Under the pieces are notes generated by a model that was not told the DNA's origin, did not search any database, and saw nothing but the letters and a program-made list of their open reading frames with translations. This document shows, in pieces, positions 1 to 64,000 of a stretch of DNA of 64,000 bases (positions within the stretch are counted from its first letter, which is position 1; the number at the start of each line of letters is the position of its first letter). The stretch comes from Arcuatula senhousia (Eukaryota; Mollusca; Bivalvia; Mytilida; Mytilidae), in NCBI GenBank assembly GCA_963971305.1, contig OZ020305.1, positions 43,473,717 through 43,537,716 on the forward strand, given 5' to 3'. The position numbers and the translations under genes are program-made.

Positions 1-222
1 TCTTTAATAAAGGTAATAACAAATACCAAAACTTGGAGAATCAATTTCAATGTCCAGTAGAAGAGACAAAACAAGGAAGACGTACCGGAAAATCTTAGAA
101 GATTAGCAATGGTCCTGACTTGGTACAAGCATTTCAAAATAAATGGTGGGTTAAACCAGGTTTTATGGCGTGCCATACTTCCCTCTTTTATTGCGATCTT
201 AGGGTCTGATAGTAGCACAAAA
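1..222 (+). repeat. Dispersed repeat family P, left part
   Basis: This is the first of about ten copies of one interspersed repeat, recognised by the anchor ATGGTCCTGACTTGGTACA near 110 and by TTAAACCAGGTTTTATGGCG. Related copies lie at 6870-7050, 9140-9560, 11716-11830, 12120-12260, 54850-55170 and 59290-59660. This copy stops at 222 and appears to resume at 2254, so it is interrupted by a 2.0 kb insertion. The class is unknown. The short open frame over it is not a gene. Confidence 0.65.
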
Positions 223-2253
223 GGTTATAAGGAAGTAAATGTTGCCATTGCCCGTAATGTTAATGTTTTGGACCATCACTCAAAGAGGACAAAAAATTGT
301 AACATTTTACTCACTTTTCTGGAAAGTTTCATTCCTCTGGGTGTAAATGGGAACCCAGAATCCATAGGTTACCGCAGCAAAAATTCACTTCATATTGGCC
401 TCTTGGTTACCACCAAGCATTAAGCATCATTTCAAAAGTCAAAATTTGGAACGTGTCCCCCTCTAAAAATAGGATATTTTAGTTTTGTTCTATGGGGTCC
501 CTGAAGTTCATATGCTCTTAATAATTTTTATATTAAATTTGCTTATTTTATCAATTTAATTTGATTCATTATCTCTTATAATAAAAAAATAAGCAATATC
601 ATATCTTGGGTGTAAAATCCAGGTGGCGACACAGATCTATATTTAGTTCATTATAACCTAAATGAATAAAGCTCAGAAATGCCTAATATTTTCAAATAAA
701 TGTGTTTTTTACCATCCCTTGTCTTACTCTGGCTTAAATACAAGGTTACAGATTGATCAGAGGAGAGGTATTCAAAATACAGCTACTTATAAAAGGCTAC
801 TCAGCCAAAAATGCTGTGTTGCTTGCAATCTAAATGGAATTAAAGGAAGCTATGTGGCAATAATATTCAATTTTTATGATATTTAAGCCAATAAATTACT
901 TTTAACAATCAGAAAATACCAACAGAACATGGAAAACTTATTTTATAACATATAGGATTTAAAGTTTTAATTCCCCCCCTCCTCTTATATGTGCAGAGTG
1001 CAAAAACCCTTACTTCAGCCTTTTCAGGGGGTACATGTTTGTTGATGAATTTTTTGAAGGAATAAAATTAGATTTTTAACTAAAAACAGTTTTAAAATGT
1101 TAAATGTATATTATTCTTACAAAAGAGACAAAACAAACCACACATTCAAGCACAAAATGAAATTGAAGCTGTATTTTAGCCTATTGTGGGACTGATTGTT
1201 CAACGGACAGAGGTGACCATTGTTAATTTTAACACATTTCTTATAAATGAAAGGTAGGTTATGATTTCAACCATCTGAAAATGCAAATTTTCATTTTAAC
1301 AAGATGAAAAACAACACATTTAATAAAAATGCATATAGTTAAAACATTTTTTCATGAAGACAGACCTTGATTTTCTGGCAAAAATGGGGGTAAATGGACA
1401 GTTTGAGAGCAAATTTTTACAATATTTTCAACTTTTACCCACATTTGATAAAAAAATAGTGGTTATAAAATTGTTTTTCAATCATGCACACCCATTAACT
1501 TATTGAATTGAACTGTTTTAATCAAGGTATGCTTCTCATGGGATGCATGATTACAGGTTGCATATAATCATACCTATACAAATCTTATGTTGCCGCAACC
1601 AAGTAAAGGGCTAGAAAAAGCACTAATTCTAGACTTCACAACAAACCAGAAGATGATAACATTTCCTACATTATTCTTAATACTTAAATATGCTAAAAAC
1701 ATCATAAACATTTAGAAAATGGTAAGTTGACCACAAATCAGAGCTGAAAATAGCAAAAAATCCTTTAAAAGGCAATTTGCATAGAAATTCCCATAGACCC
1801 CAAATTTTGCCAAAACTGAGAAAATTTAAAGATCAATGTAAATGTTTTTGGTTCAGATAATCAAAAATAGTCAAATCTCATAAAGTGAGACAATTTATGG
1901 CACCCCTATGTCATTTTCAGTGTTTGGCCCCTATCATTTCCCATATAGGTTATAAGGAAGTAAATGTTTCCATTGCCCGTAATGTTAACGTTTTGGACCA
2001 TCACTCAAAGAGGACAAAAATTTGTAACATTTTACTCACTTTTCTGGAAATTTTCATCCCTCTGGGTGTAAATGGGAACCCAGAAGCCATAGGTTACCGC
2101 AGCAAAAATTCACTTAAAATTTGCCTCTTGGTTTCCACCAAGCATCAAGCATCATTTCAAAAGTCAAAATTTGGGACGTGTCCTCCTCTAAAAATAGGAT
2201 ACCTTAGTTTTGTTCTATGGGGTCTAGATCTATATTTAGTTCATAATAACCAA
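223..2253. mobile_element. 2.0 kb insertion flanked by direct copies, within family P
   Basis: Two direct copies of a 277 bp segment (223-499 and 1948-2224) bound a 1.4 kb AT-rich interior. Both begin GGTTATAAGG and, a little further on, both run into a segment ending ATAACC (near 659 and 2253). The left copy carries about 130 bp of extra sequence before that end. Family P sequence stops at 222 and resumes at 2254 with TATTGAGGTGATTATCTCA. This could be an LTR-like non-autonomous element or two copies of a small TIR element. The ends are not TG...CA, and no coding region is visible inside. Confidence 0.45.
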
Positions 2254-2400
2254 AACACAACTCGTTAGTGAAGACAAAAAACGGATATTGAGGTGATTAT
2301 CTCAGTGCGGCACTTAGTCAAATGCTATTCAAAACAACCACTAACCATTACATTTAACACATTATTGAACATATTACCGGAAAATAAATAAAAAAATGCA
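2254..2400 (+). repeat. Family P continuation
   Basis: The sequence TATTGAGGTGATTATCTCA, followed by text resembling the reverse complement of 9240-9330, shows that family P continues here after the insertion. It fades into AT-rich sequence by about 2400. Confidence 0.5.
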
Positions 2401-3011
2401 TATTTCAGAGGAGGCAAAGAGGTGTACTAGAAACTCCGTATTCTAATATTGGACAGAAATCTTACGATACCGAGAAGGTCACGAAATACTTTCAACCATC
2501 TGTACCATTTATCATACCAATGATTAAAAATTGAAAACAACAACTGATTCTCTCATTATGTTCCTTGCTGGTGTATAGCCTTCCTTTGTTAGTTGTTGAT
2601 AGTCAAAACGTCAGAAATTTTGTAGAAAAAGTGGACCCAAAGTATCAAGATTTAAGGTGATAGATAGGTACTTAAATCATCGCCCCTATCGGAAAACGGT
2701 AAAAGATGTCGTTTTAGTAAGAGTTATCCCTCTTACCACAGAAAAAAAAATGTCTGTCTATGAGCCATTGCGATGATAAAATGAGCAGTTTATTGCTAAC
2801 ACCCTGAAAAAAATATTAAAAAATTAAATTTAAACAAATTAGCTGAGATCCTTAAAGTAATGCAAGCTTATGAATCTAAAGCCTTGAAAAAGATTTTTTA
2901 AGTATGACCAACACGGGAATTAGAGCCGAGACCAGTGGGTCTCTCTAGAACAATACATAAATAACATATATTCAACATGGCAGTCAAATAATTTAAGAAA
3001 GCTAAACATAA
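2400..3011. other. AT-rich intergenic sequence, no gene seen
   Basis: No open frame with recognisable protein similarity and no clear repeat structure were seen in this stretch. Confidence 0.6.
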
Positions 3012-3612
3012 CTAAAAATACTGTAAGCAGCAGCTCACAAATAAATACCCCCACGCCAAATATCAATTTGAAGAAATTTAAAATAAAAGGTGCACATCTG
3101 CATTATGTCAGAAAGATTGCGTAAACGTTTTATGAAAATCCACCAAGGGGTTAAGGAGGAGTTGCTGATAAGATATGGATATTCTCTTGTAGTCTACCAA
3201 CTAAGTCCATGTTTTGCTATGGGAAACACCAAAAATAATTTTGATCAAATTTTTTAACATATTTATGTCACAAAGACTATGACAGTGTGTTGATGTTACA
3301 TCAAGGGGTTTAGCAGGAGTTGTGGATAAGAGATGGGTTCCCCCTTGTAGTCAAGCAGCTAAGTCCGTTTTGGTATGGAAAACCCCAAAATTCATTTTTA
3401 TAAAATTTTATAATAGGAGTTGCACATCTACATTATGTAACTAACTAAGATTTCGTGGAAGTTTCATATAAATCCATCAAGTGGTCTAGGAGGAGTTGCG
3501 GATAAGAGATGGGTACCCTGAGGTGTACCGGAAGGTAGGACGAATTGACGGACGGACGGACACCCCTATCACCATATACCTCCCACTTTCAAGCGGGGAT
3601 ATAATAATAACA
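3012..3612 (-). mobile_element. Helentron-like non-autonomous element, family mu
   Basis: Read on the minus strand, it starts near 3612 with a hairpin (ATATCCCCGC...GGGAGGTATAT, imperfect) and then (GTCC)n. Three diverged internal repeats of about 160-175 bp follow, each carrying AGGAGTTGC-GGATAAG (near 3156, 3317 and 3491 on the plus strand). It ends with GGCGTGGGGGTAT, a weak hairpin (TGTGAG...CTTACA) and TTAG before TT. The ends are less well preserved than in the 17-41 kb elements, so the assignment is by analogy. Confidence 0.45.
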
Positions 3613-3828
3613 ATTGAAAAACTGTCAAATGCGTAAAGTAAATGTAGAAGTAAGATATAAGGAATTCTTAAGGGTACTTAAACGATAATTCCCGATCACG
3701 TGATTAACAGTTTTGACTGTAAAAAGATAACACTTGTTGTAAATTAAAACCTCAGCCACCGGTATTTATTTTTATTCTCCCCCAAGATAAAGCGGAAATA
3801 AACTACAGAGAGCAATGTGATTGGTTGA
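3613..3828. other. Spacer, no gene seen
   Basis: Short unassigned stretch between the mu element and a Qb retroposon copy. Confidence 0.5.
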
Positions 3829-3888
3829 TATTGTGAGTGAGTGGTGGTTTTACGCCCGTGCAACGCTATAAAGGTTATTTATGAAAAA

Positions 3889-5138
3889 CAAGATTGCTAC
3901 GCGTAGCCATGTGTCCCCCGCCGCCGCATAAAAGTTGTGTGGTATGTCAATTCAAGCAATATATTCTCTGAGAAACGATAGAAATAGGTTGTAAAAATAT
4001 GGGATGATCACCTATTAACAGTACCCTATCAGTGTGTAAAGTTTCAGCAACATCAGTACAGTAGTATCCGAGGAGTTGCACCCACAAAAATGTTTGATAT
4101 GACAAAGTCCCATTTTTTGGACCAAAATCACAAATTCGTAAATAACTAGAAAACTGTAAATATTGTTTCAAAATTTTTTTCGTATTATTATAGAGTACCC
4201 TTTGCTCTATCAGCCTACAAAATTTCAGAACCCTGTGCACCTAGGTAACCGAGAAATTGGATGTCCTATATTTTGACCTTTCTTCCCTGTTTCCATGGAA
4301 ACGGTGGCCATTTTGAAAATTTCAAATATAGGATGATCATCTACTAACAGTACCCTATCAGTGTGTAAAGTTTAAGCAACATCAATTCAGTAGTGTCCGA
4401 GGAGTTGCACCCACAAAAACGTTTGACAAAGTCCCATTTTTCTGACTGAAAAATCACAAATTCGTAAATAACTCGAAAACCGTAAATATCGCTTCAAATT
4501 TTTTTTCGTATTAATATAGAGTACCTTTTGCTCTATCAGCCTACAAAATTTCAGAACCCTGTGCACCTAGGTAACCGAGAAATTGGATGTCCTATATTTT
4601 GACCTTTCTTCCCTGTTTCCATGGAAACGGTGGCCATTTAGAAAATTTCAAATATAGGATGATCATCAACTAACAGTACCCTATCAGTGTGTAAAGTTTA
4701 AGCAACATCAATTCAGTAGTGTCCGAGGAGTTGCACCCACAAAAACGTTTGACAAAGTCCCATTTTTCTGACTGAAAAAATCACAAATTCGTAAATAACT
4801 CGAAAACCGTAAATATCGCTTCAAAATTTTTTTTCGTATTATTATAGAGTACCTTTTGCTCTATCAGCCTACAAAATTTCAGAACCCTGTGCACCTAGGT
4901 AACCGAGATATTGAATGTCCTATATTTTGACCTTTCTTCCGTTTCCATGGAAACGGCAGCCATTTTGAAAATTTCAAATATGGGATGATCATCTACTAAC
5001 CGTACCCTATCAGTGTGTAAAGTTTCAGCAACATCCTTTCAGTAGTTTCTGAGGAGTTGCACCCACAAAAAACGTGACGGACGGACGGACGGACGGAGAC
5101 CATTACTAAGTCCCTCCGACGCGTAGCGGCGGGGGACA
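3889..5138 (-). mobile_element. Helentron-like element, family kappa, with 326 bp tandem array
   Basis: Read on the minus strand, the 5' end is TGTCCCCCGCCGC followed by a hairpin partner (CGTCGGAGGGAC) and (GTCC)n. The 3' end has the exact inverted copy GCGGCGGGGGACA, then the palindromic hairpin GCTACGCGTAGC, AAT and CTTG before TTTTT. Internally there are 3.3 tandem units of 326-329 bp starting near 4002, 4331, 4657 and 4983 (plus-strand landmark GGATGATCA). No coding capacity is visible. A shorter copy lies at 8419-8988 and a degenerate one at 11214-11590. Confidence 0.7.
4002..5065 (-). repeat. Tandem array, 326-329 bp unit x 3.3
   Basis: The landmark GGATGATCAT recurs at 4002, 4331, 4657 and 4983, and GAGGAGTTGCACCCACAAAAA recurs once per unit. 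Units are closely similar. The same unit, in opposite orientation and single copy, forms the body of the element at 8419-8988 and part of elements near 18.0, 27.2, 27.7, 35.4 and 38.2 kb. Confidence 0.85.
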
Positions 5139-5262
5139 AAAAATATGATAAAATGAACATGAAATAATGGTGATGATAAATGAAATATGGGGATGGGGTG
5201 GGAAACAAAAGAACGGTAATTTTTTAAGAACCACAGGAAAAGGACAGAGGTGGGTAGGGGCG

Positions 5263-5531
5263 CATCCTCGGAAACCCATGGGTTCTTCTATCGCTTACTC
5301 ATTCATCACCCCTGGGACACTTGGTATGAAATTGTTCGTTTCCAGTTCCGGATCTGATCTTGAACTTGATATTATTTATATATAGAAACATGTTTAAATC
5401 GCAATAGAAAATGTAAAGCGACCAATCAGAAAGCTCGATACAAAACTACCAAAAACGAATTATTTCATGCATAATGTCCAAGGGGTGATGAACGAGTAGG
5501 CGAGAGAAGAACCCCTGGGTTTCCGAGGATG
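5263..5531. mobile_element. Palindromic MITE copy 1, 9 bp target duplication
   Basis: It begins CATCCTCGGAAACCCA and ends with the inverted counterpart GGGTTTCCGAGGATG, with about 45 bp arms (..TTCTTCT.TCGCTTACTCATTCATCA). Directly flanking it on both sides is GTAGGGGCG (5254-5262 and 5532-5540), a perfect 9 bp duplication. The host is a Qb retroposon. No transposase is encoded. Confidence 0.85.
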
Positions 5532-5740
5532 GTAGGGGCGGTTAATTAAGACTATGTAATGCACTACTTGGAGGACCACAAAGGGATCTTTTACATTTAT
5601 GAATCGTGGCACTCTCCACACACGTTGGCCCACTATGGTCAGTGGACAGGGTTTCCGTATGATAGACCTGACAACCCCCGCGGACAAGGGCCACCCTATT
5701 CAGCCACCTAGGGTTCACACTTGGTCGCAGAGATCTATCT

Positions 5741-6618
5741 ACCCTGAAAGATATGTAAAAAAGATAATGGATATGGTAGGGTACAGCTGCAAACTGGAAC
5801 GTGTGTTATGTTAGACAGTATGACTCCAAGTCTTTGTACTGAAAATAACATTGGAAAATACAACAGGGTGTGAGCTGGATTCGAATCCATACCTTTGCGG
5901 CACCTGTCGAGTAGTGGTCTCCAGTCCGTCGAGGGTTCCACACGACCACGGACACCATTGAAAAGAGGTGTTGGTAAATTGGTATCATTCCTCGGCGAAC
6001 TCGAAGATACATAAGGTATGGTGGTATGACATGGTAGTACATATGGTATATGTAGAAGATCTAAGGACCTATGTAGGTGTTATATATTTTTGTTGCTGAG
6101 GCATAAATTCGACTTTATCTTATGAATTTGAATTTATTAGTAATAAGAAAGCGAACCGAAGATTGGCAGCTCGATGCACCGAATTCGCTATTTATAGAGG
6201 TCAGGTCGTGATTTAGTACACATAAACAAGTAAATAAATAGTTGACAGGAAATGGCGCCCGATTTAACAAGTGCGTTTCAGCAAAGAGATAAATCACCAA
6301 CTATTAGTTTATTTGGATTATATGATGCGATAACACAAGGTAAACTATACAACACGCTTGAACATCCTACGAAGCGCAACAATGAACATCTGTGTCGAAA
6401 AATTCCGGCGGATATAGAAAAATATCGAACTGGCGAAACACATATTAATTATTGTATACAACATAATAAAATTTGCCGGTCGCAACACTAGCCCCCTTCC
6501 CGTAGAAAAGAGATTTGCCCTTAAATCAACATGACACAGATGAAGCAATGCAAATTTAAGGATACTGATCAATCACCACTGTTGTTCAATAATAAGTACC
6601 AGTACTATGCACCACACT
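5741..6618. other. Intergenic stretch, no confident gene
   Basis: One 79-residue open frame (6252-6491, plus) has no recognisable domain and I do not call it. A palindromic B-box-like motif (GGATTCGAATCC, about 5878-5889) is present without a convincing cloverleaf. Confidence 0.5.
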
Positions 6619-6809
6619 TAAAAACCCGTGCGGGTTCCAGGTGGCGAATAGGCCCGCAGCAGCGCAAAGCTTGTCGATTGGCCTTGTGTCCCCATTTCCT
6701 CCACTTCATCATCATTTCATGTTCATTGTATCACCACTTCCATGTTCATCTCCCGGATATAGCTGAAATCGTGCTGCTTGGGATTAAAGCAATAACTAAC
6801 TAACTAAAA
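6619..6809 (+). mobile_element. Qa retroposon, internally deleted
   Basis: The Qa 5' end (CCCGTGCGGGTTCCAGGTGG) joins directly to the Qa 3' end (ATTGGCCTTGTGTCCCC...) after GCTTGTCG, skipping about 300 bp relative to the copy at 53764-54356. It ends with AGCAATAACTAACTAACTAA. The junction lies between two CGATTGG/CGGTAA-like positions, so a deletion is likelier than truncation. Confidence 0.7.
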
Positions 6810-6869
6810 AATGCAACAATAGAATAAACCAATCACACACATGTACCAGTAACCAAAACACATTTATAC

Positions 6870-7050
6870 CCAATAAGGTTAATAACATACAATAATTAAA
6901 GGTAATAACAAAACTACCGAACTTGAATGATCAATCTCACAGTCCAGAGAAAATGACAAAAACGAACCAGTCACACCGGAGAACCGGTGGATCGCAATGG
7001 TCCTGACTTGGCACAGGCATTTCAAACGAAATGGTCGGTTACAATGATTA
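6870..7050 (+). repeat. Dispersed repeat family P
   Basis: Same order of motifs as 1-180: GGTAATAACAAAACTACCGA, then GATCAATCTCACAGTCC, then ATCGCAATGGTCCTGACTTG. It ends near GAAATGGTCGGTTA. Confidence 0.7.
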
Positions 7051-7518
7051 TAACAATAATACAATTATGAATGTCCAATCTCACATGTCTCTTCAGAATC
7101 ATGAGTATCAAAGAATATCATGGGCGATATACTCTGGAAAGTAAATTCAACAAATATCTTGGTGCACTAAACCCAGCAAGTAAAGGAAGAAAAACCAAAA
7201 TAAATATCTGCATGTACCCTTCATATTCAGGAAATACACAGTTCTACTGAACTTGGAGCCAACAAAACGAATGATAACTCAGAATTTATAAATCTGCGAA
7301 CACCCATTCTTCTACAAAAATAATAGAAGTTATAAGTTTCGAGAGCTCGGAATAACCAAGGGTTGTGAAAGAACCAACATTCCTAGAAGTAGAACTTGAT
7401 ATAAAAATGTTAACTGTTATGTGAAAACCACCCCCAGCGATATACAGGGAACTACATTACAATCCCCGTGGAAGCAGGTACAGCATCCACAGGACCATTG
7501 TAAAGCATCTCAAGGGTA
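7051..7518. other. Intergenic sequence, no gene seen
   Basis: AT-rich sequence between family P and the KCTD-like pseudogene. Nothing recognisable. Confidence 0.5.
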
Positions 7519-8183
7519 TTAAATCCCTAACGATTGAAAATGTCCAAAGTGTTTCAGGTGTTTGGTGTTATAATATGAACATTCTCTCTTTAATTCTTTC
7601 AGGGCGGGAAGTGTGGACAGTTCAATGTCACATTTGGATCTTCAGTAGTTCAAGATATGGCGGAAATGGCAGGGGTCACGGTCAATAAAATAGATGTAGA
7701 TTGTGTCGACTTTGTATGGCTTCATATGTGGGTTAGGCAGAACCATGAAATTTAGTATTGAATCTGAATCCTTCATCTGGGTTTCGGCGGATGTTTCGAA
7801 TCTGGTTCCCCCAATGTTTAAAATAATTCTTGAATTTTGGCATTCGGCCATACTCTTAAAGTTGTAATACGTTTTTCGGTGTGTGGATGTATACAGTAGC
7901 CTGATCCTGTGTGGTTTCTGGATTTCTAGGGAATAAAGAGACAATTCATCGTGGTTCTCGTGTTCCCCAATAGTTGGAAATGATGATAGGAGTTGTAGCT
8001 GTCAGATGTTGAAGATGAAGTTGAACAAGGAGTTTTGGCGACTGAATACGGTCGATCTACATGTATGGTGATCCTGAGTGGAAGTGACCGGTGTTGTAGA
8101 TCAGATTCTGTTACCAGGGGTTTAGAATCAATGCTGACAATTGACGTAAGCGGGACAGGCGGAGGAGTGAGGGATGGTGCCAT
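7519..8183 (-). pseudogene. KCTD/Kv-type T1 (BTB_2) tetramerisation domain pseudogene
   Basis: The minus-strand frame contains NSRIILNIGGTRFETS, then YFIDRDPCHFRHILNY, the start and middle of a T1/BTB domain as in KCTD adaptor proteins and Kv channel N-termini. An in-frame TGA (7642-7644) follows ILNY where family members have a Leu codon before Arg. After it the same frame continues with CDIELSTLPALKELKREC and YYNTKHL, the expected last T1 helices, to TAA at 7519-7521. Upstream, a 60-70 residue Ser/Pro-rich segment starting MAPSLTPPPVPL at 8183 is in another frame, implying a frameshift near 7950-8030. No introns are evident. T1 domains oligomerise, in KCTDs often as Cullin3 adaptors. Because no channel segments follow, KCTD is favoured. 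Read errors could mimic the two lesions. Confidence 0.7.
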
Positions 8184-8418
8184 ACACGTTCGGATTGGTA
8201 GGGTTTATTTATTCGGCAGGTTTTAAAATCATATTTCTGGCGCATCTGTAGACTTGATTTTTTTTGTCATTACTATTAAGGTCCAATTCTAAATTTCTCT
8301 TAACCGATTTCTTCTTTTGAGCTTCTAAGTTCGTCTCTATATGTTACAACTGTTCTTATCAAAGACTTGTACCCCTGCTTCTGGCTCACTTGTTCTTTAC
8401 TGTCCTAAGGTCTTTTGT
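8184..8418. other. Spacer upstream of the T1 pseudogene, no feature recognised
   Basis: Nothing recognisable before the kappa element begins. Confidence 0.4.
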
Positions 8419-8988
8419 TGTCCCCCGCCGCAACGCGTCGGAGGGATTTAGTAATGGTCTCCGTCCGTCCGTCACGTTTTTTGTGGGTGCAACTCCTCGG
8501 AAACTAATGAAAGGATGTTGCTGAAACTTTACACACTGATAGGGTACAATAAGTAGATGATCATCCCATATTTGAAATTTTCAAAATGGCCGCCGTTTCT
8601 ATGGAAACGGAAAAAAGGTCAAAATATAGGACATTCAATATCTCGGTTACCTAGGTGCACAGGGTTCTGAAATTTTGTAGGCTGATAGAACAAAAGGTAC
8701 TCTATAATAATACGAAAAAAACATTTTGAAGCGATATTTACGGTTTTCGAGTTATTTACGAATTTGTGATTTTTCAGTCCGAAAAATGGGACTTAGTCAA
8801 ACGTTTTTGTGGGTGCAACTCCTCGGATACTACTGAACAGATGTTGCTGAAACTACTGTTAATAGGTGATCATCCCATATTTTGACAACATATTTCTATC
8901 GTTTCTCAGAGAATATATTGCTTGAATTGACATACCACACAACTTTTATGCGGCGGCGGGGGACACATGGCTACGCGTAGCAATTTTG
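8419..8988 (+). mobile_element. Helentron-like element, family kappa, single-unit copy
   Basis: It starts TGTCCCCCGCCGC with its hairpin partner CGTCGGAGGGA and (CGTC)n. It carries about one and a half of the repeat unit found at 4002-5065. It ends with GCGGCGGCGGGGGACA, hairpin GCTACGCGTAGC and AATTTTG before TTT. Orientation is opposite to the 3889-5138 copy. The terminal CTTG seen in the other copies is TTTG here, suggesting decay or an alternative end. Confidence 0.7.
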
Positions 8989-9135
8989 TTTCCCTTGTTC
9001 TTATGTTGTTTCATGACTTTTTTGTTTCCCTTGCTCTTATGTTTTTTTCATGGCGTCTTTGTTTTCCTTGCTCTTGTGTTTTTTTTTATAGCGTCTTTGT
9101 TTCCCTTGCCCTCATGTTTTTTCATGGCGTCTTTT
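8989..9135 (+). repeat. Short minisatellite, about 40 bp x 4
   Basis: Unit resembles TTTCCCTTGCTCTTATG followed by TTTTTTCATGGCGTCTT. Copies start near 8989, 9027, 9063 and 9101. The overlapping hydrophobic open frames are simple consequences of this repeat. Confidence 0.7.
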
Positions 9136-9139
9136 TTTA

Positions 9140-9560
9140 TCAGACACCGATTTCTTTGTGACCGACTTTTGGAGCAGGGCTATAAGAAAATACGTCTCGT
9201 ACGATCCCTTGAAAAATTCTTTCTTCGTTATCAGCCACTAGTAGAAAAGTTCAAAATTGAGTTAAAAGATATGGTGGTTAATTGTTTTAATAAGTGTTTG
9301 ACTGGTCTGCTGTACTGAGATAATCACCTCAATATCCCTATTGTGTCTCACAACTATGTTTTGTTCTATGGTCATTACCGGATCCCAAGATCGTAATGGA
9401 AGAGGGAGGTTTCGCGCCATTAAACCTTGTTTAACCCACCATTTCGTTTGAAATGCCTGTACCAAGTCAGGACAATTACGATCCACCAATTCTCCGGTAT
9501 GACTGATTGTTTTTTTTGTCATTTTCTCTTGACTATGAGATTGATCATTCAAGTTGGGTA
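9140..9560 (-). repeat. Dispersed repeat family P, long copy
   Basis: The reverse complement carries all family P landmarks, including TGATCAATCTCATAGTC and TGGTCCTGACTTGGTAC (as TTGTCCTGACTT here). It has an extra flank (ATACGTCTCGTACGATCC...TTATCAGCCACTAGTAG on the plus strand) shared with 59320-59390. It abuts a Qa copy at 9561. Confidence 0.65.
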
Positions 9561-10052
9561 AGGCCCGCAGCAGCGCTAAGCTTGTCGGTAAAAGTCCACT
9601 AAAGAGCGCTTAGAAACCTGACATCGGGATCAGGCCGCTTTGCCCACAAAGCGACTGGGTTGTGTGCCCCAGGTGGTTGAATGGGGCAGCCCTGACATCG
9701 AGAGATGCGGGGTCGTCAGGCGATAATGCGGAAAACCTGACCGCAAACCATAGTGGTGCGCCGTGTTGGGAAAAATGTCACGTTCCTTGCACGTTAAAGA
9801 ACCCTGCTGCAGGTCTCGGTAAGAGTAGGACCCGTAGGATCCCCATGCAGGAGGCTAAATTTCCCGTCCCCTACCCATCACTCCTTTTTCCAGTGGCAGT
9901 CAAAACTCACCTACCCGATTGGCCTTGTGTCCCCATTTCCTCCACTTCATCATCATTTCATGTTCATTGTATCATCACTTTCATGTTCATCTCCCGGATA
10001 TAGCCGATATCGTGCTGCTTTGGAGTAAAGCAATAACTAACTAACTAACTAA
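9561..10052 (+). mobile_element. Qa retroposon copy
   Basis: Begins at GGCCCGCAGCAGCGCTAAGC, slightly 5'-truncated relative to 53764, and runs uninterrupted to the tail AGCAATAACTAACTAACTAA. It serves as the uninterrupted reference for locating insertions in other Qa copies. The 113-residue open frame across it is not a gene. Confidence 0.75.
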
Positions 10053-10090
10053 TTTTTGTTTGCCTTGTTTTTTTTTATGCAGCTTTATTT

Positions 10091-10318
10091 GGTGAGGGAG
10101 TTGGTGTTTTACGCCCGTGCAACGCTATATAGGTTATTAACAGGCGATGAACATGAAACGGATGATAAAATGAACATGAAATGATGATGATAAATGAAAT
10201 ATGGGATGGGGTGGGAAACACAGGGACAGTAAATTTTGAAGAACCACAGGAACAGGGGAGAAGTGGGTAGGGGCGGAAAATTTAGCCTATGTGGTGCACT
10301 ACTTGGCGGTCCACAAAC
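10091..10318 (-). mobile_element. Qb retroposon, 5'-truncated
   Basis: The minus-strand tail ...CGTAAAACACCAACTCCCTC lies at 10091-10115, and the copy breaks off at GGTCCACAAACAG (10318), about halfway into Qb. 5' truncation fits target-primed reverse transcription. The break lies at the stop codon of the zinc-finger exon. Confidence 0.7.
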
Positions 10319-10322
10319 AGCT

Positions 10323-10614
10323 TTATTTAGATATTTGTCTTGGATGTATGGTGACAATTTTGTCTCTGTACTCCTTTTTAAATTTCCTATACTTTTCCTC
10401 CTCTTCATGCCCAAATTTACAATTTTCACGGCTTACGAATCGCAGATCTTTTCCCCTGGCCTCCCCATTGCTGCAATTCTTATGGCAGCTATTTTTCCTT
10501 AGGACTTTACGCCTGCATTCAGGGCACAAATAGCCAAAGTTGCTGTGCTGCTTATCAATATGACGTTTAGCCATGAATGGAGTTTCAAAATCATGGTTTT
10601 GGCAGAGACCACAT
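10323..10614 (-). CDS. Putative C2H2 zinc-finger protein, terminal exon
   Basis: The minus strand has a good acceptor (CACCTTTTACAG) ending at 10615. The exon opens A TGT, so the intron phase would be 2, and encodes CGLC-x13-H-x4-H (CGLCQNHDF...KRHIDKQH), then CPECRRKV and a Lys/Arg/Glu-rich tail, stopping TAA at 10323-10325 (tail ...TIHPRQISK). The Cys/His spacing is one residue longer than the usual C2H2 finger. The second CxxC with later CH and C residues may form another zinc site. An AATAAA overlaps the stop codon, and a Qb retroposon begins directly downstream, so the 3' end may have been remodelled by that insertion. Upstream exons were not found within 600 bp. It could instead be a pseudogene or transposon-derived finger. 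Confidence 0.45.
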
Positions 10615-11213
10615 CTGTAAAAGGTGACCTGTTAATTTACAATAGAATACGGCATATCAATTCAAGTTATGCAAATATTTAAATTAGAACTATTTTTAAT
10701 CAGCTTAAGTTCAGCATTTAATTCAATTAAAATTAAACTAAAACTTGATACTAATTACTGATAAATTCAAATTCATATTTATGCCTCAGCAACAAATAGG
10801 CTTTGATCAAAAATTGGTAATTGTCAATTTCTAATTAGCTTGGAGTTTATATCAATTCTATAATTTAATTAATTTATTTATTTTACTTAAAATCTGTCGA
10901 CTGCCGGGCACGAAGTACTTATTTACTCGGTGCACCAAGTAACTCGGTGCTACACCAAGGGAATTCCTTGGTACTCCAAATTATTTCCATCATATTTTTT
11001 CATTTATTCAAATAGAGTTATGCCTCTTTGAGTGTTTAATTTTCATTTATTTCTTATTTTTCAACCAAGTAGCAAGATTTTTTAAGAATTGCAGAACACC
11101 AAGCACCATGTAGAATTTTATGCTAAACTTATTGGTATTATTGTCAAATTGTGATTTGTTGACTACTATTATAAATATCATTTGAGAAAATGGATGACTC
11201 AATTGATTCTGAA
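10615..11213. other. AT-rich sequence upstream of the zinc-finger exon
   Basis: Probably intron if the downstream exon is real. There is a short run of direct repeats (CACCAAGTAACTCGGTGC-like, 10925-10960). No other coding exon was recognised. Confidence 0.4.
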
Positions 11214-11590
11214 CAAGATTGCTACACGTAGCCAATGTCCCCAGCCGCCGTCTTAAAGTTTAAAATCAGCCGCCGTATTAAAGTTTAAAATTTACTAAAA
11301 TTTGAAGAATTGTGATAGGATCAACTACATATCATGACAAACAATCCTACAAAATTTCATCAAAATCCATTGAGCGGCCTCAGAGGAGTTGCGCTCACAA
11401 ATTGTTCCGAAGACCTAAAATGAACAAAGTTGATAAGTCCCATAACTCCTATAAAATGTGTCGAATTTAAATGGCGGTGCGATATGATCAACTACATATC
11501 ATGACAGACAATTCTACAAAATTTCATAAAAATCTGTTGAGCGGTCTCAGAGGAGTTGCGCTCAAAAAAGTGTGACGGACGGACGAAGAC
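11214..11590 (-). mobile_element. Degenerate kappa-related Helentron-like element
   Basis: The minus-strand 3' end GGCTACGTGTAGCAATCTTG before TTC lies at 11214-11233, preceded by a GGGGACA remnant. The body has two diverged units with GAGGAGTTGCGCTCA, and GACGGACGGACG occurs near 11577. No 5' hairpin is recognisable, so the 5' end is lost or very diverged. Confidence 0.5.
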
Positions 11591-12138
11591 CAGAGAAAAT
11601 GTATTGTGTGATCACACACGTTATCTTGCATAATCATGCCTAAATTCACATCTTTGCTCACGTTCGAAATTGATCTCGCCATTAAAAATGAGATATCATG
11701 TGAGATCACTCCCGTGTACCAAGTGAGGACCATTGCGATCCACCAATTCTCCGGTATGACTGATTCGTTTTTGTCATTTTCTCTGGACTATGAGATTGAT
11801 CATTCAAGTTCGGTAGTTTTGTTATTACCTTTATTCACATCCGAAAATTTGAGATCTCATATGAGATAACACCTGTGATTTCAAATTTCACACCCGTGAT
11901 ATAAAATTTCACAGCTGTGTTGAAACAAACTCACCTGTGATTTTTATCGCCAGAGATTACAACTTTTGTGTGATCACGACGAGGTCACAAAATTTGTGTG
12001 ATCACGTCCGAAATTGGGAGATCTTGCATGATAACACATGTTATCACACTGATTTCACATGAGTGATCACACTTGCAAGTGTGAGATCTCAGTTTTAGCC
12101 GTAGTCCCATTTCGTAGTCACCATTTCATTTGAAATGC
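11591..12138. repeat. Cluster of GATC-centred palindromes, plus first copy of a duplication
   Basis: The segment is crowded with short palindromes: TGTGTGATCACACA, GAGATCTCATATGAGAT, GTGATCAC and similar. It contains family P sequence (11716-11830) followed by GAGATCTCATATGAGAT and TTTCACAGCTGTGTTGAAAC. This whole 11728-11937 segment recurs almost unchanged at 12153-12363. No protein-coding similarity. Confidence 0.6.
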
Positions 12139-12366
12139 CTGTACCAAGTCAGGACCATTGCGATCCACCAATTCTCCGGTATGACTGATTCGTTTTTGTC
12201 ATTTTCTCTGGACTATGAGATTGATCATTCAAGTTCGGTAGTTTTGTTATTACCTTTATTCACATCCGAAATTTTGAGATCTCATATGAGATAACACCTG
12301 TGATTTCAAATTTCACACCCGTGATATAAAATTTCACAGCTGTGTTGAAACAAACTATCACCTGTG
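12139..12366. repeat. Second copy of a near-identical direct duplication
   Basis: It matches 11728-11937 at an offset of about 425 bp with only a few differences, including a two-base insertion before CACCTGTGA. High similarity implies a recent duplication. It contains family P sequence on the minus strand. Confidence 0.75.
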
Positions 12367-12680
12367 ACGGGAAATTTAGCCTCCTGCATGGGGATCCTAC
12401 GGGTCCTACTCTTACCGAGACCTGCAGCAGGGTTCGACATTTTCCCAACACGGTGCACCACTATGGTTTGCGGTCAGGTTTTCCGCTTTATTGTCTGACG
12501 ACTCCGCATCTCTCGATGTCAGAGCTGCACCATTCAACCACCTGGGGCACACATCCCAGTCGCTTTGTGGGCAAAGCGGCCTGACCCGATGTCAGGTTTC
12601 TGAGCGCTCTTTAGTGGACTTTTAACGACAAGCTTAGCGCTGCTGCTGGCCTATTCGCCACCCGGAACCCGCACGAGTGG
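12367..12680 (-). mobile_element. Qa retroposon, 3'-incomplete
   Basis: Read on the minus strand it runs from CGTGCGGGTTCCGGGTGGCG-like sequence (near 12678) to the middle of Qa (GGAGGCTAAATTTCCCGTCA, 12367), where it meets the duplicated palindrome segment. The Qa tail is absent here. Confidence 0.65.
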
Positions 12681-13660
12681 GCACAAACTAAAAGTTTAGA
12701 CAATTTTGAAAATTAAACTAATAATTTATAGATTGATGTGTTCTTCAACACAAAGGGGTTGATGCCGGAGCAAGAACCTCGGGGAATTAAAACTGCACCA
12801 GCAGCGCTTACCTTCACCCTCACGAAAGCGAGGTTAAAAAAGAGAGCTAGTATGCGACCTTCTTTGTTAAGAAGAGATTGTAAGAAGTCTGCCTCATATA
12901 AATGAAAAAAAAAAAAAAAAAATCAGCAAGCAGATGTGCACAATTAATGCCCATTGGAATCCTTATAGTTTGAGCATGTAGATTATTTGATCATCTGTGA
13001 ATTCATTCTTTTTCTTAGATGAATTTACGATAAAAAAAAATCTAAGTATAATCGACTACAAGATATTTATACCTGCGTTTTCCATTTTTTTAAAGTTGCG
13101 TTTATTCAGTCGTGCCAATGGTGATTTGAGTTGTTCATGTGGAATAGAAGTGTAAAGTATGGAGAAATTGAAAGTTTTGATTGATGATGTTTCAAGATGA
13201 AACTGATTAAGACATAAGAATCTCCATCAGTTCTTTCGAATTCTTTCGGACCTACACCATTTCTTGTATAACAACCATCGTACTATTTCTGGAGGCCGGA
13301 TTTTATTGTCGTCAGTATTGAAGTCAACAGAACTGAAAGAGGTATGGTGGTACATTTGGATGACGCCGCAAGCGGGGTTAGTATGGATTTTTCTGTTATA
13401 TAGTAATCCAATACAGGGATGGAATGTCATGATTATTAGCACTAACAGAAATGCCGAAGGAAATTACCGATTTGCGATTGTAAACTATTTCCGCCTTAGA
13501 CAGTGCTGTTACTGTGTATGTGGTGATATTGCAGTACAACCAACCCTTAATTCAGATATCAAAACAGTCAATGCAATGTTTCTTGCATATTAAAATCGTG
13601 TTATTTGGTGATTTGTCTGCGGGTACAACAACAAATTTTTCATGAAATCCTAGCTTTTTT
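12681..13660. other. Unassigned stretch
   Basis: Contains an (A)17 run near 12904-12922 and an open frame of 109 residues (13264-13593, plus) without recognisable domains. It could hold the diverged N-terminal part of the hAT element that follows, but I cannot support this. Confidence 0.35.
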
Positions 13661-14125
13661 GCTGATAAAGTATGTTCCATTGTAACGGACAATGCTGCGA
13701 ACATGGTTAAGGCATTCAAATTTTATCTGCAAAGATTTGATGACAAGAGAGAAAATGTAATTGATGTTGATGAAAAGCTGGAGAAAGAAGATGATGAGAG
13801 ATGATCGAGCATTTGAACATTTTCCAGAACATTCCAGATACTATGCCCATTCTTTACAATTAGTAGTGATGAATGGACTAAAAACTGCACTTAGCATACT
13901 CATCCTCGGAAACCCAGGAGTTCTTCTCTCGCTTACTCATTCATTTACGTATCGAAAACACATGGGTTCTGCCCTCGCTTACTTATTCATTACGTAAATG
14001 AGTAAGCAAGAGAAGAGCCCCTGGGTTTCCGAGGATGCTGACAACTGTCGTAGCTAAGCATCAAAATTGTTAGCTTTGTGAGGAAATCAGAATTAGCAAG
14101 TGGGATGTTAGAAAACAAAAGAAAA
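13661..14125 (+). pseudogene. hAT-family transposase remnant
   Basis: The first piece reads ADKVCSIVTDNAANMVKAF, the conserved hAT/ZBED segment around a catalytic Asp. A frameshift near 13800 leads to RYYAHSLQLVVMNGLKTAL, matching the hAT Cys/His-Leu-Gln block. A MITE interrupts the frame at 13901-14037. After another shift the sequence reads KIVSFVRKSELASGMLEN, the following conserved hAT block. The catalytic domain is fragmented and the C-terminal dimerisation region is not seen, so the element is dead. Family members are cut-and-paste DNA transposases making 8 bp target duplications. Confidence 0.7.
13901..14037. mobile_element. Palindromic MITE copy 2, in the hAT remnant
   Basis: Begins CATCCTCGGAAACCCAGGAG and ends CCCTGGGTTTCCGAGGATG, the same ends as the copy at 5263-5531. 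It contains additional partial arms internally. No flanking duplication is visible (TAGCATACT left, CTGACAACT right), so one junction may have been deleted. Confidence 0.75.
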
Positions 14126-14739
14126 CAAATAACAAGCAGCAAATGTTACAAGGTGGAATTCGCAATTAATCATGGTTAAATCCACCCTGAAAATATATAT
14201 ATAAAGAATGCATAAAGTTGACAGGCCGCCCAGTGAAACTTACAAATTATGAAATGAGCTTTCTGCAGGCATTTAGATTCCAATGTAAGCAGAGTGGCTC
14301 ACTATGTACCAATAATATTCAAAATGATTTTTACATGTGCTACCTTTGAATGACCAAATAGTAGTGACTTTCTGATTAAATCAAGTTTGTAACTAGCATT
14401 ATGAGGCGACATTAAAATAAATTCGTAGTAAAATTTCGTACCTGCTTAATTAGGTATTTAAAAGTTTATCATTGGTTGAACTTTCGATTGTTACAAAAGT
14501 AGAATGGGGAAGGTATTATTGCAACGACCCTAAGTGTAATTCTAGTTCCCTTTGAGTATGTTGTTGGAGAAAATTAACCTAAGTGCAAATCTTACGATTC
14601 CTGTGACTCGAGATCTGAAGCAAAAAGTAAATAAATTATTATCTACACGTAACAAGGAATCTGTTAGCTATGGCTCACTTAATATACCCCTGCTACCGCC
14701 AATTCTAACTATGTTGTTATTCAGTGGTTTTTGTGTTTC

Positions 14740-14900
14740 CGTGTTTTATATGTTGTCTGTTTTTTTTCTCTCGCCCCGTCCTTGATAGTGTTTGCTGGTT
14801 TTGTGTCTGCCCTTTTGGACATTGAAATTCGGATGTCCCATCGGTACTCTGTTTCTTGCTTACGAACATTATTATTTCTTTAGAAGCGCATTCGAAAATG
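14740..14900 (-). repeat. Dispersed repeat family P, distal part
   Basis: The plus-strand text TATGTTGTCTGTTTTTTTTC...TGTGTCTGCCCTTTTGGAC is the reverse complement of the family P segment at 55030-55140. The 77-residue open frame here is incidental. Confidence 0.55.
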
Positions 14901-15049
14901 AATGACAGATGATGCTTTCCGCCTTCGCCATAAAAATGTCCAAGAGTAACTTTTTTTTTATTTCACCCCCAGTACACCATCAAATGGCAGATATAGATAT
15001 CAATCTGGGATTCTTGATGTTAATGTGTACTTAACTGAGCCGTGTGAGG

Positions 15050-15365
15050 ATAAAACTTTTGACACCGCACTATTGATCACTAACCGATCACCTCTCCGGT
15101 GGTGTTAGAGTGTTGCTTGTAATTTACAAGTCCGTCAGAGTCTAAAATGGCCGGATTTGTTTAAACAGGAAGTAGGTGCGCGACAGACCTGAAATCAAGC
15201 CCCACGGTATGGGACTCCACCCTGATGCTTTATACAAAATACCAAATGGTGTGATAAGAAAACTTTACGAAAATTTCTACCCCGCCCGACATTCACCATT
15301 TTATAACCCCGATTTTTCAATCCGTGAAATCCGGACAAAAACGGGACTTCCCAACCTGTTCACAC
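15050..15365 (+). mobile_element. Diverged tRNA-SINE-like segment
   Basis: CACTATTGATCACTAACCGATCAC, GGTGGTGTTAGAGTG, TTGTAATTTACAA and a later ACAAAAACGGGACTTCCC match in order the head and core of the SINE at 51992-52255. The copy is diverged and interrupted. Confidence 0.35.
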
Positions 15366-15379
15366 ACAAATACACACCA

Positions 15380-15565
15380 AACAAGGTGCACTATGGTGTG
15401 CGGTCAGGTTTTCCGAAATATAGTCTTACGACAGGGCTGCCCTATTTTACCATCTTGAACGAATCCCAGTCGCTCGCCCGATCTCAGGTTTTTAAGTTAT
15501 GTGAACTTTTATCAACAAGCTGTGGGTCTATTCACCAGATGGAACCCGCTTGGGAGCTTAATAGA
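15380..15565 (-). mobile_element. Qa retroposon, diverged minus-strand piece
   Basis: The minus strand contains CCCACAGCTTGTTGATAAA, GAGCGACTGGGATTC and GACCGCACACCATAGTGCAC, diverged equivalents of Qa 5' motifs. Confidence 0.5.
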
Positions 15566-15579
15566 GTAAGAGCTATGAA

Positions 15580-16330
15580 TATTACCTACTGCAAATCTCG
15601 ATAAGAGTAGAACCCGTAGGATACCCATGCAGGGTTTGATTTCGTTTTAATATTAATTATTCGATCTTACCCATCACTTCTTTTTTTCAGTGACATTCGT
15701 CCCGTGCAGAGCCTAGCTTGTCGTGAGAGGTGACTAAGGGTCTTTTGATTCTGACGTCGGGTCAGTGCTCAGCCCACAGAGCGACCAAGTGTGTACCCTA
15801 GGTGGCTGAAAAGGTTTCCCCCTTGACCGAGGTGGTTGTCAGGTCTATAATACGGGAACCCTGACCGCTGACCATAGTGAACCAGCGTGTATTGAGAGTG
15901 CCATGCCTCATGCACCTAAAAGACCACTGTGTGGACCGCCAAGTGGTGCACCACATAAGCTTAATTTTCTGCCCCTACCTATACTCTCCCTTTTCCTGTA
16001 TTTGTTCAAAATTTACCAGACCTTTGTACAGTACCCCACCCTCATGTTTCATTTATCATCATCCTTTCATGTTAATTTTATTATCCTTTTCATGTTAATC
16101 GCCTTTATATAACCTATATAGCATTGCACGGACGTATAACACCAACCCACTCTCACTCACGTAGTGACAGTCCAAACTCATTCCCGGTTGACCTTGTGTC
16201 CCTATTTGTTAACTTCATCATCATTTCGTGAGAATTTAATCACCCCTTTGATGTTTATCTCCCCGATATAGCCGCATGAGCCGATTCGTCTGCTTCGGAG
16301 CAAAGCAATAACTGTCTCCCTAACTTGAAA
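15580..16330 (+). mobile_element. Qa copy interrupted by a Qb copy
   Basis: Qa middle sequence (AAGAGTAGAACCCGTAGGAT) runs to about 15700, and Qa 3' sequence (GTTGACCTTGTGTCCC...AAAGCAATAACTGTC) resumes at about 16163. Between them lies a near-complete Qb (15705-16160) with tail ACACCAACCCACTCTCACTC. AGTGACA occurs at both edges and is the probable target duplication. Confidence 0.65.
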
Positions 16331-16965
16331 AGGTTTGTAATTTTGAACCACTGAGTCGAAAACTGCTGCTGGTGGATAAGTGGCCTGCCTATGTTCGAAG
16401 ATATTAAAAAAAACCGCAAAATTCGCCTTTAACTTGTCTTCGAAAATTTCTTATTATTAACTCGGATTAAAAAACTCTTTTTTATCCGTATTTCACATAG
16501 TCCATCGGTCGATAATTTGATTTCTTTTATCGAAAGCTTTATTAACCAGTTGGTTTCATGGAAGAAAAATGATTGTTTTTAAATTTAAGCTATTAACAGG
16601 AGTTTTTTTTCGAAATATGGCCATTCAATCATTAAAAAATTTACAACATTTTTACTATCCCGCTTTTTGTTTTTTAGGAACAAACAAGTCGCCAAAATAG
16701 GGTCGTAACGTCGTTGCAATAATACCTTCCTCATTCAATTTTTGTAACAGTCGAAAGTTTAACCAATGACAAACTTTAAATACCTAGGCACACGAGAAAT
16801 TTTACGACGACTATTATTTATGTCAAATCATAACACATCTGTTGCTAGTTACGATCTAAAATTGTCCAATCACAAACTTGATTTAATGAGAAATTCAGTA
16901 AAATTAGATGATACCGTAGTTCATTCAAAGATTTTTAATATGATTGGTTCGTAGTGACCGACTCT

Positions 16966-17709
16966 AGGAATGATTAAAACGACGCTAAAACAATAAACAT
17001 TAAAATTTGTTAGTAGGCTTTTCAATTATATGAAACTTTTACTTCTTACTATGTTTTAGAGATCGTTATACCCTAAATTAATTTATTTTTAAAGCTGCAT
17101 ACCGACAACTTTGTGTGGAACACATTTCAAATTGATGTTTTACACATAAAATAAATAAGGAGGAATGCTTTAAAATATATATATTTTATATGGACTAGGG
17201 GTTATATTTTGTTCTATAAAATCGACTCGGATAACAATGTGTAATTGTACATTTTTTCGGAACATCCAATTTTCAACACCTTAACCATTTATCTTCGTGA
17301 GTTCGCATAAACGCTCCCAATCATAAATGCCAAAGCTGTAATTGCTAATTAAATTGGTCAAACACTTTTTAATTAAATCATATTCAACAACCTTGAAGCA
17401 TTAGCTGCATAGAAAAAAATCTTTTGTGATAACCTAAAAGCTATGAAATAGTAATGTTTTATATCCTGATTTAGAACCATCTCAGATTAAGTACTTCATA
17501 GACATGCTGTACGCATAGTAGAATTAACACATCAATGGACTGATCTTAATATTTGATGCCGTTTTGATGTCACACGATGGGAGACATTATTAAAGTTTGA
17601 ATAAGGCGGTAATCGATCATGTGTTTTATGACATCATGTTCAAAACATCGTTGGTTTAGTATTCAGACAAGCGTCTCCATTTCCAATGATATCGCAATTG
17701 ATTCTTATT
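16966..17709. other. AT-rich sequence, no gene seen
   Basis: Nothing recognisable between the inverted-repeat structure and the first zeta 5' hairpin. Confidence 0.5.
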
Positions 17710-17770
17710 ATGTCTCCCCTTCCCAGAAGGGGGAGACATATTGTTTTTGTGTCAGTTCTTCTTCTTCTTA
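17710..17770 (+). mobile_element. zeta 5' terminus
   Basis: Hairpin ATGTCTCCCCTTCC / GAAGGGGGAGACAT, whose right arm has one extra G, followed by ATTGTTTTTGTGTCAGTTC and CTTCTTCTT. The left arm, not the right, matches the zeta 3' subterminal sequence exactly. Confidence 0.65.
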
Positions 17771-17772
17771 TT

Positions 17773-17826
17773 ATGTCCCCGAACACGAAGTGTCGGGGAC
17801 ATATTGTTTTTGCTCGGTTTCTTATT
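17773..17826 (+). mobile_element. alpha 5' terminus without its own adjacent body
   Basis: ATGTCCCCGA...TCGGGGACAT hairpin with ATTGTTTTTGCTCGG-TTTC. It is immediately followed by the epsilon element. It is the probable partner of one of the unpaired alpha 3' ends far to the right (candidate: the truncated end at about 39403). Confidence 0.6.
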
Positions 17827-18366
17827 AAGTCCCCCAAACAACGTTTGGGGACTTATTGTTTTTGCACCGTTTCTTATTATTTTTATTCTTCTTCTTCTTA
17901 TTCTTCCACTTAGTCGTGAACTTGTCCGGAGATCCCAGAGGAAACGACTCTACATATCAATATGAAACTTGGCAGGATAATAGATTGTAAAGAAAGGAAG
18001 CTTCGTTGACAATCAGACTTTTCAAAATGGCCGCCGTTTCCATGGAAACAGGAAAATGGACTAAATATTGGACATTGCAATATCTCGGTAACCTAGGTGC
18101 GCAGGGTTCTGAAATTTTGTAGGTTGATAGAGCAAAACATTCTCTTTAATAATATGAAAAAAAAATTTGAAGCGATATTTACGGTTTTCGAGATATAAAT
18201 AAAAATGTGATTTCTCAAGGGAGATAATCGGGTCGAAATTTTCAAAGTGCTCCGATTTACATGAAAATTGATATTTAGGTTTTTTTTGACATGCTGAAGA
18301 GAATAGTGGCAAATACGGGTCGTTTGGGGGACTTTGTGACTTGCTTGCAATCACAGTTAATACTTG
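17827..18366 (+). mobile_element. Complete Helentron-like element, family epsilon
   Basis: 5' arm AAGTCCCCCAAAC (hairpin right arm GTTTGGGGACTT lacks one base). 3' subterminal GTTTGGGGGACTT (about 18332-18344) is exactly complementary to the left arm. It is followed by hairpin TGTGACTTGC/GCAATCACA and CTTG before TTATT. The body is single copy and carries the ATATCTCGGTAACCTAGGTG module. 540 bp, non-coding. Confidence 0.8.
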
Positions 18367-18374
18367 TTATTATT

Positions 18375-19727
18375 ATGTCCCCGAACACGAAGTGTCGGGG
18401 ACATATTGTTTTTGCTCGGTTTCTTATTATTATTATTTTTTTTTTTTTATTATTATTATTCTTAGTATTCTTTAGTGTGAACTTGTCCGCTCGATTTAAA
18501 GAACATCTTTAAAGGTAGGAAGCTGAAACTTCATATGTCAAGAGTATGGAGTGTGAAATTGTGTAATCAGATTTTTTCGTCAAAATCAAACGACCCCTTA
18601 TAGGGTAAAAAGGGGCCTGAAAATGGCTCCTCAAAATCAAAGTTGAATTTTTACTGGCATTTCCAAACCGGCTAGATTAGGGAAAATTCCTTTCACTATG
18701 TAGTAGGTATATATAAGAGGTATCATACAAAAAAAAATTTTGAAAATCGGACTTACCGTTTTCAAAATTTTGCAAAAATTCGAAAAAAGGGGAGATAATT
18801 GAATACCACATTATTCGAAATTATATCAAATATTTAGTATTTCTAGGTAAAATTTTATTAATGAAGTAATGATGAAGACTTTAAGTTTCTATATGTAGGT
18901 TAAGGTGATATGCCAAGATGATTTCTTGGTCTCAAAAAATTTTTGTCGGTCAATTACAAAATGGCTGACTGTTTCCCGCCAAAATTGAAACTTGCTCCTA
19001 ATTTGATGAAAATTGGTTTGTAAGGTAATAGTGATATACCGAGTTCATTTTTGGAATCGAAATTATTTTATCGACCGCCATTTTCAAAATGGCCGCCACT
19101 TTAAGTAAAAATTCAACTTGCTCAGATTTTAACGAAAATTGATATCTAGGGGTTTTATAGCAGGGCGAATTTATGTGCGTTGTCGAAAATGTCGAAAATT
19201 CAAAATGGCCGCCACTTCCGGTAAAAATTCAACTTGCTCAGATTTTAACGAAAATTGATATTTAGGGGTTTTATAGCATGGCGAATTTGTGAGTGTTGTC
19301 GAAAATGTCGAAAAATTCAAAATGGCCGCCACTTTCGGTAAAAATTCAACTTGCTCCGATTTAAACGAAAATTGATATCGAGGGGCTTTAAAGGATGCCG
19401 AATAGAAGTGTGTTGTCGAAAATGTCGAAAAATTCAAAATGGCCGCCACTTCCGGTAAAAATTCAACTTGCTCAGATTTTAACGAAAATTGCTATCTAGG
19501 GGTTTTATAGCATGGCGAATTTATGAGGGTTGTCGAAAATGTCGAAAAATTCAAAATGGCCGCCACTTACGGTAAAATTTAACTTATTCCGATTTTAACA
19601 AAAATTGATATCTAAGCATTATAATGGATGGCAAACAGAAAAATGTTATCAACTAAGCCAGATATAAACAAAGAGGGGTACGTGAGGGGACATTTGTGAC
19701 TCGCTTTGCGATCACAATTATACCTAG
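18375..19727 (+). mobile_element. Complete Helentron-like element, family alpha
   Basis: 5' hairpin ATGTCCCCGA/TCGGGGACAT, then a TTATT-rich microsatellite and the body (TCTTTAGTGTGAACTTGTCC). A 117 bp minisatellite (19086-19640) follows, then GAGGGGTACGTGAGGGGACA, hairpin TGTGACTCGC/GCGATCACA and ATTATACCTAG before TTATT. 1353 bp. The element 19985-21338 is almost identical (1354 bp). Confidence 0.8.
19086..19640 (+). repeat. 117 bp minisatellite array in an alpha element
   Basis: AAAATGGCCGCC recurs at 19086, 19202, 19319 and 19436 (spacing 116-117). Unit: GCC-CACTTCCGGTAAAAATTC, then GATTTTAACGAAAATTGATA, then a GTCGAAAATGTCGAAAAATT spacer. The period is a multiple of three, so the minus strand stays open. 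Confidence 0.85.
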
Positions 19728-19732
19728 TTATT

Positions 19733-20036
19733 ATGTCCCCGAACACGAAGTGTCGGGGACATATTGTTTTTGCTCGGTTTCTTCTTATTATTATGTCCCC
19801 GAACACGAAGTGTCGGGGACATATTGTTTTTGCTCGGTTTCTTATTATTATTATTATTATTATTATTATGTCCCCGAACACGAAGTGTCGGGGACATATT
19901 GTTTTTGCTCGGTTTCTTATTATTATTATGTCCCCGAACACGAAGTGTCGGGGACATATTGTTTTTGCTCGGTTTCTTATTATTATGTCCCCGAACACGA
20001 AGTGTCGGGGACATATTGTTTTTGCTCGGTTTCTTA
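19733..20036 (+). mobile_element. Five consecutive alpha 5' termini
   Basis: The same 51-base alpha 5' end starts at 19733, 19793, 19868, 19928 and 19985, separated only by (TTA)n runs of different length. The last continues into the body ending at 21338. The others are best explained as 5' ends whose bodies were displaced rightward by successive insertions into the microsatellite directly behind each 5' hairpin. The Tyr- or Ile-rich open frames across it are artefacts. Confidence 0.75.
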
Positions 20037-21338
20037 TTATTATTTTTTTTTTTTATTATTATTATTCTTAGTATTCTTTAGTGTGAACTTGTCCGCTCGA
20101 TTTAAAGAACATCTTTAAAGGTAGGAAGCTGAAACTTCATATGTCAAGAGTATGGAGTGTGAAATTGTGTAATCAGATTTTTTCGTCAAAATCAAACTAC
20201 CCCTTATAGGGTAAAAAGGGGCCTGAAAATGGCTCCTCGAAATCAAAGTTGAATTTTTACTGGCATTTCCAAACCGGCTAGATTAGGGAAAATCCCTTTC
20301 ACTATGTAGTAGGTATATATAAGAGGTATCATACAAAAATTTTTTTTTGAAAATCGGACTTACCGTTTTCAAAATTTTGCAAAAATTCGAAAAAAGGGGA
20401 GATAATTTAATACCACATTATTCGAAATTATATCAAATATTTAGTATTTCTAGGTAAAATTTTAGTAATGAAGTAATGATGAAGACTTTAAGTTACTATA
20501 TGTAGGTTATAGTGATGCGCCAAGATGAGTTCTTGGTCTCAAAAAATTTTTGTCGGTCAATTACAAAATGGCTGACTGTTTCCCGCCAAAATTGAAACTT
20601 GCTCCGAATTTGATGAAAATTGGTTTGTAAGGTAATAGTGATTTGCCGAGTTCATTTTTGGAATCGAAATTTTTTTTTTATCGACCGCCATTTTCAAAAT
20701 GGCCGCCGCTTCCGGTAAAAATTCAACTTGCTCAGATTTTAACGAAAATTGATATCAAGGGGTTTTATAGCAGGGCGAATTTATGTGCGTTGTCGAAAAT
20801 GTCGAAAAATTCAAAATGGCCGCCACTTCCGGTAAAAATTCAACTTGCTCAGATTTTAACGAAAATTGATATTTAGGGGTTTAATAGCATGGCAAATTTA
20901 TGAGTGTTGTCGAAAATGTCGAAAAATTCAAGATGGCCGCCAATTCCGGTAAAAATTCAACTTGCTCCGATTTAAACCAAAATTGATATCGAGGGGTTTT
21001 AAAGGATGCTGAATAGAAGTTTGTTGTGGAAAATGTCGAAAAATTCAAAATGGCCGCCACTTCCGGTAAAAATTCAACTTGCTTAGATTTTAACGAAAAT
21101 TGCTATCTAGGGGTTTTATAGCATGGCAAATTTATGAGGGTTGTCGAAAATGTCGAAAAATTCAAAATGGCCGCCACTTACGGTAAAATTCAACTTGCTC
21201 CGATTTTAACGAAAATTGATATCTAAGCATTATAATGGATGGCGAATAGAAAAATGTTATCAACTAAGCCAGATATAAACAAAGAGGGGTACGTGAGGGG
21301 ACATTTGTGACTCGCTTTGCGATCACAATTATACCTAG
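19985..21338 (+). mobile_element. Complete Helentron-like element, family alpha
   Basis: Same order and nearly the same sequence as 18375-19727, including ACCCCTTATAGGG and CCAAACCGGCTAGATTAGG. It contains a five-unit minisatellite (about 20696-21180) and the 3' end hairpin with ATTATACCTAG at 21338 before TTATT. Confidence 0.8.
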
Positions 21339-22914
21339 TTATTATTATTATTATTTTTCACCAATTTAAAGAACATCTTTGAAGTTAGGAAGCTGAAACT
21401 TCATATATCAAGAGTATGGAGTGTGAAATTGTGTAATCAGGTTTTTTTGCCAAAATCAAACGACCCCTTATAGGGTAAATAGGGGCCTAAAAATGGCTCC
21501 TCGAAATCAAAGTTTTATTTTAAGCGGCATTCGTAAACCGGCGGGAATATTAAAAATCTGTATATATATAAAATAGGTACTCACGAGAGGTATCATTCAA
21601 AAAAAGAATTTTGAAAATCGGACTTACGGTTTTCAATATTTTGCAAAAAAACAAAAATAGAAATTTAAAAGGGAGATAATCCTAATTGGATTTTGGGAAA
21701 TTTTTTTAAATTTATTATTTTGAAATGAAAATTTGTATCTAAGGTAATTGGGGTATGCCGAGTTCATTTCTTATATGGAAAAAAATTTATCGGCCGCAAT
21801 TTTCAAAATGGCCGCCACTTCCGGTAAAAATTGAACTTGCTCCGATTTTAACGAAAATTGATATCTAGGGGTTTTAAAGGATGGCGAATTGAGGCGTGAA
21901 GTCGAAAATGTTGAAAAATTCAAAATGGCTGCCACTTCCGGTAAAAATTGAACTTGCTCCGATTTTAACGAAAATTGATATCTAGGGGTTTTAAAGGATG
22001 GCGAATTGAGGCGTGAAGTCGAAAATGTTGAAAAATTCAAAATGGCCGCCACTTCCGGTAAAAATTGAACTTGCTCCGATTTTAACGAAAATTGATATCT
22101 AGGGGTTTTAAAGGATGGCGAATTGAGGCGTGAAGTCGAAAATGTTGAAAAATTCAAAATGGCTGCCACTTCCGGTAAAAATTGAACTTGCTCCGATTGT
22201 AACGAAAATTGATATCTAGGGGTTTTAAAGGATGGCCAATTGAGGCGTGCAGTCGAAAATGTTGAAAAATTCAAAATGGCCGCCACTTCCGGTAAAAATT
22301 GAACTTGCTCCGATTTTAACGAAAATTGATATCTAGGGGTTTTAAAGGATGGCGAATTGAGGCTTGAAGTCGAAAATGTTGAAAAATTCAAAATGGCCGC
22401 CACTTCCGGAAAAATTGAACTTGCTCCGATTTTAACGAAAATTGATATCTAGGGGTTTTAAAGAATGGCGAATTGAGGCGTGCAGTCGAAAATGTTGAAA
22501 AATTCAAAATGGCCGCCACTTCCGGTAAAAATTGAACTTGCTCCGATTTTAACGAAAATTGATATCTAGGGGTTTTAAAGGATGGCGAATTGAGCCGTGA
22601 AGTCGAAAATGTCGAAAAATTCAAAATGGCCGCCACTTCCGGTCAAAAATAAACTTGCTCCGATTTTTACGAAAATTGATATCTAGAGGTTTTAAAGGAT
22701 GGTGAATTGAAGCGTGAAGTTGAAAATAACGAAAAATTCAAAATGGCCGCCACTTCCGGTAAAAATTGAAATTGGTCCGATTTTAACGAAAATTGATATC
22801 TCAGCTTTATAATGGATGGCGAACAAAAAATATTCTTGAATAAGCCGGATATAAACAAAGAGGGGTACGTGAGGGGACATTTGTGACTCGCTTTGCGATC
22901 ACAATTATACCTAG
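21339..22914 (+). mobile_element. alpha body with 3' terminus, 5' hairpin displaced
   Basis: After TTATT repeats it starts inside the alpha body (CAATTTAAAGAACATCTTTG). It holds the longest near-perfect 117 bp array (21805-22830) and ends with the alpha 3' hairpin and CTAG at 22914. Its 5' hairpin is presumably one of those stacked at 19733-19985. Confidence 0.7.
21805..22830 (+). repeat. 117 bp minisatellite array, about 8-9 units
   Basis: AAAATGG[CT]GCC occurs at 21805, 21922, 22039, 22156 and onward at 117 bp steps. Neighbouring units are nearly identical and alternate C/T at one site, suggesting higher-order duplication or gene conversion. The 210-residue minus-strand open frame is this array translated. 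Confidence 0.9.
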
Positions 22915-24357
22915 TTATTATTATTTTTCTCGGTATTCTGGACCGTGAACTTGTCCACCTCATTTTTTCGACATCTATTAAGGTAGGAAGCTGAATTTTC
23001 ATATATCGAGAGTATGGAATGGGAGATTGTGCTTTTTGTATTTTTTGTCGAAATCGAACGACCCCTTATAGGTAAAAAAAGGGCCTCAAAATGGCTCCTC
23101 GAAACCGTAGTTGAATTTTTACCTGACATTTCTGATCCGGCAGGGGTAGGAAAAATTCCTTTATAGATAAAGTGCGAATATTTAATACCTTTCATTTAAA
23201 AAAAAAATTTTAAAAATCGGACTTACCGTTTTCAAAATTTTGCAAAAAATCGAAATTTAATTTTTTTGTAAGATTGAGTTATCTTCCTTTGTACAATATA
23301 TTTTGTAACAGTATTGAAAAAAATTCTCAACTTTGTTATTTCTTAATGAAAATTGGTTTACAAGGTAATAGTTGTATGCCGAGTTCATTTTTGGAATCGA
23401 ATTTTTTTTTGGCAGCCATTTTCAAAATGGCGGCTAAAATGGCTGCCATTTTCCCGCCAAAATTTAAACTTGCTCCGATTTCGATGAAAATTGGTATATA
23501 TGGTAATAGTGGTATGGTGAGTTGATTTTTGACATCAAATTTTTTTTATCGTCAGCCATTTTCAAAATGGCCGCCGTTTCCCGCCAAAATTAAAGTTACT
23601 CCGATTTGAACGAAAATTGGTATATGAGGTAATAGTAGTATGGCAAGATGATTTTTGACATCGAAAATTTTGTAATGTCGGCCATTTTCAAAATGGCTGT
23701 CATTTTCCCGCCAAAATTTAAACTTGCTCCGATTTTGATGAAAATTAGTATATATGGTAATAGTGATATGGTGAGTTGATTTTTGACATCAAAATTTTTT
23801 TTATCGTCGGCCATTTTCAAAATGGCCGCCGTTTCCCGCAAAAATTAAAATTACTCCGATTTTGATGAAAATTGATAAATAAGGTAATAGTGGTATGGCG
23901 AATTGATTTTTGACATGAAATTTTTTTTTATCGTCAGCCATTTTCAAAATGGCCGCCATTTTCCCGCCAAAAATTAAAGTTACTCCGATTTTGATGAAAA
24001 TTGGTATATAAAGTGATAGTGGTATGGCGAGCTTATTTTTGACTTTGAAATTTAGTCATCGTCGGCCATTTTCAAAATGGCTGCCATCTCCCGCCAAAAT
24101 TTAAGTTACTACGATTTTGATGAAAATTGGTATCTAAGGTAATAATGGTATGGCGAGTTGATTTTTGACATTGAAATTTATTTATCGGCAGCCATTTTTA
24201 AAATGGCCGCCGTTTCCGGCCAAAATTTAACTTACTCCTATTTTGATGAAAATTGGGTATATTAAGTTATCTCATTAAATGCCAAGAGACATATTGACAA
24301 AGAGGGGTACGTGAGGGGACATGTATGTGACTCGCTTGCGATCACAATTAGAACTAG
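22915..24357 (+). mobile_element. alpha2 body with 3' terminus
   Basis: Begins TTTTTCTCGGTATTCTGGAC after TTATTATTA and contains a 115-125 bp repeat (CCCGCCAAAATTAAAGTTAC.., 23410-24250). It ends GTGAGGGGACATGTA, hairpin TGTGACTCGC/GCGATCACA, ATTAGAACTAG before TTATT. The alpha2 subtype differs from alpha in the spacer between hairpin and CTAG. Confidence 0.7.
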
Positions 24358-24365
24358 TTATTATT

Positions 24366-26042
24366 ATGTCCCCGAACACGAAGTGTCGGGGACATATTGT
24401 TTTTGCTCGGTTTCTTATTATTATTTTTTTTTTTTTATTATTATTATTCTTAGTATTCTTTAGTGTGAACTTGTCCGCTCGATTTAAAGAACATCTTTAA
24501 AGGTAGGAAGCTGAAACTTCATATATCAAGAGTATGGAGTGTGAAATTGTGTAATCAGGTTTTTTCGTCAAAATCAAACGACCCCTTATAGGGTAAATAA
24601 GGGCCTGAAAATGGCTCCTCAAAATCAAAGTTGAATTTTTACTGGCATTTCCAAACCGGCTGGATTAGGGAAAATTCCTTTCACTATGTAGTAGGTATAT
24701 ATAAGAGGTATCATACAAAAAAAGAATTTTTAAAATCGGACTTACCGTTTTCAAAATTTTGCAAAAAAACGAAAAAAAAGTTCTAAAGGGGAGATAATCC
24801 AAATTGAATTTTTGGAAAAATTTTAAACTTCATTATTTTTAAATGAAAATTTGTATTTAAGGTAATTGGGGTATGCCAAGTTTATTTTTGGTATCCAATT
24901 TTTTTTTTCGTCGGCCATTTTCAAAATGGCCGCCATTTCCGATTAAAATTAAACTTGGTCCGATTTTAATGAAAATTGGTATTAAAGGTAATTGGGGTAT
25001 GCCGAGTTCATTTCTGGTATCGAATTATTTTTATCGGCCGCCATTTTCAAAATGGCCGCCACTTCCGGTAAAAATTGAACTTGCTCTGATTTTAACGAAA
25101 ATTGATATCTAAGGGTTTTGAAGGATGGCGAATTGATGCGCGTTGTCGAAAATGTCGAAAAATTCAAAATGGCCGCCACTTCCGGTAAAAATTGAACTTG
25201 CTCCGATTTTAACAAAAATTGATATCTAAGGGTTTTGAAGGATGGCGAATTGATGCGCGTTGTCGAAAATGTCGAAAAATTCAAAATGGCCGCCACTTCC
25301 GGTAAAAATTGAACTTGCTCCGATTTTAACGAAAATTGATATCTAAGGGTTTTGAAGGATGGCGAATTGATGCGCGTTGTCAAAAATGTCGAAAAATTCA
25401 AAATGGCCGCCACTTCTGTAAAAAATTGAACTTGCTCCGATTTTAACAAAAATTGATATCTAAGGGTTTTGAAGGATGGCAAATTGATGCGCGTTGTCGA
25501 AAATGTCGAAAAATTCAAAATGGCCGCCACTTCCGGTAAAAATTGAACTTGCTCTGATTTTAACGAAAATTGATATTTAAAGGTTTTGAAGGATGGCGAA
25601 TTGATGCGCGTTGTCAAAAATGTCGAAAAATTCAAAATGGCCGCCACTTCCGGTCAAAAATAAACTTGCTCCAATTTTTACGAAAATTGATATCTAGAGG
25701 TTTTAAAGGATGGTGAATTGAGGCGTGAAGTCAAAAATGTCGAAAAATTCAAAATGGCCGCCACTTCCGGTAAAAATTGAACTTGGTCCGATTTTAACAA
25801 ATATTGATATCAAGAGGTTTTAAAGGATGGTGAATTGAGGCGTGAAGTCGAAAATGTCGAAAAATTCAAGATGGCCGCCACTTCCGGTAAAAATTGAAAT
25901 GGTCCGATTTTAACGAAAATTGATATCTAAGCTTTATAATGGATGGCGAACAAACAAATATTCTTGAATAAGCCGGATATTAACAAAGAGGGGTACGTGA
26001 GGGGACATTTGTGACTCGCTTTGCGATCACAATTATACCTAG
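24366..26042 (+). mobile_element. Complete Helentron-like element, family alpha
   Basis: 5' hairpin at 24366, body, 117 bp array from 25049 (units at 25049, 25166, 25283 and on), alpha 3' end with CTAG at 26042. 1677 bp; longer than 18375-19727 mainly because of extra minisatellite units. Confidence 0.8.
25049..25930 (+). repeat. 117 bp minisatellite array, about 7-8 units
   Basis: Units share GATGCGCGTTGTCGAAAAT and are closer to each other than to units of the array at 21805, consistent with local homogenisation. Translated on the minus strand it gives a 221-residue artefactual open frame. Confidence 0.9.
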
Positions 26043-26496
26043 TTATTATTATTCTTCTGATTCTTTATCGTAAAGTTGTCCTCCCTAATACAAGAAAATG
26101 GTCCAAGGAAATTGAATAACACTTGTGAGATAGGATAGTGGGTCACTCAAAGTTGTGTAATGCACTTTTAAAATTTTCAAGATGGCCGCCGTTTCAAAAT
26201 GGCGGCCATCGGAAAAAGTGGGCGGAAATTTTTTTTTCATCGGATCGTCTTGAAAATTGGTCATCTGGGTAAAGCGGGTATCCTGAGCTCAAATCTGCGA
26301 CCGGATTTGAAATCCGACTTACGGTTTCAAAATGGCGGCCATTTTACTACACCCGCCCCCCTAAAAACGTCAACTTTGACCGATTTCAACGAAATTTGAT
26401 TTTTAGACTTATTTTGATGCACTGATTTGAATTGAACTCTATCCAAGGCGATTTTGGGCGACTTGTGTGTTGGCATCCCAACACAATTATACCTAG
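26043..26496 (+). mobile_element. gamma body with 3' terminus
   Basis: Starts CTTCTGATTCTTTATCGTAA after TTATT and ends GGCGATTTTGGGCGACTT, hairpin TGTGTTGG-CATC-CCAACACA and ATTATACCTAG before TTATT. Its gamma 5' hairpin is not adjacent. Confidence 0.7.
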
Positions 26497-26958
26497 TTAT
26501 TATTATTATTATTCTTCTGATTCTTTATCGTAAAGTTGTCCTCCCTAATACAAGAAAACGGTTCAAGGAAATTGAATAGCACTTGTTGGATTGGATAGTG
26601 GGTCACTCAAAGTTGTGTAATGCACTTTTAAAATTTTCAAGATGGCCGCCGTTTCAAAATGGCGGCCGTCGGAAAAAGTGGGCGGAAATTTTTTTTTCAT
26701 CGGATTGTCTTGAAAATTAGTCATCTGGGTAAAGCGGGTATGCTGAATTCAAATCTGCGACCAGATTTGAAATCCGACTTCCGGTTTAAAAATGGCGGCC
26801 ATTTTACTACACCCGCCCCCCTTAAAAATGTGAACTTTGTCCGATTTCAATGAAATTTGATTTCTATACATATTTTATTGTACTGAATGGGAAGAAAAAG
26901 TATCCAAGGCGATTTTGGGCGACTTGTGTGTTGGCATCCCAACACAAATTATAGCTAG
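26497..26958 (+). mobile_element. gamma body with 3' terminus, second copy
   Basis: Closely related to 26043-26496, with TTTTGGGCGACTT, the same 3' hairpin and ATTATAGCTAG before TTATT. Two gamma bodies in a row without intervening gamma 5' ends mean the 5' ends were displaced or lost. Confidence 0.7.
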
Positions 26959-26966
26959 TTATTATT

Positions 26967-28071
26967 ATGTCTCCCAAACGAAAGTTTGGAGACATATTGT
27001 TTTTACTCCGTTTCTTATTATATCTCCCAAACACTATGTTTGGGAGATATATTGTTTTTACTCTGTTTCTTATTATTATTATTATTATTATTCTTTTTTT
27101 TTCTTCCGGACATGAACGTGTCCGGACCGGTTCTCAAAAATTACTAAATGGATCTTCACGAAACTTTGTATGTTGGTAGAGGGGGTCTCAAAGGTGGGAA
27201 TGCAAAAATCAAAATTTTCAAAATGGCTGCCGTTTCCATGGAAATAATATAAGGTCATAATATAGGACATTGTGATATCTCGGTAACCTAGGTGCGCAGG
27301 GTTCTGAAATTTTGCAGGTTAATAGAGCAAAAGGAGCTCTTTAATAATACGAAAAAAAAATTCGAAGCGATATTTACGGTTTTCGAGTTATTCACAAAAA
27401 TGTGATTTTACGGTCCCAAAATGGGAAAATTGTCAAAATGCTACGATTTCGACAAAAGTTTGTATCTAGGGGTTTCAAATGATGGCGAGTTAGGATGCGA
27501 TGTCAAAATTTATGCAAGAGTGACAATATGGGTACGTTTGGGAGATATTTTTGTGTTGGGCATCCCCAACACAGTCAGCACTAGTTATTATTATTCTTTT
27601 TCTTCTTTCTCCCCGCCATGAACTTGTCCGGTAGTTTTCTCTCAAACGCATAGGGGGATTTGCACGAAACATTGTAGGAAGGTAGATCGGTTACTGAAGT
27701 TGTTGACGGACTTTTCAAAAATTTCAAAATGGCCGCCGTTTCCGTGTAATTGGCGAAAGTTCATAATATAGGACATTGCAATATCTCGGTAACCTAGGTG
27801 CGTAGGAGGCTGAAATTTTGTAGGTGAATAGAGCAAAAGGAGCTCTTCAATAATACGAAAAAAAATTTGAAGCGATATTTACGGTTTTCGAGTTATTTGC
27901 GAAAATGTGATTTTTCGGGCCCAAAAATGCGAAAATCGTCAAAATGCTTCGATTTCGACAAAATTTTGTATCTTGAGGTATTAAAAGATGGCGAATCATA
28001 ATACGAGGTCAAAAATGGGTTCGTTTGGGAGACATTTTTGTGTTGGGCATCCCCAACACAGTCAGCACTTG
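26967..28071 (+). mobile_element. beta element (GAGACAT variant), carrying a nested beta
   Basis: 5' arm ATGTCTCCCAAAC (right arm GTTTGGAGACAT lacks one G). After the 5' end, a second beta element (27020-27584) is inserted. The outer body resumes at 27585 and ends with GTTTGGGAGACAT, exactly matching the left arm, hairpin TGTTGGG/CCCAACA and CTTG before TTATT (28071). Confidence 0.8.
27020..27584 (+). mobile_element. Complete beta element (GAGATAT variant), nested
   Basis: 5' arm ATATCTCCCAAAC with perfect right arm GTTTGGGAGATAT. 3' subterminal GTTTGGGAGATAT carries the same C-to-T variant, then the beta hairpin and CACTAG before TTATT. 565 bp. The body holds the ATATCTCGGTAACCTAGGTG module. 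Confidence 0.85.
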
Positions 28072-28076
28072 TTATT

Positions 28077-30073
28077 AAGTCGCCCAAAACATAGTTTTGG
28101 GGACTTATTGTTTTTGCACCGTTTCTTATTATTATTATGTCCCCGAACACGAAGTGTCGGGGACATATTGTTTTTGCTCGGTTTCTTATTATTATTATTT
28201 TTTTTTTATTATTATTATTCTTAGTATTCTTTAGTGTGAACTTGTCCGCTCGATTCAAAGAACATCTTTAAAGGTAGGAAGCTGAAACTTCATATATCAA
28301 GAGTATGGAGTGTGAAATTGTGTAATCAGATTTTTTCGTCAAAATCAAGCGACCCCTTATAGGGTAAAAAGGGGCCTGAAAATGGCTCCTCAAAATCAAA
28401 GTTGAATTTTTACTGGCATTTCCAAACCGGCTGGAATAGGAAAAATTCCTTTCACTATGTAGTAGGTATAGATAAGAGGTATCATACAAAAAAAGAATTT
28501 TGAAAATCGGACTTACCGTTTTCAAAATATTTGCAAAAAATAGAAAAAAGGGGAGATAATTGAATACCACATTATTTGAAATTATATCAAATCTTTAGTA
28601 TTTATAGGTAAAATTTTAAAAATTAAATATCGCTGACGACTTATATACAGATATTGGTGTAGAAAGTTAAAGAGATATGCCAAGATGATTTTTTGGTCAC
28701 GAAAAAAATTAGGTCGATTTTCAAAATGGCTGACAGTTTCCCGCCAAAATTGAAACTTGCTCCGAATTTGATGAAAATTTGTTTATAAGGTAAAATTGAT
28801 ATACCGAGTTAATTTTTGGTATCGAAATTTTTTTATCGACCGCAATTTTCAAAATGGCCGCCACTTCCGGTAAAAATTCAACTTGCTCCGATTTTAACGA
28901 AAATTGATATCGAGGGGTTTAAAAGTATGCCGAATTGAAGTGCGTTGTCGAAAATGTCGAAAAATTCAAAATGGCCGCCACTTCCGGTAAAAATTCAACT
29001 TGCTCAGATTTGAACGAAAATTGATATCAAGGGGTTTTATAGCATGGCGAATTAATGTGCGTTGTCGAAAATGTCGAAAAATTCAAAATGGCCGCCACTT
29101 CCGGTAAAAATTCAACTTGCTCAGATTTGAACGAAAATTGATATATAGGGGTTTTATAGCATGGAGAATTTATGTGCGTTGTGGAAAATGTCGAAAAATT
29201 CAAAATGGCCGCCACTTCCGGTAAAAATTCAACTTGCTCAGATTTTAACGAAAATTGATATCTAGGGGTTTTATAGCATGGCGAATTTATGTGCGTTGTC
29301 GAAAATTTCGAAAAATTCAAAATGGCCGCCACTTCCGGTAAAAATTCACCTTGCTAAGATTTTAACGAAAATTGATATCTAGGGATTTTATAGCATGGCG
29401 AATTTATGTGCGTTGTTGAAAATGACGAAAATTCAAAATGGCCGCCACTTCCGGTAAAATTTAACTTATTCCAATTTTAACGAAAATTGATACCTAAGCA
29501 TTATAATGGATGGCGAACAGAAAATGTTATCAACTTAGCCATATATAAACAAAGAGGGGTACGTGAGGGGACATTTGTGACTCGCTTTGCGATCACAATT
29601 ATACCTAGTTATTATTATTATTATTATTCTTCTGATTCTTTATCGTAAAGTTGTCCTCCCTAATACAAGAAAACGGTTCAAGGAAATTGAATAACACTTG
29701 TTGGATTGGATAGTGGGTCACTCAAAGGCGTGTAATCATGTTTTGAAATTTTCAAGATGGCCGCCGTTTCAAAATGGCGGCCGTCGGAAAAAGTGGGCGG
29801 AAATTTTTTTTTCATTGGATCGTCTTGAAAATTGGTCATCTGGGTAAAGCGGGTATGCTGAATTCAAATCTGTGACCGGATTTGAAATCCGACTTCCGGT
29901 TTCAAAATGGCAGCCATTTTACTACACCCGCCCCCCTTTAAAATGTGAACTTTGTCCGATTTCAATGAAATTTGATTTCTATACATATTTTATTGTACTG
30001 AATGGGAAGAAAAAGTATCCAAGGCGATTTTGGGCGACTTGTGTGTTGGCATCCCAACACAAATTATAGCTAG
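28077..30073 (+). mobile_element. gamma element carrying a nested alpha
   Basis: 5' arm AAGTCGCCCAAAAC (right arm lacks one base). Alpha 28138-29608 is inserted in its microsatellite. The gamma body resumes and ends TTTTGGGCGACTT, exactly complementary to the left arm, with hairpin TGTGTTGG/CCAACACA and AGCTAG (30073). Confidence 0.8.
28138..29608 (+). mobile_element. Complete alpha element nested in gamma
   Basis: Alpha 5' hairpin at 28138, body, 117 bp array (about 28850-29480), alpha 3' terminus with CCTAG at 29608. 1471 bp. Confidence 0.8.
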
Positions 30074-31215
30074 TTATTATTATTATTATTCTTTCTTCCG
30101 CCCTAAATTTTTGTCCGGAAGTTTTCTCGTAAACTGTTTATCGAAACATTATGGAATGTTCCCCAATTATAGACCCTTATGAGAAATTGTGCCAAACGCG
30201 TGGGAAATTTTCAAAATGGCAACCGTTTCCATGGCAACGGGGAATGTTCCAGATTTCGGACAATCTTATATCTCTGGAACCTAGGTGGCCAGGACTTTGA
30301 AACTTGGTATGATTGTAGAGCATGATGGGTACAACAAAAATACGAAAAAAAATTCGGAAGCGATATTTACGGTTTTTCCGTAAAATGCAAAAATGTGAAT
30401 TTTCTAGAAATTTCCAAAATAACCAAAAATTAAAGTTTGTCGTATCTTCACAAAAATTGGTCATCTGGGTAAATCAGGTATGCTGAGTTCAATGATGCTA
30501 TCGGAATTTCGATCCGACTTTCGGTTTCCAAATGGCGGCCATTTTGATTTCTAAAAATAGCCAAAAATTAAAGTTCGTCGAATCTTCTTGAAAATGGGTC
30601 ATCTGGGTAAATCAGGTATGCTGAGTTCAATGATGCAATCGGAATTTCGATCCGACTTCCGGTTTCCAAATGGCGGCCATTTTGATTTCTAAAAATAGCC
30701 AAAAACTATAGTTTGTCGAATCTTCTTCAAAATGGGTCATCTGGGTAAATCAGGTATGCTGAGTTCAATGATGCAATCGGAATTTCGATCCGACTTCCGG
30801 TTTTCAAATGGCGGCCATTTTGATTTCTAAAAATAGCCAAAAACTAAAGTTTGTCGAATCTTCTTGAAAATGGGTCATCTGGGTAAATCAGGTATGCTGA
30901 GTTTAATGATGCAATCGGAATTTCGATCCGACTTCTGATTTCCAAATGGCGGCCATTTTGATTTCTAAAAATAGACCGAAAATTTAAGTTAGTCAAATGC
31001 TCATGAGAATAAGTTATCTGGGTAAACCAGGTATGCCGAATTCAATGGTGCACTCAGAATGTTGATTCAACTTCTGGATTTTCTATGGCGGCCATTTTCA
31101 CTACACTCACACAGTTGGATTTTAACCATATTTGGTTTCCGTGAAGATATCAGTTGTCGACATGGTGCCGTCGTTTGGGAGCCATTCATGATCTCTGAGA
31201 TCATATCATCAATAT
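30074..31215 (+). mobile_element. Helentron-like body with 138 bp array, uncertain ends
   Basis: Starts CTTTCTTCCGCCCTAAATTT after TTATT and contains a 138 bp repeat with AATGGCGGCC at 30531, 30669, 30807 and 30945. It ends near the perfect hairpin ATGATCTC-T-GAGATCAT (about 31188-31204) without a CTAG. Its 5' hairpin was not found. Confidence 0.5.
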
Positions 31216-31223
31216 TTATTATT

Positions 31224-32177
31224 AAGTCACCGACCACGAAGTGTCGGAGACTTATTGTTTTTGCACCGTTTCTTATTATTATTATTATTATTTTTTTTTT
31301 TTCTCTGACGCAGCTTTGTCCGCAAGATTACGGAAAAGTGTCTGAAACGATTCTCATGAAACTTGGAATATATATAGGGTCGCATATGTAGGTGGGCCTC
31401 ATGGTTTTAAAATTTTCAAAATGGCCGCCATTTTCAAAATGGCCGCCCTCAAATTAGGGTACCGAAAAATTATCTCGGAAACTACTGGATGGATTTCGAT
31501 GAAATTTGGTATGTAGGTAGAGGGTAGTTAGGGAAGTTGAATGGTGGATACGAAAAATTCAAGATGGCCGCCATTTTCAAAATGGCCGCCGTCAAAAATT
31601 GACCAAAATTTTGTCCGCTAAATTTATCTACCTAAACCTCGATGGATTTGCATGAAATTTTGTATATTAATAGACCATTATATGTAGATGGTTTTTTTAC
31701 CAAGAAAAAATTTTGCGCGTCGGCCATTTTCAAAATGGCCGCCATCGAAAATTGTAAAATGGGATATTTCTAAAACTACTTGACGGATTGCAACCAAATT
31801 TGGTATTGAGGTAGATGAGAGTAAGGGAACTTGAATGGCTAATTCGAAAAAACCAAGATGGCCGCCATTTTCAAAATGGCCGCCATTGAAAATTGTAAAA
31901 TTGGATATTTCTAACACTACTTGACGGATTGCAACCAAATTTGGTATTTAGGTAGATGGGAGTAAGGGAAGTTGAATGGCCAATTCGAAAAATCAAGATG
32001 GCCGACATTTTCAAAATGGCCGCCATCAAACATTGAAAAAGGGGGGATCTTGGAAACTATTTGACAGATTTCAACACAATTTTATATGGTGATGCAGTTC
32101 AATATGTCGCTTCGAAATACATGCAGTTCAAACGGGAGGTGACTTCTGTGTTGGCATCCCAACACAATCACATCTAG
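31224..32177 (+). mobile_element. Complete Helentron-like element, family delta
   Basis: 5' arm AAGTCACCGA (right arm TCGGAGACTT, one mismatch). The body has a 135-140 bp repeat built around GGCCGCCATTTTCAAAATGG. 3' subterminal GGTGACTT matches the left arm, not the right; hairpin TGTTGG/CCAACA and CATCTAG before TTATT. Confidence 0.75.
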
Positions 32178-32182
32178 TTATT

Positions 32183-32245
32183 AAGTCGCCCAAAACATAG
32201 TTTTGGGGACTTATTGTTTTTGCACCGTTTCTTATTATTATTATT
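32183..32245 (+). mobile_element. gamma 5' terminus without adjacent body
   Basis: AAGTCGCCCAAAAC hairpin plus ATTGTTTTTGCACCG-TTTC, immediately followed by TTATT repeats and an alpha element. No gamma 3' end lies downstream before 41181, so this terminus is orphaned. Confidence 0.65.
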
Positions 32246-33688
32246 ATGTCCCCGAACACGAAGTGTTGGGGACATATTGTTTTTGCTCGGTTTCTTATTA
32301 TTATTTTTTTTTATTTTTTTTTTTTTATTATTATTATTCTTAGTATTCTTTAGTGTGAACTTGTCCGCTCGATTTAAAGAACATCTTTAAAGGTAGGAAG
32401 CTGAAACTTCATATATCAAGAGTATGGAGTGTGAAATTGTGTAATCAGGTTTTTTCGTCAAAATCAAACCACCCCTAATAGGGTAAATAGGGGCCTGAAA
32501 ATGGCTCCTCAAAATCAAAGTTGAATTTTTACTGGCATTTCCAAACCGGCTGGATTAGGGAAAATTCCTTTCACTATGTAGTAGGTATATATAAGAGGTA
32601 TCATACAAAAAAAGAATTTTTAAAATCGGACTTACCGTTTTCAAAATTTTGCAAAAAAACGAAAAAAAGTTTTAAAGGGGAGATAATCCAAATTGAATTT
32701 TTGGAAAAATTTTAAACTTTATTATTTTTAAATGAAAATTTGTATTTAAGGTAATTTAGGTATGCCGAGTTTATTTTTGGTATCCAATTTTTTTTTTCGT
32801 CGGCCATTTTCAAAATGGCCGCCATTTCCGATTAAAATTAAACTTGGTCCGATTTTAATGAAAATTGGTAGTAAAGGTAATTCGGGTATGCCGAGTTCAT
32901 TTCTGGTAACGAATTATTTTTATCGGCCGCCATTTTCAAAATGGCCGCCACTTCCGGTAAAAATTGAAATTGCTCCTATTTTAACGAAAATTGATATCTA
33001 AGGGTTTTGAAGGATGGCGAATTGATGCGTGTTGTCGAAAATGTCGAAAAATTCAAAATGGCCGCCACTTCCGGTAAAAATTGAACTTGCTCCGATTTTA
33101 ACGAAAATTGATATCTAAGGGTTTTGAAGGATGGGGAATGGATGCTTGTTGTCAAAAATGTCGATAAATTCAAAATGGCCGCCACTTCCGGTAAAAATTG
33201 AACTTGCTCCGATTTTAACGAAAATTGATATCTAAGGGTTTTGAAGGATGGTGAATTGATGTGCGTTGTCGAAAATGTCGAAAAATTCAAAATGGCCGCC
33301 ATTTCCGGTAAAAATTCAACTTGCTCAGATTTTAACCAAAATTGATATTTAGGGGTTTTGAATGATAACGAATTGAGGCGCGTTGTCGAAAAATTCAAAA
33401 TGGCTGCCACTTCGGGTAAAGATTTAACTTGTTCCGATTTTAACGAAAATTGATATCTAGGGGTTTTGAAAGATATTGAATTGAGAAGTGTTGTCGAAAA
33501 TGTCGAAAAATTCAAAATGGCTGCCACTTTCGGAAAAATTCAACTTGTTCAGATTTAAACGAAAATTGATATTCTAGCATTATAATGGATGGTGAACAGA
33601 AAAATGTGTTCAAAGAAGCCAGATATTAACAAAGAGGGGTACGTGAGGGGACATCTGTGACTCGCTTTGCGATCACAATTATACCTAG
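32246..33688 (+). mobile_element. Complete alpha element
   Basis: Alpha 5' hairpin with one substitution in the right arm (TTGGGGACAT), body, 117 bp array (about 32945-33560) with more divergent units and one shortened unit, alpha 3' end CTAG at 33688. Confidence 0.75.
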
Positions 33689-35169
33689 TTATTATTATTA
33701 TTATTTTTCTCGGTATTCTGGACCGTGAACTTGTCCACTTCATTTTTTCGACATCTTTTAAGGTAGGAAGCTGAATCTTCATATATCAAGAGTATGGAAT
33801 GGGAGATTGTGCTTTTTGTATATTTCGTCGAAATCGAACGACCCCTTATAGGTCAAAAAAGGGCCTCAAAATGGCTCCTCGAAACCGAAGTTGAATGTTT
33901 ACCTGGCATTTCTGATCCGGCAGAGGTAGGACAAATTCCTTTATGGGGTAAGTGTGGACTTTCAATACCTTTCATTTAAAAAAAAAATTTTGAAAATCGG
34001 ACTTACGGTTTTCAAAATTTTGCAAAAAATCGAAATTTAATTATTTTGTCATATTGAGTTATCTTTCTTTGTACCTTGTATTTTGTAATAGTAATGTATA
34101 AATTCTCAATTTTGTTATTTCTTAATGAAAATTGGTTTACAAGGTAATAGTGGTATGCCGAGTTCATTTTTGGTATCGAAATTGTTTTTTGGCAGCCATT
34201 TTAAAAATGGCGGCTAAAATTTCCCGCCAAAATTTAAACTTGCTCCGATTTTGATGAAAATTGGTATATAAGGTAATAGTGGTATGGGGAGATGATTTTT
34301 GACATCAAAATTTTTCTATCGTCAGCCATTTTCAAAATGGCCGCCATTTCCCGCCAAAATTAAAGTTACTCCGATTTTGACGAAAATTGGTATATAAGGT
34401 AATAGTGGTATGGCGAGATGCTTTTTGACATCGATTTTTTTTTATAGTCGGCCATTTTCAAAATGGCCACCGTTTCCCGCCAAAATTAAAGTTACACCAA
34501 TTTTGATGAAAATCGGTATTTGAGGTAATAGTGGTATGCTGAGTTGATTTTCGGAATGAATTTTTTTTTATCGTCGGCCATTTTCTAAATGGCCGCCGTT
34601 TCCCGCCAAAATTAAAGTTACTCTGATTTTCATGAAAACTCGTATATAAGGTAACAGTGGTATGGCGAGTTATTTTTTTACATTGAAATTTATTTATGGT
34701 CGGCCATTTTCAAAATGGCCACTGTTTCCCGCCAAAATTAAACTTACTCCGATTTTAATGAAAATTAATATACAGGGTAATTGTGGTATGGGGAGTTCAT
34801 TTTTAGCATCAAATTTTGTTTATGGTCCGATGCAACAGCTTTTGGATGCGACTGTGTGATTCTTCTCGACTATATGAGATTAAGGGAGAATAATATCTCA
34901 TATGGATGTCAACCAAAAGCTTCTCCGTAACGTTTTTATCATTTCATTGAAGAGTGGCTCCATTGTAGAGGACGAGAGCGGTAGTTATGCTCGCTAGTCA
35001 CTACAATAGTTTACAAGTACGCTACCAATGCTTGTAAAAAGGGTGCTTCAATGGAATGATAAGGGCGTCATTGCTTAAACAGGGTTCCCACAAAAGCCAG
35101 AAATATTGTCAAAGAGGGGTACGTGAGGGGACATGTATGTGACTCGCTTGCGATCACAATTAGAACTAG
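33689..35169 (+). mobile_element. alpha2 body with a foreign insert and 3' terminus
   Basis: Begins TTTTTCTCGGTATTCTGGAC. The alpha2 repeat array runs 34190-34820, and a non-repetitive segment (34826-35085) interrupts it before the alpha2 3' end (ATTAGAACTAG, 35169). Confidence 0.65.
34826..35085. mobile_element. Unrelated insert made of two hairpins
   Basis: The first half folds GCTTTTGG...ATATGAGATTA with TAATATCTCATAT...CCAAAAGC. The second half has near-inverted ends ATCATTTCATTGAAG (about 34939) and CTTCAATGGAATGAT (about 35060). Neither occurs elsewhere in the window. It looks like one or two tiny foldback elements. Confidence 0.5.
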
Positions 35170-35171
35170 TT

Positions 35172-35710
35172 ATGTCTCCCAAACGAAAGTTTGGAGACAT
35201 ATTGTTTTTACTCTGTTTCTTATTATTATTATTCTTTTTCTTCTTTCCTCCCGCCATGAACTTGTCCGGTAGTTTTCTCTCAAACGCATAGGGGGATTCA
35301 CACGAAACATTGTAGGAAGGTAGATCGGTTACTGAAGTTGTTGACGGACTTTTCAAAAATTACAAAATGGCCGCCGTTTCCTTGTAATTGGCGAAAGTTC
35401 ATAATATAGGACATTGCAATATCTCGGTTACCTAGGTGCGTAGGAGGCTGAAATTTTGTAGGTGAATAGAGCAAAGGGAGCTCATCAATAATACGAAAAA
35501 AAATTTTGAAGCGATATTTACGGTTTTCGAGTTATTTGCGAAAATGTGATTTTTCGGGCCCAAAAATGCGAAAATCGTCAAAATGCTTCGATTTCGACAA
35601 AATTTTGTATGTAGGGGTTTTAAAAGATGGCGAATCATAATACGAGGTCAAAAATGGGTTCGTTTGGGAGACATTTTTGTGTTGGGCATCCCCAACACAG
35701 TCAGCACTAG
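35172..35710 (+). mobile_element. Complete beta element (GAGACAT variant)
   Basis: 5' arm ATGTCTCCCAAAC (right arm short by one G). 3' subterminal GTTTGGGAGACAT, hairpin TGTTGGG/CCCAACA, CACTAG before TTATT. Sequence closely follows the outer beta body at 27585-28071. Confidence 0.85.
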
Positions 35711-37000
35711 TTATTATTATTTTTCTCGGTATTCTGGATCGTGAACTTGTCCACCTCATTTTTTCGACATCTTTTAAGGTAGGAAGCTGAAACTTCATAT
35801 ATCAAGAGTATGGAATGGGAGATTGTGCTTTTTGTATTTTTCGTCGAAATCGAACGACCCCTTATAGGTCAAAAAAGGGCCTCAAAATGGCTCCTCGAAA
35901 CCGAAGTTGAATTTTACCTGGCATTTCTGATCCGGCAGTGGTAACACAAATAACTTTATGGGGTAAGTGTAGACTTTCGATACCTTTCATTTAAAAAAAA
36001 AAATTTGAAAATCGGACTTACGGTTCTCAAAATTTTGCAAAAAATCGAAATTTAATTTTTTTGTCAAATTGAGTTATCTTTCTTGGAACAATATATTTTG
36101 TAATAGTAATGTAAAAATTCTTAACTTTGTTATTTCTTAATGAAAATTGGTTTACAAGGTTATAGTGGTATGCCGAGTTCATTTTTGGTATCGAAAAAAA
36201 TTTTTGGCGGCCATTTTTGAAATGGCGGCTAAAATGGCCGCCATTTTCCCGCCAAAAATTAAACTTGCTCCAATTTTGATGAAAATTGGTATATAAGGTA
36301 ATAGTGGCATGGCGAGTTGATTTTTAACATCAAAATTTTTTTATCGTTTGCCATTTTCAAAATGGCCGCCGTTTCCCGCCAAAAATTAAACTTACTCCGA
36401 TTTTGATGAAAATTGGTATATAAGGTAATAGTGGTATGGCGAGTTGATTTTCGACATCAAAATTTTTTTTATCGTCGGCCATTTTCAAAATGGCCGCCGT
36501 TTCCCGCCAAAATTAAAGTTACTCTGATTTTGATGAAAATTGGTATATAAAGTAATAGTGGTATGGCGAGTTGATTTTTGACATTGAAATTTTTATTTCT
36601 TCGGCCACATTCAAAATGGCCGCCGTTTCCCGCCAAAATCAAAGTTACTCTGATTTTGATGAAAATTGGTATATAAGGTAAAAGTGGTATGGCGAACTTA
36701 TTTTTGACATCAAATTTTTTAAGCGTCTCTTAGCATTTGAGATAACTTATTATATCCAATTTTCATCAAAATAGGAGTAAGTTTAATTTTGGCCATTTCC
36801 CGCCAAAATTAAACTTATATCCAATTTTCATCAAAATAGGAGTAAGTTTAATTTTGGCCATTTCCCGCCAAAATTAAACTTACTCCTATTTTGATGAAAA
36901 TTGGATATAATAAGTTATCTCAAATGCTAAGAGACATTGACAAAGAGGGGTACGTGAGGGGACATTTTTGTGACTCGCTTGCGATCACAATTAGAACTAG
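35711..37000 (+). mobile_element. alpha2 body with 3' terminus and internal palindrome
   Basis: Same start and end as 33689-35169. Its repeat array ends in the 211 bp palindrome at 36725-36935. CTAG at 37000 before TTATT. Confidence 0.7.
36725..36935. repeat. 211 bp near-perfect palindrome
   Basis: The left arm begins GTCTCTTAGCATTTGAGATA and the right arm ends in its exact complement TATCTCAAATGCTAAGAGAC. Both arms include AATTTTCATCAAAATAGGAG or its complement. The centre is itself a smaller palindrome bounded by two copies of CCATTTCCCG. It is an inverted duplication of the normal alpha2 3' segment. Confidence 0.85.
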
Positions 37001-37933
37001 TTATTATTATTTTTCTCGGTATTCTGGACCGTGAACTTGTCCACCTCATTTTTTCGACATCTTTTAAGGTAGGAAGCTGAAACTTCATATATCAAGAGTA
37101 TGGAATGGGAGATTGTGCTTTTTGTATTTTTCGCCAAAATTGAACGACCCCTTATAGGTCAAAAAAGGGCCTCAAAATGGCTCCTCGAAACCGAAGTTGA
37201 TTTTTTACCTGGCATTTCTGATCCGGCAGGGGTAGGAATAATTCCTTAATAGGTTAAGTGTGGCTATTTAATACCTTTCATTTAAAAAAAAAAATTTGAA
37301 AATCGGACTTACCGTTTTCAAAATTTTGCAAAAAATCGAAAATTATTTTTTTTGTAAGATTGAGTTATCTTCCTTTGTACTTTATATTTTGTAATAGTAA
37401 TGTAAAAATTCTCGACTTTGTTATTTCTTAAAGAAAATTGGTTTTCAAGGTAATAGTGGTATGCCGAGTTCATTTTTGGAATCGAAATTTTTTTTTGGCG
37501 GCCATTTTCAATATGGCGGCTAAAATGGCCGCCATTTTCCCGCCAATTTTTAAAGTTACTCCGATTTTGATGAAAATTGGTATTTAAGGTAATAGTGGTA
37601 TGCCGATTTGATTTTTGACATTAAAAATTTTTCATCGTCGGCCATTTCCAAAATGGCCACCGTTTCCCGCCAAAAAATTTAAAGTTACTCAGATTTTGAT
37701 GAAAATTGGTATATCAGGTAATAGTGGTATGGCGATTCGATTTTTGACATTAAAAATTTTTAATCTTCGGCCATTTCCAAAATGGCCGTCGTTTCCGGCC
37801 AAAATTAAACTTTCTCCTATTTTGATGAATATTGGGTATATTAAGTGATCTCAAATGCCAAGAGACATAATGACAAAGAGGGGTACGTGAGGGGACATAT
37901 ATGTGACTCGCTTGCGATCACAATTAGAACTAG
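37001..37933 (+). mobile_element. alpha2 body with 3' terminus
   Basis: Same start as the other alpha2 bodies, three diverged repeat units (37500-37850), GTGAGGGGACATAT, hairpin and GAACTAG at 37933, followed directly by TTATATCTCCC of a beta element. Confidence 0.7.
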
Positions 37934-37935
37934 TT

Positions 37936-38498
37936 ATATCTCCCAAACACTATGTTTGGGAGATATATTGTTTTTACTCTGTTTCTTCTTATTATTATTA
38001 TTCTTTTTTTTTCTTCTTCCGACCATGAACGTGTCTGCACCACATCTCATAAAACTACTCAATGGATCTTCATGAAACTTTGTATGTTGTTAGAGGGGGT
38101 CTCAAAGGTGTGCATGCGATTTTTGAAATTTTCAAAATGGCCACCGTTTCCATGGAAACAGGGAAAGGTCATAATATAGGACATCGTGATATCTCGGTTA
38201 CCTAGGTTCGCAGGGTCCTGAAATTTTGCAGGTTGATAGAGCAAAAGGAGCTCTTTAATAATACGAAAAAAATTTTGAAGCGATATTTACAGTTTTCGAG
38301 TTATTCACGAAAATGTGATTTTTCGGGCCCAAAAATGGGAAAATTGTAAAAATGCTACGATTTCAACAAAATTTGGTATCTAGGGGTTTCAAACGATGGC
38401 GAATTAGGATGCGATGTCAAAATTAATGCAATAGTGACAGTTTGCGTACGTTTGGGAGATATTTTTGTGTTGGGCATCCCCAACACAGTCAACACTAG
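37936..38498 (+). mobile_element. Complete beta element (GAGATAT variant)
   Basis: 5' arm ATATCTCCCAAAC, perfect hairpin. 3' subterminal GTTTGGGAGATAT, beta hairpin, AACACTAG before TTATT. 563 bp, close to the nested beta at 27020-27584. Confidence 0.85.
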
Positions 38499-39403
38499 TT
38501 ATTATTATTATTATTATTTTTCTCGGTATTCTGGATCGTGAACTTGTCCACCTCATTTTTTCGACATCTTTTAAGGTAGGAAGCTGAAAATTCATAAATC
38601 AAGAGTATGGAATGGGAGATTGTGCTTTTTGTATTTTTTGCCGAAATCGAACGACCCCTTATAGGTCAAAAAAGGGCCTCAAAATGGCTCCTCGAAACCG
38701 AAGTTGAATTTTTCCTGGCATTTCTGATCCGGCAGGGGTAGGAAAAATTCCCTTAAATGTTAAGTGCGGATATACAATACCTTTCATTTAAAAAAAAAAT
38801 TTTGAAAATCGGACTTACCGTTTTCAAAATTTTGCAAAAAATCGAAAATTATTTTTTTTGTAAGATTGAGTTATCTTTCTTTGTACCATATATTTTGTGA
38901 TATTTATGAAAAAAATTCTCAACTTTGTTATTTCTTAATGAAAATTAGTTTACAAGGTAATAGTGGTATGCCGAGTTCAATTTTGGAATCGAAATTTTTT
39001 TTTGGACCGCCATTTTCAAAATGGCCGCCATTTCCCGCCAAAATTAAAATTACTCCGATTTTAATGAAAATTGGTATATAAGGTAATAGTGGTATGGCAA
39101 GTTGATTTTTGACATCAAAATTTTTTTATCGTCGGCCATTTTCAAAATGGCCGCCGTTTTCCGCCAAAATTAATTTTACTCAAATTTTAACGAAAATTGG
39201 TATATAAGGTAATATATGTATGGTGAGTTGATTTTTGACATCGAAATATTTTTATTGTCGGCCATTATAAAAATGGCCGCCGTTTCCCGCCAAAATTAAA
39301 CTTACTCCTATTTTGATGGAAATTGGATAAATTAAGTTATCTCAAATGCCAAGAGACATTGACAAAGAGGGGTACGTGAGGGGACATTTTTGTGACTCGC
39401 TTG
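38499..39403 (+). mobile_element. alpha2 body with truncated 3' end
   Basis: Standard alpha2 start and body. The 3' end reads GTGAGGGGACATTTTTGTGA then CTCGCTTG and breaks off in the middle of the hairpin, directly joining the (CTT)n run of zeta. About 23 bp including CTAG are missing. Confidence 0.65.
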
Positions 39404-41181
39404 CTTCTTCTTCTTCTTCTTCTCATACAAAGCGTGTCCGGGCCATAACTTTTTTATCTTTTGAGATAGGGCTTTGATATTTGGCATGTGTATGTATCAC
39501 CAAGAGACGATGTGTCGCGTACCAGAATGACCTTCATATGACCTTGACCTTTGACCTTAAGGTCAAATTAAAGATAATTTTACATCCAAAGTGTTCCGGG
39601 CCATAACTTTTTTGTTCTTTGACAAAGGGCTTTGATATTTGACATGTGGATGTATCACCATGAGACGATGTGTCGCATACCAGAATGACCTTCATATGAC
39701 TTTGACCTTTGACTTCAAGGTCAAATTAAAGATAATTTTACATCCAAAGTGTTCAGGGCCGTAACTTTTTTTTCTTTGACAAAGGGCTTTGATATCTGAC
39801 ATGTGGATGTATCACCATGAGACGATGTGTCGCATACCAGAATAACCTTCATATGACCTTGTCTTTTTACCTCCAGGTCAAATTAATGCTTACCGTATTT
39901 TACATCCAAAGTGTTCCAGGTCTTAACTTTTTTGTTCTTTGACAAAGGACTTTGATTTTTGGCATGTGGATGTATCACCATGAGGCAATGTGTCGCTTAC
40001 AAGAATGAACTTCATATGACCTTGACCTTTGACCTCAAGATCGAATTAATGTTAATTTTACATCCAAAGTGTTTCAGGCCATAACTTTTTTGTTCTTTGA
40101 CATAGGGTTTTGATCTTTGGCATGTGGATGTATCACCATAAGACAATGTGCCGCATACCAGAATGACCTTTGTATAACCTTGACCTTTGACCTAAAGGTT
40201 AAATTAAAGCTAATTTTACATGGAAAGTGTGTCTGTGCCATAACTTTTTTGTTCTTTGACATAGGGCTATAATATTTGACATGTGCATGTATCACTATGA
40301 GACGATATATCGCGTACCAGAATGACCTTCATATGACCTTGACCTTTTACCACAAGGTCAAATTAATGCTAATTGTACATCCAAAATGTTCCAGGCCATA
40401 ACTTTTTTGTTTTTGACAAAGGGCTTTGATATTTGGCATGTGGATGTATCACCATCATACAATGTGTCACGTACCAGAATGAACTTCATATGACCTTTGA
40501 CCTTAAGATCAAATTAATGTTCATTTTACATCCAAAGTGTTCCAGCCATATTTTTTTTGTTCTTTGACATAGGGCTTTTATATTTGGCATGTGGATGTAT
40601 CACCATAGGACAATGTGGCGTGAACCAGAATGACCTTCATATGACCTTGACCTAAAGGTTAAATTAATGCTTATTTTACATGGAAAGTGTGTCTGTGCCA
40701 AAACTTTTTTGTTCTTTGACATAGGTCTATAATATTTGAAATGTACATGTATCACCATGAGATGATGGGTCGCCTACCAGAATGACCTTCATATGACCTT
40801 TACCTTTAACCTCAAGATAAAATTAATGCTATTTTTACATGCAAAACATGTCTGGGCCATATATATTTTAATCCTTTAAACAAAAAGCTTTGATTTTTGA
40901 CATGATAATGTGTCATCATGAGAACAATGTGTCACTAACGTTAATGACCTTGACCTGTGACTTCAATGTCAAATAAATGCTAATTTGACATACAAAGCTT
41001 TCCAGGCCATAACTTTTTTATCCTTTGACATTGGGCTTTAGAATGTAGATGTATAATTATTAAACAATTTGTTGTACAATGTATGTCATTGTGACTTTGA
41101 CCTTTTGACCTCAAAGTTGAACTTGTGTTATTTAAGGAAGGGGAGACATCAGTTTTAGTGCGCTAAAACAGTTTTTCCTAG
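39404..41181 (+). mobile_element. zeta body: TGACCT satellite and 3' terminus
   Basis: After (CTT)n it consists of about 11 units of roughly 157 bp (landmark CATGTGGATGTATCACCA at 39485, 39643, 39800, 39963, 40121, 40280, 40437, 40588 and on). Units contain CATAACTTTTTTGTTCTTTG and a TGACCT-rich block, degenerating toward the right. The zeta 3' terminus ends at 41181. Confidence 0.8.
39545..39565. promoter_or_regulatory. DR1 nuclear-receptor-like half-site pair in the satellite
   Basis: TGACCTTTGACCT is the exact complement of AGGTCAAAGGTCA, a perfect DR1 of the type bound by RXR, HNF4 and COUP-TF family receptors. An inverted AGGTCA follows one base later. Perfect DR1 copies recur near 40025, 40182 and 40493; other units carry one-base variants. 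Binding is not shown; this is motif content only. Confidence 0.4.
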
Positions 41182-41200
41182 TTAGGTTATCACAAGGAAC

Positions 41201-41362
41201 AAATCTGAATGCTAAATAACCCTATAATGAATGCTTCTAAATAAATATTTATTTATCCAGCCACATTTACCAAACAATGAGAAATCTGAATGCTAATTAA
41301 CCCTATAATGAATGCTTCTAAATAAATATTTATTTATCCAGCCACATTTACCAAACAATGAG
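41201..41362 (+). repeat. 81 bp tandem duplication
   Basis: AAATCTGAATGCTAA...CCAAACAATGAG occurs at 41201 and again at 41282, almost identical. Confidence 0.9.
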
Positions 41363-41673
41363 AATAGGGGCATATTGCAATCTTTCATTAGCAGAAGAAA
41401 ACATAAAAAGGACATGAGGACTCTTGGATGTGGCTGTTTATGCTCAAGAGAACGATTTGTTCTTATAAATATATAAGACTAAGACCAGAAAAGCAAGAAA
41501 AAACATATCAGACGGTCTTCCAAAAGATAATCTTTGTCCATCAAAGACTAGCTGCTTATTAAAGAAAACACAAATAAATTTGGACCAAAGTACATCGAAA
41601 CTCCTTTGCCTCAATTCAATTAAAGATTATTTTTCTTTTAAATCTCAATACAAAAAATACCTTCTTCTTTTCC
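41363..41673. other. Intergenic sequence, no gene seen
   Basis: AT-rich, no repeat or coding signal recognised. Confidence 0.5.
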
Positions 41674-41968
41674 TAAGGGAGCAACCATTTGATTTTATGG
41701 GGGGCTTTGGATATTTTCTTCGTCTTCCCATTTTTTCCGGAAAAAAACCCTAAATTTGTTTTTTTATGCGCGCTTATGCGCGCCAATTTTTTTATTTTGA
41801 AAGTAACTATAATTTTTTTAACAAAAAATACCATCCTGCCTTTTTTTGCCCAAAGTACTGTCCTGCTTATTTATTTCTGGATTTTTGCCGTCCTGCTTTT
41901 TTATTTCAATTTACACCATAGCACCCCACCCCCCCCCCAAAAAAAAAATTGAAATGGTTGTTCCCTAA
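41674..41968. mobile_element. MITE-like inverted-repeat element
   Basis: Left end TAAGGGAGCAACCATTTGAT followed by GGGGGG, right end CCCCCCCCCC...TTGAAATGGTTGTTCCCTA. About 20 bp imperfect terminal inverted repeats enclose a 295 bp T-rich interior with two copies of AGTACTGTCCTGCTTATTTA-like text. No clear target duplication. The 87-residue open frame is unlikely to be real. Confidence 0.55.
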
Positions 41969-42042
41969 TATTGACCAAACTACATGTTACATGTAGTTTT
42001 GTTGATATGATTTCATTTTTCTCTTCTTTTGGTTTTATGTTA

Positions 42043-42510
42043 ACTGAGTGAGTTGGTGTTTTGCGCCCTTGCAACGCTATATAGGTTATTTAAAGGCGAT
42101 GAACATGAAAAGGGTGATAAAATGAACATGAAATGGTGATGATAAATGGAATATTGTGGAAAACAAAGGAACAATAAATTTAGAAGAACCACGGGAAAAG
42201 GGGAGAGGTGGGTTTGGGCGGAAAATTATGCCTTTGTGGTGCACTACTTGGCGGTCCACTAAGGAGTCTTGTACGTGCACGAAGCGTGGCACACTCCACA
42301 CAATGCAAGTTGGTCCACTATGGTCGGCGGTCAGAGTCCCTATATTGTAGACCCGACAACCCTCACAGACGAGGGCCACCCTATTCAGCCTCCTAGGGTA
42401 CACACTTGGTGTCTCTGTGTGCTGAGCACTGACCCGACGTCAGAATCCCAACACCCTTAGTCGCCTCTTACGACAAGCTAGGCTCTGCTGCGGGCCTATT
42501 TGCCACACGG
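42043..42510 (-). mobile_element. Qb retroposon, near full length, uninterrupted
   Basis: Minus-strand order: CCGTGTGGCAAATAGGCCCG, CAGCAGAGCCTAGCTTGTCG, GACGTCGGGTCAGTGCTCAG, CACCATTTCATGTTCATTTT, tail CAAAACACCAACTCACTCAG. It provides the reference order for other Qb copies. Confidence 0.75.
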
Positions 42511-42875
42511 GGCTATGTTAACTGACATTACTTTTGCTTTCCACAATGATTTACTAAGAGATGGATACTTGGCTCGCAGGGCTAGTTGCAAGCTGAAAAA
42601 ATAATTTTGTCTTACGTCATTAGCTGGAAACTTGGCCTATGCCTTTACAGTTTTTTATATCAAGTACTAACTGAATGCAAGTGTCAATAAAAAGTTTCCC
42701 TTCGTATTTTGTGGATTAATCTCTCATCAGTATCATCCGTGTTGGTTCCGGTGGCGAAATAGACTCGAATATCAGGGAGATGAACATTACGTCGTCAGGT
42801 CTCTTATAGAATTTGTGTGAAGTTAATCGTTTTAGACTTTTCATGTTCGCAATTAATCATGAATAACAGATTAAA
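42511..42875. other. Intergenic sequence, no gene seen
   Basis: No coding or repeat signal recognised. Confidence 0.5.
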
Positions 42876-44196
42876 CAAGAGGCTCCCAGGAGCCTGAATC
42901 GCTCACCTGGTCTTAATGTCAACCCTTTGAAGACTTTTGTATAGCTAAATGAGCTGAAAATTTAAGCAATAAAAAGCGTTTCTCTATCTGCAATAGTTTT
43001 CATTCCAAAGCAAAAAACACTATTTTTCACCTTTAAAGGGCCATAACCCCTTAAAGGGGTCATCTGACAACTTCGACCCTAAAAAGACTTTTGTAGAGCT
43101 AATTAAGCTGAACATTTAAGCAAGCAACATCTTTTCTCTATCTGCAAATGTTTTCTTTCTTTAGGCCAAAAACACTATTTTGCCTTTAAGGGGCCGTAAC
43201 CACTATAAGGGGTCATCTGGCAACATTGACCCTATGGAAACTTTTGTAGAGCTAAATGAGCTGAACATTTAAGCAAGCAACAACTTTTCTCTATCTGCAA
43301 TAGTTTTCAATCTATAGGCCAAAACACCATTTTTTGCCTTTAAGGGGCTGTAACCCCTATAGGGGGTCATCTGACAACTTTAACCCTATGGAGACTTGTA
43401 TAGAGCTGAATGAGCTGAACATTTAAGCAAGCAACAGCTTCTCTCTATCTGCAATAGTTTTCATTCTATAGGCCAAAAACTCTATTTTTTGCCTTTAAGG
43501 GGCCATAACCCCTATAAGGGGTCATCTGACAACTTTAACCCTATGGAGACTTTTGTAGAGCTAAATGAGCTGAACATTTAAGCAAGCAACAGCTTTTCTC
43601 TATCTGCAATAGTTTTCATTCTATAGGCCAAAAACTCTATTTTTTGCCTTTAAGGGGCCATAACCCCTATAAGGGCTCATCTGACAACTTTGACCTTATG
43701 AAGACTTTTGTAGAGCTAAATGAGCTGAACATTTAAGCAAGCAACAGCTTCTCTCTATCTGCAATAGTTTTCATTCCATAGGCCAAAAACATGAAAAATG
43801 CTATTTTTCACCTTTAAGGGGCCGTAACTCCCATAAGGGGTCATCTGACAACTTCGACTCAATGGAGACTTTTGTAGAGCTTTTGATGCTGAAGCAGTAG
43901 CGTGGCATCAGATTTCATCTATCTCTTATACTTTTTGATTTACAAGCCAAAAACAGTAGTCTGACCCCCCTGGTCTATTTTTAGCAACGGCGGCCATGTT
44001 TTTCGACGAATCAAAAATCCCCACATCAGTTCTGTTGGGGTACCCTAAAGTACCACCAGACCAAATTTGGTTTGAATCTGTGCAGCCGTTTCAGAGGAGA
44101 AGAAGTTTGAAGAAAAGTTAACGACGACGGACGACGACGACGACGACGGACGCCAAGTGATGGCAATAGCTCACATGGCCTTTGGCCAGGTGAGCT
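42876..44196 (-). mobile_element. Helentron-like element, family lambda, with 153 bp repeats
   Basis: Minus strand: 5' end CAGCTCACCTGGCC folding with GGCCATGTGAGCT, then (GTC)n. There are six internal units of 153-155 bp (plus-strand landmark GAGCTGAACATTTAAGCAAG near 43259, 43412, 43566 and 43721). It ends GACCAGGTGAGCG, the complement of the 5' arm, hairpin AGGCTCC-TG-GGAGCCT and CTTG before TTTAAT. This is the same order of parts as kappa and the 17-41 kb elements. Non-coding. Confidence 0.65.
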
Positions 44197-45197
44197 GAAA
44201 ACGAGTGCTTGCGGATGTAAACAAGAAAGTGCTTAACTGATCAACAACATAATAATTTTGACTAAAATATACTCAATTGAAGGTGCAACATGGTAATAAT
44301 GGAAATATCATAGCATTTGAAATATGTCAGCAAAATAATAGTTTATTTTACGTAGCGATGATTTATATTATATTTTGCTCATAAACTACAGAATCTACTT
44401 TCAATTCAATTTGAAATACAAGATATACAATCAATCTTCAAGAATTACCTCGTTTAATACCTCCCAAAAATGTATTGTTTAATGGCATTTTTTCAGAAAC
44501 AATTCCGTTTATTACTACTGATCAGAATGTTAATACGAAGCCTTTATTACATTTTCTCCACCATCAATTCTATTATCTCACCCCTCCACCTTTAGCATCA
44601 ATCACTGATGCCCAAACTACCAAAAGATAACGTAGTATTTGACTTTTCCATTACCATGTTTTCTGAAGTAAACGGTTCTCTTCATGTTTTGTCAGGAACT
44701 TTTCCATAATAAATACTTTTTTCTATCAGCTCATGTGGCAAGTTGCAAATCGAAAAGGAAAAAGATATCGTACCCTGTCACGGAATTAAATCCGATTCCG
44801 TCAAAGGAAATGTAAAAATATGCTAAGGAAATAATATCCTTGGTGTCAATAGCTTATTTAATTTTCTATTGAATGTCTTGAAGTTGACTTGGTAAAGCCG
44901 GAATCATACCAACGGGAATATACCAAGTCATCATGCGGTCATTTGTTCTATTCTATTATCTTAATCATGTTTTTGCCCTTCAATAATTAAACATAAATAT
45001 ACGAAAAACAGAAAACATTTCAATAAATTATCCTGTTTTTCATACTTAACTAATATATTCTAGTGGACTAAAAGAAAGTTTTTAAAGAGATGTGTTTTGC
45101 GAGAGATGTACGGCTTATCATTAGATAAATGGTCTAAAATCGTTGATGTATTCGGGTGTGTTTGAATGTAATTGTAATCATGTGGAAAGAAAAGAAA
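44197..45197. other. Intergenic sequence, no gene seen
   Basis: AT-rich; no exon, RNA gene or repeat recognised. Confidence 0.55.
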
Positions 45198-45531
45198 AAG
45201 GGAGATACGGTGGTGTAGTGGTTAACGCGTCGGGCTACTAACACCAAGGTTCGTGGTTCGATCCTTGTCCCGGGTTTAAACGAACTTTCCGACTCTCTCT
45301 TGACACCATTTGGGATGATGGCCTCAAGGAACGATGGTAGTCCTTCGGAAGGGTCGAAAAAAGGTTGTCCTGTGTATGTGGAGAGCAACACCCTATGCCA
45401 TTAAATATCCCTTTGCAGAGTTCGATGAGAGTAGGCTCAATGGAGGCCGCTACAAAGTTCACACTCGCAAACTGATCTACATAAGCATTAAGCTTGTTTC
45501 CCAATGCAGGGTAAATAAATATGTTTAAACT
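45198..45531 (+). mobile_element. tRNA-derived SINE with 12 bp target duplication
   Basis: The head resembles a tRNA: TGGTGTAGTGGTTAACGCG (A-box region, about 45211-45229) and GGTTCGATCC (B box, 45255-45264), an internal RNA polymerase III promoter. The body continues to a short TAAATAAATA tail. It is flanked by AAAGAAAAGAAA at 45186-45197 and 45532-45543, a perfect 12 bp duplication, so the insertion is intact and fairly recent. Confidence 0.85.
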
Positions 45532-45659
45532 AAAGAAAAGAAACACTTAACTTTAGGTAAAAGACAACATGAATAAGTCAATAACGCAAAGTTAAACGAG
45601 TGTGACGTTTCTGTTAATATGCTATGTAGCAAGCAGTAACTGTTTACTCTTGTGTTATA

Positions 45660-45815
45660 GGACTACATTATGGTTTGCAGTCAGGTTTTCTGCATTTTAG
45701 CCTGACGACTCCGGCATTCATTATGACAGGGCTGTCTCATTCAACTTCATGGAGTACACATCCCAGTTGCTTTGTGAGTAAAGCTCGATCTAGGTCGTGA
45801 GAGGAGGCAGCACGT
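45660..45815 (-). mobile_element. Qa retroposon fragment
   Basis: The plus strand reads CTACATTATGGTTTGCAGTC, CCTGACGACTCCGGCATTCA and CACATCCCAGTTGCTTTGTG, diverged complement of Qa positions near 9690-9770. Confidence 0.6.
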
Positions 45816-46690
45816 TAGCTACAATTATGTAGCTAGTAGCACATGTAATCAATACAGACAGCATGGTCAAAAGAAACACGAAAAAAATAAAAGCAATATG
45901 GAAGACAAAAGTGTCGGCATATTGAAAAGTCAAAGACAAACAGGTAGATAGTATAAATAGCAATAGAAAAGCATGTATAAACTATGAAACTGAAATAAAG
46001 ATTGGAGGCAGAAAAAAAATCCTCATCTTCCAAGAGAACAATCCGGGATATCGTGCATAGACCTACCAATGCCTTACATAATTTGTAAATGTCTTCTGTA
46101 GAGATAACATGCGCGAAGAAATATTATCTGATCATGCCATATCTTTTCCATTTTTTTTTTGTATTTCATCCCAAATGGTGCACCTTCCTCAATTTATCTT
46201 TTTGTATGATAAAATGACGAAAACATCCATGTCAATAAAACACAATATGTATGTCACATTTTAAGAAAAATGTAATTGTTTCAGAATAATGTGTCGAAAT
46301 TCCATTTTCTCTTACAAACAACGACACTTAGTGACCTCCACTAACTAAATTAGTCACCCTTATATGATGCTACTTTCAAGCCTTAAGTGAAAAAATTTTG
46401 CTCAAAGGAGACCTTAAACTCTTAATAGTCTAAGCAGGTGATAATGGATGGTCATGTTGACTAATAACGTAGAAATAATTGGTCTGAATTATGTTATAGT
46501 ACTTTATCACAGACACGAAATGGTCGAAAACATAAAAGATTTAGGTTGTGTATGTTGAAGAAATAACTCAATGTCACGATTTTTTTTAAAGTTATGTATT
46601 TAAATAAATAAACTAAAAATAAGCGTTTTTTTCCGAGATGGGCGTAGTCGTAATCAAGATTATACAGAGCCTTTTTTTATAACCAGTATA
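45816..46690. other. Intergenic sequence, no gene seen
   Basis: AT-rich; nothing recognisable. Confidence 0.5.
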
Positions 46691-47050
46691 TTAAAACAAC
46701 TGCAAGTAGCATATTATGTAAACGATTAAAAGTATCTGTTCCCACATGAACAACGTACTATATAAATTTGACTTTAAGTTATCTATCGCATGCGGTTTCT
46801 TATTAGGGAACATGTACATTTTTAGAGGAAACTTGAATCCATGAAGGAAACTATTTTGTAGTGCATGAACACGGAGACAGACCAACGACTTATGCAGGAA
46901 GGGTTCTGTTTGCCCCGTAGGAACACTTTTTGCTTCCAAGCATTGGATCAAGCATGAAACAAATGTACCATTTAGGCTTACCATTATGTAATGAATATCA
47001 ATGTGTCTAGTCTTGGATTTTGTTGAAATGAATATCGATTCAATAGACAT
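46691..47050 (-). pseudogene. Possible Ty1/copia RNase H fragment
   Basis: The minus-strand frame starts MSIESIFISTKSKTRHIDIH and continues to VPTGQTEPFLHKSL. The K-TRHIDI-Y block followed about 30 residues later by VPT...KSL resembles the end of copia-type RNase H (..HIDI.YH..., ..V.T...AD.LTK.L). The usual Ala-Asp before the last motif is absent. No flanking LTR was recognised. Alternatively a chance open frame. Confidence 0.35.
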
Positions 47051-48359
47051 AGTTCAATGCTGGTATTCTGGAATTAAAATGGCTTAAAGTATTTGTGGAG
47101 AAACCTTATTCTTACTGTGAAACATAGTTTCAAAGTATACAATGACGAATGGTTATCTCAATGCAGGGATATAAACGACCCTAAAGTTTTGTCACGAAAA
47201 GAATCAATAGAACAATTAGAACTTTGAAATTACGTTACGCTGCGACGATTATGGGTTTTTATCTTCAATTAATATTCTTTTCTGCTTCTCAAAGTTAATT
47301 TTTATCAAAGAGAAAATATGAATGTTTTAGATACGCAAATGAGTATTTATATCAAATAGGGAAAGAAAAATGTAAAATAGTTCTTAACGGCCCTTTAATT
47401 AGATCAGAAAACTTTTATATAACGTTTTTAGATAGTTTGACAGTAATTACAGTTTCGTTCCGTACAATGCATTTCTCTGACATTAAAACAAGTATAAAAG
47501 AAACATTTATGGTAACGGCGACAATTATCGCAGCGAACCATAATTAAAATCTTGATGATACATCGATATACAATAAAATCAGTGTAATAATGCAGCAAAA
47601 CATTACTATTTATCTTTTCATTTCTCATCGTTTGTATTCAATGTGATCTATGGTCACTCAATAAAAACCAATTATTCCGTTAGAAATATTCATGCATATA
47701 TTATGTCACTGAGATTTGGTAATTTTTAGCGACTATCTGATGATTGTCTCAGATTTCATTTCTCGTTTGACACGTGTCAGGCTTTAAAAGTTGTTTCTTT
47801 TTTATAAATAAGCAGGAACAAACCTTATGACAAAAAGACAAAATTTAAACCACGAAGAAAAGCACAACACGTTGTTTATTGGAGTTTTAAGTTTTTTGTA
47901 ATATTTGTTGTGTTGGGTGTTCGCCAGGTGCCTTTTAAGTGAATGTTCACTTACTTTCTTATACATTTCAGACTTTTGACGACGTTTGAATGCCACATTG
48001 GTACCACTTTCATTTTCCAAGTTCGGTAATTTTGTTATTACAATGTACCTTTATTCTAACAACAAAACACTCAAAAACAACACAACCGCAATCAATTAAT
48101 CATGCAGTGAAAAATGGGAGGAACTCACGTTCAAACAAAAGTAAACTCTGGTGCTCTAAAAGGTCAACAGTTCCTGGCTGATGCAACCCACACTTTGGAA
48201 GTGTGTCTTGTAAAGGATGGCATACAAAAAATATAAACTGTAGACTACTTGTATCACAATATATGCATAGGTAGTAAAAAAACTATTTCGAAATTGACTT
48301 CACAAATGGAACGTTTAAATGTGGTTTATATATGTATGAAATGTAAAGGAAAACTACCC
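47051..48359. other. Intergenic sequence with a small family P fragment
   Basis: AAGTTCGGTAATTTTGTTAT at 48020 followed by ACCTTTATT is a family P remnant (minus). No gene recognised in the rest. Confidence 0.45.
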
Positions 48360-49140
48360 TCACATGTTATCTTGTAGTTTGATTGATACTGTCGTAAAAA
48401 TCAATACAAGACATTGGTAAGTCTTTGATAGTTTTGAATTTGCCGTTCTGTTACATGTAGATACAAAAGGTTCAGTATCTTTAAGATTACTGTGGGCTCC
48501 CCATATCTCACATCCGTATAATATGATTGGACTAATTAATGTATCAAAGAGTTTTTCTAACAATTTGCAAGGGTTGTCTAATCCTAGTGTTTTCTTTATT
48601 TTGAACCATTCTTTACGGCCTTTCTCCATTACCAGTGTATTTAAGTGTTATACCAAGGTAACAATAAGACTTAACAGTTTCGATTACAGTGCCATTGATT
48701 TTAAAGCTATTTAAAATAAGTTTTGCCATTAGAATATTAAAAATGATAACTTTTGATTTTTGATTATTTACTTCTAATTTCCAGGATGAACAAAAATCAC
48801 TTAATAAATCTAGCGACTTTTGTAGTCCGCTTTCGGGTGAGTGAGTGAGTTGGTGTTTTACGCCCGTGCAACGCTATATAGGTTATTTACAGGCGATGAA
48901 CATGAAAAGGATGATAAAATGAACATGAAATGATGATGATAAATGAAATATGGGGGTGGGGAGGGACACAAAGGACCGGTAAATTTTGAAGAACCACAGG
49001 AAAAGGGGAGAGGTGGGTAGGGACGGAATTCGGTATTCGAAAGTAATATGATATCGTCTGCATATAAAAGAGAAGAAATTGAAGCATTTCCTATTTTAAT
49101 TTGGTCCACTTGGGTTTTGTTGAGTTTAGTGACCAGTTCA
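48360..49140 (-). pseudogene. Non-LTR retrotransposon (LINE) reverse transcriptase fragment
   Basis: On the minus strand, SISSLLYADDIILLSNTE contains the YADD catalytic motif (49053-49064). After an inserted retroposon (48837-49028) the frame resumes with LQKSLDLLSDFCSSWKLEVN, then SYCYLGITLKYTGNG and, in another frame, ILYGCEIWG. This order (YADD, then WKLEVN, then YLGI, then YG.EIW) is the palm-thumb region of jockey/CR1-type LINE reverse transcriptases. Stops and a frameshift show it is dead. Upstream palm motifs and the endonuclease are absent. Confidence 0.8.
48837..49028 (-). mobile_element. Qb retroposon inserted in the LINE, 5 bp duplication
   Basis: A 5'-truncated Qb of 192 bp ending in (ACTC)n. 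TTCGG lies on both sides (48832-48836 and 49029-49033). Removing the insert and one TTCGG makes the LINE frame continuous across the YADD region, which fixes both edges exactly. Confidence 0.85.
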
Positions 49141-49816
49141 CATTAACCTGGAACTTTTAGTCCGTACCCGGTTGACAAATGCTAGGGCGACAAAACTTCT
49201 TGTGATTCTGACATCGATTGGTGTTGAGCCCACAGAGCAACCAAAGTGTGTACTTCAGGTGGCTTAATAAGGTGACACTCGTCCGCAGGGGTTGTCAGGT
49301 TTATAAGATGGAAATCCTGATTGCAGACCATAGTGGACCAACGTGTATGGAGAGTGCAACGCTCTATGCGCGTAAAGGTCCCCTTTTGACCGCAAAGTAA
49401 TGCAACACATTGACAAAATTTTCCGCCCCTACCCACCTCTACCTTGTTCCAGTGGTCCTAAAATTTAATGTTACTTTTTTCACCATCCCACACCTCTTAT
49501 TTTTCTCCATTGCATGTTTGTTCTTTGACTTTGTATAACCTATATAGTGCATCCTCGGAAACCCAGAGGTTCTTCTCTCGCTTACTAATTCATCAAGAAT
49601 CACTCATCCTTTCATAAATTATTCATTCATCATGAATGGGTAATCAAGAGAATTACCCCTGGGTTTCCAAGGGTTCTTCTCTCGCTTACTCATTCATCAT
49701 GAATCACTCATCCTTTCATAAACTATTAATTCATATTAAATGGATAAGCGAGAGAAGAACCCCTGGGTTTCCGAGGATGATATAGTGTTGCGGGGCGTAA
49801 AACACCAACTCTCACT
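49141..49816 (+). mobile_element. Qb retroposon carrying a MITE
   Basis: Diverged Qb from about 49160 (TCCGTACCCGGTTGACAAAT, CCACAGAGCAACCAAAGTGT) to the tail GGCGTAAAACACCAACTCTC at about 49796-49816. It is interrupted at CTATATAGTG by the MITE 49550-49779. Confidence 0.7.
49550..49779. mobile_element. Palindromic MITE copy 3, 8 bp duplication
   Basis: Ends CATCCTCGGAAACCCAGAGG and CCTGGGTTTCCGAGGATG. Flanks ATATAGTG at 49542-49549 and 49780-49787. Internally it has extra partial arms, so it may be a MITE inserted in a MITE. Confidence 0.85.
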
Positions 49817-50123
49817 TTTGTTGTAAGCCAGATTGATATACTTTAATTACTCCGATTAACGATTTTATTCAGTGATTTGTATATTTGTCGATAGTTCATT
49901 GCTCATATTAATGGTTATCTTTTAGTTTATGATATGAGAAGTTATATTCCCTTTCTTCAACGAAACATTTTCTTTCAAAATGCCAAATTTGATATTCTTC
50001 TGATGTAAGTATCATCCACCATTAGATTGGTGGACCTATAAATCTTTATAATCAAAGAGTTCCTGGATAAAAGTATTATCGAACATAAATGCAAAAACAA
50101 GTTATTCTTTGACAGTTTTGAGT
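49817..50123. other. Intergenic sequence, no gene seen
   Basis: Nothing recognised. Confidence 0.5.
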
Positions 50124-50480
50124 TCACATGAAAAGCCTGCAGCTGTAAAGTGAATAACATACTTTTCTTGTACACGTCTCTCTACTTGCTATAATGATAT
50201 CGTTATATTTCAGAATGCTTCGCTTCTGTAGAATGTCTGGTTCGATGATGACTTTTGTCAGTAGTAGTATGTCATTGGCTGGGGATGTCCATGATATATT
50301 GTCTATTTCACATATTATAGTTGATTTCAGTTCACTCAAGTACTCTTTAGTGTATGTCTGGAGCTCGTTACACCTAATGATGAAGTGACAAGTATCTTCT
50401 GCTTCAATCTGGCAGAGCGGGCATGTGGGACTGACTTTGTTGTCCTTGTCCTTCGATATTAATTGATGGGAGCAAGTTGC
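50124..50480 (-). pseudogene. LINE C-terminal fragment with CCHC motif
   Basis: The minus-strand frame reads KVSPTCPLCQIEAEDTCHFI then IRCNELQTYTKEYLSELKS, giving C-x2-C-x8-H-x4-C, the zinc-binding motif common at the C-terminus of CR1/jockey-type LINE proteins. It ends about 70 residues later at 50124. It lies upstream, in minus-strand terms, of the RT fragment at 48360-49140, so it belongs to a different LINE copy. Confidence 0.65.
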
Positions 50481-51991
50481 TGTGTGTCAATTTTAAATTT
50501 TGTGATTTTTCTTACCTTTTAAAAGATTGAGTTCAATAGTTGATTGCTGAAAGTGACCAATTAAAATTCAAAAACCAGTTTAAATCCATTTTGATTTATT
50601 AGATAAACTTTTCGACTGACCAGAAGAGCAAAGAAAATCACGGGAAGTGAGGAATTTCAATTTTTAAAACAATTGTATATTCCATATATTTGATTTTGTT
50701 TTAGATAAGAAATTATGTTTTCTTCTTTCTGAAGCAGGTACCTATTGTTTTTTAGTTGCTATAATGAATGAATTTGAAAATATCTTTTTAAATCTTTTTT
50801 TAAATATTTACAACCACAAAAAGGAAACCGTACAAGTATTTATCTTATGGATCCTTGGTTAATTGATTTATTCTAGATAAGATAACGTAATCCCAAGTCT
50901 ACTACTTTCAAGGGATAACGAAACCCTCTGTCTACTACGTTCCTGTGAACGAAGCCGACTGAGGGTTACGTTATTGCATTTAAGTTTATTCAGCCAACTC
51001 AGAATTAAGATATACGAAATAACTTGATCGCAATGAACCTTGTGAAAGTATATTGCATAAATAAAATATATCTGTATATGCATGTAATACAAGAACGACT
51101 TAATTCCAAATTGGGCAAAGAAAGCATTACAAAATGCAACTTAACGACCTCCTTAGAGAACAAATTCTGGTCATAATAGTCATTTTCCCGCAACGCAAAA
51201 TATCTCAAAATAACTTGTTCAAATATCAAAGGTTTTGACGAATGCATGAATAATAATCGTATAAATGACTTAAAAGGGATAATTCAAACGCAGAAACAAC
51301 CGATTTCTTGCAGAGAACATCCCCAGTTTAGTACATACAATATGCATTATTCATTTCCTGGTGTAATGATGGCGATTTATCAATAAAACACAGTTGCAAT
51401 GTATCCTGGAAACAAAATAAAATCAGTTGATTTATTTAAATGTTATTGAACTGAAATGAAATTTAATATTTATAAAATAATGAATAAATCAAAATTCAAT
51501 GAAATTGAATTTCATTGATATATTTTAACATCCTGATTTAATGCCCGAAGACTTACGATTGATATGTTGTTTTTACTCTGTATTTTTTATTCAACATTAA
51601 ACCCGTTTTAAACTTTCTTGGGTCCCTCAAAATTAATCAACGTTTAATACATATGCTTCTGTTCTGAAGTGAATTAAAAACGTCTGTAAATGTGAATGTT
51701 ATTGCCATTCTAAAAATTATATAACATGCAAGTACTACGAGTCGGAGTCGGTGAATAAAGGTAAAACTCTCTGATGGCTTGTTTTAGGCCGTAAGGCTAT
51801 ATAATGAGAATGACTTTATCCGATTTGATATCATTTAACATAGGAGTTGAGATGACTGGCATTAGCCTCGTTTCAACTAATAGGAAGTCATAATATAAGG
51901 AGGTTGATCACAGATATTAGAGAGTATATTGATGAAAATGAAAAAAAAATCGTTTGAAATAGACGAGGCTCATTGGTCCCTTTTGTAGTTA
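50481..51991. other. AT-rich intergenic with one small inverted repeat
   Basis: ATAACGTAATCCC (50880) and GGGTTACGTTAT (50972-50983) form about 12 bp inverted ends of a roughly 105 bp segment, possibly a tiny MITE. No gene recognised. Confidence 0.45.
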
Positions 51992-52255
51992 GGCTTGGAT
52001 CGCCGAGTCGTCTAAGACGCTGGTTTAAAATACGACACTATTGATCACTTCTTAGGTGGTGTTCGGGTCCCGCTTTTAATTTACAAAAACGGGACTTCCC
52101 CACTTGCATGTGATTTGCATGGTTTGTCATTTACCTGCCAAAGGTCGGTGGTCTTCTCCGGGTACTCCGGTTTCCTCCACCAATATAACTGACCACCTTA
52201 CATGGCCCAGGTACGTCGATAAAGGGCGTTAAATACCAACACACACTCACATACG
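51992..52255 (+). mobile_element. tRNA-derived SINE with conserved core and LINE-like tail
   Basis: Head GGATCGCCGAGTCGTCTAAG (A-box region) and GTTCGGGTCCC (B box, about 52061-52071). Core CTCCGGGTACTCCGGTTTCC followed by TCCACC, a segment conserved among many invertebrate tRNA-SINEs. The tail GGGCGTTAAATACCAACACA then CACTCAC resembles the Qb tail. No target duplication was identified. Confidence 0.8.
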
Positions 52256-53169
52256 TGTTTTGAAAAGACAAGTTACACCATGATTTCTTTTTTATCTGCT
52301 GAATATACTTTCTTGATCTGGTTCATCGGAACAAAATTTGAACAAAGCTCTTAGTGAGATATTTGCTTTAGACAACAAACATACATATCTTGAGCTACTA
52401 CACTTTAATTTGAGTCGGACAGTTTTATGGGGGTATAATACAATATTTGAAAATTAAACACCTCAAAATGGACTCAGAATTAAATGAAGGAGTTTAACAG
52501 TGTGATTTAATAAAAAATAATTAAATGAAAGATAGGAAATTCTTTTTATAGAAATTTGTGGAATAATTAAATTATAAGTAATTCGCTTTATTTCTCAAAT
52601 TTCATTACTTTTCTCATCGTATTTTATCAATATGATTTGGACAGTCATGATATTATTATTGAATGTTCCAAATAGGAGGACTAAATCAATATATAGCTAT
52701 AAGACCCTAAGTGCTGTTTAGCTAGAACGGTTATTGCTCAACCATCTGTAATTTCTTTCCCGTTATTTGATTACGACAAGAAAACGTCAGTAATGAACCA
52801 ACAAAACGGTAAAACCTTCGACTAACGCCAGTCGGAGTAGCGATTAATGCTTTTTGACTTTTGTCTCTTTTCGTATTATTCTTAATGAATTATTGTTTGA
52901 TATTTTTTCTCCTATTTAAAAGACAGACATCCTTGATTTATAGTCCTAGGGAGCATTAATTTCTGTCTTAGATGTTATGACAGCCGTAGAAAAAATGTCA
53001 TGATTAGGGATCACAAGATGATTTATCTTGATTTTGTTGTAGGGCAAAAGCTCGTGGGTATTCGATATTTGTAAATCATCTACAACTTCTTTTCCCCTTT
53101 CTCACATTATTATTATTTAGTGTCTATTTCATTTCCTTATTCCGATCTGGAAAGGAATAGCCAAACCAT
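52256..53169. other. AT-rich intergenic sequence, no gene seen
   Basis: Nothing recognisable on either strand. Confidence 0.5.
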
Positions 53170-53660
53170 GCAGGTACTTGGTGGCGAATAAGGTCACAGC
53201 AGCGCTTAGCTTGTTGGTAAAAGTTCACAAACGAGCGCTCAAAAGTCTTTGACATCAAAGCGACTGGGATATGTGGTCCAGGAGGTACATGCAAAATTGG
53301 ACAACCCTGTCATTATGAACGCTGGGGTCGGCAGGCGTTAATGCAGAAAACATGTAGACAGCTAATAATAGTAGTGCACTGTGTTGACTTTATTGTCGCA
53401 TTCCTCGCACGTTAAAAATAACCTGCTGCAGATCTCCTTAAGAGTAGACCACCTAGGATACCCTTTAAGGAGGATTAATTGTCCGATCTAACCCACCCCT
53501 CCTTTTTCAGTGGCAGTCAAAACTCTCACCCACGCCCACATTTCCCTGCATTTTATCATCATTTTATGTTCATTTTCTCACCGCTTTCGCGTTTATTTTC
53601 CTGATATAGCCTTATTCGTGCTGCTTGGGAGTAAAGCAACAACTAACTAACGAACGAACA
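53170..53660 (+). mobile_element. Qa retroposon, diverged old copy
   Basis: Order of Qa motifs with many changes: GGTGGCGAATAAGGTCACAG, GAGCGCTCAAAAGTC, AACCTGCTGCAGATCTCC, AGCAACAACTAACTAACGAA. Confidence 0.7.
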
Positions 53661-53763
53661 ACGACAGTGATAACCTTGTCGTAAAAGTCAGCGAATGAGA
53701 GCCTGACATTGGATCAAACCGTCACTGCCCCCTTAAAAAGGATGTGTTTCCAATATTGTTGAA

Positions 53764-54356
53764 CCCGTGCGGGTTCCGGGTGGCGAATAGGCCCGCAGCA
53801 GCGCTAAGCTTGTCGGTAAGAGTCCTCTAAAGAGCGCTCAGAAATCTGACATCCGGTCAGGCCGCTTTGCCCACAAAGCGACTGGGATGTGTGCCCCAGG
53901 TGGTTGAATGGGGCAGCCCTGACATCGAGAGATGCGGGGTCGTCAGCATCCTCGGAAACCCAGGGTTTCTTCTCTCGCTTACTCATTCATCATGAGTAAG
54001 CGAGAGAAGAAACCCTGGGTTTCCGAGGATGGGTCGTCAGGCGATAATGCGGCAAACCATAGTGGTGCACCGTGTTGGGAAAAATGTCACGTTCCTCGCA
54101 CGTTAAAGAACCCTGCTGCAGGTCTCGGTAAGAGTAGGACCCGTAGGATCCCCATGCAGGAGGCTAAATTTCCCGTCCCTATCCATTACTCCTTTTTCCA
54201 GTGGCAGTCAAAACTCTCCTACCCGATTGGCCTTGTGTCCCCATTTCCTCCACTTCATCATCATTTCATGTTCATTGTATCACCACTTTCATGTTCATCT
54301 CCCGGATATAGCCAAAATCGTGCTGCTTGGGAGTAAAGCAATAACTAACTAACTTA
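53764..54356 (+). mobile_element. Young Qa retroposon with 14 bp target duplication
   Basis: Starts CCCGTGCGGGTTCCGGGTGG and ends AGCAATAACTAACTAACTTA. Flanked by CCAATATTGTTGAA at 53750-53763 and 54357-54370, a perfect 14 bp duplication. A MITE (53947-54031) sits inside. The variable duplication lengths in family Q (5, 7 and 14 bp) fit LINE-driven retroposition. Confidence 0.9.
53947..54031. mobile_element. Minimal 85 bp palindromic MITE, 9 bp duplication
   Basis: CATCCTCGGAAACCCAGGG...CATGAGTAAGCGAGAGAAG...CCGAGGATG is essentially two complete arms with almost no spacer. GGTCGTCAG flanks it at 53938-53946 and 54032-54040. The uninterrupted site is visible in the Qa copy near 9713-9722. Confidence 0.9.
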
Positions 54357-54849
54357 CCAATATTGTTGAATGGGGTTTCCCTGTATTTATGCGTGCCGGG
54401 GTCGTCAGGACAAGTGAAAGTCTGAGTGGAGAAAATGTCGCTTTTTTAGCACGTTCAAGAACACTGCCGCAGGTTTCGAGATGGAACATGTTCGTTGAAT
54501 CCCTTGCACTAGGCTAATTTGTCCGACTTTAACATTCCATCACTCACTCTGTCAGGGGCAATCTAAACTTATTTACCCTATAGCCTATATTACCACATCC
54601 AATGTCAATATATATCCATGTTCATTTTAAGTTTCCAAATTCGTACTACTGAGGAGCTAATCAATTACCGTGATAACCGTCAAATTATTCTGATTTAACT
54701 GCTGTTTACAAGAGGGCATTTCTCGAAAACATATGTTTTGAAAGATACAAAAGTATTCGAATACTTCGGATATAATTAAAACAGATTGGCCAATTTATCG
54801 TTAGTTGATATGTTATTTGTTTTCCCCTTCTATATAAAGTCAATAAGAA

Positions 54850-55170
54850 TTATTACCGAACTTGGATGAACAATCTCAAATGTCCTTTAGGAAAGACATA
54901 CCATAGAAATTGAAGATCGCAATGGTCCTGACTTGGTACAGGCATTTAAAAAAGTGGTAGGTTAAACCAGGTTTTATGGCGCGCCAAACGTCATCTAAAT
55001 GAGCATTTTGTTAATAGAAGAAGCAGAGGTACCAATGGGGTATCCGAATATCAAAAGTCCGAAAGGGCAGAGACAAAACCAGTAAACACCAACAGGAACG
55101 GGACAAAAACAGACAACATGCAAAACATGGAAACACAAAGTAACTTAATATCAATCAACGCGAACTCCAG
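54850..55170 (+). repeat. Dispersed repeat family P, long copy
   Basis: GATCGCAATGGTCCTGACTT, GGTTAAACCAGGTTTTATGG, then an extension (TATCAAAAGTCCGAAAGGGC...AAACAGACAACATGCAAAAC) shared with 14740-14900 (inverted) and weakly with 63540-63645. Confidence 0.65.
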
Positions 55171-56909
55171 TCGAAATATAGAGAATCATTGACATTGCCC
55201 CCGTGTTTTCAATACAATAAGTGTTTGTTTCGAAGGGCCAAAAAAAAAAGCCAAATCATCGCTTCCAGAGCAACCCTTCAACTATCGTGTTCCATCTCAG
55301 GCCTGCTAATCTTGATATCAAAATTTAATTTGTATTATATAAGTTTGCATTTTCTCTGTCAATCAAAAGAAGCGTACTAATGCACTGGTGTATTGTTTAT
55401 CATGAGAATCACCCTGATGGCCACACAAAGAATGCGTATTTGCTTTGCAAAGGCAAGAATTAATCTCTATGATGTCATCATAAAGTTTTTTATTTGTCGG
55501 TCACGTTATAAATCTGTGTATTTTGCTCTGGAATTGATTTTAAACACAACTGTATTCTCTCTAAATGCTTTTCAATATGACATTCGAGAACTTAAAACAC
55601 AATAAATAGAATAAAGCTGTTAAAATGAATTAATAATTTATTTGAACAAATGTAACAATTACACTTTTCTGATTGATGTCATGAATCATTAAACGACGAA
55701 TATACACGTGTATGATTACAAAATAATGACAAATGTTTAAAATTCCTGGCTTGTGCTTGGAACTACAGATATAAATTAGAAATACAAGAGCGTTTGCATT
55801 TTTTGATAAAGTACTGATTTACAAAATAGTATTTTGGTGATGCATGAAAACATTAATCAAAATTTATACCCATGTGTAAAGACCTAGCTAATCATTCACA
55901 AAATCTTTATATTTACAGTAATAAGTTTTTAATCGAGGGCTTTTTGTAATTTTGTTTTATATCACATAAATTGCAGAGAACCTTTTCTGGTCATAACTAC
56001 TACAATAAATGCCTTCTTACTAACTTAAAGACACAAATTGTACAAGAGAGGTCTAACAAAACTGTTCTGGAGCTATGACCAAGTCACCAAAATTATTATA
56101 AGTAATTAAACATTAGAAATCGTTCAAACTATAACTTCCAGTCAAAGCTTATTTTCACTTCAAATTTGACATTGTTCTATTCTTTTGAATTTATACTTTT
56201 ATTCAATAATTTTTTGGTTGTTGATCTTCCAATGTTTTTGATTCAAATGCTGTTGATGAGAGTTTACTCCTTGAAAAATGGATATACAGCATAACCAAAT
56301 TAACCGTTTTATAACCGTTTTGGTATTGTAATTTGCTAGTACATGTTTACTCTTGTTCATCTAACAATTTGTTTTTTAAATCTGATCTAGTAGTATAATT
56401 TACAATTTATAAGCCTTTCTTTCACCAAATTTGCTTTTTAACCTACTTCGCCATTTACAAGCCTTAATTTTACACACTTTGCAATTTACGAGCCTAAATC
56501 GTACCTGCTTTCCGTTTTACAAGCTTAAATGTTAACTCAAGGAAATAAGCCTCGGGAGTTGTAATGAGTGAAAATGCAAGAGTGTTTTTAAGGGTTTAGC
56601 TCGGACTTTGAGCAACGAAATATAAAGCACAAGTATGTCTAATATATGAACAGTTAATCTTTATACAAATGCATGTATGAAGAGAAAAATATCAAGATTT
56701 GACATGTGAGTTGATAAAATTAATGATTAATGTCTGAGATGTGTTACCGCATTAGTTTCAATTAATTGTACATGTATCAAACGAAAAGATGTAAGTTGAT
56801 CAACAGATATACTCTTGTCTTTCTGTTTATGAACGACACAAAAGTATGTAATTTACAAGAGCTATCATTGTTTTTAATAATTTGAAAGGACTCGTTATGC
56901 TCTGAGTTG
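55171..56909. other. Intergenic sequence downstream of the Ig gene
   Basis: AT-rich; no exon, repeat or RNA gene recognised. Two open frames of 63 and 70 residues (plus strand) lack any family features. Confidence 0.5.
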
Positions 56910-56915
56910 TTTATT
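56910..56915 (-). terminator. Candidate polyadenylation signal of the Ig gene
   Basis: TTTATT on the plus strand gives AATAAA on the minus strand, about 165 bases after the proposed stop codon. Confidence 0.35.
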
Positions 56916-57080
56916 TTCATTCGGACCCATATTACTTAGTTTGTAAGATATGGGTTTCATTGATATTTCTTTGTCATTCCTGCATTTTCTTAATGACTAT
57001 GACCTATTTACGATCAGAAAGCTTAATAAGTCTTTAATTTTTCGATCTAAGGCACGTTTTTTCTAGGTGAAGAGTAGTGA

Positions 57081-57190
57081 TCAGCTGAATGCTTGAAACA
57101 GTATAATCATCATTAAGAAAAAGCAACACCCATTGATAGTGGTTGAATTATTTCCATCTGAATAATGTTTCGAGTTGAACTGGGGTTCTC
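57081..57190 (-). CDS. Ig-domain gene, terminal exon with hydrophobic tail
   Basis: The minus-strand acceptor TATTTTGTAG ends at 57191. In phase 1, joined to a G from the previous exon, the exon reads GEPQFNSKHYSDGNNSTT then INGCCFFLMMIILFQAFS and TGA at 57081-57083. The tail is 15 strongly hydrophobic residues with no following basic cluster, preceded by small residues (S, D, G, N), which is the usual form of a GPI-attachment signal. The cleavage site would lie around Asn/Ser/Gly in the SDGNNSTTING stretch. A second frame is also open but gives no membrane or domain features. The model rests on phase agreement with the exons at 58404 and 61682; there is no transcript evidence. Confidence 0.45.
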
Positions 57191-58403
57191 CTACAAAATA
57201 ATAATACATTACAATAATATTCTGAAATTGATTACAAAATTATATAAACTTCATATGGTTTATGAAGGACACCCCTACGTCTTTGACTTTATCTTTCGGT
57301 ACATGTTAAGTACGGCAAAATTTTACAGAATTTCACTATGAAACATTAAACATCGCTAATTGGTTTATGGGATAATAAGTAAAAACATTACTAATTTCAA
57401 AATTGCTAAAAAGGAACCACAGTTGTTTCACCTAGACCCAAAAATAGTTTCATTGTCTGGTCTTTTGTCAAGACAGCTTTGATGTCATAAAGAAACACTT
57501 TAGGAACTTATGTAAACTTCTGGCCATAATTGACACTGGATATACAAATCAATTGTCAAATAAAGCAAAGCATTTGTAAGCTGTCATCTTAATCGAAGTT
57601 CCTTCTTCAATATAGTAATGGGTGATTTCATAGGCCTGTCTGAATTATGTATTATCTCTAGACGGAAAATAAGGAAGTGTTTTCAATGATACTTTATTCT
57701 TAGTCAAACCAACGTGTACAATCCTTAAAGGAATGAAAAGATACTTGAAAAACAGCAAACAGTTTTAATTGTCAAAACTCCAAGGTTCTACTACCCCAGA
57801 CATAGGTTGACCTAAGTTGTAATTTGGTTTCCAGTTCGCCTATTTTTGTTCTATTGTTCTAAACTTTTCATAGTCATATAGCGTATTTACATTTTCCATT
57901 ATTTTGAGCAGAGTGCCTCTGATGAGTCTTGAATAGACGAAACGCGTGTCGGGCGTATAACCAGTTATTGTCTGGAACGTAAATGCAATTTTGATTTTGA
58001 ACTACCACTCCAAGCTGTATTTAAACTCGAACTTATAGTCAAAGAAATTATGATATACAATAAATGCAAACTGATAACAAAAGATTAACATCGCGCTGAT
58101 GGCGTAATTTGGTAAAGCTAGAGATAAGTTTATCTGTAGTTAGCTCTTAAGAGGTACAACAAAATATATTCCGAGTTATCTAGATAAAAAAAACAATATC
58201 AGGTATGCTCCGATTGTTTCAGTATTTACATCTGATGTAAAATTAAGTTGGAAAACAAATAAGCTCTGAAATTATTTTCTTTGCCATTGGAAGAGTAAAA
58301 AACTTGAGAAATCGGTGCTGTTTCCGCGTTCTTAAAAATAGAAATGTTTTATGCATTCCTTTGAAAAAAAGAAAGTTGCTGATTATAATTATTTCAATCT
58401 TAC
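57191..58403 (-). other. Proposed intron of the Ig gene, containing a ribozyme-like motif
   Basis: Bounded by GTAAG (58403-58399) and TTTTGTAG (57191) on the minus strand. It holds the plus-strand hammerhead-like core at 57919-57957 and an otherwise featureless AT-rich sequence. Confidence 0.4.
57911..57958 (+). ncRNA. Hammerhead-ribozyme-like core
   Basis: CTGATGA (57919-57925) is followed by a 4 bp stem GTCT/AGAC closing a TGAAT loop, then GAAA (57939-57942). Next comes a 4 bp stem ACGC/GCGT around GTGTCGG, then A at 57957 in the GUA cleavage triplet. These are the conserved catalytic core, stem II, stem III and cleavage site of a type I hammerhead, as known from Penelope-like elements and metazoan retrozymes. 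Stem I is not evident: the bases before CTGATGA (GTGCCT) do not pair with those after the cleavage site (TAACCAG). It is therefore likely a decayed or dimer-dependent copy. No retroelement coding region is attached. Confidence 0.6.
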
Positions 58404-58433
58404 CTTCTCGTTTAGTCTTCGTGACATTATCAC
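58404..58433 (-). CDS. Ig-domain gene, 30 bp linker micro-exon
   Basis: On the minus strand, acceptor TTACTTTTTTCAG, 30 bases, then donor GTAAG. Phase 1 on both sides (length divisible by three), encoding GDNVTKTKRE when joined to the Ig exon. It adds a short, charged, probably flexible linker between the Ig fold and the C-terminal tail. Both splice sites are good, but an exon of this size can occur by chance. Confidence 0.4.
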
Positions 58434-61400
58434 CTGAAAAAAGTAATGATAAGTTGTTTTTAGTCGAAAGTATTCAATCATAAGTAGAACAAAGTTAATT
58501 GCACTAGAATCATAGATTGGCAATCCAAAAAAAAGACAAAGAAAAAATCGGTTGATGTGGATTTTAAAGAACTCAAAAGATTTGTTAGATATTCTAATAA
58601 ATCTTGACCATTTTCTAAGGTTAATTCTTTGAAAACTTTCGATTTTTCAACTTTGTACAAATTGCCACATGGAAAACATGTGTCGTCTGAAAATATTAAT
58701 GAATTTTTTTTTCAAATTCAAGGAATTTTGTTGTTTTATTGTATAATTCTGCATTTTATCCAAAATATCTGATATCGATAAGAATTGATACACTTTGGGC
58801 CAAGTTATCTCCTTATTGACAACGTATTTGTCATTTGGAGGTGAAATTTGTCAACAACAAATTGGCATTACAACGGGCACAAACTGTGTTCTTCTCCTCG
58901 CCGACTTGTTTTTATGCTCTTACGAGACAATTTCTACAAGATAAAAGAGGCAAGATTCTTTAATCTCACATTGAGATATAATGATAACGTCCTCTCTGTC
59001 AATAACGCTTCGTTTGGTAGATGGATTCCTTCAATATATCCTCCTGGTCAGAGATGAAAGAAGCCATTGAAACCATCAGTTTCACGTCATTCGTAAATTT
59101 ACATCTCCAATTTGACCCGGTGGTCATCTCCGTACAATAAATTACGATAAAAGAAACGGCTTAAATTTCAAAACCCTTTATTTTCTTACCTGGATAGTAA
59201 GTAGCACACCTACTTCACATGTATACGGTGTTAAACTTTATATTTTACAACTTATTCAATGTGCCAGCCTTGTACAAATTTTTCAGATTTTTTTTATACG
59301 ACGCCACTCTCTATAAGACTAAAGTTATAAATACGTCTCATACGATATCTTAAAAAAAATTCCTTCATTATCAGCCACGGGTAGAAATATTCAAAATTAT
59401 TTTAGAAGAAAGGGTTAGAGTTTGTTTTGTTTTTATTAATGTTTGGTTGTTGTACCTCAATATTCCTGTTATTTCTTCCATAAGGACCCACATATCGCAG
59501 TGGATGGGAGAGGAAACCCTGACTTAACTCACTTCATTTGAAATGCCTATACCAAGTCAGGACCATTGGGATCTTCAATTTCTCTGTATGTCTTTCTTGG
59601 TTTGTCTTTCATCTTTGACATTTGAGATCGTGTTCCAAGATCGGTCAGTTTGTTATTACATTTATTTAGTTTCCTTTTAAAACATTTATTTAAGTTTTTA
59701 CCAGCCTAACTAACTTATTAATTTCATCATATCATGTTCATTTTACACAACCGTCATGTTCATCTTCCTTATAAAGTCAAATTCTGTGGGTTCTATGTTG
59801 TGAAGAATTACAAACCTAATCTAAACTAAAAGCTTTTTTAACCCTTTTAAAAATGAAAATATAAAATGAGTCTATCTATGTCGTTAAATCTCTAAAGAAT
59901 AAATTTAAGTGCTTACACTTATTTTAATGAAATACATTTATCAGAAGAAGAAAAAACAAGATAGAACCGCTTAAATACTTTTTACTTCTTGTAGAAGAAA
60001 TACATTTTGCCAAAAAAAAGATTTGAACGGCTTTTTTTCTATTAAATAGTATTGTTTAATTTTAATAAAACTGTCTGGATGGGAAGTTAGACGATTATTA
60101 CATTTTTGAAGGGCTAGTCAAATGATTAAGCATGAGAGACTGCTAAAACATCTTTTTTTTTTTAAATTCATAACTATTTATTAACAAATAAGCTGCTAAA
60201 ACATCTTAAATAAAATTTCTTTTCATATCAAATCTAATAAAAGATCCCGTTAGTCCTGAAACGGTTCCGTTGATGCAATTACCTAGATCAAACACATCCT
60301 GTGGAGATATATACAAAGTTCTTTCTAATTAATTTTATCAACAATGTCTTCCTGCAATTTAAGACGATTAAGGCATACGTTAGATAAGTAAGGCGTTCAC
60401 TAAAATAGTAACAAAATATTAAGTCAAAATTATTCGAACTAAGAGTCGAAATGAACCATGTCAATGAAAAACCATACATCTTTATAAAATCAAAACATTC
60501 TTTGGTCGATCTAATTATACATAAGAAAGATCACGAGTTGAAAATTAATTGGATTATAATGCAATTATAATCTTTTTCACTGACAGAATAACTTGTTACG
60601 CAGTCTGTAGACTGTACGAACGGCGATGATGATTTTTCAACAAACACGTAATGACAAATGGTCTCCAAGGTTCATCTGTCTTTGATTTAAAAGATTTAGT
60701 ATGCAAGGAAAACAAAATTACATTTAGGTATTTTGCACCGAGGAAAACAAAAGTCAATTTCTCTTTGATTTGTTTTCAGTAAGGTTCACAGGATCAATGG
60801 AAAGATTCCAATTCTTTTCCTGTAATTTTAGAATCTATTAATTTTGCATGTATACATTGTACTTCTGTTGAACATGTGTATGTTTTTAAGCTTTGTGCCA
60901 GTTTTGTTTTGTCTGATTAAATTGTTCATCGTAATTGCCTTAGAAATAAACACGTTTTTACTTAAAAGTCTTATTATTACAGCTATCATTTTTATTACAG
61001 CCTGTAAATTTTCTATCAGTAGATTTTTCATTAATAAAACAAATTAAAAGTGTTTGTTTTAAAAGATGTTTTAATACTTTCCACTTAGTATAAAGAATGG
61101 GTGCGAAAAACACGAAAGCTTAAACAATAAAACCATAAAACAACTTTTGAATACACACATGACAAGTACAATATGCAAAAATGAATAGAGCAAGGGTGTC
61201 AATGTTCGGGACAATCAATTTTATTTTTACAGTTTATGTTTGCATAATGATGGTTTTCCACTCACTAACTTTTAAGTCCGTAAACGAATACTGTTGATTT
61301 TATACCTTGATACTTTTGATTATACCTTCCAAATGCCGGTACTGTAGATTGTAAAAAAAATAAACGTTATATTGACAACTGCTTTTCAATCGGTATTTAT

Positions 61401-61681
61401 AAGTACATGTTGTAACATTATATTCTGAAAATTTTCGAAAATTTCAAGTATTTTGGGAAATGTGAATTACAATTGTCGGTTGCATTTTAAACAAGTATCC
61501 TCAGCAGCATTCAAATCCAATGTATTAAAAGATTTTTAATTAAAATAATTGAGTAATAAGACAATCTGAATGAATGAAAACCAGTACTAACTTTCATTAA
61601 TAAAATTTTTAACACCCACGGTTTTTCCACAATGTGACTTTGTTTAACAAGTGCTACAAATGTATCATTAAATTTACTAAC
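58434..61681 (-). other. Proposed intron of the Ig gene, with a family P copy
   Basis: 3.2 kb between the Ig exon donor (GTTAGT, 61681-61676) and the micro-exon acceptor. Family P (59290-59660, minus) lies inside. The remainder is AT-rich without recognised exons. Confidence 0.45.
59290..59660 (-). repeat. Dispersed repeat family P, long copy
   Basis: Carries ATACGTCTCATACGATATC and TTATCAGCCACGGGTAGAAA (shared with 9195-9245), GTACCTCAATATTCC, and TACCAAGTCAGGACCATTGG on the plus strand. Same orientation as 9140-9560. Confidence 0.65.
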
Positions 61682-62002
61682 CCCCAAGCACGTGGACATT
61701 CAGGCTCGTTGTTTCAACATCAGTGTTTATACTTGGCTGAGAACTTCTACAGACGTATATTCCAGCATCTTCAAACTGTACTCTTTCTATTGTTAATTGG
61801 CTGATCAATGTTCGACTAGGAACTTCAGGTTTATAATTTGTAATGAGCGTTCTATCTTTCCAATTCTTCTTCCGTATATCGATAAAATTTCCGTCAAAAA
61901 ACCAGTCTATTGCTTCAGGCGCTCTTAGTTCTCCAGTGGCATTGCAAGTTAAATTTAGTCTTTGAAAAGCGTTGAGGTATTGCTGTCCTTTCAAATCGAT
62001 AG
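61682..62002 (-). CDS. Immunoglobulin-domain exon (cell-surface Ig-superfamily protein)
   Basis: The acceptor TTTTCTCTTTTTTCTAG ends at 62003 and donor GTTAGT begins at 61681. The exon is 321 bp, phase 1 at both ends, the usual arrangement for an Ig-domain exon. It encodes 107 residues forming one whole domain: first Cys at about residue 20 (NLTCNAT, with two N-glycosylation sequons), Trp at about 34 (AIDWFFDG), and LTIERVQFEDAGIYVCRSS with the D-x-G-x-Y-x-C signature (second Cys at about 85). It ends in a TSLNVHV G-strand. Domain length and the Cys-Cys spacing of 65 fit an I- or V-type fold. Signal peptide and any other N-terminal exons are not seen and should lie upstream, above 62003. Likely extracellular; adhesion or recognition is the general family role, and the ligand is unknown. 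Confidence 0.85.
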
Positions 62003-63676
62003 CTAGAAAAAAGAGAAAAACAGTATGTCCATTTATAAAGGAATAAAAATAATTGAGCAACGAAACGTTTGCTTATTTGAGGCACCTTGTGTTTCCTTCG
62101 GACAATTTAAAAAACAATGAGTACATTTGGCTAACTTTGGCTTGACACAATAATTCAAATGAAAATCAACGTTAAAATATTCCTAGCCAAAAATTATGGC
62201 GGTGACCTAGCAAGGATAAACAGCTCTTCTTGTTATAGACATTTCAAGGGAATTACGGGATAATTAAACCAGGTTTTATGGTGCAAAATTGTCTTCATCA
62301 ATGGCAAACTAATGGACTAAACACAAGAGGTTCTTTGGAGTAAGAAAAGTTAGATTGAATGAAGGAATCAGTCCATTTTACATGTACAGTCTCATCGTAT
62401 ATGTTAGTACTTCGAGTGACAACCTGGATATACATTTGGGATGCCAACCTGATGTACAGCAAATGTGTATTTTGCAGGCTTTCCACAGATGGGTGTTAGT
62501 TTCCCAAATTTGGCTAGGGTTGAAAATATAGAAAAATTTACAAAACCTGTTGCTATGGTTACCTAATATTATATCATATATTTTTATTTGAAAAAATGTG
62601 GTATTTGGAACTTCCTCAAAATTTTGATACATAATATAGTGTTGCTAGCTTTATATGTAAACAATATGGTGGATGCAAAGGGAAACTAGGATGGTGTATT
62701 TTTAGGTAATTTTCTATGCATTAAAATAAAAACTTTTTATGGCCACTAAGATAGCGCAAAATCAAAACGGCGATGACCCAGGTTGAGGCTATTTTTCTCA
62801 AAATTAAACATCTGCTCTACAGGAAACTGAATTAAAATGTCAACATATTTGGGAAGAACAGTATTCAAATTTCATGCAAAAAAAGTGTGTTGACACTGTT
62901 TTTTAGTTTTTTTGAAGCAAATTATTGCTGTTTCCATGGCAACAGTGTTATTCAAAATCCCTTTTTTTAAACATTATGACCCCTTTTTCTCAAAGTATGT
63001 TTATTTATGAACCACTTGATGTATACATGTAGCTATGCCAGAAAAACAGTTGAATCCCTACAGATATTTAAGTCAAGGGGGTCCTGCCCCTTAGAAAAAG
63101 CAGGGCTATCTGCGGAGCGCTGGCTTTCATTAACCCTGAGTTACTTTTTATCAAGGGAACGTACAAATTGGCTTACTGTAACATACTTACTGGCTTTTTG
63201 TATCCTAGGTTCTTCTGAAAATGATAGACATATATTGAGGAAATGCAACTATTGACTCTACATATTACAATATCTGTTTTGTTTGAGTATATCATACAGT
63301 TTATCACTATTTAATATACGTAATGTAATTTTGTATGGTGAAAATTTCAATGATTAAATTAAAGCTTAAAATTTGGAAACATGTTCGCAAGATTATGCAA
63401 ACGTTAATTAATAACCTTTGGCAGATTTTAGTTTTTGATGCCTTTAAGATACATTTATCAAAATTCAAACCTGTGGACTTAAAACAATGGAAAGGACGAA
63501 AATTAAACACAAAAATCTGATTTGATATTAAGTATCTATGAGGCATTCGATTATCAAAAAGGGCAAAGACAAAATCATGCATTGAACACGAGGACACCAT
63601 AACAACAACTCAAAAGCAATCAACAACGCAAACTCAAGGGTAACGAGGGTTTACTCAGGTACTGCGGAAGGAATAA
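62003..63676. other. Upstream intron or flank of the Ig gene
   Basis: Contains short family P remnants (TTAAACCAGGTTTTATGGTG near 62262, and 63540-63645). No signal-peptide exon with a matching phase-1 donor was recognised. An 82-residue plus-strand frame (63007-63255) has no recognisable domain. Confidence 0.4.
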
Positions 63677-63732
63677 TCAGTCCCTGTTAGTTTCAACTTA
63701 CTCGTCAGTCCCTGTTAGTTTCAACTTACTCG
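63677..63732. repeat. 28 bp tandem duplication
   Basis: TCAGTCCCTGTTAGTTTCAA followed by CTTACTCG occurs twice head to tail with no differences. On the minus strand each copy contains CGAGTAAGT, a donor-like sequence. Confidence 0.9.
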
Positions 63733-64000
63733 TCGTAGTTTGTTCAAAGCATCATGAATTCAACAACAAATTCTATATAAGGACTGCGATTTTATCTATA
63801 AGGTTATTAGATCATCGATCAACCTATCAATTCTAGGAAAATACATTTGCTTTGTGTGAATAACCATTAAAGATTCTGCTGATAAAAATTATAAAGTTTA
63901 TCAACTCATCAAATAAAACAGTAGGCGCTATTATATAACAGTTTGATACAATGTAAATTGTTCTTTCTGTTGTGAAGTTAAAATATTAATTTTCCACTGA
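63733..64000. other. Window end, no gene seen
   Basis: AT-rich sequence with nothing recognisable. Confidence 0.5.

Follow-up and report, generated by a model that had tools for sequence, protein, structure and literature searches.

The question raised by positions 17710 to 41181 of the window, by which we mean the whole 64,000 nucleotides of Arcuatula senhousia contig OZ020305.1 that were analysed, is how the ends of several transposon families came to lie crowded together in a single orientation. The preliminary description read them as clustered families of ends; the clustering holds, but that account is incomplete, as the ends form one nested stack. Very probably these are rolling-circle elements of the Helentron/Helitron2 type (HINEs) that carry a landing pad beside the 5' end and invade one another there in a fixed orientation.

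We found 19 5' hairpin units and 21 3' ends of the type noted earlier in the window, all on the + strand and of seven end types, while the family search of the window gave no event on the - strand. Both kinds of terminus had been recognised, with counts (about 14 and about 19) that were too low. Twenty of the 3' ends are intact, with subTIR copy, hairpin, CTAG or CTTG and TT, and one is an alpha end with its hairpin cut off (around 39404). The 5' hairpins begin with ATG, AAG or ATA, and DNA folding of one hairpin per end type gave z from -3.0 to -8.7. Behind the units come ATTGTTTTT and a short string that ends in TTTCTT, in zeta instead CAGTTC and then TTCTTC. As had been claimed, the left hairpin arm returns inverted before the 3' hairpin, and it does so in 7/7 end types with exact runs of 8 to 14 bases (alpha 8, beta2 13). 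In the five types with early-diverging arms (zeta, epsilon, beta1, gamma and delta) the 3' copy matches the left arm, with runs of 14, 13, 14, 13 and 8 bases against 10, 8, 8, 5 and 5 for the right arm. The six families proposed earlier, alpha to zeta, were recovered, except that beta splits into two subfamilies (ATGTC and ATATC), which makes seven end types. The proposed CTAG or CTTG before TT describes these window ends and is not universal: eta, a further 3' end in addition to the 21, has the terminus CAATA before TT, and CTTA, TTAA or AATA precede TT in other families from the same kind of cluster. Genome-wide, a pattern describing the terminal part of the 5' unit gave 3,471 + 3,245 matches against 0 + 0 for the reversed control, hence it is not a product of chance.

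When ends were paired as brackets, 18 of the 19 window 5' units found a same-family 3' end, nested to a depth of seven levels, with 17710..41181 as the outermost pair. The features are as follows, from the nested parse unless another basis is named.

17710..41181, + strand: outermost zeta element, with its 5' hairpin unit at 17710 and a CTAG 3' end at 41181; host site ..GATTCTTATT|..|TTAGGTTATC
17759-17772 and 39405-39422, + strand: zeta (TTC)n tract split by the nest
17773..37933, + strand: alpha (B body) pair, level 2
17827..18366, + strand: epsilon element, uninterrupted, 98.5% like a reconstituted copy (L009 1313); end search and nested parse
18375..19727, + strand: alpha (A body) element, uninterrupted; end search and nested parse
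19733..37000, + strand: alpha (B body) pair, level 3
19793..35169, + strand: alpha (B body) pair, level 4, also enclosing unmatched ends
19868..24357, + strand: alpha (B body) pair, level 5
19928..22914, + strand: alpha (C body) pair, level 6
19985..21338, + strand: alpha (A body) element, uninterrupted, level 7
24366..26042, + strand: alpha (A body) element, uninterrupted
26043..26496, + strand: gamma body and 3' end without 5' unit, unmatched
26497..26958, + strand: gamma body and 3' end without 5' unit, unmatched
26967..28071, + strand: beta1 element, ATT tract holding a beta2 element; joined copy compared with beta1 at 35172
27020..27584, + strand: beta2 element, uninterrupted, within beta1; end search and nested parse
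28077..30073, + strand: gamma element, ATT tract holding an alpha element; nested parse and host reconstitution
28137..29608, + strand: alpha (A body) element within gamma
30074..31214, + strand: eta body and 3' end, palindrome ATGATCTCTGAGATCAT, no 5' unit; same 3' end in loci L016 and L018
31224..32177, + strand: delta element, uninterrupted
32183..32233, + strand: gamma 5' unit without body, unmatched; possibly capping a composite that includes the alpha element from 32246
32246..33688, + strand: alpha (A body) element, uninterrupted
35172..35710, + strand: beta1 element, uninterrupted, the empty-site reference; empty-site comparison
37936..38498, + strand: beta2 element, uninterrupted
38499..39404, + strand: alpha (B body) without 5' unit, 3' hairpin cut off, unmatched; end search

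Four of the parsed window ends are unmatched, five if eta is counted. None of 4,000 order shuffles and none of 4,000 label shuffles reached the 18 pairs, the maxima being 15 and 16, respectively. The alpha ends alone are uninformative for nesting (3,394/20,000 order shuffles do as well), and the strictest window test, on displaced ends only, is weak, being equalled by 271/20,000 order and 1,933/20,000 label shuffles. Nesting follows the arm subtype in the window, as in beta1(beta2 beta2)beta1.

The parse was extended to 18 further loci of the 1.04-Gb genome, all within 18 Mb of contig C1; with the window this makes a non-random sample. A first parse took in 20 stretches covering the surroundings of the first 100 listed places, including part of a cluster at C1:4.18-4.23 Mb, with 112 5' units and 95 3' ends; it gave 77 nested pairs, the best of 1,000 within-locus label shuffles reaching 67. 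This parse predates the end types eta, kappa and alpha', which joined the parser after inspection of unparsed stretches, and so stands as an untouched test; a lambda family was noticed and left out of the parser. With the extended end types and the window excluded, 92 nested pairs were found against a shuffle maximum of 74, and 53 against 47 for displaced ends only. The 50-kb cluster at C1:4.18-4.23 Mb alone has 46 5' and 43 3' ends forming 40 pairs in 10 levels (maximum of 200 shuffles, 31). Nests such as (t(g(b(g g)b)g)t) in L011 and (e(e(e(e(k k)e)e)e)e) in L009 illustrate the order. In displaced AAGTCCCC pairs the 5' loop and tail subtype equals the 3' subtype in 9/9, which was noticed on inspection, the parse having used the 8-base arm only; in gamma the 5' subtype is not associated with the 3' subtype, making this check uninformative there. 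Over 19 loci 21/165 5' ends and 15/159 3' ends are unmatched. Loci L024 and L034 (earlier L023), 0.5-2.5 kb apart, may be one cluster.

Among 91 clean insertions, 88 are found at a distance of 48-112 bp from the 5' end of the host, within the host's own (ATT)n tract and with TT on both sides, and three lie away from this pad position. TT precedes all 131 of 131 5' units, and each of the 19 loci in that count has a single polarity. Removal of the beta2 element from beta1 at 26967..28071 gives a joined copy with 523/539 columns identical to the intact beta1 at 35172 and an exact junction; other reconstituted hosts likewise align across the junction with intact relatives, and three nested gamma copies of 515 bp each are identical. 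The refuting outcome named in the preliminary description did not occur: in stretches from one 18-Mb part of C1, copies end at the hairpins and the removal of one TT gives back the paralogous empty site at TT, a picture indistinguishable from a 2-bp TT target duplication. As most elements were inserted in the ATT repeat near the left end of an earlier element, the order of the ends is largely the order of insertion.

The earlier assignment to non-autonomous Helentron/Helitron2-type (HINE) elements is supported by these boundaries and empty sites and by an architecture that fits the published description. In the available portions of PMC4067079 and PMC7492417, HINEs have a 5' subTIR with a complementary inverted repeat, a microsatellite, central tandem repeats, a 3' subTIR followed by a palindrome and a TT target. 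The elements here share with HINE/DINE-1-like elements, including the oyster Cg_HINE, the 5' subTIR with its inverted repeat, a microsatellite behind the 5' block ((ATT)n as pad, (TTC)n in zeta) and central tandem repeats (117-158 bp, in many bodies), and also a 3' subTIR followed by a palindrome near the terminus, a TT or T-rich target and no coding capacity, as far as those portions describe them (PMC4067079, PMC7492417). They differ from these accounts in the microsatellite, several oyster elements having GTCY/GTCC-type units (PMC4067079, PMC7492417), in the systematic insertion into one another's microsatellite and in subTIR length: identity is 13-14 bp in zeta, epsilon, beta1, beta2 and gamma and 8 bp in alpha and delta, whereas the family criterion in the part of PMC4067079 consulted is at least 11 bp. 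The word "nested" has no occurrence in PMC7492417. No Rep/helicase was recognised by eye among the long open frames of 20 stretches (L009-L028), and pattern scans of collections of viral contigs and genome contigs gave no matches.

Canonical Helitrons start with TC at the 5' end and have a 3' hairpin a few bases before a CTRR end. The elements here resemble them in the 3' hairpin and the CTRR-type end (CTAG) and were rejected as such, since their 5' hairpins start with ATG, AAG or ATA and the site is TT; they lack the 5' TC and the A|T site and have subTIRs and a 5' hairpin. The insertion of canonical Helitrons between A and T is taken from the accessible part of PMC5148889.

We propose that the (ATT)n tract right behind the 5' hairpin unit of about 50 bp acts as a landing pad in each element. 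New elements of several families insert at TT inside it in the host orientation, leaving TT on each side, and each guest supplies its own pad for further rounds. With every round the 5' units of the hosts are pushed together into a stack, and the matching bodies and 3' ends come to lie downstream in the opposite order, as nested brackets. Movement would presumably depend on the Rep/helicase of an autonomous Helentron, and strand-specific attack on a T-rich single strand might fix the orientation; pad-to-pad deletion or composite transposition may have a minor part in producing unmatched ends.

Tandem duplication of 5' units alone, and likewise composite transposition alone, is rejected as the main cause, because the ends are balanced and the families lie in reverse order. 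In the composite reading, put forward in the section of PMC5148889 seen for the FoHelis of Fusarium whose 5' termini are repeated, a nested element would be nicked at its outermost 5' end, copied as far as the first 3' end and mobilised as a single multi-cap unit. This would account for the gamma unit standing by itself at 32183 ahead of the alpha element at 32246; it also predicts a clear 5' excess, whereas we count 19/21 5' to 3' ends in the window and 165/159 in 19 loci, every recognised end is matched in 8/18 other loci (two of those eight being single elements), and displaced bodies are present in reverse order. As a general account it is very unlikely; the expected surplus of 5' ends is absent and single cases are possible. 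We give still less credit to a multiplication of 5' units without nesting, whether through slippage of, or unequal exchange between, flanking ATT tracts or through truncated elements being amplified as rolling circles. The units are near-identical with flanking ATT direct repeats, tandem-repeat software calls an array at 19728-20044, and plant Helitron arrays with many 5' ends and one 3' end have been ascribed to such amplification (Xiong et al. 2016, as summarised in part in PMC12628747), but neither heterotypic stacks with bodies in reverse order nor restored empty sites can arise in this way; slippage or amplification may account for single lost or extra units. Least credible of all is an assembly artefact of collapsed or mis-joined repeats: repeats this alike are hard to assemble and the nests are read here from the assembly, but mis-joins are not expected to give exact-junction multi-family nests recurring in many loci. 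An initial objection was that the ten alpha 5' units differ by no more than one change while alpha-B body heads (first 350 nt) are 91-96% alike and 75-80% like alpha-A; it is answered by two C1 copies in which this same 5' unit directly precedes an alpha-B body. Integration of a circular intermediate through pad-to-pad homologous recombination was dropped, as the 3' end of a guest would then be joined to the 5' unit of that same guest, with no stacking of 5' units expected.

A further question is whether the pads are special. The nesting may be real and the elements simply prefer any ATT microsatellite, which is possible although we would not favour it. As TTATTATT in the window nest lie nearly all in pads (100 in pads, 3 in bodies), the same positions would be expected. 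Against this, 38 tracts of TT with at least two ATT occur on both strands of 150,852 bp outside the nests, only four of them with at least three ATT, in a rough comparison, and of 18 left flanks of first events without a start at another recognised 5' unit (from 19 loci, L025 left out) two have ATTATT as their end. The flanks ending in ATTATT are those of L018+L019 and of L034; the latter recurs at L024 8235 and may itself be a repeat. Alternatively, and just as tentatively, the 5' unit with its ATT tract might be a homing target, the transposition complex recognising a relative's 5' unit or the single strand opened by its hairpin and inserting alongside. Hosts showed no measurable age excess over unoccupied elements in nearest-relative distance (p 0.08-0.93, five families). 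The nearest relative lay in the same locus somewhat above shuffle in gamma (9/39, p 0.04) and alpha (15/31, p 0.02), and not clearly so in beta (5/20, p 0.06), beta2 (5/10, p 0.58) and epsilon1 (3/10, p 0.22), hence local origin explains only part of the pattern.

Self-insertion is not a new idea. In the part of PMC5148889 available, it is proposed as the cause of multiple 5' termini in Fusarium FoHeli elements of the Helitron2 type, and three tandem copies in Metarhizium acridum are read as possible insertion into 5' ends. Terminal hairpins (in two FoHeli subgroups), asymmetric TIRs and repeated short 5' termini are common to FoHeli, as described there (PMC5148889), and the present elements; the loci studied here differ from that description in that the hosts keep their bodies and 3' ends, which follow in reverse order, the families involved are many, the nests go to a depth of 10 and the insertion site is the internal ATT tract. 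They also resemble plant arrays of tandem truncated Helitrons, with many 5' ends in a row (Xiong et al. 2016), which on the partial account in PMC12628747 have a single 3' end, whereas here 3' ends are about as many as 5' ends. Systematic pad-targeted stacking is the new part, and a literature search over partial texts found no description of it.

As a rule, nested insertion is opportunistic. Here the element carries its own insertion site and each insertion adds a fresh target, so cluster growth feeds itself, which would explain large one-orientation clusters of rolling-circle elements. The 23.5-kb stretch is then one Russian-doll set of transposons, and annotation tools that call ends one by one would misread such loci. 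For a single locus, the order of many insertions relative to one another can be obtained with no clock required, and the target choice of Helentron-type transposases becomes testable, since the 5' units are shared, the arms are specific to each family and natural insertion sites are numerous. If homing is true, the elements would steer one another into a self-made safe harbour regenerated by each insertion, giving open-ended nested stacks whose bracket order would be a readable insertion history.

Between 17710 and 41181 of the window we found 19 5' units, each about 50 bp long, and 21 3' ends, all on the plus strand. A 5' unit consists of a hairpin, then ATTGTTTTT and a short string ending in TTTCTT; behind its hairpin the zeta family has CAGTTC and then TTCTTC. 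The 3' ends run in the order subterminal inverted repeat copy, hairpin, CTAG or CTTG and TT, one alpha end being cut off within the hairpin. Seven end types were distinguished (alpha, beta1, beta2, gamma, delta, epsilon and zeta), and in all seven an inverted copy of the left arm of the 5' hairpin, with 8 to 14 exact bases, precedes the 3' hairpin; in the five types whose hairpin arms part early, it is the left arm that this copy matches. One 5' hairpin per type was folded as single-stranded DNA, and all folded well (z -3.0 to -8.7). A 22nd 3' end, eta, has the differing terminus CAATA before TT and recurs in two stretches fetched from elsewhere in the genome.

The order of the ends is bracket-like. 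The best nested parse joining ends of the same family used 18 of the 19 5' units and 18 of the 21 3' ends on seven levels, with zeta 17710..41181 outermost; 18 pairs were reached by none of 4,000 order shuffles (maximum 15) and none of 4,000 label shuffles (maximum 16). With alpha left out, 8 of 9 5' units were paired, as equalled by 7 and 18 of 20,000 shuffles. The strictest test for the window alone, restricted to displaced ends (those not adjoining their partner), was weak, being equalled by 271 and 1,933 of 20,000 shuffles. Direct evidence of nesting is provided by beta1 26967..28071, where removal of the beta2 guest leaves a continuous ATT register and an element that agrees with the intact beta1 35172..35710 at 523 of 539 columns.

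The window occupies C3:43473717-43537716 in a 1.036 Gb assembly. A pattern describing how the 5' unit ends matched this assembly at 6,716 places, whereas the same pattern reversed matched nowhere. We sampled the stretches around the first 100 places listed, which all fall in the initial 18 Mb of contig C1. A first parser run on 20 stretches, covering a cluster at 4.18-4.23 Mb only in part, recognised 112 5' units and 95 3' ends and formed 77 nested pairs, against a mean of 59.4 and a maximum of 67 in 1,000 label shuffles. An enlarged parser, with end types added after they were seen in unparsed stretches, gave 92 pairs at 18 loci excluding the window (1,000 shuffles, mean 65.4, maximum 74) and 53 for displaced ends only (1,000 shuffles, mean 40.4, maximum 47). 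At C1:4.18-4.23 Mb, 46 5' and 43 3' ends formed 40 pairs on ten levels (maximum 31 in 200 shuffles). Including the window, the 19 loci hold 165 5' ends, 159 3' ends, 144 pairs and 119 host-guest relations. Loci L024 and L034 are possibly one cluster; theta-type 5' units at L024 8235 and L034 550 (both minus strand), about 2.8 kb apart, have an identical 30-base left flank, hence part of the apparent host DNA there is repeated.

The parse behind the pairing checks recognised an arm by its first eight bases alone. For AAGTCCCC pairs the 5' loop/tail subtype equals the 3' subtype in 9/9 displaced and 6/6 contiguous pairs, an agreement spotted on inspection, while gamma subtypes do not sort together between the two ends and thus offer no such check. 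Alpha elements differ in body type (A, B or C), and in the window the alpha 5' unit never adjoins an alpha-B body. Two C1 copies have such a body immediately behind this 5' unit, in support of the displaced alpha pairs of the window. Five alpha-A bodies occur in the window (18375-33688), but the 13 alpha pairs at the parsed C1 loci include none, and their 3' ends are without exception alpha-B; a 3' end resembling that of alpha-A precedes L025 2370 (minus strand). Alpha-A in the window is possibly a local burst.

Further families and other features were observed as follows.

Kappa family: L009 about 1365-2943; L015 1217 and 2775, minus strand; L021 4298, minus strand
Lambda family (ATGTCACTCCAC..): L024 2270-2690, minus strand; L009 3438; L013 2451 and 3464
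GTCC-microsatellite HINE-like (non-autonomous Helentron-like) family, two copies with GTCCCCCGCCGC / GCGGCGGGGGAC ends: window about 3890-5140, minus strand, and 8418-8990, plus strand
Exon-like ORF with immunoglobulin domain (Pfam PF00047, E 6.2e-10): window 61677-62072, minus strand
Two ORFs with a long near-identical stretch in their sequence (..SGAPCWEKCHVP..LKNPAAGLGKSRTRRIPMQEAKFPVP..): window 9614-10003 and 53923-54336, plus strand

The kappa 5' end has the hairpin AAGGTCTTTCC..GGAAAGACCTT and a distinct tail, A[CT]TGTATTTCTTATG; its 3' ends read TTTAA before TT, and the ATT pads it uses are those used by the other families. Lambda, which is absent from the parser, forms seven stacked 5' units in L024 with three lambda 3' ends downstream. 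The GTCC-microsatellite copies lie outside the nest in opposite orientations and resemble GTCY/GTCC-type oyster HINEs. Within 18430-39330 of the window, central repeats with the motif TTCAAAATGGCCGCC are common to families with unlike ends, and a GTGAACTTGTCC-like motif stands directly behind the pad in many bodies. The paired ORFs had no Pfam match at E 0.1 and are probably another dispersed repeat.

Guests enter their hosts at a restricted place. In 88 of 91 insertions (those in hosts lacking unmatched recognised ends inside) the site is 48-112 bp from the host 5' end, i.e. within the (ATT)n pad behind the 5' unit; the exceptions lie at 427, 2095 and 2098 bp. Only about a tenth of the TT sites in the window's nest are in pads (326, against 2,953 in bodies), as compared with 144 versus 45 for TTATT and 100 versus 3 for TTATTATT. 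All 131 5' units examined in one set of 19 loci are preceded by TT and 120 by ATT, with a single polarity at each locus. Restored hosts can be aligned to uninterrupted relatives right through the junction, the ATT tract differing in length in some, and L016 holds three identical nested gamma copies of 515 bp. Nest founders sit mostly at simple sites, e.g. AATT or TTATT before TT, in DNA without recognised ends.

As far as the excerpts of the cited papers go, HINEs of mites, flies and oysters are built of the same parts (PMC4067079, PMC7492417), self-insertion was suggested on the basis of repeated 5' termini in Fusarium Helitron2-type elements (PMC5148889), Helitron parts at C. gigas loci are truncated, tandemised and also inserted in other elements (review, PMC12628747), and three of 85 listed Helitron copies in a Calliphora region are reported to be nested (PMC3630058). 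We found no description of ordered, pad-targeted stacks in the excerpts and literature listings covered. The likeness to oyster elements might point to a mollusc as host.

Ends left without a partner could be due to pad-to-pad deletion, to composites, or to end types missing from the library. Pads may be targeted simply as ATT repeats, or by attraction of the complex to the adjacent 5' unit. Outside nests, 150,852 bp contain 38 free tracts made up of TT and at least two ATT (both strands), and ATTATT closes the flank of 2 of the 18 first events, one of these flanks possibly being repeat itself; this comparison, although small, favours attraction by the 5' unit over a plain ATT preference. Beyond the observed ends, nesting, TT, pads and polarity, we infer that a rolling-circle transposase supplied in trans cuts and copies the element, starting at the 5' unit and finishing at the 3' palindrome, that its attack on a T-rich single strand fixes the orientation, and that every guest carries in a new pad.
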